64,000 nucleotides of DNA from Amia ocellicauda (lineage: Eukaryota; Chordata; Actinopteri; Amiiformes; Amiidae): positions 4,316,501-4,380,500 of the forward strand of contig NC_089855.1 of the NCBI RefSeq assembly GCF_036373705.1, read 5' to 3'. Shown in pieces: positions 1 to 64,000 of the stretch (the first letter of the stretch is position 1; every line of letters starts with the position of its first letter). The notes beneath the pieces are model-generated. The model searched no databases. It saw nothing but the letters and a program-made list of their open reading frames with translations, and had not been told where the DNA came from. Both the position numbers and the translations under genes were made by a program.

Positions 1-255
1 AATGACGGCTCCTCACGCTGCTGTAGTTTACGGAGTATACTGGTCATGCTACCAGACACTGCTTCCCAGTTCATAATACGAGAACAACAAGTAATGCTAA
101 CAGTTTAGTGACAACAATTTAGAAAAACAACCTCTTGAGTTGAAAAAGCAACAAAACCCAAATTCAGCACTCTGGGTCAATAACTCTGGAGCTCTGCTAG
201 CTACAAACACAAACCATACAATCAGTGTTCATCTACCTTGGGTTTGATTCGGGAC
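1..255. repeat. Upstream block of the tandem unit (copy 0, partial)
   Basis: This stretch closely matches 42650-42990 and more loosely 21890-22090 and 60730-60880. In those places it lies upstream of a minus-strand tyrosinase-like gene, so the window starts inside another unit of the same tandem array. The match ends near 255, where unrelated sequence begins. No coding region is seen. The gene it belonged to would lie before the window. Confidence 0.75.
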
Positions 256-1783
256 CCTCAAGAAAAAGGAGACGAGGGAAACGGAGGCTCAGAGGGACTG
301 CAACACAGATCGAGCTGGGGAAGTACAACTGCACAGCGCCAGTTGAACTATAATGCATGTACCTCGGCTCTCCTTTCTCCCAGCCGGTCTCCCTCCCGCA
401 GGCACAACGTCCCGGGCCCGGTCTCGCCACCAGCGCTGCTCAGCGTAAACCTCCCTTCGCCACTGATCCTGTAAAATAGGACAGACAGCGTCAGTCTCCA
501 ATAACTCCAGTGTCAAGTTATTCCCTTGCAGGTGAGCAGGAAAAGACTCCAGCCCGGCAGCCTACAGAAGCCACTTGATGCGTTCCGAATAAGTTGGAGA
601 TCAGTCCGAATACCCCAACCTATATGCACTCCATCCATATCAGTGTCTGCGGATCACATCAGTCATGCCGCTCACCCTGCACACTCGGGCTTGCTGCCAG
701 GGCCTGTCCTCCAGCTTGCTCTACTCCTCCCTCCTCTGAAAATGCACACTAGTTCATGGTCCGGAGCAGGGGGTGATTGTTTGAAGAGTGTTTGGCTGAT
801 TGCTCAGGAGGGGATCGTCCAATGAGGAGAGGTGTGTTGGAATGTGCACAGTGAATGCAAACGTGCTCAATGAAGGTAAAGGAACAGTAAAATACAAGAA
901 ATAAAGATACAATCATAGTTAAAACAACTAATAAGTGAAGGAAAAACAAAATAATAATGAAGCAAACCAGTACATTAAATAATCAATATAAAAGAACCCC
1001 ACCCCCCCACACACACACACTTCCCCACACACCCTGCAACACTATTGTGTGAAGTCAGAGCGAAGGCAGTATAACGTGTGCCTGCAATTGGTCTTCCTCT
1101 TGGTGTGGCTCTTGTGGAGAGCACCACACCAATCAGTGCCTCTGTTATGATCACTATGACACACCAACCCCAGCTGATCAGTGTGACAGGAACTTCATTA
1201 ACCCTGTTACTGAATGGCCACAGAGGACAAGGGCTACTCTAGACATGCAGGTACTGTGTAAGTACAAGGAGAGTTTAGTACATATGTTGTATTGTATGTG
1301 GGTTTCTTTATCATCATAAAACTATATCAGGAAGGGCAGAGGAAGACGGCAGAGAATTAGCCTGTGCGACCAGTGGCTTATTCGTTGGATTACAAATTGT
1401 CAAATAAATTGGACGAGACCCGAGGGTCCAGTGTGGAGGAAATTGGCAGAGCAAAGCGACGGCGAGAGGCTCAGAGGAGGCTGGTACTGAACCCTGGTTA
1501 CATGTGTGGTTATAGGATTAAAACAGAGGATGGATACGATTGTTAAGACCGCTTTATTGAAAAAGGACGAGTGTTGCGGATCCGGAATTGTATCGCCTTC
1601 TTTCTCCTCTGCCGGAGAGACTGGGCGACGGGGTTGCTGCTGTGACTGTACCTGACAGAGAGAGAGACAGACAGACAGACAGTCAGTAATAAGTTGTGTT
1701 CTTGCATGTTTGCACAGAGACTCTTGTGATCTACATCGTGTACCAGGACATGTTCACTTTGCTTTATTTTGTACAAAGACTTA
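256..1783. other. Intergenic sequence without recognised gene
   Basis: I see no gene here. 256-540 is GC-rich, with overlapping short open frames on both strands that look like chance. A short CA-rich tract lies near 1000-1020. The rest has no similarity to anything else noticed in the window and is probably old repeat sequence. Confidence 0.5.
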
Positions 1784-2680
1784 TGTAGCGCCCCCCTCTT
1801 TTTAAAAACACCCCTTCTAGCAGAGGTAAACCAAGGATAACCCCCTCGGTTATTGCTATACTTAAATTGACTCTTAAATAAACAATTAAGTACATTAACG
1901 ACTACGCCAATTTGGAGCTAATATAACTCCAAATAAATAACAGGTTCTTTGAAAATCAAGACAGCACAGGGTGTGAAGTGAGGACAGGCTTAGTATAAAA
2001 CACAAAACTTTTATTTAAATAAAATCACAACTTTTACCTATAGCAGCAGAGTTGATAGCAACAACTGTTAAATTATAGCAGCAGATGTTTAACCAAGAGC
2101 GATTATATCAGACCCTGAGCACTAGGATACCTTAAATACTGTCACCCCACACTTCTAAATGAAAAAGTAGTTCACAACAAAATAACACTTTTAAATAACA
2201 GCCTCCAGAACCAATAGTGACTTCCACAAACAGAATCCCAACCGAGAAAATAACACACAAACTAATGCATCGGTGAGAAACAAAACCTAATAAAAGTAAA
2301 AAGATACCTAATGCTCAAACACTCCTATAGCGGCTACTTTAGTTAATACACAAGTTAATAAAATGCAACTGTGCAATCAACAGTTAACGGGACTTTTACA
2401 ACTATACATTGTAAGCACATACACAATTGCCATTAGAATAATGAGGACAAAGACCCTACTCTAAAAGTCTAAAGCAAACAGGGATTCAAATTTAAAGGGA
2501 CAGTGCAACAGTAAAAATAATCAAAATCACAATAAAACTCGATCTCATTACATTCAAACAAATAAATAATACGTCCATTGCACATCCGTTACACTTATCT
2601 TCTGATCTTTTGCTTGCAGGACTCCGACTTGCTTGTCCTTTGCAGACATCATTGGTGAAGCCAATGGTTTTGTGGCTACA
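1784..2680 (-). mobile_element. Possible degraded LTR (minus orientation)
   Basis: Read on the minus strand, the segment starts TGTAGCC and ends GGCGCTACA, so it has the TG...CA ends of an LTR. It holds an AATAAA-type signal in its last third. Its end resembles the minus-strand end of the better supported LTR at 31897-35407 (GTCGCTACA). No target-site duplication is visible at these borders, so the call is tentative. Confidence 0.3.
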
Positions 2681-4093
2681 GTGGCGGCGTGCGCTTACCT
2701 GCGGGGCCCGTGTGCTCCCAGCTGCGGGGATACATTGAGAGATTGAGTTTAGGAATAGTAGAGGACTTTTAGCATATCTATATTTTCTTAGTCATTTTCT
2801 ATTTTTCTATTACTTTGGTGAGTGTTTCAGGATTTTAACTTGCCCTGCTTTATTAAAGGCATTTAAGTTAGTTTTAGGATTAATAGTATTATTATTATTA
2901 CAGTTCCAACTATTATAATTCTGTGTGATAGTGATTGTAACATTCTGTGTAGGTGGTACTGAGTAGACTTCGTGCCCGGTATCAGTTATAAATAGTGTAA
3001 AAATCACACTTGTACCTACCTGACTCACCCGTGTGGTGGTGCCTCGGGGTCTGTCGAGCTGCTCGGGGAGAGAAATACTATTGGGTGCAACGAGCTCTTC
3101 CCTCGGGTGAAAGGAACTAACCTCGCAGAGCCTCACACTTCCCAGTGTCGCGGGTCCAGCTGCCCTAGGAAGACACTGTGAGACACGGAAGGTCAAAGCG
3201 CATCCTGGACCCTCGGCACTCTGGGATTTAGTGTTTTAAACTGGAGGCTGAAATACCGCTAACATTGAAGCGCAATAAACTTTGAGCTGAAATGTTTTCA
3301 CGATATCTAACACAGTCTTATAGTATAAGTTATACCAGATATTCAAAAGTAGAAACCGGGGAACATTGAAACAATAATTAAAACAAATGATATCACTTAA
3401 AATGTAATTTAGTTTATTTAGTTTACCAGCGCATCGTAAATAACCGTGTTACTTCTCCCTGTATCATGATCCGATTAACACTGACAATATAGCTTAATTT
3501 AAGTATCCAGATATTCTCCCTTATTATTTATCTGTGGGCAAATGAACTGCGTTGCATTATTAAATACAGTGCGCTGGGTTTAAATCTGTCCCGTGTCCCG
3601 TGTATATATCATGAAATACACAGTATGACATTCATGGACAGCATCTTAAGCAAAACTCATACATGTGTGTAGCGTAAGGTACACTTATACATTTCAGTTA
3701 AAAGAAGTGAATTTACAGTATCACCATATCAAGAATCCTGGAATCTTGTAGAACTCCATTTCTGCAATAATTGGATGCATACACCAATTCCAAAGATATA
3801 AATTCTCAAATTTATTAAAAACAAAGATAAAATGTAGCACTACACTAGTTATACAAAAAGGGAAAAACTAATTAAAATTCACTCAAGATCAACAAATCAA
3901 AGACAAATCATTTCTGTGACCAAATCAAAGACCATATGATAACACACGAATCGTTAAACAAAAAAGGTTATAAACACATTAACTACAGTACCGCTTAGTA
4001 AGACGAAGGTGAGTCTCTCATTAGTATTATTAGTCAGACATCAAATAACTACGCAGGTTAGTATTTATGTCAGGTAACTTCTCGTTATATATA
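2681..4093. other. AT-rich intergenic sequence
   Basis: No gene is recognised. A 128-codon minus-strand frame at 2810-3196 has no recognisable motif and an asparagine-rich tail made by an (AAT)n tract, so I treat it as chance. The stretch 3760-4090 is AT-rich and was interrupted by the Tc1 insertion that follows. Confidence 0.5.
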
Positions 4094-5314
4094 CACTCAC
4101 CTAAAGGATTATTAGGAACACCTGTTCAATTTCTCATTAATGCAATTATCTAACCAACCAATCACATGGCAGTTGCTTCAATGCATTTAGGGGTGTGGTC
4201 CTGGTCAAGACAATCTCCTGAACTCCAAACTGAATGTCTGAATGGGAAAGAAAGGTGATTTATGCAATTTTGAGCATGGCATGGTTGTTGGTGCCAGACG
4301 GGCCGGTCTGAGTATTTCACAATCTGCTCAGTTACTGGGATTTTCACGCACAACCATTTCTAGGGTTTACAAAGAATGGTGTGAAAAGGGAAAAACATCC
4401 AGTATGCGGCAGTCCTGTGGGCGAAAATGCCTTGTTGATGCTAGAGGTCAGAGGAGATTTGGCCGACTGATTCAAGCTGATAGAAGAGCAACTTTGACTG
4501 AAATAAGCACTCGTTACAACCGAGGTATGCAGCAAAGCATTTGTGAAGCCACAACACGTACAACCTTGAGGCGGATGGGCTACAACAGCAGAAGACCCCA
4601 CCGGGTACCACTCATCTCCACTACAAATAGGAAAAAGAGGCTACAATTTGCACAAGCTCACCAACATTGGACAGTTGAAGACTGGAAAAATGTTGCCTGG
4701 TCTGATGAGTCTCGATTTCTGTTGAGACATTCAGATGGTAGAGTCAGAATTTGGCGTAAACATAATGAGAACATGGATCCATCATGCCTTGTTACCACTG
4801 TGCAGGCTGGTGGTGGTGGTGTAATGGTGTGGGGGATGTTTTCTTGGCACACTTTAGGCCCCTTAGTGCCAATTGGGCATCGTTTAAATGCCACGGCCTA
4901 CCTGAGCATTGTTTCTGACCATGTCCATCCCTTTATGACCACCATGTACCCATCCTCTGATGGCTACTTCCAGCAGGATAATGCACCATGTCACAAAGGT
5001 CGAATCATTTCAAATTGCTTTCTTGAACATGACAATGAGTTCACTGTACTAAACTGGCCCCCACAGTCACCAGATCTCAACCCAATAGAGCATCTTTGGG
5101 ATGTGGTGGAACGGGAGCTTTGTGCCCTGGATGTGCATCCCACAAATCTCCATCAACTGCAAGATGCTATCCTATCAATATGGGCCAACATTTCTAAAGA
5201 ATGCTTTCAGCACCTTGTTGAATCAATGCCACGTAGAATTAAGGCAGTTCTGAAGGCGAAAGGGGGTCAAACACAGTATTAGTATGGTGTTCCTAATAAT
5301 CCTTTAGGTGAGTG
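4094..5314 (+). mobile_element. Complete Tc1-family DNA transposon
   Basis: The element is 1221 bp long. Its first 29 bp (CACTCACCTAAAGG...) are the perfect inverted complement of its last 29 bp, and both ends are flanked by TA, the target duplication of Tc1/mariner elements. It encloses one uninterrupted transposase frame. Identical ends together with an open frame suggest a recent insertion. Activity is an inference. Confidence 0.95.
4242..5282 (+). CDS. Tc1-family transposase, intact
   Basis: This 346-residue protein has the normal length of a Tc1 transposase and would cut and rejoin the element at its inverted repeats in the nucleus. The first ~110 residues form the paired-like helix-turn-helix DNA-binding region (ISQSAQLLGFSRTTISRVYK, then a GRK-type basic linker). 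The catalytic DDE domain follows, with its first aspartate in WSDES, the second in QQDNAPCH and the glutamate in NPIEHLWD, giving the DD34E arrangement of the family. A glycine-rich box (GGGGVMVWG) is present. The start chosen is the first ATG that gives the usual N-terminus. It is the only gene of the element, with no frameshift or stop. Confidence 0.95.
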   Translation: MGKKGDLCNFEHGMVVGARRAGLSISQSAQLLGFSRTTISRVYKEWCEKGKTSSMRQSCGRKCLVDARGQRRFGRLIQADRRATLTEISTRYNRGMQQSICEATTRTTLRRMGYNSRRPHRVPLISTTNRKKRLQFAQAHQHWTVEDWKNVAWSDESRFLLRHSDGRVRIWRKHNENMDPSCLVTTVQAGGGGVMVWGMFSWHTLGPLVPIGHRLNATAYLSIVSDHVHPFMTTMYPSSDGYFQQDNAPCHKGRIISNCFLEHDNEFTVLNWPPQSPDLNPIEHLWDVVERELCALDVHPTNLHQLQDAILSIWANISKECFQHLVESMPRRIKAVLKAKGGQTQY

Positions 5315-5316
5315 TA

Positions 5317-5984
5317 TATATCAGTCTCATTTACGTTTAGGTGCCGAGAAAGATCCTATCATTACTTGTTACCACAATTTCCCTTAACTGATTATTATTG
5401 TCAACAAAACAGTTTAATGCAACACACATTTATATTTAAGCAAAACTAATCACAGATTAACATTTCTAATTGATTTCTCAACTGTTATGAATGATGAACT
5501 CCAAACTGTCAAACTTCAGTCGATGCAGCTGGAAGTTGGGGTTTCACGAAACAGAGTCTTTTCCAAACAGATTTTCCACTGGTTTGAAGGCTCCAAGGTT
5601 GTGCACAAAATCTTCTTGGCAAGCAGGGTCTCTCACCGTACTTATTTGAAGACAAAGTCTTTGAGGAAAGCAGGGCCCTGTTTGGTTCCAAGGTCAAGTT
5701 TCTTAAGACTCAAATAGCTATTTAAATGACTGAACACTTGCGTATACAGTCGACTTAGTCAATTGTCAAGCTGTAAAACTCCTCTGATCAGATGGATACA
5801 GGCGGGCATGCGCAGTCTGTAAAGTTTGTCAACTGAATAAAGTTCTTTAAAGAATTTTTCGTACGGCTCAATCTCCTTCTCCCAGTTTAACTCTTCTGTT
5901 GCCGGCAAAGACTTGGTTGGTTTCTGGTTCCGGTTCTGGCAACAGAGCTACAGGTTGAGCTGTGGCAGCGAGTTACTGGTTCAG
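5317..5984. other. Intergenic sequence, unassigned
   Basis: No gene is recognised. Short frames at 5487-5717 on both strands overlap and show no motif. An AATAAA-like signal at about 5837 and the surrounding sequence could belong to an old LTR, but I cannot define ends. Confidence 0.4.

Positions 5985-6062
<78 letters not shown>
5985..6062 (+). repeat. (GA)n microsatellite
   Basis: About 75 bp of uninterrupted GA dinucleotides. The reading frame of alternating Arg-Glu across it is an artefact. Confidence 0.98.
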
Positions 6063-6067
<5 letters not shown>

Positions 6068-6185
6068 TGCGTTACCCTTTATATGCCTGTCAGATCAATA
6101 GGTGATTGGTTCTTGAGTTTGTGAGATTGGATTTCGGTTTCAGCCTCCAGTGTCCTATTGGAGGGGGCTTGATTTATGGATTGTG

Positions 6186-6952
6186 TGCTGTGGTATCTGA
6201 CACCAAGACGTTAGCAGCAGATCCTTTATGTCCTATAAATTGCGAGGTGGGGCCTCCATGGATCAGACTTGTTTGTCCAGCACATCCCACAGATGCTCAA
6301 TTGGATTGAGATCTGGGGAATTTGGAGGCCAAGTCAACACCTTGGTCAGACCAGGTCACCTTCTTCCTTTGCTCCGTGGTCCAGTTCTGATGCTCACATG
6401 CCCATTGCAGGCGCTTTCTGCAGTGGACAGGGGTCAGCATGGGCACCCTGACTGGTCTGCGGCTACGCAGCCCCATACGCAGCAAACTGCGATGCACTGT
6501 GTGTTCTGACACCTTTCTATCAGAACCAGCATTCACTTTTTCAGCAATTTGAGCTACAGGATCTCGTCTGTTGGACGGGCACGGGCCAGCCTTCGCTCCT
6601 TACGTGCATCAGTGAGTCTTGGCCGCCCATGACCCTGTCGCCGGTTCACCGCTTTTCCTTCCTTTGACCACTTTTGATAGGTACTGACCACTGCAGACTG
6701 GGAACACCCCACAAGAGCTGCAGTTTTGGAGATGCTCTGACCCAGTCGTCTAGCCATCACAATGTGGCTCTTGTCAAAGTCGCTCAGATCCTTACGCTTC
6801 CCATTTTTCCTGCTTCTAACACATCAACTTTGAGGGCAAAATGTTCACTTGCTGCCTAATATATCCCACCCACTGACAGGTGCCATGATAACGAGATTAA
6901 CGAGGTTATTCACTTCACCTGTCAGTGCTCATAATGTTATGGCTGATTGGTG
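6186..6952 (-). mobile_element. Internally deleted Tc1-like transposon
   Basis: The right end carries a Tc1-type terminus (...GGCTGATTGGTG followed by TA). The left end has lost its inverted repeat. The minus strand contains transposase pieces. An N-terminal helix-turn-helix piece lies at 6554-6760 ([19 protein letters not shown]). A second piece in a shifted frame lies at 6297-6536 and runs to the first catalytic aspartate (VTWSDQ). It then jumps directly into the sequence that normally encodes the NPIEHLWD region, now out of frame. About 300 bp between the first aspartate and the glutamate are missing. It is non-autonomous and dead. Confidence 0.9.
6297..6760 (-). pseudogene. Tc1 transposase remnant
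   Basis: Two fragments of a Tc1 transposase in different frames, separated by a stop near 6553. The first has the N-terminal DNA-binding domain. The second has the linker (RMGLRSRRPVRVPML) and the WSDQ start of the catalytic domain. The second catalytic aspartate is lost with the internal deletion and the last part is out of frame. It cannot make a working enzyme. Confidence 0.88.
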
Positions 6953-7289
6953 TATGTACAATAACCTAAAATGTTTTTCCTTAAAAATTTAAATTCCTTT
7001 AACAACACTATTTCAGTAAAATGCACTGAAGAGTCTGATTGATAGTGAATATCTATAATGACAGAGGCTGGTGACTAACCTAAATACATTTTCCATTAAA
7101 ATACTGTACATGCTTAACTAATAAGCTTTTGTAATTGCACTTTAGATTTGTTTTCATGTGTTTTGAGGTTAACTGCATCTTGAGGTGACATTCAACTGAA
7201 TTTGACACATTTTCTCAAGTGCTGCTCTAAAAACTTTGTTATAGAACATCAGCATTATCTCCACCTGGATGCACTCACAGCACCTCAAG

Positions 7290-7437
7290 CTCAAACTCTC
7301 CAAATCGGATTTCCTCTCCCCCCCCCTCTTCCTCACCTCCTGCTGATCTCTCCATCTGCACTGTATTATTGTATTCGTATTGCTCTTATATTTTGTAAGT
7401 CGCCCTGGAAAAGGGCATCTGCGAATAAATAAATAAT
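7290..7437 (+). repeat. SINE / LINE-L2-type 3' tail
   Basis: The segment ends with a motif very common at the 3' end of fish L2-type retroposons and SINEs (TGTAAGTCGCCCTGGAAAAG, then GGGCATCTGC) and then passes into an AAATAAATAAT tail and an AAT-rich stretch to about 7467. The family assignment rests on this tail only. Confidence 0.65.
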
Positions 7438-7467
7438 TATAATTATAATAATAATAATTATTATTTT

Positions 7468-8126
7468 TAGATTTCCTATAGACACAACAATAAACACCTA
7501 CATAAACAACAGTGCTAATAGAAACAAAAAACAAATAAGTATATAGATATCTGAATGCACTGTTGGTAGGTTTGATCAAAGTAAATGATAGAAATAGAAA
7601 GGCTATAGAAAGGATTGCAAAATACAACAATAATAATGGAGTCACCCCAGCTATGACTGCCCTATATACACTAAACAGGTGCTGCCTAGGCTGTGATTGG
7701 ATAATGGAGGATTTGGGGCCCGTTGGGGCCCGTGTGTGTAGCTATTTTCAGTATGTAAAGCAATAGATGCAGAGAAATAAACGTAAGTAAGTCCTAGGGT
7801 TTAAATAAATACCAAAATAATCATTTGGGGAATAGAGATTAATAGTCTCGCTTCTAAGTCACTGTGAAGAAAAATAACTCCGGAAGAGTTTTGTTCACTT
7901 TGTGTCCGGATGTTATCTGTTTACTCACAAATTCTCTTTTCTCTGCAGGGCAGGGACTTCAACACTGCAGACAGCGGGCATGATAGACATTCATCTTCAT
8001 AAAAATGCACACAGGAATACTGTAAAACCAAGCTTTTGTTTAACTATTCAAAACAACAAAGTAGTTATTCAGATAACCTGCATATATTCAAAAGTTTTCT
8101 ATACTATTTTTGTGATAATTATATAA
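7468..8126. other. Intergenic sequence, unassigned
   Basis: No gene is recognised. It probably includes the undefined start of the LTR that ends at 8656. Confidence 0.4.
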
Positions 8127-8656
8127 TGTTTTATATTAATACTAGCATTAGAAGTAGTTTGTATTCAGACTGAGCAGATTAGATTTAGCAGGACAAGTAA
8201 AGGGTCAACAAGGTCGATTTGTTAGAAACTCCTGTCAGTAATGAAAGATCACACAGTGCCGAAATAGCCTACAGATGTCTGCTGAGAATTTGTTTATGAC
8301 TTAATCGTTTCTCAAGATAGGCAGAAATTGTTTCTGTTAATGAGCGATTGACACTAGGTAAATGACCACCGTGGGATCGCATCTTCGTAGTGCACATCAA
8401 AGACAGACATCTGCTTTTTGTATCCATCACCTCTTCACGGGAGGACAGATCGTAAACGGACCCGGACCTGTATCTTCTGATTGAATGAACGGCCATAAGA
8501 TGTTACGTCATTTTTCCTATAAAGTTGTACTCATGTCTGTAAACATTAAGTCTCACTGGAGGAATTATGCCTGACGCGGGGCTTCCGAGCGGCTCGATTA
8601 AAGTTCTATTTGCTTTGTCTCCGCGACTCTCCACTTATTTCCGAGACGGTTCTACA
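8127..8656 (+). mobile_element. LTR-like repeat, plus orientation (5' border uncertain)
   Basis: The same sequence occurs inverted at 62548-64000, which shows that it is a dispersed repeat. It has LTR-type signals in the right order: TATAAA at 8518-8523, the polyadenylation variant ATTAAA at 8597-8602, and an end at GGTTCTACA (8656). The start is placed where similarity to the window's right edge runs out and may be further left. No target duplication was found. Confidence 0.6.
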
Positions 8657-8929
8657 AGCGCCGACATATTTATTTTGTTATGGGTATTTGCAGGGTGAAG
8701 GAGTCAGTGGGAAGAAAGATTTTTCGTTGTGGTTCACCTGAGGTTTGTTTTATGGTTTTGTTATTGCTTTGAATTGTTTTGTTGGTGATCACGCTTGTTT
8801 TTCTTTCTCTTATAGGAAACGTGATGGCCACTATTTTATTTCCACATTAGTTTTGTATCGTTATTATTTTATTGGATTTTTGTCCTTTTGGGTAATTTTA
8901 ATTACGAGTTTGCATTAAAATTAAAACTT

Positions 8930-9375
8930 GAGCATACTTAAACTTGCTTGTAAAACATAATTGACTGTCTTTCGTTGTGAATGCAATGGATTTTCTGGTT
9001 AAAAAGAGATTCCAAGTGAATTTGGAATGTAGGTGTAGTCTCTGGTGGTATTGGAACAGTGATATTTTTTATTACATTTATTATAGATTAGGATTGTTCA
9101 TACACTTTATTGAATTTATGTGTGAGTATTTGTTGATATGTATACGTATATGTATATGTTTACTTAGGAGCAATGATCCTTTGACTGTTCCTGTCTGGGT
9201 AGAGTCCATTGGTACATATATTGGCAGTCATCAATGCATTTTGTAACCAGCAAACATTGTATTTTATTTGTTTTATGTGTACTTTGTAATAAAGACACTG
9301 CCTTGCTGATATAGGGCAGAAAACACACTTTATGCAAATTCTTGTTCAGTTTATTCTTCCATTCACTTGGAAGTA
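8930..9375 (+). repeat. Repeat shared with 58930-59265
   Basis: Several blocks match in the same order and orientation, for example the AGCAATGATCCTTTGA region, the TTGTAACCAGCAAACATTGT region and the stretch ending GCAGAAAACACACTTTATGC. Small insertions separate them. It is either part of the tandem unit or an old dispersed repeat. No coding potential is seen. Confidence 0.7.
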
Positions 9376-9394
9376 CATTGGCCCTGAAGTGCAA

Positions 9395-9530
9395 AACACA
9401 AAAGCAAAAACAAAACCGCTACTGCAAAACGAGAAACACAAAAACAAAAAGAAAAACAGAATTGCAAAAAGAAAAACACAAAAACAAAAAGAAAAACAGA
9501 AATGCAAAAAGAAAAATGCACAAACGAGCT
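9395..9530 (+). repeat. A-rich tandem repeat
   Basis: About 2.5 copies of an imperfect unit of roughly 40 bp built from AAAAACAGAAATGCAAAAAG and related words. The lysine-rich frames across it are artefacts. Confidence 0.85.
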
Positions 9531-10115
9531 CAGTTTATTATTTATTATTAATATTAATTGATAGTCTCTGATAATTTAATTTTAAATTATCTTAGTCTGT
9601 AGACTATCTGCTGTGGTTGTTTGTTCTATTTTTAGGTTTTCTTTCCACAGTGAGAGCAGGAACAAGGTACTGTAAGTTCGGGGCCTGGCTGTACCAATGG
9701 CCTGCAGGTCCACGATGTGTCGTAGAGATCTTGACTGCATGAAGGGCACCCCTGCACTACAGTCCACGGCTGAGACTGTAGGATATCTCACTGTCCTAAC
9801 TTCCTAGGATCGAGCCTTTGTTGCGCTCTTCTCTGGATATGCGGCCGAGTGTGTTTTGGCCCTGCTTCGGCTAGTGGCCACTACCCTTGGACCCTTCAAA
9901 ACACCTAACAGCGTGGCACATGGTGCTCTCGGTACCCCATGGCTCACTGGTGTGGTAAGGCCTACGTGGCCCCCACGGTGCTCGTCCTCCAGCACTCAGT
10001 GCTTTTGCATTCATTGCTTCGTGCACAGTACTCCAAGGCGCCAACACAGGTGCCAAAGCTCTGCTGACAGTGCACAAGATGCTGCTTTTGATTCTCAGTG
10101 CTTTGGAATGGACCA
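9531..10115. other. Intergenic sequence, unassigned
   Basis: No gene is recognised. 9780-10115 is relatively GC-rich and has overlapping open frames on both strands (for example 9856-10155 plus and 9871-10131 minus) without recognisable motifs. Confidence 0.45.
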
Positions 10116-10486
10116 GGGGCCTCATGTACAAAGACTTGCGTTGAATTCATACTAAAACATTGCGTACGGACAAAGCTGTAAATGTGCGTACGCACACAAA
10201 AAAACAGATATATGAATCTCTTTGCGTACGCAGGATACCACCCAATTTGGATACATCCCAATTAACGTGAAATTGAGTGCACATGCACGAGCACGACATC
10301 CCACCCTGTCTCCTCCCTTAATTAAATACATTTCAATGTGGTAATGAGTCCACTGTGGCAAAAGCCAGCAGCAAGAAACGAAACTTTACGGAAAGTGAAT
10401 TGGAGGTGCTACTATCGGAGGTAGAAACGAGAAAAAATATTTTATTTGGAACTTTGTCCTCCAGAATTAATAACAAAAGGAAAACA
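10116..10486 (+). mobile_element. PIF/Harbinger transposon 5' end with Myb-like domain fragment
   Basis: The segment begins GGGGCCTCATGTACAAAG, typical of terminal repeats of fish Harbinger elements, and is followed by GCGTACGCA-rich subterminal sequence. From about 10358 the plus strand has an open stretch containing KKRNFTESELEVLLSEVE. This matches the start of the Myb/SANT-like DNA-binding protein that Harbinger elements encode beside their transposase. The similarity ends in an A-rich stretch, so the rest of the element, including the transposase, is missing. Confidence 0.75.
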
Positions 10487-10828
10487 TGAACGCAAATAAA
10501 CGTGCATAAAACAATAAAACAAACTTGTGAAAAAGGCAAACTGCCAAACCAACAAAAAGGTCAAATACATTGAAAGTAACTGAAAATGCATCAGACAAAG
10601 CAAAAAACAAATAAAACCATACAAATCAAAACAAAAACAAAACAATCTGATGCATTTAAAAAAAAAAAAAGTGCATTTAAAATCAACTCAATCTTTAAAA
10701 ACAATCAGAATTAATCTTTTTTTTTTTTTAAATCATATTTTAAAAACAATCTTTCGTTAAAAGTAATTAAAAGATCTTGGACTCAGGCTCCAGCAGGGGG
10801 AGATGGCCGTCCCCGGAGGTGGGTCCCA

Positions 10829-13800
10829 TCACGGGATCCTGAGCTCCCCCAGATCTTGTATTTGCCAGTTCTTGAAGGCTTCCTCCCTGCCCCTCTGATG
10901 GACCTCCAGATTGACATAGTCCCTGACTAGTACCACGCCCCTCCGCGCGATGAAGATTGGGTCCAGCTCCTGCTTATTGAATAAACAGATGTTCCGTCCC
11001 TCCCACAGGGCCTGTTTCACTGCGCAGACGAAACGCCACCAGCACCTCAGGGTTGTGGATGTAATACCTCTGGCTGGTCCATAGAGGATCTGCTGGGCGG
11101 TCGCCCGCACAGGAATGGCAAACCTGTGGAGGAACGGAGAAAACAGGAGCCAGACCCTGCAGGCAGAGGGGCAATCCCTAAAGATATGAGCCTCCGTCTC
11201 CTTCCCCAGGCAACCCTTGTAGGGGCAGGTGTCAAACAGGCCCAGGCCCCTTCTGTGCATGAACACTCGGGTGGGGAGACACCTACTCACAGCCATCCAG
11301 GAGACATCTTTTTGTGTGTTTGTGAGGCAAACGTGCGTAGCGTTAGCCCAGATAAACTGGCAGTTTTCGGGAGGGAAATCTTCTATCTGGCTGGTCTCCT
11401 GGGTAGATCTCATCTGGCTACAGATGGTCTTATAATCCCAGGAGGCCTGCACGACTTTATGGAGGCCTACTTCGAGCACAAAGACTAGGAGCGCCCTGTA
11501 GAATGGCAGGGGATCCAACGAGTGTGGCCTGGTATTATCCATGGCGCAGAGGCCGAATGGTCTCAGGCTGCTGGCAAAATAAAAGCGGTTAATAAAACTC
11601 ACTTTCTGCAGCCTGGATGTTCATGACCACATATGCCTGCCCCTTTGCCTTTATAAGCCGCACAATGTCTGGGACCCCCCTGCCTACATCCAGGGTACCC
11701 TTCACCATCTGCACTCTTTTCAGCCTCTCCATTTTGGTCACTAGTTTTGCGATGACCTTGTCTGGGGGGAAGATCATTCCTACGTAGAGAAGTATCGGGA
11801 AGAGGATGGCCTTTTGACCAGCACCTTACCAGCCATCGTCAAGGTCCTTGGGCTCCAGCCGTGGATCTTCCTTTGGACCTTGGATAAGGCCTCCTCCTAG
11901 CTCCGGGTGCCCTTGTTGGTCCCATCGATCGTGATCCCCAGAACCTTGATGGACGGCTTCACAGGGAACACGGTCGGCGGACCCCAGCCGACAGGCCATG
12001 CCCTGGAGAGGTAGACCTCGCTCTTGGCCCTATTGACAGCGGCCCCCATCGCCCTGCAGAAGCCGTCCAGCAGTTCCTCAACCCTGGCCACGGACGGCGC
12101 GTCCGTGCAGACCACGGCCACGTCGTCCATATAGGCCAGGGCTTTCAGTTGCTCTCCGCCGGAACCCGGGAGATGGAAACCTGTCACCTGGACATCCCGG
12201 CGGATCGCCTGCATGAACGGCTCCAAACAGAGGACGTACAGCAGGGCAGGGGGCAACCCTGTCGGACCCCCGACCTGACCGGAAATGGTTTGGTCAGGTG
12301 GCGGTTCACAAGGACCCTGCTGCTTAGGCCGCTGTAGATGATCTTCACCCACTTCCTTAGGCCAAGAGCGAGACCCATCCTCTCCATGACGAGCTGCAGG
12401 TATTCGTGGCCCACTCTGTCAAAGGCTTTCTCCTGGTCCAGACTGATTAGGACCAGGGGAAGCCCTCTCTTGTTCGAGTAGGCCACGACATCCCTGAGGC
12501 TTGGCGTTGTCGGCCGCCGATCTCCCCCGGGCACCGCAGACCTGGTCGGGACCCACGGCTTGAGGGAGCGTCAGTGCTTTGGCCAGTATCTTGTAGTCGG
12601 TGCACAGGAGGCTGACCGGCCGCCAGTTCCTCAGATCCTTTGGATCTCCCTTCTTATGAAGAAGAGAGAGGATACTCCTCTTCATAGAAGGGGCCAGTCT
12701 ACTGTCTCTGTACATCAACCCCAAGACCTGAGCCAGATCTTCCTTAAGCACCTCCCAAAAGATCTTATAGAATTCAGCAGGGATCCCATCGGGACCCGGT
12801 GTCCTTCCAGAGTTAAGACTCTTTATCACCTGGGAGAGTTCAGTGGTGGTGATCTCTGGATCCTCCTCCACCTCCTCGTACCCCTCGTTGCGGGACTCCA
12901 ACAGGGACAGAAAGTGATGGATCAGATTTTGATCCACCACCTTCTGATCGTACAACTCCCTGTAGAAGTCCCGCACCACTGTCTCAACAGCCTCTGTGCC
13001 CTCCACCTCCTGCCCCGAGGAGTCGATCATGGAGGACATTGCAGGCCGCCTCTCCTTCATTTTCTTGAAGAAGAAGTGGCTGCACTTCTCATCGTCCTCC
13101 ATGAGGCGGACCCTGGAAAGGACCTTGATCTTTACTTGCTCCTCCCGATAGAGGGCGGCGAGACTCAGTTTGACCCGGGCCACCTCCTCAGCTAGGTCAA
13201 AGCCTCTGAGCTGTAAAAGACTCAGGTGCTGGAGGCGGGTGTTTAGATGGGAATATCTCCACCGCCTCTCGCGAGCTTTCCGTTTCCCCAGCTGAATGAA
13301 GTAGCCCTTGGTCCTTCTACCACTCTATGGGAGAATCAAAAAGGTCCCTCAGGGTCCTCCACTCCTCGAGGCGTCTGATAAAGGTCTTAATAACACGAGG
13401 GTCATCGAGCAGAGAGTTGTTGAGCTTCCAGACCCCAGGCCCCGACTCCCGTGTGCTCGGGATGAGCACCTCTGTCGTCAGGAGCCTGTGGTCTGAAAAG
13501 AAGACCGCCTCCGAAGACATGGCAGTCCTCTCCATTGGCTTACTGAGGAGGACAAGATCTATCCTGGAGAAGGAGGAGCCAGAAGAACTCACCCAGGTGA
13601 ACAAGGGGACCAGGTCCCGACCTGCGTCGCAGAGTTCAAAGTCCTCCACGAACACAGCGAGGTCCCTGCTGGATCTATCGTTACAGGGCTTACTCCGGTC
13701 TACATCCCTCAGAGCACAGTTGAAATCACCTGAAATGATAAATGGTAAGGTGCCGATCAGGAGCGGGCGTAGCTGAGGGAGAAAGAGGACTCTCTCTCTC

Positions 13801-14137
13801 TGGCTGGTGGGGGCATAGACATTGACCAGCCTCAATACAGCCCCCTTGTATTTAAAGTCAAGGCTGGCCAACCTGCCCACCTCTATCACCCTAAATTGGA
13901 CACATTGGACACCGACCAGAAAGATTCGCCTAGGGTCCAAGTGTCCCGGAGATCTTTATATTCTTTTTGGAACGGGATGCCGCACTCCTGCAAACAGATA
14001 ATGTCTGCTTTCATACCAGCCAGAGAGTTTAAAACATCGGCCCTCTTTTTCACCTCAGCAATGCTCCTCACATTTATAGATATAATAACTAGAGCCATAA
14101 TGGCAGTGAGGGCAATTACCCGCTCCGTAACAATCAT
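10829..14137 (-). pseudogene. LINE ORF2 (endonuclease / reverse transcriptase), broken
   Basis: The protein would nick target DNA and copy the element's RNA into it. An APE-type endonuclease lies at about 13317-14137, with LQECGI, SGDFNCALRDVDRS, RIDLVLLS and SDHRLL motifs. Reverse transcriptase follows at about 11897-13183, with GRTPGPDGIPAEFY, SLDQEKAFDRV, GVRQGCPL and the catalytic AYMDD. A C-terminal zinc-binding region lies at 10829-11602 (CPYKGCLGKETEAHIFRDCP). The catalytic residues look preserved. The reading frame changes at several points (near 13900, 13200, 12500, 12350, 11850 and 11600), so no single protein can be made. The domain order and the C-terminal cysteine motif point to the Tx1/L1 group. 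Confidence 0.92.
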
Positions 14138-14502
14138 GTAAAGAAACCCTCCTCTTCCCCACTTCTCTCTTCTCCCTCACCTAGCTTAGCGCTCGCACCC
14201 ATCATTTCAACCATTTGCCTCACCGCTTGATCCTCTAGGAAGACTATGGGGGGGGCTCGGCTCCCGCCACCCGGTAAGGCTGGCGAAACTCCACTGGGCT
14301 CAGGGCCCGTGGTGCTGGAGGTTCTCCCTGGTTCCCTTGCAGCCGAGGCCCGACGAGCAAGTGGCAGAGCAGAGGCCTTGTGTGTAACTGAGGAGAGGAC
14401 TGGGTAGACCCTGCTAGATGTCTTTTTAACTAATGGTGGAGGAGGGGGTGGTCTCTCCCTTCCCGGCTGTCTGCTGCTGCAGGCCTCCTCTCCTAGCGCC
14501 AC
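14134..14502 (-). pseudogene. LINE ORF1 C-terminal remnant
   Basis: A 122-codon proline- and serine-rich frame lies directly upstream of ORF2 and overlaps its start by a few bases, the usual layout of L1/Tx1 elements. No RNA-binding domain is visible. The 5' part of the element is missing, so this is a truncated ORF1. The identification rests on position only. Confidence 0.5.
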
Positions 14503-14517
14503 TGACTCACACTGCCT

Positions 14518-14923
14518 TTGTTGAGACTGGAAGGCTTGAATGGCTTTCAGTGTCTTTATACTAGAGCCCCATCATCCAAATTACTGTCAGTACAGAAACC
14601 TGTACAGTGATCTGCAGTGCGCATGACATGCTGCACCGCCGAGCCAGGATAAGAATGGCAGAACATGAAGCCAAAGGCATGAGCGACTGATTTGCTTTAT
14701 TGTAGGTAAATTACATACTGGCATTTGTTGTCATATTAAGCTGCAAGGAGACCATCAGTAACCTCTATCAGCTCTACTGTAATTTAATAATTACTACTGA
14801 TCCTACTCTACAGACTCATATATAGTGGAAACCATCATTGGGGCAGGATGGTACACTGAGCCACAAGCCTGTTTCCATTTCAATGCTGAGCTGATGTCAA
14901 ATCACTGACCGCTGGGTGTGGTT
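14518..14923 (-). promoter_or_regulatory. Shared 3' flank of tyrosinase-like copy A, with poly(A) signal
   Basis: Downstream of the copy A stop, the minus strand carries AATAAA (14696-14701), 223 bp past the stop codon. The same context is found after copies B (36364-36369) and C (45352-45357). The block further down (14518-14640) is also shared with 36210-36330 and with 44928-45015 plus 45263-45340. This conserved 3' flank supports the view that the genes really end in exon 4. Confidence 0.7.
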
Positions 14924-17900
14924 TTATTCATAGGAGTAGCCCAGGTCCAACATTTGCAATTTAAAGAAATAATCATTGTGTCTCAGAGGAAAGAAAGGAC
15001 CCATGTAGGAGTTTGGCCTCTGTGCTTTAGGGATTATGGTATCATTTGGATATTGAGCACCAGGATGGGTCTGCAACCAGTCCTATAGGATCCTACAGGA
15101 GAGACAACAGCTGGTTAGAGACGTGCTGATGTGGCTTTGCATATTTCCTCTGCAGACTTGTTTGTTTAATCTTAAAAACAAACACAAAAAAACAAAATAC
15201 ATGAAATGTTCAAAATACACAAAATGCATGGGGCAAAAAAGCCAACGTAAATACAATTAATCTGACAATGCAAGTAAACAAAGTACGACTAGCAGGTGAT
15301 ACTGAGCTCTTGGAAGTGATCTAGAGGTGCAGCTCATTGAGTCCTGTGTACAGGTGTGTGCAGCTCATTGGGTCCTGTGTACAGGTGTGTGGCTCCAGCC
15401 CTGCGGAGACATAGCTGCTGCACTGGGAGGCTGGGTGTTTTCCTGTCTCACTGTCAGTCAAAGTGAGTGCGTGAGTGTCAACCTCAACCATTATTGTCTA
15501 CATAAAATACATTGATTTACTTAGCTTTTAACTGCTAAATCTAATGTGGGTTTCTAATCAAACCACTTCTATACACATTCCCTTTTATGGGATATTAATA
15601 GATTACAAAGATATAACTATATATGTATACCTTAAATATTTTAGCAATGTATGACATGTATATAAAACATTACAATATATGAATCTTGCACATGGGATAT
15701 GAGTGAAATGAATAGTTAAGATACATGTCGGGCCCCTTTTATTGAGCCTGTTATACGCACTTGTCAATGAAGGCATGGTGCACCATGAATATGGGGTCAT
15801 TCACAGCGATGGGAACACTGGACACTGTTCCATTCATGTAATTATGGACCAGGCTGTGCATGGAGGATTTGAGATTCCTGCTGTCCCATGGGATGCCAAA
15901 CCCTGAGAAAACACACAGTTGTGAAGGAGGCCTGCTTACCCTGTCATGTTATCTAATGTATGGGGTACTGTGAGCTGTACCGTTAACGTTTCTCTGCTCT
16001 ATTACAACAAATTAAGTTAAAGCCAATATAGGCTATACATACATTTTATATATACAGTCACCCTTGATAAAGATTAGCAAGAAAGTCTATATTCAGTAAA
16101 CACAGGTAATCAGCTATATTGTTTTTGCCAACATGTGGAACATATTGTACTTTATGATTCAAGGGAATCAACCAAATGCTTATACTGAAAATGTACACAG
16201 CTCCAGTTAGGTCAAATCTTGAAAACAGCATGAGTTTCTAGTCTCTTATCAGGAAAGACCAGAGAAAAGCAGGAGAACAAGGGACAGAGTGAGGGAATTA
16301 TTAGATATGAGAGATTGTTTTTACCCTCTAGCTTGTTCCTGAAGCTGTTTTGGGCACTTCTATCGTACGGGTGCTTGTTGAACTCCTTGGTTTCCAGAGT
16401 GTAATTGACGTCAGAGGCAGTCAGCAGCAGCTGTGTAGATATACCTTTACTTGGGTTGCGTTTTATAGGCTGCAGTGTTGTGTCCGTGTCCGGTGATAGG
16501 CATATTCCATGAGGTATAGTGTCATACGTGCAGATAGTTTGAAGGACAGAAAGACAGAGACAGATTACAGGCAGATTTGTGCTCAGCAGCTCATGGCAAC
16601 CCTGGGATCAGGGGTGCTTAAACAGGTCTAAAGGTCATGATAGCACAACCCAACCATTGTAATTATGATAGGCAGCCTAATCAAACCATTGTTACATTAT
16701 TTCATTTCACAATGTATGTGTTTTGATTGAGGGGGCACTGCTTCTGCGGTAGTTTGCCACTTGCCAGGCAGCAGCTTTTTGCTGTACCCCCTTGAGTGTC
16801 CCCTGGCTGCACGCTCTGATGTTTCCTTTTTAACATTGAAAAAAGGTTGCAATTATCTTTTGTTCTTTTTACTACTGAATTTACTTTATAATCCATACGG
16901 TCTCGATGGAAGCAAATTTAGCAATGTCAAATTTTTTGTGTGAAAAAATTGTTTAAAAAAAATAAAAATAAAAAATGCTGAATTGAATTGTGCCATGTGT
17001 CCGGTCTATAGCTAGTCTAGCATTGTCTACTTCTCTGCTGCATGCATGTCAGTAGCTAGCTAAAACTTGTAGGGAAAACTGAAAGTACAAGTCTGGTGCC
17101 CAAAAATGTAAGGAGCTAGACAAGAAAAAGTGTAATTTCCTCATGTATCTCAATAACAAGTTATTTCTCACAACTTAAAGCTTAAATATGCAACGCTCAA
17201 ATAGGCGTATGCCTTTATCTGGTTGTCTTGTTGAAATGGTGGCTATATTATGCAAAATTGTAGCCTATATTGTTCACTGCCAAAAAATATCGGTTGTTGT
17301 GGCATGATCTATTCAGTTGGGTGCTACAGCAACATTCCCTGTTGTTGGTGCTGAAAAAACTGCATAAAATATGGCAGGTTTTCTTTTTTGAACATATAGA
17401 CCTGCTTGATTCAATATACAGCGATAGTAATGCTTATTAGTAACCCTCACTCTGGGTCCAGATTGTTGGACAGGTAGCAGACCTATAGCACACACTGGTT
17501 ATTAGTGGCAGATTTCTAACAATTCAAATACTTAAAACCCTCTGAGCCCCCCCCCCCCCATTTTCACCTGATTTTACTATTGTCATATTTTTGCTTATAA
17601 CTCTGTAACTACAAGGGCTAAAGGCAACTATCTTATATGGAGACACTCAGCACAAACTGGAGATTCAGAATATAGAGAATTAACTCTGCCCCACCAGAGT
17701 TAATACAGATTTCAAAAAAATGAAAAAAACAAAAGCACTTATAAGGAAAAAAATGAATTTATTGTCAATATAACTCTTTTTTAGTGCTCCAGGCAGACTT
17801 TTGACACTGAACAGTGAAACTTAAATGTCTTAAGAAATTGCGTAAAAAATAAAAACTCAAATATGACCTCCAGAACAGAAATTACAGCCATTTATATTAA

Positions 17901-19471
17901 ACTAGCAACAACTGGAATAACTATATACAAGTAAAAAAGAATACTAAACTGGGAAACAGAATTCCAAACATTTGGCTTTTGAATATTGTCACTTTAGGCA
18001 TTACAGAGGCACAGGCTATTCTTTACAGCAGCTCCTGTCTATGTTGATGCAGTAACTCATCCCAGCCACCACGCTTGCCATGGCATTTTATTCTTGCACA
18101 GAGCACACTATAAGTGGCTTTCATAGTGCTGTAAACACACTCAGCATCTAGGATTTGTTTTTGAAAGGTAAGGCATTTTATATTTTGTGTCAGATTCAAT
18201 TTTTCTATGTTGTATTTGGTTTTCTTGCTGTATCGCATCTTTCTGCTCTGTCTGAGAATTGTGTCTATTCTGTATGATCCCTGCCTTCCATATGTGTGCT
18301 CTGTGAGCTCTCACACAAACATGCAGCTAAATGCAGCATAGCCTGCTCGGATTTGGTATCATTGGAAAGCTACAGCCCTGTCCTGTAAGTAAATGACAGA
18401 CCCGTTCACCAATGATGGACAGGATTTGGGGCCTCACCAAAAAAAAAAAAAAAAAAAACATACAGAACATACATCAAACAGAAGTATTTACAAGTTGCCA
18501 CAGAGAGACACAGGAGAGTACAGGTGAGAGGCAGCCATCTTGTGGTTTGACTAGTTTCAGACCAGTCTTGGCATTGCTCATTTTGTTTTAAGTTTGCCTT
18601 AATTGAAGTTAGCATTGTCTGAAGTTTGCATAAAAAACACGTGGTTAAAATCTTGGTGTAGAGAATAGGGTTTTAGGTTTATGGAGCATTGGTCTTTCTT
18701 CTGGGATAGATGTAGACCGTCCGGTTTGTACAGGTTCCATCTCAACAGAAGGGGGGCTAATGCATTAGGAGAGCGTATGTGCAGAATAGTATTTTTCCTG
18801 AGAGACGAGTTCAAATTCCCTTACCCATGCAGGATACAAGAATGTCTGAGACCCAAAAGTTGATCACAGACCTCAGAGAATCACCAACACATTTCTCTCT
18901 GCACATCAATGACCACATGGGAGAAAAATAAAATTGATTTAACTACGGCTTTGATGCATAATAGTGCAGCCAGATATAGAGATCATACACAGTGGCATTC
19001 TTAAATTTAATATTGCCTTCTATAGATGTGTCATTGCTCTCAAGGATGACATGTTTCACTGTTAGTGTGCTTTGCCTTCTGGAACATGTTAAACAATCTT
19101 TTCTTCTGGTGTCAGACTAGAGATCTCCTTCCTCACAATGCTATGGATCTCATTACAGTGTGGGCCCTTGAACCCGGGCTTGCACTGGCTGCAGTCAAAG
19201 CCATCAAAGTTTCTGTTGCACCTGCAAGCAGAGTCATAGAAGGCATGGGGCCAGTCCTCCCCGTAGTCTATGAATTCACCAGAGTCCTTTAAATGGTATG
19301 TATCACAGGCTCCCCTGCCATACTGTCTCCCACAAGGAGACCCCCCCACCACTCTGGGCAGCATGTCTTATTTGTCAATGCGTCAGGTGTGGTGCAGGTG
19401 CGGGGGAACTGAGCCTCCAGAGCCACTGGGAAGAGCAGGAGCAGCGCTGCCAAGAACAAACACAGCAGCAT
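14924..19471 (-). pseudogene. Tyrosinase-like copy A, pseudogene
   Basis: Four exons correspond to copies B and C. Exon 1 runs from 19471 to about 18945, exon 2 is 16325-16538, exon 3 is 15761-15902 and exon 4 is 14924-15092. The start keeps a signal peptide (MLLCLFLAALLLLFPVALEA) and the cysteine-rich region. Several defects are visible. There is a frameshift in the G-run near 19340-19350 and another near 19090. The last third of exon 1, with two of the three copper-A histidines, is deleted. The exon 2 acceptor reads AA instead of AG at 16539-16540. Codon 3 of exon 4 is TAG (15083-15085). Exon 3 is open and has HHAFID, but one CuB motif reads MHSLVH. It cannot encode an active enzyme. Confidence 0.93.
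16539..18940. other. Intron 1 of copy A with inserted repeats
   Basis: No complete gene is seen. A C-run lies at about 17550-17563 and an A-run at 18439-18458. On the minus strand at 18599-18814 a short frame contains LYKPDGLHLSQK. This resembles the C-terminal DxxH region of SGNH-hydrolase-like domains found in some fish LINE ORF1 proteins and is probably a small LINE fragment. The minus frame at 18023-18238 has no recognised motif. The end near 18905-18950 resembles intron 1 sequence of copy C next to the exon 1 deletion. Confidence 0.45.
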
Positions 19472-19541
19472 CTTTACAGGACTGAGAGTTCAGGCAGATT
19501 TAAAGATACGTACTCTGTATTCACCTGCGCTGAAGACAGAT

Positions 19542-19575
19542 CTTTATGTCCACGGAGCCTATAATACTTTCCAAT
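19542..19575 (-). promoter_or_regulatory. Putative core promoter of copy A
   Basis: On the minus strand a TATA-like ACATAAAG lies about 71 bp before the ATG, and an inverted CCAAT box (plus CCAAT at 19571-19575) lies about 25 bp further upstream. The same pair with similar spacing precedes copies B and C, which is why I call it. Transcription start sites are not known. Confidence 0.55.
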
Positions 19576-19789
19576 GAAAATACACAGACGAGTGATCGAT
19601 AAGGTTTGGCATTTAAACATTATTTCAGGTTTTTCCATTTAAAAATTATTTCCCCGAAAAGGGGCACAGATTTAAAATTATATAAACTTCCCACAGAATG
19701 TGGTGTTGACATATTTAATCCTGTACACAAATCCTCAGTTCAGACCTGGCAAATGCATGTCAATTTAAATTGAAAAAGTAGTGTTTGTC

Positions 19790-21140
19790 ACAGGTGGCAG
19801 TGACTACTGAATCCAAGTCTACTCCCACTACACCACCCAAGTTTAGTTGAGAGATGAGTACTTGCTACCACCCAAGTATTCCCCTATGCAGGTTCAGCAA
19901 AATCTCAGGACACACACCATGGACACAAGGCAGTCAATAAAAATGTTTTATTCTAGTCAAATTATATCCACAATACATAATCACAACAGGGCGACTAGCA
20001 GGGCACGAAGTTTTGTCAGTCCTCAGCATTTCCCACAACAGTTAAAATTGCATTTAAATCGGTCTGGGCAATAAAATTAAAACCAGTACAAAAGCTAAAT
20101 AGAATAAACTAAAATAAAAATAATAAAAACAAAGCCCAACCCCAACCGAGTTTACTAGCAGAAATGTACAATTGAGAACAAAAGGAAAGAATAGTCCCAA
20201 TGCACAGTCCTATATACGGGGATCGCCAATCAATGCAGCTCAGAACAACACTCCCGACCCAGGCTGGGGATGAAGTTCCTCGCAATGGCACTCGCCTCCA
20301 AGCAGACCCGTTCGTCCACACAGCCAGTGCCGCTTTAGAAAAGAGGGAGAATGAGCCTGTTCCATTCTGAGAAAGGACCCTTAAAAGGCAAGTGCTGCAA
20401 TCACACACAGTTGTGGATGGTATTAAACACGTCCCTTTCTCACCCTTTACCGTGCTCCTCTCCCTCTGTGCTGCTTGATCTTGAGCCCAAGGTGTTGTCT
20501 AACGCCATGGAACTGGAAGCCACAAAGCCTGCAAGGCAAGTACAATAGTGCATTCAACCAAAATACACTTCATTCAAATGTCTTTCGCCAATTATAATCC
20601 ACTATGTTCTTGGACTCCACTAGGCACACCGTGTTCAGCAGCTAATGTTTCTCCAACCAGCCATCCGCAAGGACCTGCTTCAACCCACGGAGACTCGGCT
20701 CCCACTGGCCAGCACCCTCACAGCTGGTATACGGTCCTCCACAGCCCGTCCTGCTGTCTTACTGCGGCCCTGTGGTCACAGTTCCTGCTGGTATTTGACA
20801 GCTACCATTTTGCTTCTCCACTGCTCTCCTCTCCTTCTGGTCAGGGCAGCTTTTATCCATACTGCATGTTAACAGGTGTGGTGGCTGTGAGTGAAGGGTG
20901 GGTTGCTGTTTAGTGAAACAGGTGTGCCGCATTAGCTGTCAAAGTCCCATGTATTCAGTGAAAACAAGTGAAGATAATCAATAAATTAGTGAAAAACAAA
21001 AAATGATAATCAAACAATTCGTGAAAATAAATCAATCAGTGAATAATAAAAATTAAATCATCGAACAAAAAAGAAAAATATAATCGCCATAAAAAATAAA
21101 AAAAATACCTTGGGAACCTTGGCACACCTCTGTGCCACTT
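19790..21140. mobile_element. Unclassified 1.35-kb insertion
   Basis: Copy C's upstream block reads straight across this point (58215-58225), whereas copy A's is interrupted here, so the segment is an insertion. Its ends have a short inverted similarity (AGGTGGCAG against GGCACACCT) flanked by an imperfect duplication (TTTGTCAC / TGTGCCAC), which would fit a decayed hAT element. No transposase is seen. Confidence 0.5.
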
Positions 21141-22267
21141 TCACTTGCACTTGGTTATTGCAAATTCTGATCCATAGAGTCTCTAATTGATATCCATTGG
21201 GAAACTTCAAATGCTTTGCAAATACAGTACAGCTGGTCTAAAAAATAAAATGGTACTAGTCTTTGTGTCAACTAACCCACTTCAGATCACTGAAAGGCCT
21301 GTAGCCTAGATTTCTCATTGTTTTAATTAGTGTTTTAGTACATTTCTTTGAATTAGTGTCCTGGTATGATGGGACAGGTTTTTAAATGTACCCTTAACCT
21401 GAAATCATGAATGCATGTTTTGTATGAAATTTTACATTTCACAAATTTATATTATTTCTATATCATCACCTGAAATAAGTGCATCACTTCTGCGAGATGT
21501 TTTTCCATTTCACAGATTTTGTTGATGCTGATGAGGTCATGTTCTCAATTTGAATTTCCCCTTTAACCTTCATCCTAAAGGTGTTTAGTGAGCAACTCTT
21601 CAGCACTGTGACTCTTGGCAGTTGTAGCAATATTTGAACTGGAAGGATGTGGAAATTATTCTCATTTTGAGTCCAACAGCACAAGGTTTATCCATCTTTA
21701 ATTGAGCTGTATAGGAAGATCATATGATTTGAATTCATTTGATCACATTTATATTGGAGGAAGTCAATTAAAAATGTAAATATTTGTTTCCAAGACTCTT
21801 GCCCATATTCTCATGTGCCTCTTTGTGTGTTGCAAGGTGTGTGCACTGTATTGTGTGTCATGGTTAGGTATATTAGTTGAGATTCTACCATAGTGCTGAA
21901 TGATCCTGCTCACGCTGCTGTAGTTAATAATAAATAAATGCTTTTTGTGTTTTCTAACTTTTACACAAACAAACTGAGTTTGAAAAAAGCAGTACAACCC
22001 AAATTCAGCCATGCGGGTCAATGACTCTGGGGCTCTACAAACATGAACCATGCTATCAGTGTTTATCCACCTGCTGACTGTTTGATTTAGGATTCCACGC
22101 TGTTCAAGGAATGCAAAGCAGAGCACTGTCAGCACCTGCATTGTCACGCTTCCAGACCAGTGCAGAGCCCACTGTGCAGAGCCACACAGTGGGACTACAG
22201 GGCCAGTGTGCAGCTCCCTCTGGTGTCTGTCTGTCAGTGTCCTGGAGGGTCAGTGCTTAAACATCAT

Positions 22268-22650
22268 TGTGAAAGGTCTCCTGCTGACGCACACTAATTA
22301 GGTGCTCATGTGCTGCATCCATATTGTCCTCTGCCTTGCAGACAGCCTGCGAGCTCACGGCTGCAGGCAATGAGCACTGAGGCGATTGTGTCGTCAGCAC
22401 CAGCTGTGCTTCATCTTTTTAATCTCTCTCCTCCGCCGAATGGGGGAGCTACCCGACGTGAAGGAGGACCGGTACTCCTTCCTTCTAATTGCCCGGAGCA
22501 CCCTTTGTTTGTTTGTTTGGTGGTTTATTGTTGTTTGTCTTGATTCCTGTTTTTTTCTTTGATGGACTGCTGACTTGTGCTACCCGCAATAAAGCCCGGA
22601 CACGCCGGTAAACCCGAGTCTCCTGGTGGTTATTGTGTCCGGCTTCTACA
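22268..22650 (+). mobile_element. Solo LTR with perfect 5-bp target duplication
   Basis: The 383-bp segment starts TGTGAAAGG and ends CTTCTACA. It is flanked on both sides by ATCAT (22263-22267 and 22651-22655). An AATAAA signal lies at 22588-22593. The related block upstream of copy C (62390-62410) lacks it and reads directly from the left to the right flank, which gives an empty-site comparison. No internal retroviral genes are present. Confidence 0.92.
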
Positions 22651-22946
22651 ATCATCTGAAGAGAATTTATTTTAAAAAATATACTAACAGGAAAACACCA
22701 GTAACTTTCTGAATTAAGAATATGTAGCCTTAATTTTCTTTATTTGCATTCTGGAGTTCTGCTTTTTATTTTGTTATGTTTATTAATTGGTTTATATTTA
22801 TTTAATTTGATCATGATTAATAAACCTTTAGATGTCCACTGGCAGAAGTGTCCCTGAAAACATGTCTTGCTCACTGCCTGAACACTGCTGGGGTTCGGTT
22901 ATACCCAAGGAGCAGAGCAGAACATAACATGGCCACCCCCGACACT

Positions 22947-22948
<2 letters not shown>

Positions 22949-22985
<37 letters not shown>
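22949..22985 (+). repeat. (CT)n microsatellite
   Basis: About 35 bp of CT dinucleotides at the border between the tandem-unit block and the LINE 3' end that follows. A shorter CT run is at the same place in the copy B block (43185-43197). Confidence 0.95.
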
Positions 22986-22989
<4 letters not shown>

Positions 22990-24265
22990 CAAAACAAACT
23001 TTATTGGCATGAAATGTTTACACAAGTATTCCCAAAGCAATTAGTTACATTGAAATGAAATCCAATAACATTGAGAAAGTTAAAAAGCTTTACAAGTAAT
23101 ACAAATATAAAATATCAGGTTATTTACATTTTACATATAATTAACATGGATAATGTGCTGAGTTGGTAGTTTGGAGATGGCTGTGGTTCTCTGGCCGTGT
23201 GGCAGGCTGTGATATACTCTGCTGCGATCACAGCGCAGTCTGTGTGCTCCCCCAAAACCACTCTGAGCCGCGCCTCTGTGCTGAGCTGGGGGAAGTCGAG
23301 GACTCTGCTGGCGAATGTGGGGATGAAGGCGTCTCTGACCTTTGTGTATCTGGTGCAGGTCAGAGCAAAGTGCGCCTCTGTCTCTGCCTCCCCGGACCCA
23401 CACTGTTCGCACAGGCATCTGTCTCTGGGGGTCCAGGTCTGCCTGTGCCATCTGGTCTCCACCTCCAGGCTGTGATCGCTGAGTCTGTACCTGTCTCTGT
23501 TTGGGGTCTGTGACCAGTGTCAGGTATTCTGCCGGGCTGTATCCTCTGCCCAGGGCCCTGTATCACTCCAGCTTGTTCTGCTGTTTGGTTTGTTCAGCCT
23601 AGTGCTCGATGTAGCTGCGGTGCAGCGCTGCAGTGATGTGCTGGAGCTGGGGGGGCTGTCTCCTGCCTCAGCTGCTCAACAGCTCTGTGCTGTCGGTGTG
23701 GCTCTGGGCACAGAGCCTCAGGGCCAGCTGGCCGAGGGTGTCTGTGTGCTGGGTGCGTTCCTGCTGCCTCAGGGCGCTGTGCTGGAGGGTCTCTGGGCTG
23801 CCGTGTTTCAAGTGCAGCCAGTATTTCAGGGCTCTCTTCTGCACTGCACAGCCCAGAGGCAGGTGCCCCAGTTCGGCTCGGCAGCCATTGTTGGGGCTGC
23901 TCTTGTGGAGCTTCAGCACGTTCCTGCAGAGTTTGGCGTGCAGGGCTTCTGTGGGGCTCCTCTCCCATTTGTCGAAGTCGGTGTTGATAAACGGGCCCTA
24001 GACCTCACTGCCATACAGCAGGATGGGCAGGATCATGGTGTCAAAGAGCTTCGTCCACAGCGGCACCGAGAATTTCAGGTAGCTGATCCTCTTCCTGATG
24101 GTGTAGTACGCCCTGTGTGCTTTGTCAGCGAGGCTCTTGACTGCGTGGGTGAAATTCCCTGAGGAGTTTATTAGTAGGCCGAGGTAGGTATAGCTGGCTG
24201 TGTGCTCTATTGTTTTGCCGTTTAGGGTGAAATTGTATTTTCTGAAATTATAATATTAGAGGGTG
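22986..24265 (-). mobile_element. Non-LTR retrotransposon 3' end (LINE fragment)
   Basis: The minus strand encodes the C-terminal part of a LINE polyprotein in several frames. 23594-24265 holds the region after the reverse transcriptase core (for example LHKSSPNNGCRAELG at 23870-23910). 23124-23462 holds a C-terminal cysteine/histidine motif (RCLCEQCGSGEAETEAHF, then LTC). The 3' end is near 22986, in a motif found at ends of such elements (CAAACTTTATTGGCATG). It is 5'-truncated and frameshifted. I do not assign the clade. Confidence 0.8.
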
Positions 24266-24363
24266 GAGTTGACAGGGCACCGTAGGAATGTACAGGGTAC
24301 ATGTCCAACGGTATCTACGAGAAAACCCCCGAGAGGAAAACCCATGTTAGGGTTCCTTTATGA

Positions 24364-25041
24364 TACAATGTGAGACTTGACCGAATCTGGGAGCTGGAGG
24401 ATGAGACAAGACGGGGTTACAGTTTTAAAATGGACAAGGGTTATGTTGGTCTGGAGCTTTTTGAGCTAAGGGATGGTGAGGATATGTGTACGCCTTTTGT
24501 AACCAGAATTGAGTATGCTTACGAGGATTGGAGGCATGTTACAGACTGGACAAGGGAAGGTGATGTGGTTAAAGCACTAGAAGCATTGAAACAGTGGACT
24601 AGAGATCATGAAACTGCTACGCTGCCTCTGATGTTTGAAAGTCATGACTGGGACAATGCTCTATCGGTGAAGCAAAGTAGAACTGTAATGACTCTGACTA
24701 TGAAGGGGTACAGCAGAATCGTGTTTAGGAAAACACGTTATGCCAGAGAAATTAACTTTTTTCATGATGCTAAACCTTTTTTTATTGATCCTGAGGATGA
24801 AAATGAATATGTTACCGAAATTGATTTCTACGCCTGGGTTTGGGCGAAAATGAAAGTGGTCATAAAATAAATTGATGAAGGTTTTGACATCTTGAGGAAA
24901 TATGCAGAGTTTGACTCTGTTAAAAAGAGGCTTTATTTCAGCAGTGAGGACTGTCAAAAATGTGGCGGGGGTTGGCTGCATGCTGCCGAAGACATTGACG
25001 ATGACCTCAGTGACATTACCCCTACACCCCCACCCGTCTAA
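24364..25041 (+). pseudogene. Polinton-associated gene, one premature stop
   Basis: I do not recognise a specific function. The frame is open from 24364 to a TAA at 24868-24870 (166 residues) and continues in the same frame without a break to 25041. The single TAA therefore looks like a late mutation in a longer gene. The second part has a CQKCGGGW motif and an acidic, proline-rich end (AEDIDDDLSDITPTPPPV). An ATG is lacking at the start, and the upstream sequence in this frame is also coding-like but interrupted by TGA at 24361-24363. Its place before the integrase fits a structural or replication gene of the element, which is inference. Confidence 0.5.
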
Positions 25042-25166
25042 CTGTGATGTAATACGTGACGTAGTAAAAATGTTGGCTGACACCTTGTTCTTGATTTTGA
25101 TGAGAAGAGCATGTCTTACCCAAATGCTGTGGTCTCAGGAGAACTGCCCTATGGCTCTAGAAACCC

Positions 25167-25475
25167 GTGCTGAGTGAACCAATGAACATCAAACCTGCCA
25201 GGGGGCATGACAAAGGCGACGGTTTTAGGCCTGAGGTCCGCGCTGAAATAAGTAGAATTATTAAAAACGTCCTGGTGTATATACTGAATGCTCTCATCGA
25301 TCGAGTCCTGAAAGAAGTCTGCCTGGGGTGTGAAGTGAATCATCCTAGCCAGATGAGACACAGCTGTCTGTTTGAACCACATACCTATTATTTCCATTTC
25401 TATTTCAAGAATGTTTTACAAACAACTGAACAAACCTTGTTTGAAACCAGCGCTAGTCAAAGCATTATCTTATGA
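25167..25475 (+). pseudogene. Polinton-associated small protein with C-x2-C...HPSQ motif
   Basis: A 102-codon frame. Residues from about 48 contain LGCEVNHPSQMRHSC, a Cys/His pattern that recurs in small proteins of vertebrate Polinton-like elements and may bind zinc. The family function is unknown to me. The first ATG may not be the true start, because the neighbouring frame upstream (25110-25163) also looks coding. It is short and probably truncated. Confidence 0.45.
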
Positions 25476-25717
25476 TCACATGCATGTCTGTCCCACGCAG
25501 GTCCAGAAAATTATAGATTAAATTTTGTTGTACCTGAAAAAGGAGCAGTACATCAGAGAGAAACAGCAAGTTCGAGTTGGATGAGGGGAGCAGAAAAAAT
25601 GCTGGCAAGCTAAAGGAATATTTCTTCCATAAAGAAAGCAAAGCAGAGTACAAGGAGAAGGAATTTGATCTGTACGAAACCGACTCAGAGGCTGAAAGCA
25701 ACTGAAAGTACCTGAAG

Positions 25718-26200
25718 ATGGGGAATGTTCTGGATTGTTTCTGTAACTGGATTTGTTGCCAACAAACCGCAGCAAATCTGAGGGCCCTATTGTACAAAGT
25801 GCTGGAGAAGAAAGTGGCCGACGAGCGCCTTTTCTCTACAGATTTGACTGTCGACGATGCTCAACTTTCAAACCTGGAGCATTTAATGGATGATGTAAAA
25901 AAGACTGAGGGGTATGAAAACTGGGCTGCCATGATCGCTGTTGCAAAGAACGATGTTAGACCATTTAATCAACATTTATATAATCTTTTGCGAGCCATGT
26001 TTAATGAACGGTTGTTTATTTTTAAAATAACACATATTATTGTTTTATACATATATGTAATCGATGTGTGTGCTTATAAAATAAAAGCCTGTGTAGTAAT
26101 GGATATAGAGCAAGTAACCAATCAGTTGATTTATTTTTGTTTGAATATTGGAAAAAATTGCTGTATGCGTTTTCTCAATTACTTAAAAATGGGTTTGTAG
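25718..26200 (+). pseudogene. Polinton-associated frame with possible N-myristoylation start
   Basis: The predicted 160-residue product begins MGNVLDCFCNWICC. A glycine at position 2 followed by several cysteines is what proteins modified by myristate and palmitate look like, so membrane attachment is plausible. The next ~75 residues are mixed charged and helical-looking. After about residue 95 the sequence becomes hydrophobic and AT-driven, suggesting the original end was lost. No homologue is recognised. It sits between the HPSQ frame and the integrase in the same orientation. Confidence 0.45.
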
Positions 26201-26236
26201 TCCGAAAATGAATAAAAGACCCTTTTTATAAATACT

Positions 26237-27017
26237 TTGGTCATTGTTTTGGTGTGTTCTTACAGAATGTCTCAGCAAGCTCCTAGGATGAAGTTGTACT
26301 ACAACCCCACCGAAGTAGGAAGATTGGGGAGTCGGAAGGGATTCCAGAGAGGGCTGTCAGAGCAGGGTATTAACGCAGATAAGATTAGTGTGGCCGAGTG
26401 GTTGTCTGCGCAAGATGTTTACACCCTACATAAACAGGCTAGAATTAACTTTAAAAGAAATCATGTGTATGTTTCAGACATAGATTCACAATGGCAGGTG
26501 GATCTAGTGGATATGTCAAATTTATCAAAACAATAACGATCACACATTCATGTTGACTTGTATAGATGTATTATCAAAATATGCGTGGGTGCGAGTGTTG
26601 AGGAATAAATCTGTCTGTGTTGTTATGCAGGCCTTTAAAGATATACTCTTGCAGGGGCGCTGTCCTGAAAAACTACAGTCTGATAAAGGTAAAGAGTTTC
26701 TCAATAGAGAATTCCAGAATCTTTTGAAAAGACACAAAATACATAATTTCACCACAGGAAACGAGCTTAAGGCCTCGATTGTGGAGAGGTTTAACAGAAC
26801 TATAAAGACAAAAATGTGGAGATACTTTACAGCTAACAATACTCGAATGTATCTCGATAGAGTTCAAGAGTTTGTGAATGCTTACAACCACAGTTATCAT
26901 AGAAGTATTAAAATGAGACCTGTAGAGATGGATAAGAGTAATTCTTTTAAGGTCTTTAAAAATGTCTACCGACCATTTAATGCCTCAAAGAAACAGATTC
27001 AAAGTAGGAGATGTTAA
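26237..27017 (+). pseudogene. Polinton/Maverick integrase, frameshifted
   Basis: A retroviral-type (rve) integrase. The first frame (26237-26536) has the N-terminal part through VDLVDMSNLSK with the first catalytic aspartate. The second frame (26550-27017) holds LTCIDVLSKYAWV, the second aspartate in LQSDKGKEFLN and the glutamate in ASIVERFNRTIK, so the catalytic triad is present but split by a frameshift at about 26530-26537. The C-terminal chromodomain-like part expected in this family is not seen. The protein would have inserted the element's DNA, but as it stands it is not translatable as one piece. Confidence 0.88.
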
Positions 27018-27298
27018 TAATAGCCCCATACCCTGCGGATATCCACGCAGGATTTTACACCCTTTATGTCTACACAGTGGGAGATAGTTATGTCCCCCTT
27101 TTAAGAAATGTACATATTAAGGGTAAAAACAATTATGTGGTCACAATTACTTTTGACAAGCCACACTACTTACCTGTCTCCAAGAATCATTTTACGATCG
27201 AAGTGAAATCGGATCAGAATATTGACATCCCCTTCCGTTTTGGTAAGGTTATAAGCAAACTACATTTTCGACCTGTGAAATATTGTTTAGACGGTTAA
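27011..27298 (+). pseudogene. Polinton-associated frame following the integrase
   Basis: A 95-codon frame on the plus strand containing SYVPLLRNVHIKG, KPHYLPVSKNHF and VISKLHFRPV. This pattern resembles conserved proteins of Polinton-like elements that may be capsid-associated. I cannot name the gene with certainty. Its start overlaps the end of the integrase in another frame, which suggests a deletion joined the two. It ends at a clean stop. Confidence 0.5.
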
Positions 27299-27420
27299 AA
27301 TGACTGTCATGAGGGGTTATGTCGATCCTAAGACTGAACTATTACAAAATGCAAAATGGCAGGGCAATGGAAGAATCTGTTAGACCTTTTAAATGTACTT
27401 TAGCATTGTAATCCTCAAAC

Positions 27421-28140
27421 TTAATGCATGATGAAATGTGATTCATGCATTTTACTGCACTGTAGCACTACTGCAACATTGAAATGATGTATTCACTGTA
27501 TGCGTCACAGCCACCATTTAGCGCTACACTCTTTCCCCACTAGATGTTGCCATCGCCCTTCCTTATCAGTCACTTCTCCCAGCTCCTTTCATCCAATCAT
27601 TCAATTAACATTCCTGGAACCCTTGTGCACTTCTGTGATTACCCCCTGCTCCAGTTCACCCTGCACCTCTCATCTTGTTTCTCTGCTCCACATTTAAACC
27701 CTTCACTCACTCCCAGTCACTGCAAAGTTTTGTCAGTTTTACCACTATATCTCTGAGTGTTATTCCCCGTGTCTTGTTATTGCCTTGTTACCTGGATTCC
27801 TTGCCTGACCTACCAACTACAACTTTGGACTTTCCTCATTGCTCTGTTTGCCTGATTACCCAAACCTTGCATGTGACCATGACCATGTCTTCGTCTTGCC
27901 CTTCGATTGCCCTGTTCTGCCAGTATACCACCTGTCCACATGTTCATGCCTGTCTGACCACCTCTACCACGCACCGCAACTGGGTCCCCTGTTACTGTGC
28001 CCCATGGTACATTACAGTATGGTGCACTTATTCTTTATTCTTTAATGTTGTGACATGCTTTGGCATGGTGTTCCACTATATACAATTAAGATTGATTGAT
28101 TTAATTTGAATGAGGATTAAAGATTCTCATTGTCCAAAAT
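27421..28140 (+). repeat. Pyrimidine-rich dispersed repeat
   Basis: A C/T-rich stretch with overlapping chance frames. Its make-up and short words (for example CGCCACTAGA / CCCCACTAGA near the start, and ACTGGGTCC / CTGGGTCCT near the end) resemble 35870-36150. Both may be diverged copies of one fish retroelement tail. No protein is supported. Confidence 0.4.
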
Positions 28141-30472
28141 AAAAAGGGACATATTCCAAGCTAGTGAAGTGCTTTTACTGTTGCTTTTTTATATTTGTAA
28201 ACCTGACAATCTGTGAGCAAAAATGGTACCTGCATATTTAGAAATGTTTTGGGGAAGAATATGTGCTTCGCTTCATTCAGCTTCATATTCTGCAGCAGAA
28301 GCCCCATTAGCAGACTGGAGCTGCACTTGCTCTTCAGACTACAGAGGGTTAAGGGGGTGGATTCAAGGTGGGGGCAGGTTGGCAGTGGATGCAGACAATA
28401 GTGAACAGTGTTCTATCTGTCCAGTTTTTAGATTTTTCTGTATTGCGGTTTATTTTGGCATGTTTGCTTAATAACTTAATTACAACAAAAAAATTAAAAT
28501 AAATATTGGTTAAAAATATTCCTAATTTATCATTGGCACCCTTTGGCACTTAGTAAAGTATACAAACCAGACTTTGGGCACTCCATTCAAAATACAACAT
28601 CAATTGTATTTGGGTAACACTTTATAAATGTGCCTCTAAGTGTAATATGTTTTTGTTATTCAAGAAAATTGTATGCTATGCAAATAAAACATGTCTCACA
28701 GCACTTCTTTAAACACATCCAGTATTGTTACACTTAATTTCATATTTTGATTTTAACTGAAAATGAAAAGTTTGGGATTTTTTTATCAAATATTTTACTT
28801 TATTAATGTATGTATTTTTTAAGGGCAGTTGTCCTTTTCTTTACTAACAATCATACAGCATGAAGGAAAGTAAATAGATATCTGTTGCTACATGTATCAG
28901 CATGCAGTTCAGTTCTGTGGCAAGTTAAGATTGCAGTAACTTATTCTCCAGACTCCCTCATAGGATTTAACATATTAGGGTGGCAAATAAGTTTCTAACA
29001 GCACAACCACTCTTTCTTTACATGCCACTCAGGCTGAATGGGCTGCATGGTATTCTGTCCCTTTTTCTGATGCAAATGCTGGATAGGCCTTCCCTTCTTG
29101 ACTTTGTTAAAATATGTTTCAAAATGAACATGCTAATGCTCAGAATTTACTGTAACATGATTGAATAAATATGATTGACATAACTCTGCCCCCTAGATGA
29201 CCGCAAAAGCAGTGAGCCAATTAAAACCAATAAGCAGTGTCTGCTTATTTCAGTCATTTTTAGACTGCATAGCCATTAAAGCAGGTTAATAAATGCACCA
29301 TTGGGTAGTGCTTTGCCCAAGAATAAATGAAAAGCAGCCACAACAAGTAATTTTATATCACTTAAAACATGCATTATAAAAATAAATACTATTTAACAAT
29401 TAGGTAGATTTTAAATTATTTTGTTCTTGTCAGTTCCTGTCCTGACTGCCCTCATTGTGTGTCCCTGTTGCATAATAATTCTGCATAAACCACTTGTACC
29501 TCTTAAATTAAAAAATATATGCTTGTTCTTTTACATAATATATTTTAAACTAGGGAATATTTTATTACATGTTTACTGATTACCAGAGAAACAGGCTTTT
29601 CAATATAATATAAACTACATATAATGTAACCAATGAGGTGTACAAATTAGTATTATAAAGCTCTGAACCCTTGAAAGACAAAATGTTCCCTCTTATTCAT
29701 CCCTCTCTACATTACAGTTTCAAAAACTATGCTTCCCCTTTTTACCCGAGTTAGTAGACTTTCCATAACTCACTAAAACGTGTTTGCAAATTTGCTTTGC
29801 TTCTACAGTAACATCTACGGGGCAGCAGTTAGCACTTGGTGATTTTTGCATTTCGGGACACTTTTGAATCTGCAACTGTCCATCTGTTCGTGGCAGGTTC
29901 ACTGAAATTGGGACTATTGTTGTAGTCTATTGCATGGGCTCACACACTAGCATTGCATGTATGTTTATTGCAATTGACTCATTCTTTTATTTGAACATAT
30001 CCACACATTCAGTTTGAAGGTAATAATAATAGTTTAAATTATTTTAAAGAATCCAAACTACATTTAGATGGATGATCTTTGCTATTGCATGTTCATGTTT
30101 CTTGCATGATTATATGATTTTCATTTAAAAGCACAGATCATAGTGCTTGATATTTGTTGTCATATCATGCACAGTGAAGGGGAGTTTTAAACACCACAAG
30201 ACTCCCTGTAATCTTTCTGTGATGACCTACAGACTGTCAGTTTTGTTACGTTGTCATTGAATATAGAGCTCCTTCAATAGTCTCTCACAAACCAGTTGAT
30301 TTTCTATTTAATACATTATTCATTAACTTACAGGATTTTCTTTGCACATTGTTATGAATGTAAAAGCTTTGCAAGGGAAATGACATTCCAGAGGAATTTA
30401 ATGCTACAGCTTTTAAGTCCATAAAACCAAATTATTAATTCAAATACATACCATATATTTAATACAAAATAT
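28141..30472. other. AT-rich sequence without recognised features
   Basis: About 2.3 kb with only short scattered frames. I see no exon, transposon end or repeat shared with the other units. Confidence 0.55.
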
Positions 30473-31236
30473 ACTCAGCAAAAAAAGAAACGTCCTGTTA
30501 CTTTCAACTGCTTTTATTTTCACCAAACTTAAAATTTAAATATTTGTATGAACATAAAAAGATTCAACAACTACGACATGAACTGAACAAGTTTCACAGA
30601 CATGTGACTAACAGAAATGGAATAATGTGTCCCTGAACAAAGGAGGGGTCAAAATCAAAATTAACAGTCAGTATCTGCTGTGGCCACCAGCTGTGTTAAG
30701 TACAGCAGTGCATCTCCTCCTCATGGACTGACCCATATTTGCCAGTTCTTGCTGTGAGATGTTACCCCACTCTTTCACCAAGGCACTTGCAAGTTCCCAG
30801 ACATTTCTGGTGGGAACGGCCCTAGCCCTCACCCTCCGATCCAACAGGTCCCAGACGTGCTCAATGGGATTGAGATCCGGGCTCTTCGCTGGCCATGGCA
30901 GAACACTGACATTCCTGTCTTGCAGGAAATCACGTCCAGCAAAGGTGGGTTTGTGCCCATAGACGACGTTGTTGCCGGTGATGTCTGGTTAGGACCTGCC
31001 TTACAATAGGCCTACAAGCCCTCAGTCCAGCCTCTCTCAGCCTATTGCAGACAGTCTGAGCACTGATGGAGGGATTGTGCATTCCTGGTGTCGCTCGGGC
31101 AGTTGTTGCCTTGCTGTACCTGTCCCACAGGTGTGATATTCGATCCTGTCCCGATCCTGTGCAGGTGTTGATCACGTGGTCTGCCACTGCGAGGACGATC
31201 AGCTGTCCTTCCTGTCTCCCTGTAGCGCTGTCTTAG
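30473..31236 (-). mobile_element. Tc1-like transposon, deleted and fused to the Ig exon
   Basis: The left end is a Tc1 terminus (CTCAGCAAAAAAAGAAACG after TA). The minus strand has the transposase N-terminus at 30930-31187 and then, in another frame, the C-terminal DDE part at about 30680-30940 (WPAKSPDLNPIEHVWD). The section with the first aspartates is missing. The element's other end is absent: at 31237 it changes directly into the Ig V exon, so a deletion removed both the transposon end and the first half of that exon. Confidence 0.88.
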
Positions 31237-31708
31237 GCGCCCAGGTCAGCTGCCTGTGCTCAAACTGCACTCCCTGTCAGCCTGTCAATGGCTTTGGAGA
31301 TTATTCAGTGGAAGCTCATAACAGACTGTTCATCTGGAACGTTACAGCAGAGGATTCTGGGACGTATTACTGTACTAAGAGGGAGAATCACACACTGGTA
31401 TTCCACAATGGGACTGTGTTGAGTGTCACAGGTATGTTAGGTTAGGTAGGTTAACGGCTAAATCAATTTAGAATAGTCTAACTGAAATGCTCAAGAATAT
31501 GCAAAGAACTGCACATATTAATGTTAATATTTTACTGTAAAAATGTTTCTTGACTTCAGACCTCATTCTCTCTTGTGAATTTCTGAAGTCCTTACAGTTA
31601 TACATGCTGCAATACAATCTCTTACCTTTATCATTATTTATACATATGTACTTTTTAATTTAAAGTTTAAATTTTACTAAGTAAGAGAATTGATGTACAA
31701 TTATATTT

Positions 31709-31710
<2 letters not shown>

Positions 31711-31776
<66 letters not shown>
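31711..31776 (+). repeat. (GT)n microsatellite
   Basis: 33 perfect GT repeats in the intron after the V exon. Confidence 0.98.
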
Positions 31777-31778
<2 letters not shown>

Positions 31779-32386
31779 TTCGTAACTGTCTTTGGTTTTC
31801 TGTAGTTTTTTTGTGTGTGTTTTTTGTCTTTAATAAAGCAAAATAATATAAATATTTTCAGGATTTCAATTTAAATATCATTCATGCTCAATATATTGTA
31901 GCGACCTAGCCTTTTAATGGTCGCTGTTGAAATAAAAGCAAAAGAGGCAGAAGTCTTCCAAAACAAAACTAGTGTTTATTTATCTCTTCAAAGAGGTACA
32001 TCCACTTTCCCTCTTTTTCCCTAAGATTCAAATAAATAGGATTCAAATTAAGTCACACAGATCGGTCTTTCTTTAGCAAACTCCTACTCGACTCCCTGAG
32101 AGGCGCATTACCACACCCTTATATATCCCCCTATCTGGTGACTCCCTCCCGTCCAATCACCACCCTCAGGCTGTATCACCCGGAGATGGGGGGAGCCACA
32201 CAAACACATTAATGATAGGTTATTATCATAACCCCGGTTCCCTGAAAAAGAAAGACAGCCATTACCTAATGGGAAGAGCCTCAGACCTGTCAATAACTCG
32301 CATCCGCCACCCAGTGTGCCAGTCGCTGCATAGAAACAGTCCTCCCTCTAGTGGTAGAACCGTAGCAGACAAACAGCTGGTCGGAT

Positions 32387-33872
32387 TTACGGCTCTGCGC
32401 AGTCTGCCGCATATAGCACCTCAAAGTCCGGACAGGTCAAAGTGTGTGTAGTTTGCGATTTTCCTCCAATGTATGAGGTGGGGGATGGAAATAGTGGGGG
32501 GATGGCATACAGCAGTTCCTGCGGCCATGGGTGAGCAAAAGCGTCCACACCCAGGGGGCCGCCTCCCATCTCCAGGGAGAACCACAGAGGACAATGGGTC
32601 GCCACCTGTGTAGCGAAGAGGTCGACCCGAGCTCTTCCCAGCTTCTTCCAGATCTGCTCCACCACCTGAGGATTCAGTCTCCACTCTGAGCTGTCTGGAC
32701 CTCCCCTGGAGAGTACGTCCACCGCTGTATTGGACACACCCGGCAGGTGTATTGCCCATATGGAGCAGAGATTTTCTTGCACCCACAGGAGAAGTCTGCA
32801 TGCTACACGATGTAGTCTGGGGGAGTGTAGGCCTCCCTGGTGGTTGATATAGGCCACCACTGACGGTGTTGTCTGTCCGAACCAGGATGTGTCTGTCTGC
32901 CAGACCATGGCGAAAATGGTGCAGCGCCAGTTGCACTGCTTGCAGCTCCTGTATGTTGATGTGTGCAGCTGACCAGAGACCGCTCCACACTCCTTGAACT
33001 CCAGACAGCACCCCAGCCTGTTCCGGAGGAGTCTGTGATGATTACTTCCCGTCTGTGCGGGCATCCAAGGGGGGAGACGAGACGCAGATTGTTTCGATTT
33101 CTCCACCAGGACATTGCCTGCCAGAATGCTGAGGTCACCGTGGTGGTGTTTGTGTCTCACTGGGTGTAGCTTGTGACCATTTACCCAGTGTTGCAATGGG
33201 CGCACGTGTAGCAGGCCCAAGGGAAGAATATTCAAGGCGACCACCCTCAGCCCCAACAGTTTTTGGAATTTGACCAGCTGGAGAGTCGATGCCCTTCTGA
33301 ATGTTGTCAGGCATTTCTCCAACGACACGATTCTGTCTCTGGACATTTTTTGAGAGTCCAGCTTCATTCCCAAGAAGCCCACCGTCTGTGCGGGTTCGAG
33401 GGAGCTTTTCTCTATGTGAACTGTGCCTGAAGCCTGGAGTCTGCGCATACCAGCTAGTCATCCAGGTAGTTCAGGATTCTTATCCCCTTTGTCCTGAGGG
33501 GGCCCAAGGCTGCGTCCATGCACTTCGAGAATGTGCGGTGAGCCAGTGAAGGCTGAATGGCAGCAAAATGAACTCATACGCCTGCCCCTGGAAGGCGAAG
33601 CGTAGATATTTCCTGTGCGTCGGGAGGATGGCAATGTGGAAGTGAGCGTCCCTGAGGTCTAATGACGTGAACCAGTCAACAGGCCGGAAGTCCTGGGAGT
33701 CCTGGGTGCAGGCTTCCCAGAGGTCTGCGGGGGGTACTGTTCTGCATTGTTTATTAGGACAAAGTGGTTCTTTGCCTAATATGGTGTTTACCTGGACCAG
33801 CCTGGACACCGAGTCTCCTATCAGTGGGAAAGATCCCAGCCCCTTCTCTTCTGCCCCTGCCATTGCATACAT
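32387..33872 (-). pseudogene. DIRS reverse transcriptase / RNase H, frameshifted
   Basis: 33480-33872 holds reverse transcriptase motifs (WFTSLDLRDAHFHIAI, then HRKYLRFAFQGQAYEF). 32387-33448 continues with GFLGMKLDS, then an RNase H-like region (TTPSVVAYINHQGG, then IHLPGVSNTAVDVLSRG) and the characteristic GRARVDLFATQ...DAFAHPWP end of DIRS polyproteins. The YxDD active-site segment falls at the frame break near 33460-33490 and is not seen intact in either frame. Several frame changes make it non-functional. Confidence 0.85.
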
Positions 33873-33911
33873 GACATCCGCCTGCCTAGAAGTCGTAGGA
33901 GTAGATACCGG

Positions 33912-34313
33912 CTACTTCCACGTGGATTGTACAATGTCCACGTAATCATCAAGGAGGGGAATGGCCTCCGCAGGCTTAGCGCTCTTCACCCTCAGAAATC
34001 GATTTTTTGGAACTTCTTCCTGGGGGCACCAGGGAATGTCCACCGCCATAGCCGCATGCCTCAACAGGGCTTTAAACTGCATACTAGGCCCTTGAAAATG
34101 TTCCAAAACGGAACTCACCCCTTCGGTCTCCTCTGTCAAAGAGGGAGGGTCCAAAATGTCCGAGCGTGACGCCACGTGGGACAGTGCTTCTTGGAGAGGC
34201 ACTCGCTGGAGGTCCGCGCGGAGCCGAGCACACAGAAAATGGGCGGGCAGTGCTTCCACTGTGGCGTCTGGCCAATGGGGAGTTCTTAGCTCTCTTGCGG
34301 CGTGTGGCCTCAT
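33912..34313 (-). pseudogene. DIRS gag-like frame
   Basis: A 133-codon frame immediately upstream of the reverse transcriptase on the same strand, where DIRS elements carry their gag-like gene. It has no clear domain. A cysteine-containing segment in another frame (34084-34404, GGCVFCAAFNEA) probably belongs to the same gene. Identification rests on position. Confidence 0.5.
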
Positions 34314-34544
34314 TAAACGCAGCGCAGAACACGCACCCCCCTTCTCCTGTCAGTGCATTCTGGGCATGCTCCTCTCCCAAACAGCGCACATAGATCATGT
34401 CCATCGTCCTCGGCCAGCTTTCCCTGGCACCCAGAACAATGGTGGAAAGCCCCCTTTGGCTTCATCTCGGTTAAGAGATTCATGGAAGATGGACTTTGCC
34501 AAACTCCTCATCTCTGATGCAGTCCCCCTTGATGTTTAAATCAA

Positions 34545-34800
34545 GGTTGTCGACGTCGAGGTCCGAGAGGTCGACACAGGCGTATAGAGGTCGAGAGCAG
34601 GTTGTGATGTTGTCAAGAGGTCGATGAAACACGAAGGTCAACGAGGTCGGTTGAGGTCAACATGGGATGGACATGGGGAGGAACTCCACGGTCGATATCG
34701 ACAGAAAGGTCGAGGGATCGACAGGATAGGTCAATATCGGCAAGAGGGTCGAGGGATCAACAGTTGGTTGAGGTCGACAGGTTTTTGTCGAGCGTTGCTC
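34545..34800 (+). repeat. Cluster of AGGTCGA/AGGTCA words in the DIRS 5' region
   Basis: About twelve copies of GGTC-centred words (AGGTCGAC, AGGTCGAG, AGGTCAAC, GGGTCGAG and similar) occur at irregular spacing in roughly 250 bp. This is the 5' part of the DIRS element on the minus strand, before its gag. Their origin is probably an old minisatellite. Confidence 0.7.
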
Positions 34801-35079
34801 TGGATGTATCGAGCGATTTAAAATCTGCCGACAGAGGTCAAGAGAATCTGGAGGATAGAGCAGGGCAGTCGCCGACCAGCCACGGAGAGGCTGCTCCAGT
34901 GGAGTAGACTCCGTCTCTGTCCTCTCCTAAACTGCTCGAATCTGTTAAGGAAAGAATAATGGTACAAGAAGGTAAAATTTGTGGAATAGATCTCCATGGA
35001 GGGACCGAGGCCTGCTCCGATCGAGACTCCTACCGCATACTTACCTCCGAAGAGAAGCAACTATTAATTATTACTAGCA

Positions 35080-35082
35080 ATT

Positions 35083-35127
<45 letters not shown>
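35080..35127 (+). repeat. (AAT)n microsatellite
   Basis: About 16 trinucleotide repeats within the DIRS element's 5' flank. Confidence 0.97.
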
Positions 35128-35581
35128 GACCGTAGTCCAAGCTCCGAAGAGACAAAAATTTGAATACACTCTGAAGAGGGATAGCAAAAAATTAAAACTG
35201 CACTCTGAAGGGGGCGGATCTTAGTCCTGCCAGCAGGGCCCCTATTGGGCAGCTTTGGTACATGCTTTCAGTGATTGACAGGTCAGAATGCTCTTTCCAT
35301 TAGGTAATGTCTGTCTTTAGATTTGAAAAGGAACCCACAAACATCCCTCCCTAACCCCACACAATAACAACACCCCAATTAAACTCACATAAGCCAGGAT
35401 CTCTACAATATTTTTCACAGGTTCAGATTCCAACAGAATAACAGGTATGAAAATATTAATTTCACTATTTTAAATAAGGTGACATTCTTAACTTACAGTG
35501 TTTATCACTGCTGGAAGTGTAGTTTAATTAAACTGGAAAAACATGATCTTCTTTCAGATGCTGGTGGGAACTGCAGTACTG

Positions 35582-36570
35582 GTGAGTGAAAGTATTAAAG
35601 TCTTCAGCCCTGAGGCTCCAATTGGACACCAGTCCAGACTCTGAGCTCAGGGCCATTTTCCTGTACAGCTGACAGAGCTGAAGTGCTAGCTGTGAGGAAA
35701 ATCACAATGTATCACATGTCTCTATCACAGATCCTTTCCCTATCAATGCATGCCCAATTCAACAAGAAAATAAATGTTTATATATATTTTTCACATTTAG
35801 CAACATCCCTATTAGTAGCACAATATTGAGGCGTTATCGGTCTCCCTCCCTGCCCCTCATTGCCTACTACTGTCACAGTTCCCCAGTACACACCCTCTCT
35901 CGCCACTAGAGGCCGCTGTCTCCCTGTCTTTCCTTTCCCTTCATTGTTCTTTTTTCACCTATCAATCACCCTATTAACATGAAGTCTCGTTAGCCCGGTC
36001 TATGACTCCAAGCCTTGTCTCCTCGCTCACGATTCAGTCTCACCTTTGCTAGTCTGTCTGCCTGATCCCTCGACCACGTCTTTGCTTAGCTCATTTGTCT
36101 TGTCTGCCAACTCTACATGAACTGCACCTGGGTCCTAACTCCCTAAGCTCTGCGGTCCTCCCCCGAGGAGCTGGCCTCTGACTAGAGAAAAATAAGATGT
36201 TTGTTCTAGGCTATCAGTGTCTTTATATTGGAGCCCCACCATCCCAGTTACTGTCAAAATCATAAAAGAAACCCGTACAGTGATCTGCAGTGCAAGTGTG
36301 ACCTGCTGCACCCTAGAGCCAGGATAAGAATGGGAGAACACGAGGAATGAGTGACTGATTTGCTTTATTGTAGGTAAATTATATATTGGCATTTGTCATA
36401 ATTATCCTCCATCAGCCCCACTAATTGAACCAGATAGTTCCACTGTGCTGCTTATCTGACTTCATAGCCTCATATGTAGCAGTAAGCAACAGTGAGGGAA
36501 ATCGGTACACTGAGGCCACAAGTCCATTTTCACTTGAATGCTGAGCCGATGTCAGATCACGGTGAGTTAT
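35582..36570. promoter_or_regulatory. Intergenic flank between Ig fragment and copy B, with copy B poly(A) signal
   Basis: 35870-36150 is a C/T-rich repeat similar to 27421-28140. From about 36205 sequence shared with units A and C begins. On the minus strand AATAAA at 36364-36369 lies 202 bp after the copy B stop. No further exon of the Ig gene is recognised here. Confidence 0.6.
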
Positions 36571-39341
36571 TCATAGACCATAGGAGTAGCCCAGGTCTGA
36601 CATTGAATTATGCAAGTAGTCATCATTGCGTCTCAGAGGGAAGAAGGGAGTCATGTAGGAGTCTGCCCTCTGTGCTAAAGGTATGCGCTCGTCTCTGGGG
36701 TATTCTGCTCCAGGATGGCCCTGCAGCCACTCTTCTAGAATCCTGCAGGAGAGATAATGGGTGATTAGAAATGTCCTGGTGTGGCTTTGTGCTTTTCCCC
36801 TAGTAGACCAGCAGTGCCAACAAGAACTGAACACTGCTTAAATTTAACAGACCACAAATCAGAATATACTAATTCATGGGGCTCAAGAGCCAAAGTAAAT
36901 TAATCCGAGATCTAAATGTACGACTGTAGTGGCTGAAACAGAGTTTCAGGTCAAAGGAAGTGATCTAGAAGTGCAGCTCATGGAGTCCTGTGTACAGGTG
37001 TGTGGCTCTAGTCCTGCAGAGACAGCTGCTGCACTGGGAGGCTGGGATTTTTCCGGTCTCACGGTCAGAGTGGGAGATGGTCAACCTCAAACCATTTTTC
37101 ACATTAAATGTATTCACTAGAAACCAATTTTATTTAGGTTAATAAGTCATACTGCTTCTGAACAAGTTCCCCTATACAAGACACAATTTTGTACATAGGT
37201 TTAGGGAGTCACCGTATAACATACATATTCCGTTATGCATCTGGAAAAAATTGAGACCACTTAACATTGATTTCTGAACTTAGTTTTTTTAAGTTCCCCT
37301 ATATGGGAAACCCATACATGTGTAATTTAGTACATGTATAAAATTTACAATTGTTCCATATGGGATGTCATGTTTTACGCACATGTCGATGAAGGCATGG
37401 TGCACCATGAACAAGGGGTCATTTGCAGAGATGGGAACAGAAGACATGGTTCCATTCAAGTACAGGTGGACCAGGTTGTGCATGGAGTAGAGGAGATGCC
37501 TGCTGTCCTGTGGGACTTCAAACCCTGAGAAAAGACACAGTTGTGTAGGAGGCCTGCCTACCATGCGACTCTCCTGCAGTGTGCATGGTGAGCTGTACAT
37601 CTATATACACCCACACATATGGAAACAATACAAGTTCCAATATTGCAAATGTTGAAACCGATATGGTGACTTAGAAGTGCAATGCGTGTAGAAAAGCCCA
37701 TACATTCCAACGTCCGTCAATAATATTTTTGTAAATCACCACTTAACAGTACTGTGGTCACTGTATAAATAAAAACAATGCTACTCGTGATCATAGTGAT
37801 TGGAGATGTGTCTAGCTCCAGTTAGGGGAAATCTTAAAAAAGGCATCTGGTCACTGCACCATGAAAGATACAGGAAAGGCCAGAGAATAGCAGGAGAATG
37901 AAGGAATTAGATTGTTCTTACCCTCTAGCCTGCTCCTGAAGCTGAGTTTGGCCCCTCCATCATAAGGAGGCGTGTCGAACTTCTCAGCTGCCAGAGTGTA
38001 ACGGACATCAGAGGCCGTTGGCAGCAGCGGATATTTCACATCTTTACCTGGTTTGCGTATTATAGGCTGCAGCGGTGCATTACGGTTACGTGGTAGGCAT
38101 ATTATTCCAAGAGAGTCATCGTCATATGAGCACAGGGTCTGAAGGGAAAGGGATTTATGCTCAGTGACTCAGGGCAACACCTGGGAGCAACAGACAACAC
38201 TCAGGGGAAACTGTCAAACATCACTTCTATACTTAAAAATTTAGGCTTTTGAAGTTTTTCACTAGATACCCCTTGTATCCCAATATTTAGCCACTGTGGT
38301 AACATTGGTATGCAAGATGATAAAGGCCCATGTACATTACAAGAAAACAAGCACCAAAAAAAGAAACTAAGCATTTAATGAGAAGGAGAATCTGCAACAA
38401 GTGGGGGTTTGCTGTAGGATGGTCACTTGTCTCTCGGGTCTTGGACAAATCAGACCACAGATACAGTTCTTTACCCTCATGGAAGACAAGCACATGGGAG
38501 GAGAAAAAAAAAATCTGAAGGCCATTAGATTTAGATTTGAAACTCAGGGATCTCCTACCTTCCACCTAGAGAGGGGGGACTCTCTGCGTATGTGACCATT
38601 TTCATCACTCACTCCAAAGTAGCCCTTGGTGCAGAGGTTGCAGTGGTCAGTCTTTGTCCAGTCCCAGTAGGGGATGAAGAAGGAGTCATCATCCGTCAGC
38701 TCCCTGATCTCACGCTCAATGAACAGCAGGAACACTCTGTGCCAGAAGGGGAAGGCTGGGCCCTCATGAGCAGCGTTCCTCGTAGAGTTGCGGTACGGCT
38801 TTGCTGCGTAATAGTGCAGCCAGATGTATTGATCATACACAGTGGCGTTCTTAAATTCATACTTGCCTGCAATGCGCGTGTCATTGCTCTCGAGGATGAC
38901 ATATTTTTCACTGTTAGTGCGCTTTGCCTTCTCCAACGCAGTAAAGAACCTGGACTTCTCTTCTGCAGTCAGACTAGTGATCTCCTTCCTCACAACGCTA
39001 AAGGTCTGTTGACAGCGTGGGCCCTTGAACCCAGGCTTGCACTGGCTGCAGTCAAAGCCATCAAAGTTTCCATTGCACTTGCATACAGAGTCATAGAAGG
39101 CATAGGGCCAGTCCTCCCGGTAGTCTATGTATGCAGTTCTAAAGAAAAACATACGGTAGGAATAACAGGCTCCCCGGCCAAGCTGCATCCCACAAGGAGA
39201 CCCCCGCCACTTTGGACAGCATTTGCGCTCCTTCAAGGCTTTAGGTGTGGTACAGAGACGAGGGAACTGAGCCTGCAGAGCCGCTGGGAACAGCAGCAGC
39301 AGCGGCGGGGCTAATAAAGACAGCCATGGCAGCAATCGCAT
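36571..39341 (-). CDS. Tyrosinase-like copper oxidase, secreted form (copy B)
   Basis: Four exons, 38559-39341, 37922-38138, 37383-37524 and 36571-36742, join in frame to about 437 residues. All introns have GT/AG, and their positions match vertebrate tyrosinase, including a 217-nt exon 2. The product starts with a signal peptide ([20 protein letters not shown], cleavage near AQFPRLC). A cysteine-rich EGF-like region follows ([19 protein letters not shown]). The copper-A histidines are in [15 protein letters not shown] and PFWHRVF. The copper-B histidines are in SMHNLVH and MVHHAFID. All six ligands are present, so oxidation of phenols or catechols to quinones is expected. The ATG at 39341 is preferred over 39380 because copies A and C start there. 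It ends DLGYSYGL without the transmembrane tail, so it should be secreted rather than melanosomal. Substrate and tissue are unknown. Confidence 0.93.
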
Positions 39342-39414
39342 CTTTACTCCCTGAACTCTCAGGCCTTCTGACTGAAGCAAACCTTCTCTACTGGCACCTC
39401 TGCTGAAGGCCAGC

Positions 39415-39448
39415 CTTTATGTGCACTGAGCCTCCAGCACTGGCCAAT
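39415..39448 (-). promoter_or_regulatory. Putative core promoter of copy B
   Basis: A minus-strand ACATAAAGG (around 39415-39421) lies 74 bp upstream of the ATG, with an inverted CCAAT box (plus CCAAT at 39444-39448) beyond it. The spacing and order are the same in copies A and C. I see no clear M-box (AGTCATGTG) of pigment-cell genes close by. Confidence 0.6.
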
Positions 39449-39731
39449 GGAAATATGTGGAGAGAGCTACACAAGCTCATTGATCTGATTTCATATTATT
39501 TGCTATGAGTGTGTTTGGTTAATTGCTTTATTGTTTGAATTCACAAAGTATGGATTTGTTTTGTACACCTGATTGATGGTTTAATTTTGTAATTATTTTT
39601 TATTTAAATTGATTTCTTTGCTAACATGATTGTTTAATTCAGTAATTGATTGCATTGATGGAGTTTCTTTTATTTAAACTCTGTTGGTCGCGCGTCGCTC
39701 CGCCCCTCAGCTAGTAGTCTTTACTGCACCT

Positions 39732-40433
39732 GGGATGCGTCCCAAACCGCACACTTGCGCCATCCTTCCCTTCCCTTCCCTTCCCTTCCCTTGCGGGGCG
39801 GCAGTACTACGGTGTCCATCTTAAGCGCTGTCCCAAACCCGCAGGGAGCGAGTGAAGAGCCTAATCGAGCCGTATGTCCTTCAATGCTCCTTCAGCGGAG
39901 TGAACAGAAGAGCGCACTGATGCGGAGAGTTTAGCGCTGAAGTCCCACAACTCTGCGTTAAAGGCGGAGACACAACAACTGGGAAAAAATAGCAGCGGGG
40001 GGTGTATATGTTAGCTAGACCGCTGTAAAAATGTTAAATTGTGTATCAAGGAAATAATACATAGATAGATAAAATAAAACGATTATATAATCATGATTTA
40101 AACATACGATTAGAAAGTTCAGCCAAAAATGTTTCGGTAACTATTATTTAATTAATTACTGAAGTAGTATCCTATAAAACTAGGAGGTGATATTAACGAA
40201 CAGTGTATTTCAAAATTATTATTATTATTATTACTATTTTAATTAAATACAAATACAAGAAAAGACTGCGTAGGTACTGTTTCGGTCAAAGGTAAGGCGC
40301 TGATGCTGGCGCTGCAGTGAGTCCCATTGAGCGCCTTTATCTTCACCTGCACCCTCACTCTAGTGCGCTCTGTGACGTCAGCACAACGTCACGCAGTGTA
40401 CACTTGTCGAAGGGTCGGTTTGGGACGCAGCCC
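39732..40433. mobile_element. Non-autonomous DNA transposon with ~18-bp inverted ends
   Basis: The ends GGGATGCGTCCCAAACCG and CGGTTTGGGACGCAGCCC are inverted complements with one mismatch. The interior has no transposase. A (CTTCC)n-like run lies at about 39765-39793. Parts resemble, in inverse orientation, the interior of the hAT element at 50540-50945. No target duplication is evident. Confidence 0.75.
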
Positions 40434-41120
40434 TGGATTCACCTTCTCCTCCCAGGAAACCCCGGCAGAGAAGGCAGACAGGAGGGCCAGAGAAAGACCG
40501 CAGGTCGGAGGAGCAGTGTGGGTGGCCTGCCGGAGCATTAGATCGCGGAGAAGGGAGCGCTGAGAGTAGAGGCGCCTCCAGAGGAGGATGGAGGATGGGA
40601 GTCGAGTCGTGAGGCAGTCTGGCCGACCAGTTAAGTACATGGTTAGTCTATTGATTATGAAGGGAAGGGGTTTCTGTGCTGTGGATGTAGACCTTTCTGT
40701 TTCAATGTCCGCAGCAGATGGATGGATGCCCGGCTCTGAGAGGGACGTGCGCTCATGCCGTGTTGAAGATGATCCTGTACAGCGGCTGGGACTTTAACAC
40801 TGAACTGCCATTTATTCCGTCCTGTATGATCTGTGTCATTATGGGGTTAGATTTAATGTGAATGTTTTGGCGATGTCCTGACGGTTTAATGTTTTCTCTT
40901 GGGCTTTTTGTGTATTTTTATTTTCCCTTTTTTTGGTTATCGCCCCTTTTATATTAGAGGCGGCTGTGGTGATGAGATTTTAACAAAGATGCTGTGTAAG
41001 CCTGCGATGTCGTCTTCATGCCCTGTCTGCGGTGTTTGTGTGAATAAAACATGTAGTGTGTGGGGCCTCATGGGGATGGAGCCGAGCCTGCATGGGACAA
41101 GGGGCTCCCCGGGGATACCC

Positions 41121-41280
<160 letters not shown>

Positions 41281-41489
41281 TGACAGGATCGATAAGGTTT
41301 GTTTAGGAGATTTAAAACTGTTAAACATTACGTATTTCCCAAGTGGGGGGTTTCTCAAAACTGTTGATTTCCAAGAAAAGGTGCACAGATTTAAAAATTA
41401 AACGGGGTTCCTCCCACAGAATGTGGTTTTGACACATTTAATACTTTACACACAAATCCCCAGTTCAGTATGGAGGATAATACATGCCA

Positions 41490-41740
41490 AAATTAAAAAT
41501 AAATACAGAGAGAAAATAATAAATAAATACATAAATAAATAATGTTGAAATAAATAAATACATGTTGAAATACATGTTGAAATAAATGAATGAATAAATA
41601 AATAAACAAATACATAAATGTCGAAATAAATAAATAAATGGACGTTTCTGTATTTATTTCAACATTTATTTATTTATTTATACATTGATTTATTTATTTA
41701 TTCAATTATTTATTTCAACATTTATTGATTAATTTATTTA
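41490..41740. repeat. AT-rich imperfect palindrome of AAATA words
   Basis: The left half is made of AAATAAATA-type words with several GTTGAAATAAATA blocks. The right half holds the inverse (TATTTATTTCAAC). The centre is near 41645. It could fold into a long hairpin. Confidence 0.8.
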
Positions 41741-41835
41741 TTTCCCGTTGCCGCTTTGCTATTTACATTTCTTAGTGCGCTTTTACATTTCGATGCCTGG
41801 TTCTGTATTTCTTTTTCTTTTTCAATGTGACAAAA

Positions 41836-42092
41836 CCCTTTCTGTCAATCACAGCTAGTGGGCGTGATCCAGTGCGCTTATTGGCTAATCCAATACACTG
41901 TGCAGTGAGGTTCCTGTGGGGTTTAGTTTGTTTTTGTAGACGATGACATCATTAAATAACTGAAGCGTATCTATAGGAATAAAAAACAATACATGTTTTG
42001 ACTCTTTCGTTCTTTCAAACTATATTTAGACTCAAATTGAATCGATCCACACTTCACATTAGCCCGCACACTAGCTGTGATTGACAGAATGG
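41836..42092. mobile_element. Small MITE-like inverted repeat element
   Basis: TTCTGTCAATCACAGCTAGT near 41840 returns as its inverted complement near 42070. The sequence between is about 200 bp and non-coding. The related block upstream of copy C lacks it, as expected for an insertion. No target duplication was identified. Confidence 0.6.
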
Positions 42093-43210
42093 GCATAGAT
42101 CATTGAAGGGCCTGTACCCATAATGTCTTTGTTTTCAGTAGTAATTCTTTGAATTAGTGCACCTAAACTGAAATAATGAATGTGTACATTTCACATTTTA
42201 CAAATTCATATTTCTATTTTATCAGCTAAACTTGCTTCACTTCTGGGAGATTTTACCATTTCACAGACTTTCTTGATGTATGTTTTCGTGCCTTTAATGT
42301 TCTGACTGCTGCAGTGAGGTGATGAGGTCGTGTTCTCAGTTTGAATTTCCCCTTCATCCTGAAGGGGCTTAGCGAGCCACTCTTCAGCACTGTTCCTCTT
42401 GGCAGTTTTAGTAATACTTGCACTGAGAGAATCTGGAAATGATTCTCACTTTCAGTCCTACACCACCAGGTGTATCCATCCTTGCTTGAGCTCTATAGGA
42501 AGATCATATGATGTGAATTAATTTGACATTTATATTGCAGGAAGTCAATTCAAAAACAATGTAAATAGTTGTTGTGTGTTGCAAGGTGTGTGGTCCTCAG
42601 GGTGTTGTGTGTCCTGGTTAGGTATACTAGTTGAGTTTGTACCCCAGTGCTGAATGATGGCTCCTCACGTTGTTGTAGTTAACGGAGTATACTGGTGTCA
42701 CTACCAGACACTGCTTCCCAGTTCATAATATGAGAAGAACAAGTAATGCTCACAATTCAGACAGTGATGATACTATTATTTAACCAAATTATCACTTAAC
42801 CATTGCACTCTCACTACAGTCAATAATAAATAAATGCTTTTTGTATTTTCAAACTTGAATGAACAATCTCTTCAGTAGAAAAAAAGCAGCAAAGCCCAAA
42901 TTCACCTGGGTGGGTCAAGGACTCTGGGACTAAAAACACAAACCATGCTATCAGTGTTTATCACCCTGGGGTTTGTTTGATTTGGGATTCCTGCTCCATG
43001 TGGAGCACTTTCAGCACTTGCACTGTCACTTATTAGTTATTGTTTATTGATTAATAAACCTTAATATGTCCAGTGGTAGAAGTGTCCCTGAAGACGTGCC
43101 CTGCTCACTGCCTGCACACTGTTGGCATTCAGTCACACCCAGGAGCAGAGCAGAACATAACCCTGCCCCCCCTGACACAGTGTGCTCTCTCTCTCTCATC
43201 ACAGTGTAGA

Positions 43211-43835
43211 AGTAAGTAAGAGTGAAATGCTGTCACCCTGTGTTGAAGCAAACTTCTTTGTGGATATTTTCTTTTTAATAAAACCGGCTGAGAGAGTGTT
43301 GAGTGTTGATCGGAAAGTTTACTCGTACAAGCAGCTTGGGGAAGAAAGACACACGGAGGCGGTCTCCATGAGGTTTCTCTCCAAAGATAGTTTCAAACAG
43401 GCACATTTATACAGACCAGACAGGAGAGAAAGATAACAGGCCCACATTTCTGTCCCGTGATGAGTGCAAGTTCGGTTTCTGCCTGACAACTGCTCGGGAA
43501 AACCCATATATGGTTAAACCGGGGAAAATGTAATGTTTAATTTAAGAGGGTTTGTATGATAAGCCCAAATTGCTGGTGAAAACTGGTTCTTATCAGACTC
43601 TGTTCTTCTAGGTATCAGGGTTGAACTATATCACAGTACCATAGCACAATAAGACAGTGAGACAATGACCTTGTTCACACAGACACACAGGGAAAGAAAT
43701 GCAGTTCAACACCATGTCTCCATAAGTGAATCAATTATGTAACAAATTAAAATCCTCCACCAGCTCACCTGCCGTACCCTCTCCTGGACGTGTGAGACTG
43801 CTCTTGTGAAAATGCACACTTAAAATACTTATTTC
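43211..43835. other. Intergenic sequence before the unit C Ig fragment
   Basis: The start (43198-43240) is still similar to 62487-62530. No gene is recognised. An 84-codon plus frame at 43182-43436 shows no domain. Confidence 0.45.
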
Positions 43836-44017
43836 CCTCATTAACATGCAAATCAATTTATAACTTTTTTTAAATGCATTTTTCTGGATTTTTTTGTTGT
43901 TATTCTGTCTCTCACTGCTAAAATACACCTACCATTAAAATTATAGACTGATCATTTCTTTGTCAGTGGGCAAACGTAAAAAATCAGCAGGGGATCAAAT
44001 ACTTTTTTCCCTCACTG
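43836..44017 (-). mobile_element. Terminal fragment of a Tc1-like element
   Basis: The right end reads GTATTTGATCCCC-type sequence in inverse (GGGGATCAAATACTTTTTTC, then CCTCACTG) followed by TA. This is a well-known terminus of Tc1 elements of fishes and amphibians. About 180 bp of the non-coding end remain and no transposase. It lies 40 bp before the Ig exon. Confidence 0.8.
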
Positions 44018-44057
44018 TACATAAAATAGAGTAACATCTGACAGTGTATATTTGCAG

Positions 44058-44251
44058 GTCTCCTGTCCTGCTGTGTCTGTGCGAGTCCAGGAGACAATGT
44101 GACTGTCCACTGTGGCCTCACTGTGCCTCGTATTCACTGGTTCAGACAGCGTCCAGGTCAGCTGCCTCTGCTCATACTGCACTCCCTGTCAGCCAAGCAA
44201 ACACATGCCTGGTACTACAATGGCTTTGGAGATCATTATTCACTGTTATGA
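44058..44251 (+). pseudogene. Immunoglobulin V-type exon, 3'-truncated (unit C)
   Basis: After a TTTGCAG acceptor the frame, starting in phase 1, reads CASPGDNVTVHCGL and RIHWFRQRPGQLPLLIL: first V-domain cysteine, framework 2 tryptophan and a receptor-type RQRPGQ loop. Similarity to the unit B exon continues through NGFGD and then stops. A stop codon follows at 44249-44251. The second cysteine and J-like part, which survive in unit B, are missing here. The two broken copies together show what the ancestral exon contained. It is probably from a novel-immune-type-receptor-like gene, but CD8-, TCR- or CD300-like origins cannot be excluded. Confidence 0.75.
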
Positions 44252-45585
44252 AATCTCTTAGAAAGGACTTTATTACATGACACAGAGATGGCTTTGCAAA
44301 TTACTTTGCAGTCAGCTTCATAATTTTCTATGTTTCAATCATATTTAAAAAGTCACTGTGAGTTTCCTGGACTGATTAGCAGTTAAAAATCCTTTTGGTC
44401 AAGAGCATCAGTCACACAGAAGCCTGGCTTACCCTGTGAAACACGCTGCGGCTCACTCTGTGGTCTGTCTGGCTGCTGGGCGTTTGTTCTTCATGAGCTA
44501 TTAATGTCTCCTTTGAAAAGCTGCTGTATAGACTAATTTCTCGTGCAAATTACGACCCGACAGCGGCCCCAGACTGACGAAGGAGACCAGAGAGACTCAA
44601 AGGTAAATGTGTTCTTATTAGTCATCTTTGGAGTTGATATTAAAGACGAATTTGGTCCCTGAGTTTCCTGTATCGGACAGAATAAAATGAAACTGAACAT
44701 TTACTATAGTGCAATATTTAACCGTGTTGTTTCAATTCCTCCTTCTTGTAGTTCCTTCTGGCCCTCATGTGTCCGTGAATTTATGTGACTTACGTGACTA
44801 ACTCAATAACAGTCAAAATGATGTTCTCCTTCTCTGTGGCAGCGTGACAGATGCCAGTTCTCTCTACAGCTAAACCAGTGACCCACCCTGCCTCAGTGAC
44901 TGCAGGCACAGTGTTTGTTCCAGGAGAGACTGGAAGGCTTGAATGGCTTTCAATGTCTTTATACTGGAACTCCACCCTCCAAATCACTGTCAAAATCATT
45001 AAAAAAAAACATATGGAAGTGATTGGCAACCTTCAGCTCATGACCACCCTCCCACCCCCCGTAAAATGAAAAAATAAAGAATAAAGTAGTATATTAATGA
45101 CAACTGCATATTTTGTATCAATGTGTTACTCCCAAAAATAATTTGTGATATGTATTATTTGCATTATAGTGCTATTTTGTAATTAAAATGTAGCATTTGT
45201 GGCTTGTAATTGTGGTAAAAGGGACTTGCATCCCACTGATTATGCTACGTTTCCACCCCTGCCGTACATCTGTAGTGTGAGTGTGACATGCTGCACTGCA
45301 GAGCCAGGATAAGAATGGGAGAACACGAGGCATAAGGCATGAGCAACTGATTTTATTCATTGTAGGTCAATGTCATGCTGGCATTTGCTGTTGTCATGAA
45401 AAGGTGCAAGGAGACTATCGGTATCCTCTATCAGCCTCACTGTAATTTAACTGTGCTACTGATCCTACTCTACAGACTCATATATAGTGCAAACCATCAG
45501 TGGGGCAGGATGGTACACTGAGCCACAAGCCTAATTCCATTTCAATGCTGAGCTGATGTCAAATCACTGACTGCTGGGTGTGGTT
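44252..45585. promoter_or_regulatory. Intergenic flank between Ig fragment and copy C, with copy C poly(A) signal
   Basis: 44928-45015 and 45263-45370 match the 3' flanks of copies A and B. 45015-45262 is an AT-rich insertion not found there. Minus-strand AATAAA at 45352-45357 lies 229 bp after the copy C stop. On the plus strand an exon-like piece begins after CTCTACAG at about 44872 (PVTHPASVTAGTVFVPGE) and might be a further exon of the Ig gene. I cannot confirm it. Confidence 0.55.
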
Positions 45586-48500
45586 TTATTCATAGGAGTA
45601 GCCCAGGTCTAACACTTTCAAATTGAAGTAATTGTCATTGTGTCTCAGAGGGAAGAAAGCAGTCATGTAGGAGTTTGGCCTCTGTGCTTTAGGGATGTTG
45701 GTATCATTTGGATAGTGAGCATCTTGATGGGTCTCCAGCCACATTTCTAGAATCCTGCAGGAGAGACAATAATTGATTAGACATCTTGGTGTGGCTTTTT
45801 TATTTCCCCATCAAGGAACAAGGACTTTGTTTAATCTGAACAAAAGCTTACAATGTTCAAAATAATAGACAAAATGCATGTGCACAAGAGCTAAATTAAA
45901 TAAAATTTATCTGAGAATGCAAGTAAACAAAGTATAACTGTAGTGGCTGAAACAGCTCTTCAGATAAACAGAAGTAATCTAGAGGTGCAGCTCATGGAGA
46001 CCTGTGTACAGGTGAGTGCAGCTCATGGAGTCCTGAGGTCACAATACTACAGAACCTTATTTAGTTGGTTTAGGTCGTGGTGCTACTCACCAGGTGGAAT
46101 AGTCCGACTACAACACCCACCAGTGACATATATAATATACAAGTCTTCTATATGGGATATATGTTGTGTCTTACGCACTTGTCAACAAAGGCATGGTGTA
46201 CGAGGAATATGGGGTCATTCGCAGCGATGGGAACGTGGGAAATGGTTCCATTGAGGTAATCGTGGATCAGGTTATGCATGGAGCTGTTGAGATGCCTGTT
46301 GTTCTGTGGGACGTCAAACCCTGAGAAAAGACACAGCTGTGACTACCATGTGTACTGTCCTGTTGTTTCTCATGTAGGGCACACTGTATATATAAACAAA
46401 CATGGAAACAATATGTTTTGAGATGTTGCAAATACGTTGAAACTGATATGTTGACTGATATGTAATTGCAGTGTGTGTAGAAAAGCCCATACGTTCCACC
46501 TTTTCTGTCATTAATATTGTATTAAAAATCACCCCTTAGCTTATCAGTGTGGTCACAGTATATATATACTTATATATATATAAGGGCTGGGCGATATGTA
46601 ATTTTATTTTAATCGATAATCGCCTTAGAAAACATCGCGATATCTGATAATATTGTCTATTCCACACGGACTCCACCAACCCGCCCGCGTGCAGGCCATC
46701 GCGACGTCAAATTCTTCCCGGCAAAAAAATTCGCAATATTATGGTTTTAAACCAAATGCAAATGGTGAACTAGACAACAGAGCTATCTGCAGGCTGTGCA
46801 AGAAAAAAGTAAAGGTTAAAGATGCACAGACCACTAATCTCCTTAGCCACATCCAAATACACCATCCAGCAGTAGCGGCCTCATTTGAACCCCGCTCCGC
46901 AGCCGGACGATGACACCTTACATGTCAATTACTGCTCATCACATAGACAAAGACTGGGTCCTACTATCCAACTGCTTGGGAACCATTTCCGTGCCTGAGA
47001 GCCACACTGCAGATTATGTGGCGGACAGTCTCTTGGAAAGTGTTAAAGAATGGCGCGTCGAAGAAAGAAAAATGTCATGTGTCACCACAGACAATGGAGC
47101 TAATGTTGTTGCAGCCATACGGCAGCTAAATTGGCCATGGCTTAACTGTTTTGGGCATAATTTGAATGTCGCCATAAACCATTCACTACAGAAGGAGAAG
47201 GCCAGCACAGACCGAGCATTTGTTGTATGCCGGGCCATTAATGGGGCTCTCGAAGAGTTGGCACCGAAGACATGAACTCGTGAAAGCGCATGAGGAGCTC
47301 AGCATCCCCCATCACTCTCTCGTTACAGTAAGCTAACCATTATAGACTATTCAATTTTAAATACAATATATTTTACGATCATTATTATTTTATATTATTT
47401 TGGAAACATTTTATAAAAAGGTTTAATTAGTTAACATGAAATAATAATGAACAATACTTATACAGCATGTATTAATCTTTGTTAATGTTAATTTCAACAT
47501 TTACTAATACATTATTAACCTCTGGGGACGGAAAAATCGTGCGTAACTTACATAATATTAAATATATTTTAAACCATTTGAGATAAAAGAAATCGGTTTT
47601 TTACCTGTGTAGCTGAGATTCCGCTGAAAACAGCCATGTGCGGTTTGTTTACATCGCGTACTTCCCGGTTTTAGAAATCCCGTACGCAATGAGGCTGGCA
47701 TTGCCCAATGGAGAAGCTGTTACTATAGATAACACATGACTTCTAGAGCTGCCAATCTAGCCAATCGAAAAAATCCTTTCTGATCGGCTGCATAGATCAC
47801 CCGATAAGGGCCGGTGTTCTGACAAACTGAGCTACTGGACAGAATTAGCTTCCTAACGAAAGTGCGCAATTAACAATTTCAAAACACGCCCATAAACCTG
47901 GGCTACCTGCGGGTAGCTCATCTTGATTGCGCAGGTCAATTTGTCAGGTTAATTTGACCATTTGAGCTGCCTTTCAGGATGTGCTGCTTTCTGATATCGC
48001 GCCTGCGTAGTGACCACATTACACGCTGTTAAATCCGAGCTGTTATTGACGGCAAGTTTTCAATATGCCACAGACTTCCTTATAGAACATAATTAAATTT
48101 TTGAAGTATTTCCTTCTTTAATCACTTTAGAATTTCAGATATTTGGCTGGTTTGCAGTGGATAGGAACATAACTTGCATTTGCTTTTAATTTACAGAAAT
48201 CAATGGTCTTATCAGATAAGCGTAACTTTAACCTTTTAGTACTTTGTGGTAATTAATAATACCCGATTCATTCAAAATGTAAAAATGCATAATAAAAATA
48301 TGCATAGACACTACAGACCTCAAGTGTAGCCTGTGTGTAGCCTTTGAATGCTGTACATTTTACATGACGAGTTAAAATACATGTTCTAAAAAACAGGTCG
48401 ACATGGAAGGTAGATACGATTAAGTATAGAGGAATACAGCAAGGCACAGAAGCAATTCTTAAGACGACATGCTTCAAAACTTACCATTTCAAGTAAGTAA

Positions 48501-51500
48501 TGAAAAAATAATTACAATTGCACAATTAAGTATACCACAGCCAAATGCAGAATTCAGGTCACTGAACACTGAATTAAACCTTTCTGGCAGTAAAGTGTAA
48601 GGATGAGTGTAGAGCCCTATTTGGTGAATTCCACAGCTCTAAAATATGTGTTTGTATATATTTTTTTCCATTTCTTGATGCTCTGCACAGGAAGAATTTA
48701 CATTAGTTACCATTATTACCAGTTACCAGTATTATGGATTGAAAAATAGTTAATCTGTCTATTTCCAGGCAATGTACAGGAATACTGCACATCCTGCAAC
48801 ATTATGGACACTAACTCTGGCAATGACATCATCAATATGGTAAAAATATGAATACAGCACATGTAAATGGTTCTATGAAATATACATATGGATAAGTATC
48901 CCAAGCCACTTGAACCCTTTACTGATAAACCATTTCACAACAATGTGATTCCCAGATTGCTGCCTCACTGGACTCAATAATTCAGTCAGTATAGTTGTAG
49001 GTTTGTTGTGTAGTTTAATTGTGGATCACAGAAAAGCAGCAGCAACTTAGTAGGGAATTAAATCAAAACGTTTAAATAGCAGTAACAGCAAAGCACAACT
49101 CTGAATATAACCGTTGTTGATTTTCAATTTGATTGAGCCTGAACAGTAACTACTACTACTACATAATATATTTGATATAAAAAAGTTCATTACTCTCCTT
49201 GATTTGCTTTAGGTGCAGTGCGACCATTGTTTCGGTGGGCACACATTGAGTGCACGGAATACCGCACCTCTCCTGAAGACCTCAGATCTAACATATGTAT
49301 GTGTGTGTGAAATGTGCACTAAATAAAAATAAAAGCTAGATGCAGCTTGATGACTTGTCATCTCAGTAGACTGTGTTATGTGTTTTTTAAGCTAATTTTA
49401 ACCTATAATTATATACAGTTAAAATTATTTTGCCCATAGTATTTTATAGTGACCAATTTGCTATTTATGCATAGATGATAGGATGAGCTACCTTGGTTTT
49501 GAAGGGGTTAAAATACATTATGAGTGTTGAAAAGCAGAGGGCAGCCCATTCTGATAGGTCCTTTCTGTCTGACAGGATGAGCTACCTAATGTTTTCAATC
49601 GGGGCGGCTCATCCTGAGCGGCAGCGCATTTTTTCAGACTAGTCTGACAATCTGAGCTACCGGGCAGCTCATTCTGACAGGGAAGCTCAGTTTGTCAGAA
49701 CAGCGGCTTACAGGCGCTGCGAAATACAGCTCCAGACAGAGAGAGACAGGGGGGTGGGCAGACGTAGGATGGCATCGCTATTATTTCCATAACTCGGACA
49801 TAATACATACTATTGCTATAAATGTGGTATCTATGGATTCAGAAGAGCTTCAGCTATGGATCTATGCAGGTAGTATGTTCGTATAATATAATAATACAAT
49901 ATAAACTGCATTATACAGGTAGCGGCGTCAGGAGTTATTATAACTGTTAATGTTAGAAATTGTAGGTCCAATTATGCATGGCCCTGATGGCCCTGATCAA
50001 AAGTTTACATACCCTTGAATGTTTGGCCTTGTTAGACACAAGGTGACACACACACAGGTTAAAATGGCAATTAAAGGTTTTGGGGGTGTGTGAGCTCTAA
50101 AGGCACGGGGAATCTTTGATGGCAAGATGAATGCAGCATGTAGAAAATACTGGCAGACAATTTGCATTCTTCTGCACAAAAGCTGCACATGGGACGCTCT
50201 TGGAATTTCCAGCACGACAATGACCCTAAGCACAAGGCCAAGTTGACCCTCCAGTCAGGGCCGTAATTATAATATCCCCCCCAATATTCAAATATGTTCA
50301 AAATGTCCCCCCACCAATATATTGATATAAAAATATAAATAAATAAAAAATGTGCTATGCTACAACAGGCAACCACGCACCGCCGTCCGAAATAATCATT
50401 AGCAAATGTAATCATAATCATAACTAAACTTAACAAATTGCCATTATTAATACTGCCGGTTCTAGTATTACGGTGTACTGCAGTTCTGCGTGTGGTTTGT
50501 CCCAAGTGGTGTTGCCGTCGCGGCCAGAAACCCCGAGTCGTTACAATATATTTAAATCATGATTATATAATAATTGTATAATATCTCTCTATGTATTATA
50601 ATTTCCTTGATACATAATTTAACAATATCTACAACTGTCTAGCTAGCATTGCATTACATTTATTATATGCACCCGAAGCTACCATATTTTCTCAATTGAC
50701 TATCAGTCTAATGATGTAGCAGAATCCGCCAAAAACACTTAAAAAAAGGTGATTCCAGCAGCCAGTATCAGGGTGATAACGAGAGCCAATCGTAATTCAG
50801 TGGCTCCTGGCCAATCAGAGTGAAGCGATGTTTGAGTCCTGGCAGGGACACTTCATGGTACTTTTCTCATTCGAGCCATAAGGGTACTCGCTCCGCCGAA
50901 GGGAGCGCTGAAGGACGCAGCCCTACAATGCAATATGAGTGTTACGTAGGCTATATCACTGTAGATTGTGATCGTTTTAACGTCAACGTCAATACATCAT
51001 TTTGCGCTGGAACTGTAATTGTGGAAATAAATAATATTTTGCTTAGAGTGGAAACAAACGTTTTTGGTGAAAACGGGCCGATTTGCGAGTGCTTATCAGC
51101 TTATTAGCTCATACAGCTAAGTTACCTGGACAGTTAATGAGCCACACATTCACCAGCGACCCACAATGGTGCTCACGGGCGGGTTCAACTAACGCCAATG
51201 TCTTTATTACATTTGTCATAATGCCCACGTGAAGTCTGTGTCGATCATTTATGTTGCGCTGCGTGTGTAATTGATGTAGACAGTAGTAGCTTTCATTTAT
51301 TGTATATTCGTATAGTTTCTATCATGTTCACTGGTGCGTTCTGAGTAAAGAGAGAGAGGGAGAGAGAGCATGAGGATGCTGACAGGCCAGGGAGAGCAGG
51401 TGACGTGGAGGTGAGTGAGAAAAGGAGCAAATATTGATGACTGATCTGATATCACTGTGTTGGTGTTGTTCCTACAACATCACAATTAATGTTGCTCCAG

Positions 51501-52527
51501 GACCATCATGGCACTATTAGACATTATTGTAAAAAAATAAAATAAAGTTCTTCACATGTATTAGAGAATTTTCAAATCTTTTTTTTCTGAGGGGGGGACC
51601 CCCAGACCCCTAGCAGATTTGGTCCCCCCCAATGTTGACTCCATGACTACGGCCTTGCCTCCAGTTATTACAGCAGAAAAAGGTGAAGGTTCTGGAGTGG
51701 CCATCACATTCTCCTGACCTTAATATCATCAAGCCACTCTGGGGAGATCTCAAACATGCGGTTCATGCAAGACCACCAAAAACTTTGCATGACCTGGAGG
51801 CATTTTAGCAAGACGAATGGGCAGCTAAACCACCTGCACGAATTTGGGGCCTTAGACTATATTACTATTACCAAAGACTGCACGCTGTCATTGATGCTAA
51901 AAGGGGGCAATACACAGTATTAAGAACTAAGAGTATGCAGACTTTTGAACAGGGATCATTTAATTTATTTCTTTGTTGCCATGTTTTGTTTTATGATTGT
52001 GCCATTCTGTTATAACCTACAGTTGAATATGAATCCCATAAGAAATAAAATAACTGTGTTTTGCCTGCTCAATCATGTTTTCTTTAAAAATGGTACAATT
52101 CTCCAAGGGTATGCAAACTTTTGAACACAACTGTACATACACAATGCAACTCGTGATCACAGTGATAGTCTGCTGCACGCAGCTCCAGTTAGGGGAAATC
52201 TTAAAACAGCATGAGGCTCTGGTCTCTGCACCATGAAAGATACCTTAACATGAAAGGCCAGAGAAAAGCAGGAGAATGAAGGACAGAATGAGGGAATTAG
52301 AGATCGTGCTTACCCTCTAGCCTGTTCCTGAAGCTGCATTTGGCACCTCCGTCATAAGGAGGCGTGTCGAACTTCTCAGCTGCCAGAGTGTAACGGACAT
52401 CGCAAACAGTCGGCAGCAGCTTAGTTGCTATATCTTTGCCTGGGTTGCGTATTATAGGATGCAGTGGTGTTTTAGTTGGTGATATGCATATTTTTCCAAG
52501 AGTGTCATTGTCATACGTGCACATGGT

Positions 52528-52565
<38 letters not shown>

Positions 52566-54847
52566 CTGATTTATGCTCAGTGATTCAGGGCAACCTCTGG
52601 GGCAGATGGGAGCAACAGAAAAAAAAATACTAACTGCCAGATCAGTCTCTCCATAAGCAAATTGCATCAACTGGGAGAAAACTCACTTCTTCAAAAGCCT
52701 ATACTGCATTATTTGAGAAGAGTATTGCTATTCACTGGATATCCCTTATAGCAAATATTAAAGCATTGTTGTAATACTGGTATGTAAGATGCAATGTACA
52801 TAGGACACATTCTCTGTGAGGCTGTCCAGGCCTTAAATGTTGGGGATGTGGTTGATGGTCATTGTCAAGTTTGTTGCATTTCCTGGCACCCCTTTTGGTA
52901 CCTCTGTCCGTCTTCTTTCATTACAGTCCACAATTACAGAACTCCCGTTCTTCTGAAGACTTGTATATTTTTTTCAGAAAACAAGCAAAAAAGAAAAACA
53001 CGAGAAGGAGAATCTGCTGTGAGTGGGTGTTTGCAGTGGGATGTTTGCTTGTCTACGTCTTCGGTTCCACTGGCTTAAGCGGTGCGTGCAGTGACGTGCC
53101 GAGCTTTTTTGCAGAACCAGGCTGTTGTGAAGTCCGTCCCTGTTGTGGGAGGAGCAGCGATTGTGTTTTTGGTTTGTGTTTCGTTTTAAAAATAAAGACA
53201 GCAAACAACAATATGAGCGATACAGCCTGACGTGTCTATTTTATTCTTTATGCTTTACATGATTGTAAACAACGTAATATATACTGTTAAGCGATATTAG
53301 GAAGAGCTAAACGTGTATAGACAACATTATATTCAGACAAGCATTACCTTACTGTAAGAAAATGTTTCCATGTGCAACAATAAAATAAATATTTGCTATT
53401 TATTATTATTGTTATTTTTATTATTGTAATCATCGTCAAGATATGTGCTAGTAGATATGCATTTAAAATGGCACAACTTGTCTCCCTTAACCTATTACTC
53501 TTACTATAGATTTGTAACTGCAAACAATACTTTTTGCCGTATTATTTATAATGTACTTATCAGACGTCCTTAACCCGGGCAAGTTGCAGCTGAAACAAAA
53601 TACAGACGTTTCACATTAATCATCCAGATACAATATAGCCGGTTATAATTGAACTAAAGTGCGGGTCTCAGTCATGGCGTTTATGGACGCATTTGTAAAG
53701 GGGTCGAATATTAGGGATGATACGGGCTTGGTTAGTTGGATAATAAGCAACAAATGACAATGTTTGAAGTGATTGCTGCACCTGTATAAAAGTGAGCAAT
53801 GTTTCGGAAGAGAGCGCGTCAGGGACTGAGAGGTGTCTGCAGCAGCACAGTTAACTGCCTTTTGTGGCTTGTTGAGTTGTAGAGCCACTACATCGCTGCA
53901 GTATTGTGGAAAACTATTGATAGTCTTGAGGAGGCAGCTGGGGTGACAATAATCTAGTGTCTGCGCTACCACTGACATGAACCTGTAGTCCCGTCGGCAG
54001 TGGACGTGTGTGCCTGGGTTCTCGCAAACCCCGTTGTGGGCTGCGTTTCTGACTATACATTTATATTGTATTGATGGGGATGTGTAGATTGGTTTTTATT
54101 AAGCATATAGCTAATAAACTGGCATTAGACAAGAGTTCAAACTGCAGTTTCTTAAGAATTTGTATTGGGAAAATGTTTATAATGGTGTGATTTATTTATT
54201 GTGAGGTGGAATGATTGTTCTCTTTACTATATGAATTAGTTGCTGCTAATTATTCCTTTTTGTAAAATAAAATCCTTTCACTTTTTACGCTGGTTGCTGG
54301 TCTCTTTGGACTATATCCCAGTTCTATTTAATCCTTATAGAGAATGAATCTGTGGCCTAGACCCCGTTCACACTTGAGATTTTAACTCATATCGAAACTA
54401 GTCCCGCTTTTCGACCCGGCCTAATGCCGGTACTTGCCTAAATGTAACTGTGACGCGCCGGGCCTGGGCCGGTGAAAAGCGTCAGCGTGTGACGCAACTC
54501 GAGCCCCGCCCCCAGAGATGCGTGTCTGAGTAAACACAGAGTAAACACACAATAAACACAGAGTAAACACACAATAAACACAGAGTAAACACAGAGTAAA
54601 CACACAATGAACACACAATGAACACAGAGTAAACACACAATAAACACAGAGTAAACACACAATAAACACAGAGTAAACACAGAGTAAACACACAATAAAC
54701 ACAGAGTAAACACAGAGTAAACACACAATAAACACAGAGTAAACACGGGCACCGACACCGCTGCAGGACACAGTATTGTCTCTGTATTGTTTGAATGTCA
54801 TATCGATCTATAGCCTTAAATGTACTGTTACATTTCATTAGCTCACA

Positions 54848-54902
<55 letters not shown>

Positions 54903-57875
54903 CAAGTCTAGGCTAAGTAATGAGTTATAATGTAAACAGTTCAAACTACTCGGTCGATTAAAATAAAAGTGTGTAGCTGGTAAATTTGCTATTGTTTGTT
55001 CTTGTACTAAGAATGATTGAAGTCTGAAATTTAACGGTATGCATTTTACACGTGGAAATTGCATTGTGAACGGGACCATAACTTTATTAATTATCCGAAT
55101 TTTGCATTAAAACGATATAAATTTAACCGAAGCAAGTTTCCATTCAAATCAGCGCATTTTAATACGAGACCGGTTATTTACTATGCAATCCGAAATGCAG
55201 TTATATTGAGCTGAGCAGTACAATCACAAATGCCGGCGTTAGAGGTAAAAACTGGGCCGATGCACAAATGAAAGCGCTGTTACAATGTGGATGAAGATGC
55301 AGTTAAAACACAAACCGCAGCAGCGCAGCGCTGCTGTCTGACACTATAGACGCGTCACAGAGGCTGCTTTCCATGCACACGATTGTGTACTAATGCACAC
55401 GATTTATTGTGATTTAATGCTGATGTCCTAATAAAGTTGCTTCGCTTTCGGGTGGATGGTATAACAGCACTTTAGACTTGCAGAACCGAAGATAGACATT
55501 TTAAAAGCGAAATATATTAATTAGATTACCCATTGAAACAGCACAATTTTTAATTATTTTAGAAAGCTTCGGCTGCAAAGGGTTAATATTACTTTCAAAT
55601 AAAATATAGAACTGAACAATAGCCAATCGATATTAGTAGGTTGTGATTATAAACACATCGCACACACCTGTAACAGACCGCATGTCCTGCGTCACTGGTC
55701 TGTTTGAGCAGGTGTGTTTATTCCCGGCATGCATTTCGTTTAGGCCGCCTTTTCGCCCGCATATGTGACGCACTGAGGCTCCTAAACCCGCAAGTGTGAA
55801 CGGGGTGTCTGAGAAAAACCGGACTAAATTTGAGCCTAATAGGAGCTGATTGAGTATCTCGTGTTAATTGTCGGCATAGCGTAGTCGGAAGGTGTAGAAT
55901 AATTGATTACAGCTGGCTTGTGTGTCTGGTCGGCAACAGTCCTGCACAATAAACCAGTCCTTAATGTTTCAGAGGAAACCCAGATCTGCTGTATTTATTT
56001 ATTCATTGAACTTGTAAATGGACACGTTAACTGAATCGTGTTCGCCTTCATACTGACTGTCTCTGTGGGGCTGTTATACAACAGACCTACAAACTATTCA
56101 CAGGACAACAGCCTGAAACACCGTCCAGTTCATCAAATATGAATATCGGCTGCTACGGCTCCGATTATTATCCTTCAGTTTATTTTAATGCCGGGGTCAC
56201 TACACGATTTCTACAATCCGACTCGATTTTGTGCACAGTGCGCAGTTCACACTTAACCACTATTTTGCACCGAATGTGTGTCTTCTGCGTCGTGAAGCAG
56301 CGCTTCTGTGCAGACACGCACACTTCACGACTGATCTGCGGACAGCCTCCACATCTCGCAGAAACACGCTGATCCACACAGAGAAAAGGTCAACAGACAC
56401 GGACGTGCACACGTACAGGTCACGTCTGTTTAGCACAGATCTGCGCTGCTCCGCCAATGGGATCAGTGGATTTCTGCAGATCTGCGCAAAACTGCGGAAA
56501 AAACGCCACCACTCGCCGCTGCTGCTGTTTCTGTTCGTCTGTGCAGACAAACACAAAAAGCGTATAGTATTTTAAAATAACCTGCCCCGAAACAACCATT
56601 GGTATTTGAAGTATTTTAATAAATACGTATGAAAATCTTCTTCTCCTGTCATGTTTATTCTTCTGTTTCTTTTCTCTTCTTCAGTCAGCTCGGCTCTCAT
56701 TGGCTGCTGATGACGTCACTTTCCACGGTCGGCGCCGTTCGAGTCGTAAATATGAAACATGTTTAATAAACTGAGCGGCTCCGACCAGCTCACGATCAGA
56801 TCAGCCCGTCTCTCACTGCACGGCCATCGGCGGCGACGCGCCCGACCAGCTGCCTGTCGAGACGATCAGTGCCGATCTGTCGTGAGGGCCAAATCGGTCT
56901 CAAATCGGGCTTAAAATCGTGTAGTGTGACCCCGGCATAAGCCAGGTTAAATGCGGAAACGGGGCATAACACCTGTGGTCAATTATAGACCACAGACACA
57001 TTTGTCTTTGCCCTCATACAAGACAACAACCACATGGGAGAAAAATTAAATAATGATTAATCTGAAGGACATTAGAGTTAGATTCAAACTCTGGGAGCTC
57101 CTACCTTCCACTCAGAGAAGAGCGAGTCGTTGTGTATGTGTCCGTGTTCATCACTCACTCCGAAGTAGTCATTGGTGCAGATGTTGCAGTGATTTGTCTT
57201 GGTCCAGTCCCAGTAGGGGATGAAGAAGGAGTCATCATCCGTCAGCTCCCTGATCTCACGCTCAATGAACAGCAGGAACACTCTGTGCCAGAAGGGGAAG
57301 GCTGGGCCCTGATGGGCAGCATTCCTCGTAGAGTTGCGGTACGGCTTTGCTGCGTAATAGTGCAGCCAGATATAGTGATCATACACAGTGGCGTTCTTAA
57401 ATTCATAGTTGCCTTCTATAGATGTGTCATTGCTCTCGAGGATGACATATTTTTCACTGTTAGTGCGCTTTGCCTTCTCCAACGCAGTAAAGAACCTGGA
57501 CTTCTCTTCTGCAGTCAGACTAGTGATCTCCTTCCTCACAACGCTATGGATCTCATTACAGTGTGGGCCCTTGAACCCAGGCTTGCACTGGCTGCAGTCG
57601 AAACCATCAAAGTTTATGTTGCACCTGCATGCAGAGTCGTAGAAGGCATGGGGCCAGTCCTCTCGGTAGTCTATGTATGCATTGGACATTAGACTGTAGG
57701 TAGCACACAATCCCCGGCCAGCCCTGTAACCACAACGAGACCCCTGCCAGTCTGGGCAGCATGTGCGTGTTTCCAAGGCTTCTGGTGTGGTGCAGACGCG
57801 AGGGAATTGAGCTTCCAGAGCTGCTGGGAAGAGCAGCAGCAGCAGGGCTGACAAAGATAAACACGGCAGCAGCAT
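45586..57875 (-). CDS. Tyrosinase-like copper oxidase, secreted form (copy C)
   Basis: Four exons, 57105-57875, 52314-52527, 46179-46320 and 45586-45754, join in frame to about 431 residues, with GT/AG borders and the same intron phases as copy B. The product has a signal peptide ([20 protein letters not shown]), then the cysteine-rich region ([19 protein letters not shown]). The copper-A histidines are in [15 protein letters not shown] and PFWHRVF. The copper-B histidines are in [13 protein letters not shown] and LVHHAFVD. All six ligands are present. It ends DLGYSYE with no membrane anchor, so a secreted or luminal enzyme is predicted. Compared with B it has [18 protein letters not shown] and other scattered changes but no damage. 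Introns 1 and 2 are 4.6 and 6.0 kb long because of transposon insertions. The exon 2 acceptor tract is a CT microsatellite. Confidence 0.92.
46583..47330 (+). mobile_element. hAT (ZBED-type) transposon remnant
   Basis: The start AGGGCTGGGCGATATG is a typical hAT end. 46653-46913 encodes a BED zinc finger ([14 protein letters not shown], then [10 protein letters not shown]). 46910-47275 encodes part of the hAT catalytic domain ([20 protein letters not shown], then [12 protein letters not shown]). The region between them and the C-terminal dimerisation domain are missing and the frames differ. It is inside intron 2 of copy C. No right end is found. Confidence 0.85.
47811..49706. mobile_element. 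1.9-kb element with 23-bp inverted ends and subterminal repeats
   Basis: The first 23 bp (CCGGTGTTCTGACAAACTGA...) and the last 23 bp are inverted complements with one mismatch. Within about 170 bp of each end, variants of CTGACAATCTGAGCTACC recur in both orientations, at least eight in total. No transposase is recognisable; the longest inner frames are about 60-70 codons. Clusters of repeated subterminal motifs are transposase-binding sites in several DNA-transposon families. I cannot assign the family. Confidence 0.7.
49985..52133 (+). mobile_element. Tc1-like transposon interrupted by a hAT element
   Basis: The left end has TCAAAAGTTTACATACCCTT and the right end its inverse (GGGTATGCAAACTTTTGA). 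The plus strand has [13 protein letters not shown] with the second catalytic aspartate just before the insertion (around 50195-50250). After it, WPSHSPDLN and [11 protein letters not shown] follow, where the usual catalytic glutamate position reads lysine (NIIKPLW). The N-terminal part and first aspartate are deleted. Without the 1402-bp hAT insertion it would be about 750 bp. Confidence 0.88.
50256..51657. mobile_element. Non-autonomous hAT element with perfect 8-bp target duplication
   Basis: The element starts CAGGGCCGTA and ends TACGGCCTTG. CCTCCAGT flanks both sides (50248-50255 and 51658-51665), exactly the 8-bp duplication of hAT transposons. It lies inside the coding part of a Tc1 element. 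No hAT transposase is seen in its 1402 bp. Its middle (about 50540-50945) resembles the transposon at 39732-40433 in inverse orientation. Confidence 0.92.
52529..52562 (+). repeat. (GA)n microsatellite at the exon 2 acceptor of copy C
   Basis: On the minus strand this is a run of CT that directly precedes the CAG acceptor of exon 2 of copy C (52527) and forms its pyrimidine tract. Copies A and B lack the run. Confidence 0.92.
52800..54360. other. Intron 1 sequence of copy C, unassigned
   Basis: No gene is recognised. The frames at 52794-53230 (plus) and 53643-53978 (minus) have no motif. Poly(A)-like signals at about 53193 and 54269 may be from old retroelements. Confidence 0.45.
54530..54746 (+). 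repeat. Minisatellite of AAACACAGAGTAAACACACA-type units
   Basis: About 217 bp made of irregularly alternating blocks AAACACAGAGT, AAACACACAAT and AACACACAATG. All three minus-strand frames are open across it and give long [11 protein letters not shown]-type repeats, which are an artefact of a unit free of stops, not a gene. Confidence 0.95.
54852..54898 (+). repeat. (TA)n microsatellite
   Basis: About 47 bp of alternating AT. Confidence 0.98.
56189..56937. mobile_element. Harbinger-like MITE with TAA target duplication
   Basis: The ends TGCCGGGGTCACTACACG and its near-perfect inverse (CGTGTAGTGTGACCCCGGCA) enclose 749 bp. TAA lies on both sides (56186-56188 and 56938-56940), which fits the 3-bp TWA duplication of PIF/Harbinger elements. 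Open frames on both strands inside carry no known domain. It lies in intron 1 of copy C. Confidence 0.65.
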
Positions 57876-57936
57876 CTTTACTCCCTGAACTCTCGGATTC
57901 AAAAATATTCTCTATTCACCTCTGCTGAAGATCGCC

Positions 57937-57970
57937 CTTTATGTGCACTGAGCCTCCAGTACTGGCCAAT
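57937..57970 (-). promoter_or_regulatory. Putative core promoter of copy C
   Basis: Minus-strand ACATAAAGG at 57936-57944 lies 62 bp before the ATG, with an inverted CCAAT (plus CCAAT at 57966-57970) upstream. The arrangement is as in copies A and B. Confidence 0.6.
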
Positions 57971-58528
57971 GAAAATACACAGAGATGGGTGGGGTTTGTT
58001 TGGGACATTTAAAAGTCTGTTAAACATTATATAGTTCACAAGTGGGAGTTATTTTTAGTTAAAACGGATGATTTCCCAGAAGAGGTGCATCGATTTAAAA
58101 AAAAATAAACGGGATGAATTCTTCCCACATAATGTGGTTTTGACATATTTAATACTGTACATAAACCCCCAGTTCAGACCTGGCAAATGCATTTCAATTT
58201 AAATACAATTTTTAGTGTTTTCACTTGCAAATTCTCAACCAGAGACTCTCTAATTGATATTAATTGGGTAATTTCAATTGCTTTGTGATTACAGTACATC
58301 TGGGCTAATAATCAATTAAACTGTACTAATCTTTGTGCCGACTAACCCACTTCAGATCATCAAAGGGCCTGTAGCCATGATTTCTCTCTGTTTTTAGTAG
58401 TGTTTCAGTACATTTCTTTGAATTAGTGCCCCATAGGGTATGATAGGGCAAGTTTTTATACTTTCTTCCAAACTGAAATAATGAATTAATCGATTGTACA
58501 TCAACATTTTACAAATTTGTATTATTTC

Positions 58529-58744
58529 GGTAAGGTGCTGTGATTCCTCATGAATTAATATATGAATACCATAGGATTTAAACATCAATACCTCATGATC
58601 ATCATCTGAGCACATGAACCTGCACTTACCCTAACCCTGTTATACAAGTGAATAACATAAAAACTCAGATGAAGTACGTGACATCTGATGTTTTCATCCT
58701 GGGGTATTCATATAGTAATCAATGAGGAATTACAGCACCTTACC
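58529..58744. mobile_element. Palindromic MITE
   Basis: The 216-bp segment begins GGTAAGGTGCTGTGATTCCT and ends with its near-perfect inverse (AGGAATTACAGCACCTTACC). The inverted similarity extends over about 40 bp from each end. It is non-coding. It interrupts the tandem-unit block, which continues uninterrupted at the same point in copy A (21430-21470). Confidence 0.8.
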
Positions 58745-58929
58745 ACATTATAAAGTATGACCATTCCCGTTAATTGTGACTAATTCGTCAATTGTTGAAT
58801 TGTTGTCACATCTAAGGCAATATGGTAGGTGTTGGTTACCCTGCTACTACTGCTACTGGTAAGGATAGCTGCTTTCTCCTGGTGCGTGTGTGTGTGTGCA
58901 TGTGCATGTGTGTGCATATGTTTTGCTTG

Positions 58930-59265
58930 GTGAACTAAAACGTGATCATACTTAAACTTGCATTCTTAAACTTTTTTCTTTGTATATTTATGAATAGTTT
59001 AGAATTGTTCGAACACTTTATTGAATTTGTGTGAAGCACTTCAAATGTATTTGTATTTTGTTTTTTCAGCATGTTTTCTTAGGAGCAGTGATCCTTTGAA
59101 CTTTTGCAATGCACACCATTGCTACATAGATTGTAACCAGCAAACATTGTATTATTTGTTTTATGTGTACTTTGTAATAAGGATTCAGCCTAGCTGATAT
59201 AGGGCAGAAAACACACTTTATGCACATTCTTGTTAAATTATTCCATTCAGTTGGAAGGGATCTAA
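58930..59265 (+). repeat. Repeat shared with 8930-9375
   Basis: Same order of matching words as at 8930-9375, in the same orientation, with small insertions. No coding potential. Confidence 0.7.
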
Positions 59266-59462
59266 GTGGGTATTGTAAAGTACATTATTTATTTACTCTG
59301 AGTTCACTTTGATCCTGGGACCATTAAAGGGTGGTGTACTCAACTCAACTATATAGTACCAGGTGTAGGAGCCAAGTAGTTTATTTGCCTGTGTTATTAT
59401 TTAGAATAAATATTGTTGGGGTAAAATTGCCCTCTATGTATTGTATATACCCACTGTATAAC

Positions 59463-59960
59463 TGTTAGAAAATATAAGAAACTTTCCAGTAAGTTACTAG
59501 TTAGGTTTTAATAGGATTTCTTTGTTTGTATTATGTTTTCTCTGCTCAAATTTATCTGCGGCAGGTGGAAACAATTTCTGCTTTGAGTAGCGAACTGAAA
59601 TTATCTATAACACGTTCTTATTAGTACAGCGTGTGTTTGGTACCAGCGCTTCCATGTCTGGACTAATTACAAAGAAAACCTTATGAATTATTGCTTCCCA
59701 TGTCTCAGAACTGCCCCGGGACATATGCCAAGAAAATATCATCCAGGTTCGGGACGGCCCCGAAACTCCTTTGAAATACTGCTTGTAGATGTATAAAAGG
59801 CTGTGTGAAACTTTCAATAAACTGAAGATAAACGAACAGACTTCGGTGTCTGGCTTTTCCTTCCCGACTCTCCTGCTGAGGGTCTCCACTGTTGCTGAAG
59901 CGCTCACTGGGGTGCCTGATTCACTGGGGAATCTGAAGGGTTGCTTCAACTGTACCTTAA
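59463..59960 (+). mobile_element. LTR-like segment
   Basis: TATAAAA at 59792-59798 is followed closely by AATAAA at 59816-59821 and then a GC-richer stretch, an arrangement of an LTR with a short R region. It lies within an insertion in the copy C upstream block (unit A lacks it). The exact ends and target duplication were not identified, so borders are approximate. Confidence 0.4.
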
Positions 59961-61144
59961 CAAATATATTTTATTCTGTATTTGTCTGTTATGCATTGTA
60001 TCAGTTGTACTGGGTTTCTTTAAGAGAGCAAGCTTTTTGTATGTTCCATGGCTTATACGCATACATATACATTTTAAATTAACTGTCATTTATATTCAGT
60101 TAGTTTAGCTATGGAGCCTCACGGTTTTCTGACCATGTCCTAACACCTGCGATAATTTATGAAATCGATTTGTTAACTGTATTATGATTACAATCAAAAT
60201 CCTGTAAATATTGAACCAGTGGAAACTGGAATAAATGTTTTATTTGCATTATTTACTGCAGAGTCTGTGTGGATAATGCCCACGCTAACTCAAAAAAAGC
60301 TGCTTCTACACCAGGTGTCGCATATGTTAAATGAAATAATTGCATCACTTTTGGGAGATGTTTTACCATTTCACAGATGTTACTGATGTAGGTTTTCATG
60401 CCTTTAATTTTCTGACTGCTGCAGTGAGGTGATGAGGGCATTTTTCTTCAGTGCTGTTTCTTATTTATTTATTTTGCAATATTTTGACTGGAAGAATCTG
60501 GAAATTATTCTCTTTGGGACCTAAAGCACCAGGTGTAATCTGCTATGCTTGCGCTGTTTAGGAAGATCATATGATGTGTAATTAATTTGATCAAATTAAG
60601 TGAATGAAAAAATTATGTCAATACTTGTTTCAAGGCTCTTGCCCAAGTTGTGCCTCTGTGTGTTGCAAGGTGTGTGGTCCTCTGGGTGTTGTGCACTGTA
60701 TTGTGTGTCCTGGTTAGGTATACTATTTGAGTTTCTACTCCTGTACTGTCAATAAGTAATACATGCTTTTTGTGTTTTCTAACTTTTAAACAAACAGCCT
60801 CTTGTGTTTGAAGAAAGCCGCGCAGCCCAAATTCAGCCAGGCAGGTCAATGACTCTGGGACTAAAAACACAAATGTTGATTTAGTGACTGGGCTTTAATC
60901 ACTTGTTATCACTATTTTAATATTATTATTGTAACACTTGCACTCATTATTATATTATTGTGTTTTTCTTTATTGGTTTTTCACTAGTGTTCAATGGTTT
61001 GCACATGTGTTTTATTATTCACTTTAATATTCTCTTTAATAATTATTCTCACATTTCTCCTGCTGATTGTTTTACCTGCACCCCCCACCTGTAGACAAAG
61101 ACTTGCCGGCTGACAGGCAGTCCGAGGTCCGGACTTGTTATTTT

Positions 61145-61850
61145 CTTCTAAGCTAGTTCTGACATAGTCTGGAGATATGTTTTCGGTCATTATCTTGCTG
61201 TAGGATGAACCCCTGACCAACTAGGCGTATACTAGAGGGTATTACATGGCGTTGCAAAATGCTGTGGTAACCGTTTTGGTTCAGGATGCCACTCACTGTG
61301 TAAGTCGCTGACTCTGGATCCAGCAAAAGAGCCCCAGACCATCACCTCCTCCATGTTTGACAGTTGGTGTCACACACTGAGGAACAAATCCTCTCACCTA
61401 CTCGACCGCTTACAAAAACCCTGTGTAATGAACCAAAGATTTCAAATTTTGATTCACCGGTCCATAAGACCTTCTTCCAGTCTTCAGTAGTTCACAGGTG
61501 GTGCCTCATGGCCCAGGCAAGCCTCTTTTTCTTATTTTGTCATCTTTGCAATGGCTTTCTTACTACCACTCAACCTGTAGCTCGAAGTCTTCTCTTCACA
61601 GTTGAATCTGAGACTTGCTTACTTCGACCAGTGTTAAGCTGTGCTTGAAGCTAATGTCCTGTGAGCCCCCTATCACACAAGCTGTTGACTCTCAGAAACT
61701 TGTCTTCTGATTCTGTTGTGGCTTTGGGTCTGCCAGACCTTTTCCTGTCAGAGTTTAAACCAGTTTCCAAGTGTCTTTTGACGGTGTAGGAATCTGTACT
61801 AATTGACACCTTGGCTTTCTTTGTAATTTCTCTAAAATAAATACCTACAC
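61145..61850 (-). mobile_element. Decayed Tc1-like transposon
   Basis: The minus strand has scattered remains of a Tc1 transposase in several frames, among them a GESKFEIFGS region around the first catalytic position (61440-61470) and a segment equivalent to the QQDN box near 61185. Frameshifts and stops are frequent. The terminal repeats are not clear. Confidence 0.75.
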
Positions 61851-61907
61851 TTTAAAGGGTTATAATGGTCTGTCTGTCTTCCTTTGTTAATTGCCTTTAT
61901 GTATGGT

Positions 61908-62045
61908 GAAAAAATAAAACGGCGGCTGTGAGATTTGCAGCGGCTGCGACATTTGGAAGTGCTGAAAAAATAAAGCAGGCTGCGACATTTGCAGCGACTT
62001 TGAGATTTGGAAGTACTGAAAAAATAAAGCAGCTGCTGCAGCATT
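61908..62045 (+). repeat. Minisatellite with ~55-bp unit
   Basis: About 2.5 copies of a unit marked by GAAAAAATAAA at 61908, 61964 and 62018 and by GCTGCGACATTTG-type words between. The open frame of 78 codons over it (Ala/Lys-rich) is likely chance. Confidence 0.85.
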
Positions 62046-62547
62046 TTAAGAAGCAATTACGGAAAGGGAGGGTACATTGTAAAATACATTTGACTTATGC
62101 CATCGGACAACAAGCAAGTCACGTCGTCCAAACCTGCTTCTCTGGAAGAGTCAACAGAATTTGAGAAAGGGGAGCCAACTGCACAGTGCAAAAAGTATTT
62201 ATATTAATATTTTTGTGATCTTCTGCTCTCTATCCACTTTGTGGTGACATATTAATAGAGTTATAGGGCTGTCCTAAAATGTATTAGTAGAGCACTTTCA
62301 ACACCTCCACTGTCACACATCCAGACCAGCACAGAGCCTACAGGGCCAGCTCTCTCTGGTGTCTGTTTGTCAGTGTCATGGAGGGTTATGTTTAAAGATC
62401 AACTGAAGAGAATTTCATAAAAATATATATTAACAGGAAAACACTAGTACCTTTTAGTATTAAGAATATGTAGCCCCCCGAAAAAGCTCACAGTGAAGAA
62501 GTAAGAAAGACTGGAATGCTGTCATACTGTCTCCATAAGTTAATGAA

Positions 62548-64000
62548 TGTAGAACCCGTCTCGGAAATAACTGGAAAAGTTTTTGAGATAAAGCAAATAG
62601 AACTTTAATATCAAGCTAGCTTGGAAGCACCACGTCAGGAATTCCTTCAGTGAGAACTTAATGTTTACCAATGTAATGAATGGGACTTTAACATCGACTG
62701 TGATTGCAATCTTTTAACACGGACTATCTTCACATTCTTTTAATGATTGTTAATACGCGTGCGAATGTATTGGGAGCACTTGAGCTAATAGGCTCAGTCC
62801 TGGTGAATCGGGATAAAAGGGGACAGCTGTGTACGATCGAGAGAGGCGAGGGGGATGACAGTGACAGTCCGAAGTCGAAGGAAAAGGGCAATCTGATCTC
62901 AACTGAGAGGAGGACTGGAGGAATTATTTGAAGCGTGCTTGACTGAACATGGACAGGCAGAGTGAGAGCGACGTCTGCCAACCAAAGACAGGAGTGGAGT
63001 TAAAAGAACTGGGCAAAGCGCAATTTGGACTAATTAATGAACTGTGTGAGTGGACATTCTCTTAAACCTTACCCATTCCCCAGACTGTTTTGTTGCAATT
63101 GTTTTGTATGGCCTTTACTTTTATTGTTTTTACCTGAGTCGCTAAGTATTAATTTTAGTATTATTTTATTATTATTATTATGGTTGGTTTGGATTAGTTG
63201 TGTGTATTCTATTTGGTATTTTGGTAATGGGTTATCTTTAAAGTAATTTTGGTTTTGTAGTTGGTTTGTTTTCATTTATCTTATATTGGGTTTGTAGAGG
63301 ACCTCCCTGAGGTCCAGTTATTTTGACCTCCATCCCAAGTTTGTTAGAGGTGTATAGACAGGGAAGTAAAAGGGTAGAAGGGATTTTAAAGTAAGTGGCT
63401 ATTTTTATGTGTGATTAATAAAGGCCATTTTTATTTACTTCTGTCTCCCTGATTCCTCCTCGTCGACTGTACTGTGTATTGCTCACCTTTCCGGACCCCC
63501 CCCCCCCCCAGTATACTAAAGGTAGTGGCAGCGATTACGTTACCCTGGGTGAGTGTAAATAGGTTTTCCCCCCAGAATAAATAGGCTAACGCTACACAAA
63601 CATGAGTGAAGCTCATAGGAAGATGACGTAGAATGTTGTGGCCGTTCATCCAATCAGAAGGTACAAGTCCGAGTCTGTTTTTGATCTGTCTTTCCGTGGT
63701 GATTGATGCAAAAAGCAGATGTCTGTCTTTGATGTGCACCAGGAAAATGCAATCCTACGGTCGTCATTTAACAACTGTCAATCGCTCATTAACAAAAACT
63801 GTTCCTGCCTATCTGGAGAAACAATTAAGTCCACAAACAGATTTTCAGCAAATAGGTGTAGGCTATTTCGGCATTGTGTGATCTTTTATTACTTACAGGA
63901 ATTTCTAACAAATTAACCTTGTTGACCTTTTGCTTAGGCTGCTAAAGCTAATTTGCTCAGTCTGTATACAAGCTATTTCTAATGCTAGTATTAATATAAA
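62548..64000 (-). mobile_element. LTR-like repeat, minus orientation, running off the window
   Basis: 62548-62671 and 63597-64000 together are the inverted counterpart of 8656-8127. The part between is a second LTR inserted into it. On the minus strand it ends GGGTTCTACA with an ATTAAA signal before it. Its start lies beyond the window. Confidence 0.65.
62672..63596 (+). mobile_element. LTR inserted within another LTR
   Basis: A 925-bp segment beginning TGTAATGAATGG and ending CTAACGCTACA is absent from the related copy at 8127-8656 (insertion point near 8537). It contains GATAAAAG at 62812-62819 and AATAAA at 63417-63422, as an LTR should. Both sides have CAA, a possible remnant of the target duplication, although 3 bp is short for an LTR. 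Confidence 0.65.

What the first reader, a model, noticed from the sequence alone, without database searches (positions are those of the whole stretch)
1..62547. Tandem array of tyrosinase-like genes interleaved with Ig V-type receptor fragments
The sequence shows four copies of an upstream block, three tyrosinase-like genes in the same orientation, three copies of their 3' flank and two Ig V-type exon fragments between them, with a period of about 18-21 kb. A gene for a secreted copper oxidase duplicated together with an immune-type receptor gene is unusual. The oxidase copies survive (two intact) while the receptor copies decay, which suggests selection for oxidase dosage or diversity. That last point is inference.
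Basis: partly seen in the sequence, partly recalled or inferred. Interest (0 to 1): 0.85.

Follow-up and report, generated by a model that had tools for sequence, protein, structure and literature searches.

The report
Bowfin cluster of secreted tyrosinase genes
A bowfin chromosome carries a row of duplicated genes for an apparently secreted, copper-binding tyrosinase that forms its own branch beside the three known vertebrate pigment enzymes, with look-alikes in sharks, other fishes and amphibians; what it does is not known.

Summary
The window (bowfin Amia ocellicauda, C6:4316501-4380500) holds three minus-strand tyrosinase genes 18.5-19.9 kb apart and two plus-strand Ig V fragments. A fourth tyrosinase copy (D0) lies just left, and two more Ig V copies right, of the window. 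Copies B (437 aa) and C (431 aa) are intact; A and D0 are pseudogenes. In exon 4 and 3' flank D0/B and A/C are sister pairs that alternate along the chromosome, so a two-gene block was probably duplicated. The Ig pieces look like relics of an NITR-like receptor gene, probably incidental.

The larger point is what the oxidase is. It is not tyr, tyrp1 or dct, which this genome carries elsewhere. It falls in a separate, strongly supported branch, here called TYRL, with elasmobranch, ray-finned and amphibian members. 106 of 120 TYRL rows keep all six copper histidines; only 13, all fish-list rows, show a C-terminal membrane stretch. So the bowfin proteins are most likely secreted phenol/catechol oxidases. 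Same-contig copies recur in 16 other species. My paper searches listed no description of this branch. Activity, expression and role are untested.

The parts
38559..39341 (-). TYRL copy B, exon 1 (signal-like N-terminus, Cys-rich/EGF-like part, CuA)
   Evidence: Gene model; spliced product identical to P0001 (NCBI 'tyrosinase', A. ocellicauda)
37922..38138 (-). TYRL copy B, exon 2
   Evidence: GT-AG
37383..37524 (-). TYRL copy B, exon 3 (CuB)
   Evidence: GT-AG
36571..36742 (-). TYRL copy B, exon 4 with stop right after DLGYSY(GL); no membrane-anchor exon found
57105..57875 (-). TYRL copy C, exon 1
   Evidence: GT-AG, 431 aa product, length; A. calva P0002 identical over 369 aa
52314..52527 (-). 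TYRL copy C, exon 2
46179..46320 (-). TYRL copy C, exon 3 (CuB)
45586..45754 (-). TYRL copy C, exon 4 with stop after DLGYSYE
14923..19471 (-). TYRL copy A, pseudogene (ends approximate): exon 1 frame-broken and cut short, stop in exon 4
1..249 (.). End of the upstream block of copy D0 (gene itself outside the window, about -6.2 to -1.9 kb, pseudogene)
21158..22960 (.). Upstream block of copy A (in pieces)
41296..43197 (.). Upstream block of copy B (in pieces)
57993..60873 (.). Upstream block of copy C (in pieces)
31237..31439 (+). Ig V-type fragment (NITR-like V relic), 90% identical in protein over its 52-residue main part to the whole V exon at 97.2 kb
44051..44245 (+). Ig V-type fragment (5' half of V exon), 89% identical in protein over 54 residues to the 97.2 kb exon

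Best explanation
The window holds most of a four-gene tandem array of one tyrosinase paralogue, TYRL, in the bowfin Amia ocellicauda; two copies (B, C) are intact and two (A, D0) dead. The array most likely grew in two steps: one gene became an X-Y pair, and then the roughly 40 kb X-Y block was duplicated (D0-A, B-C); much of exon 1 was later made alike between copies, probably by gene conversion. TYRL is a jawed-vertebrate branch of the type-3 copper tyrosinase family, distinct from TYR, TYRP1 and DCT. The bowfin proteins have a signal-like N-terminus, the Cys-rich/EGF-like part, both copper sites and a stop where the membrane anchor of TYR would follow, so they should be exported and act outside the cell. 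Shown: gene structures, copper ligands, missing anchor, branch. Inferred: secretion and oxidation of tyrosine or catechols to quinones that cross-link or melanise extracellular material (mucus, skin secretions, egg coats or capsules). The tissue role is open. The Ig V pieces are relics of a neighbouring NITR-like receptor family caught up in rearrangements and are not part of the oxidase's function.
Against: No expression or activity data. 13 of the 32 ray-finned-list TYRL rows (11 named acanthomorphs, 2 unnamed) do have a membrane stretch, so secretion is not universal in TYRL. Pairwise identity of amphibian TYRL to bowfin TYRL (about 41-43%) is hardly above that to pike TYR (about 42%), so their common branch rests on the trees. 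Whether TYRL is sister to TYR or branches deeper is unsettled (AU p 0.11, 0.0062, 0.209). Position S360 of TYR is Y in B and varies in TYRL. dN/dS of 0.55 (0.80 in exon 4) is relaxed, so one copy may be drifting.
Confidence: 0.7

Rival explanations
1. B and C are merely lineage duplicates of ordinary pigment-cell tyrosinase that lost the membrane anchor, with no separate ancient branch.
For: Introns 1-3 fall at the same places as in human TYR (human places recalled); NCBI names B 'tyrosinase'; holding TYRL and TYR together is not rejected in two of three samplings (AU p 0.11, 0.209).
Against: Bowfin tyr is a separate locus, 67% identical to pike TYR but only 38-39% to bowfin and sturgeon TYRL in exon 1; elasmobranch, amphibian and fish TYRL form one branch at 100/99 and 100/100 while TYR of a ray, human, lamprey and teleosts groups apart.
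Confidence: 0.06
2. TYRL is a decaying or moonlighting family: the array is passive segmental duplication, and the surviving copies are under little selection or no longer oxidases.
For: Two of four copies dead; dN/dS 0.55 overall, 0.80 in exon 4; seven of 120 TYRL rows have substituted copper ligands, among them a salamander pair with full-length frames.
Against: All six copper His and intact splice sites in both B and C; dN/dS 0.36 in the CuA core; A. calva keeps C unchanged over 369 residues; branch kept in elasmobranchs, ray-finned fishes and amphibians.
Confidence: 0.16
3. Oxidase and Ig receptor were duplicated as one co-selected immune unit (extracellular melanising enzyme plus inhibitory receptor).
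For: Ig V relics lie about 1-5 kb from the 3' ends of C and B; B7-like V-set exons and an NITR-like V cluster (both names recalled) lie on the same chromosome.
Against: No Ig V match beside D0 or between D0 and A; Ig copies beyond C without an oxidase; only fragments inside the array; closest whole V exons about 33 and 382 kb beyond the window's right end.
Confidence: 0.07

Closest known systems
Vertebrate TYR (tyrosinase)
   Same: Ectodomain layout, both copper sites, E345/F347/N364/V377-type residues, three intron places (human intron places recalled)
   Different: 38-39% identity to bowfin tyr in exon 1; no exon 5, so no membrane anchor or sorting tail; separate branch; clustered copies
TYRP1 and DCT (tyrosinase-related proteins)
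   Different: TYRP1 rows have Y/R/T at the positions of TYR F347/S360/V377, B has F/Y/V and C has F/S/V; no anchor; tyrp1 and dct are separate loci in bowfin
Deuterostome 'tyr-like' group of PMC3334994 (passages read)
   Same: A tyrosinase lineage outside chordate TYR and TYRP
   Different: That paper says the group was lost in vertebrates and tunicates; identity with TYRL could not be tested because no amphioxus tyr-like row was in hand
Skate egg capsule catechol oxidase (Koob & Cox 1988, seen only as a title in the reference list of PMC4806620)
   Same: A phenol-oxidising enzyme of an egg capsule in an oviparous elasmobranch; skate TYRL (P0202) has all six copper His and no anchor-like tail
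   Different: No sequence link between the two is known to me
NITR (novel immune-type receptors of fishes; name recalled)
   Same: V-set exon with J-like FxxGTxLxV end; TM-like exon and ITIM/ITSM-like tail after the 97 kb V exon
   Different: Only fragments in the window; not tested against reference NITRs

Membership tests
Tyrosinase common central domain family (PF00264, type-3 copper) | Pfam match above cut-off | tested here: met
   B 64.1 bits, C 61.2 bits against cut-off 22.6, exon 1 alone
Tyrosinase common central domain family (PF00264, type-3 copper) | Six copper-ligand histidines | tested here: met
   Present in B and C; 106 of 120 TYRL rows
Tyrosinase common central domain family (PF00264, type-3 copper) | Fold | tested here: met
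TYR proper (melanosomal tyrosinase) | Groups with vertebrate TYR in a tree | tested here: not met
   TYRL rows form their own side of a branch, 100/99 and 100/100; a TYRL+TYR sister grouping is rejected in one of three samplings only
TYR proper (melanosomal tyrosinase) | C-terminal membrane anchor and cytoplasmic sorting tail | tested here: not met
   Stop right after DLGYSY in all four copies; no TM-exon match nearby
TYR proper (melanosomal tyrosinase) | Monophenolase/diphenolase activity | not testable with these tools
   Needs protein
TYRP1/DCT | Groups with TYRP1/DCT; Y-R-T (TYRP1) at 347/360/377 | tested here: not met
NITR (Ig V pieces) | V-set domain | tested here: met
   PF07686 48.8 bits for the whole copy at 97.2 kb; window pieces 89-90% identical to it, not scanned themselves
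NITR (Ig V pieces) | Groups with reference NITR sequences | not tested
   Distant matches to a V cluster at C6:0.85-2.8 Mb only

The most novel reading that the evidence does not exclude
Jawed vertebrates have a fourth, overlooked tyrosinase: an ancestrally secreted enzyme (TYRL), kept in elasmobranchs, ray-finned fishes and amphibians, not seen in amniotes here, and repeatedly multiplied on one chromosome. It tans or melanises material outside the cell, for example egg capsules or coats, mucus or skin secretions. If so, it could be the gene behind the skate egg capsule catechol oxidase and would give vertebrates an extracellular quinone chemistry thought typical of invertebrates; if it is the tyr-like lineage of PMC3334994, that paper's statement that the lineage was lost in vertebrates would need revision.
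Probability: 0.3. Interest if true: 0.85.

Novelty: new variant of a known kind. Interest (0 to 1): 0.62.

Why it matters
Vertebrate tyrosinases are usually described as a trio of membrane-bound melanosome enzymes (recalled). A fourth branch, mostly without the anchor, with copper sites intact and several copies on one chromosome in many amphibians and some fishes, points to an extracellular phenol-oxidase function that no paper in my searches describes. It makes an old question testable: which gene makes the catechol oxidase of elasmobranch egg capsules, and whether frogs, salamanders and fishes use the same chemistry in skin, mucus or eggs. The bowfin array, with two live and two dead copies in a small region, is a convenient place to study birth and death of the family.

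Tried and rejected
Reading the Ig V pieces as half of a duplicated unit: rejected because their copies do not track the oxidase copies.

A hidden exon 5 for a membrane anchor: searched with five acanthomorph TYRL tails and two TYR tails over the 184 kb; apart from exon 3-4 matches the best hit had E 0.067, so none was found.

First tree carried a mis-spliced C row and joined two long branches; it is superseded. Rows dropped after include Bufo P0185, Lissotriton P0111, Leptodactylus P0166 and ena P0188 (very long or odd branches) and several redundant rows. TYRL-like or unplaced hits left out of the 120-row count: P0032-P0035, P0037, P0038, P0046, P0049, P0055, P0060, P0074, P0110, P0114, P0119, P0214 (short, fused, odd or unlabelled) and P0195-P0196 (fused to another protein).

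A TYRL+TYR sister grouping is neither shown nor excluded (AU p 0.11, 0.0062, 0.209). Where the hemichordate tyr-like protein attaches could not be rooted; one search was drawn with it as outgroup. Two unnamed sheep hits (P0232, P0239) were checked as possible amniote TYRL and are nearest to TYRP1.

tRNA and Rfam scans of the window: nothing. Paper searches: ten in all; seven were on tyrosinases, the others on the species, NITRs and egg capsules. None of the listed titles was on a secreted or fourth vertebrate tyrosinase; searches matched 235 and 16,993 papers, of which 12 and 15 were listed. Of papers I read only passages: PMC3334994, PMC5984452, PMC12983459, PMC4806620.

Confidence in the best explanation was lowered from 0.72 to 0.70 because of the identity check, and that of the decay rival raised from 0.15 to 0.16.
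Full report
What the window is. The window is G000:C6:4316501-4380500 of a 988 Mb genome. Protein P0001, named tyrosinase of Amia ocellicauda (eyetail bowfin), is identical to the product of gene B and lies on a contig of 50,672,733 bases, the length of C6. So the window comes from a bowfin, a holostean fish.

The array. A tblastn scan of 184 kb around the window with a TYR bait gives four minus-strand genes: D0 (about -6.2 to -1.9 kb, outside the window), A (14.9-19.5 kb), B (36.6-39.3 kb) and C (45.6-57.9 kb). Exon 1 offsets are 21.2 kb (D0-A), 19.85 kb (A-B) and 18.5 kb (B-C). B and C have four coding exons, GT-AG introns and open frames of 437 and 431 residues. A has a broken and truncated exon 1 and a stop in exon 4; in D0 I found no start of exon 1 and no exon 3, and its frame is broken. 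In all four the coding region stops just after the motif DLGYSY, which is where the match to the solved ectodomain of TYRP1 ends.

History of the array. Segment by segment, exon 4 and the 3' flank pair D0 with B (94%, 87%) and A with C (85%, 89%), against 71-74% and 73-77% for the other combinations; exon 2 is less clear-cut (D0-B 86%, B-C 83%, D0-C 80%, A-C 76%, D0-A and A-B 71%) and exon 3, with three copies, shows no pairing (79-80%). In exon 1 B and C are 84% alike in the first part and 90-92% in the rest, where A-C is 90% and D0 is 89-92% to B and C. The pairs alternate along the chromosome, so I infer that one gene became an X-Y pair, that the pair was then duplicated as a block of about 40 kb (offsets D0-B 41.0 kb, A-C 38.4 kb in exon 1), and that much of exon 1 was later homogenised, most simply by gene conversion. 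This is inference from identities, not a formal recombination test. Between B and C dN is 0.161, dS 0.291, ratio 0.55 with bootstrap range 0.40-0.78; CuA core 0.36, exon 4 0.80. That shows constraint, partly relaxed. It does not show selection for dosage or diversity. An independent A. calva record, P0002, is identical to C over its 369 residues.

The Ig pieces. Two V-type fragments lie in the window on the plus strand at 31.3 and 44.1 kb. A third fragment is at 71.1 kb and a whole V exon at 97.2 kb, both right of the window. The whole copy matches V-set (48.8 bits) and is followed by a TM-like frame and a frame with ITIM/ITSM-like tyrosine motifs (motif names recalled, splicing not modelled). 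In the whole genome the next copies are C6:4762752 (90%) and two at 41-50%, then a V cluster at C6:0.85-2.8 Mb whose exons end in J-like FGNGT-type motifs in the ones printed, which I take for NITRs from recall. The Ig copies do not follow the oxidase copies in number or place, so I regard them as passengers.

Which oxidase it is. In this genome tyr is on C3 (67% to pike TYR in exon 1), tyrp1 on C19 (78-80% to Gymnothorax and Danio TYRP1) and dct at C6:26.96 Mb (65-78% to shark and frog DCT in two exons). The array gene is a fourth kind. Three homology searches (the first listed 120 of 145 hits) found relatives in other ray-finned fishes (Acipenser, Albula, Megalops, many acanthomorphs), in many frogs and salamanders, and in elasmobranchs (Mobula, Hemitrygon, Hypanus, Rhinoraja, Stegostoma, Hemiscyllium, Heptranchias, Scyliorhinus, Carcharodon). 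In trees with TYR, TYRP1, DCT, tunicate and amphioxus rows these form one branch: 27 of 27 rows, 100/99; 24 of 24 rows, 100/100 under a mixture and a homogeneous model. I call it TYRL. By plain identity amphibian TYRL is hardly nearer to bowfin TYRL (41-43%) than to pike TYR (42%), so the branch rests on the trees. Its place relative to TYR is unsettled: holding TYRL and TYR together gives AU p 0.11, 0.0062 and 0.209. I recognised no amniote TYRL in the three result lists; amniote hits carried DCT/TYRP2 names, or were unnamed and nearest to TYRP1 (P0232, P0239). The searches are word-limited, so loss in amniotes is a suggestion.

Copies elsewhere. Distances between them are unknown, and one of the proteins (P0184) is partial. 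So multiplication of TYRL on one chromosome is recurrent, and the bowfin array is one case.

Mechanism and role. The best-supported mechanism is a secreted type-3 copper oxidase that turns phenols or catechols into quinones outside the cell. Copper ligands, predicted fold and lack of anchor are shown; secretion, activity and substrate are inferred. A possible role is tanning or melanisation of egg capsules, egg coats, mucus or skin secretions. A skate egg capsule catechol oxidase is on record (Koob and Cox 1988, seen only as a title in the reference list of PMC4806620), and a skate TYRL (P0202) with all six histidines and no anchor-like tail exists; the link between them is a hypothesis.

Literature. 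[quoted passage not shown] TYRL may or may not be that group; I had no amphioxus tyr-like row to test it. None of seven searches on tyrosinases listed a paper describing TYRL (two of these lists were cut). The library lacks most subscription papers, and database records already call these proteins tyrosinase-like, so novelty lies in recognising the branch, not in the sequences.

Noticed in passing
window 4242-5282 (+) and about -3846 to -2617 (inverted, between exons 1 and 2 of D0): Open Tc1-type transposase frame (HTH_Tnp_Tc3_2, DDE_3) within a 1.2 kb stretch that has a 99.2% identical inverted copy just outside the window: recent transposition.
   Followed up: partly
window 10829-13955 (-): Frames that look like endonuclease and reverse transcriptase (the latter a Pfam match below cut-off, E 0.0066): probably a decayed LINE-type element.
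   Followed up: no
window 24364-27017 (+): Three plus-strand frames, one with an integrase core (rve), the other two without Pfam match; looks like remains of a large mobile element. Described only.
   Followed up: no
P0061 (Lissotriton), P0178 (Ambystoma): A salamander TYRL pair, 100/100 together, with full-length frames that lost several copper histidines: a possible conserved pseudoenzyme.
   Followed up: partly
L001 = around G000:C5:39986873-39987382: A 489-residue open frame with a distant tyrosinase domain (21-26% to the TYR family) and GYDxxGFD-type repeats: a different tyrosinase class in a vertebrate genome.
   Followed up: partly
G000:C6:0.85-2.8 Mb: Dense cluster of V exons with J-like ends, probably the bowfin NITR cluster (name recalled).
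   Followed up: partly
about -45.8, -41.0 and +80.3 kb from window start: B7-like (name recalled) V-set exons on both sides of the array; a ribosomal protein L16-type exon at about -17.9 kb could serve as a synteny marker.
   Followed up: partly
P0053, P0075, P0208: Three of nine fish and lamprey TYR-type proteins looked at have A in place of N364, next to a copper histidine.
   Followed up: no
about -9.9 to -7.9 kb: Minisatellite with a 39/78-base period left of D0.
   Followed up: no
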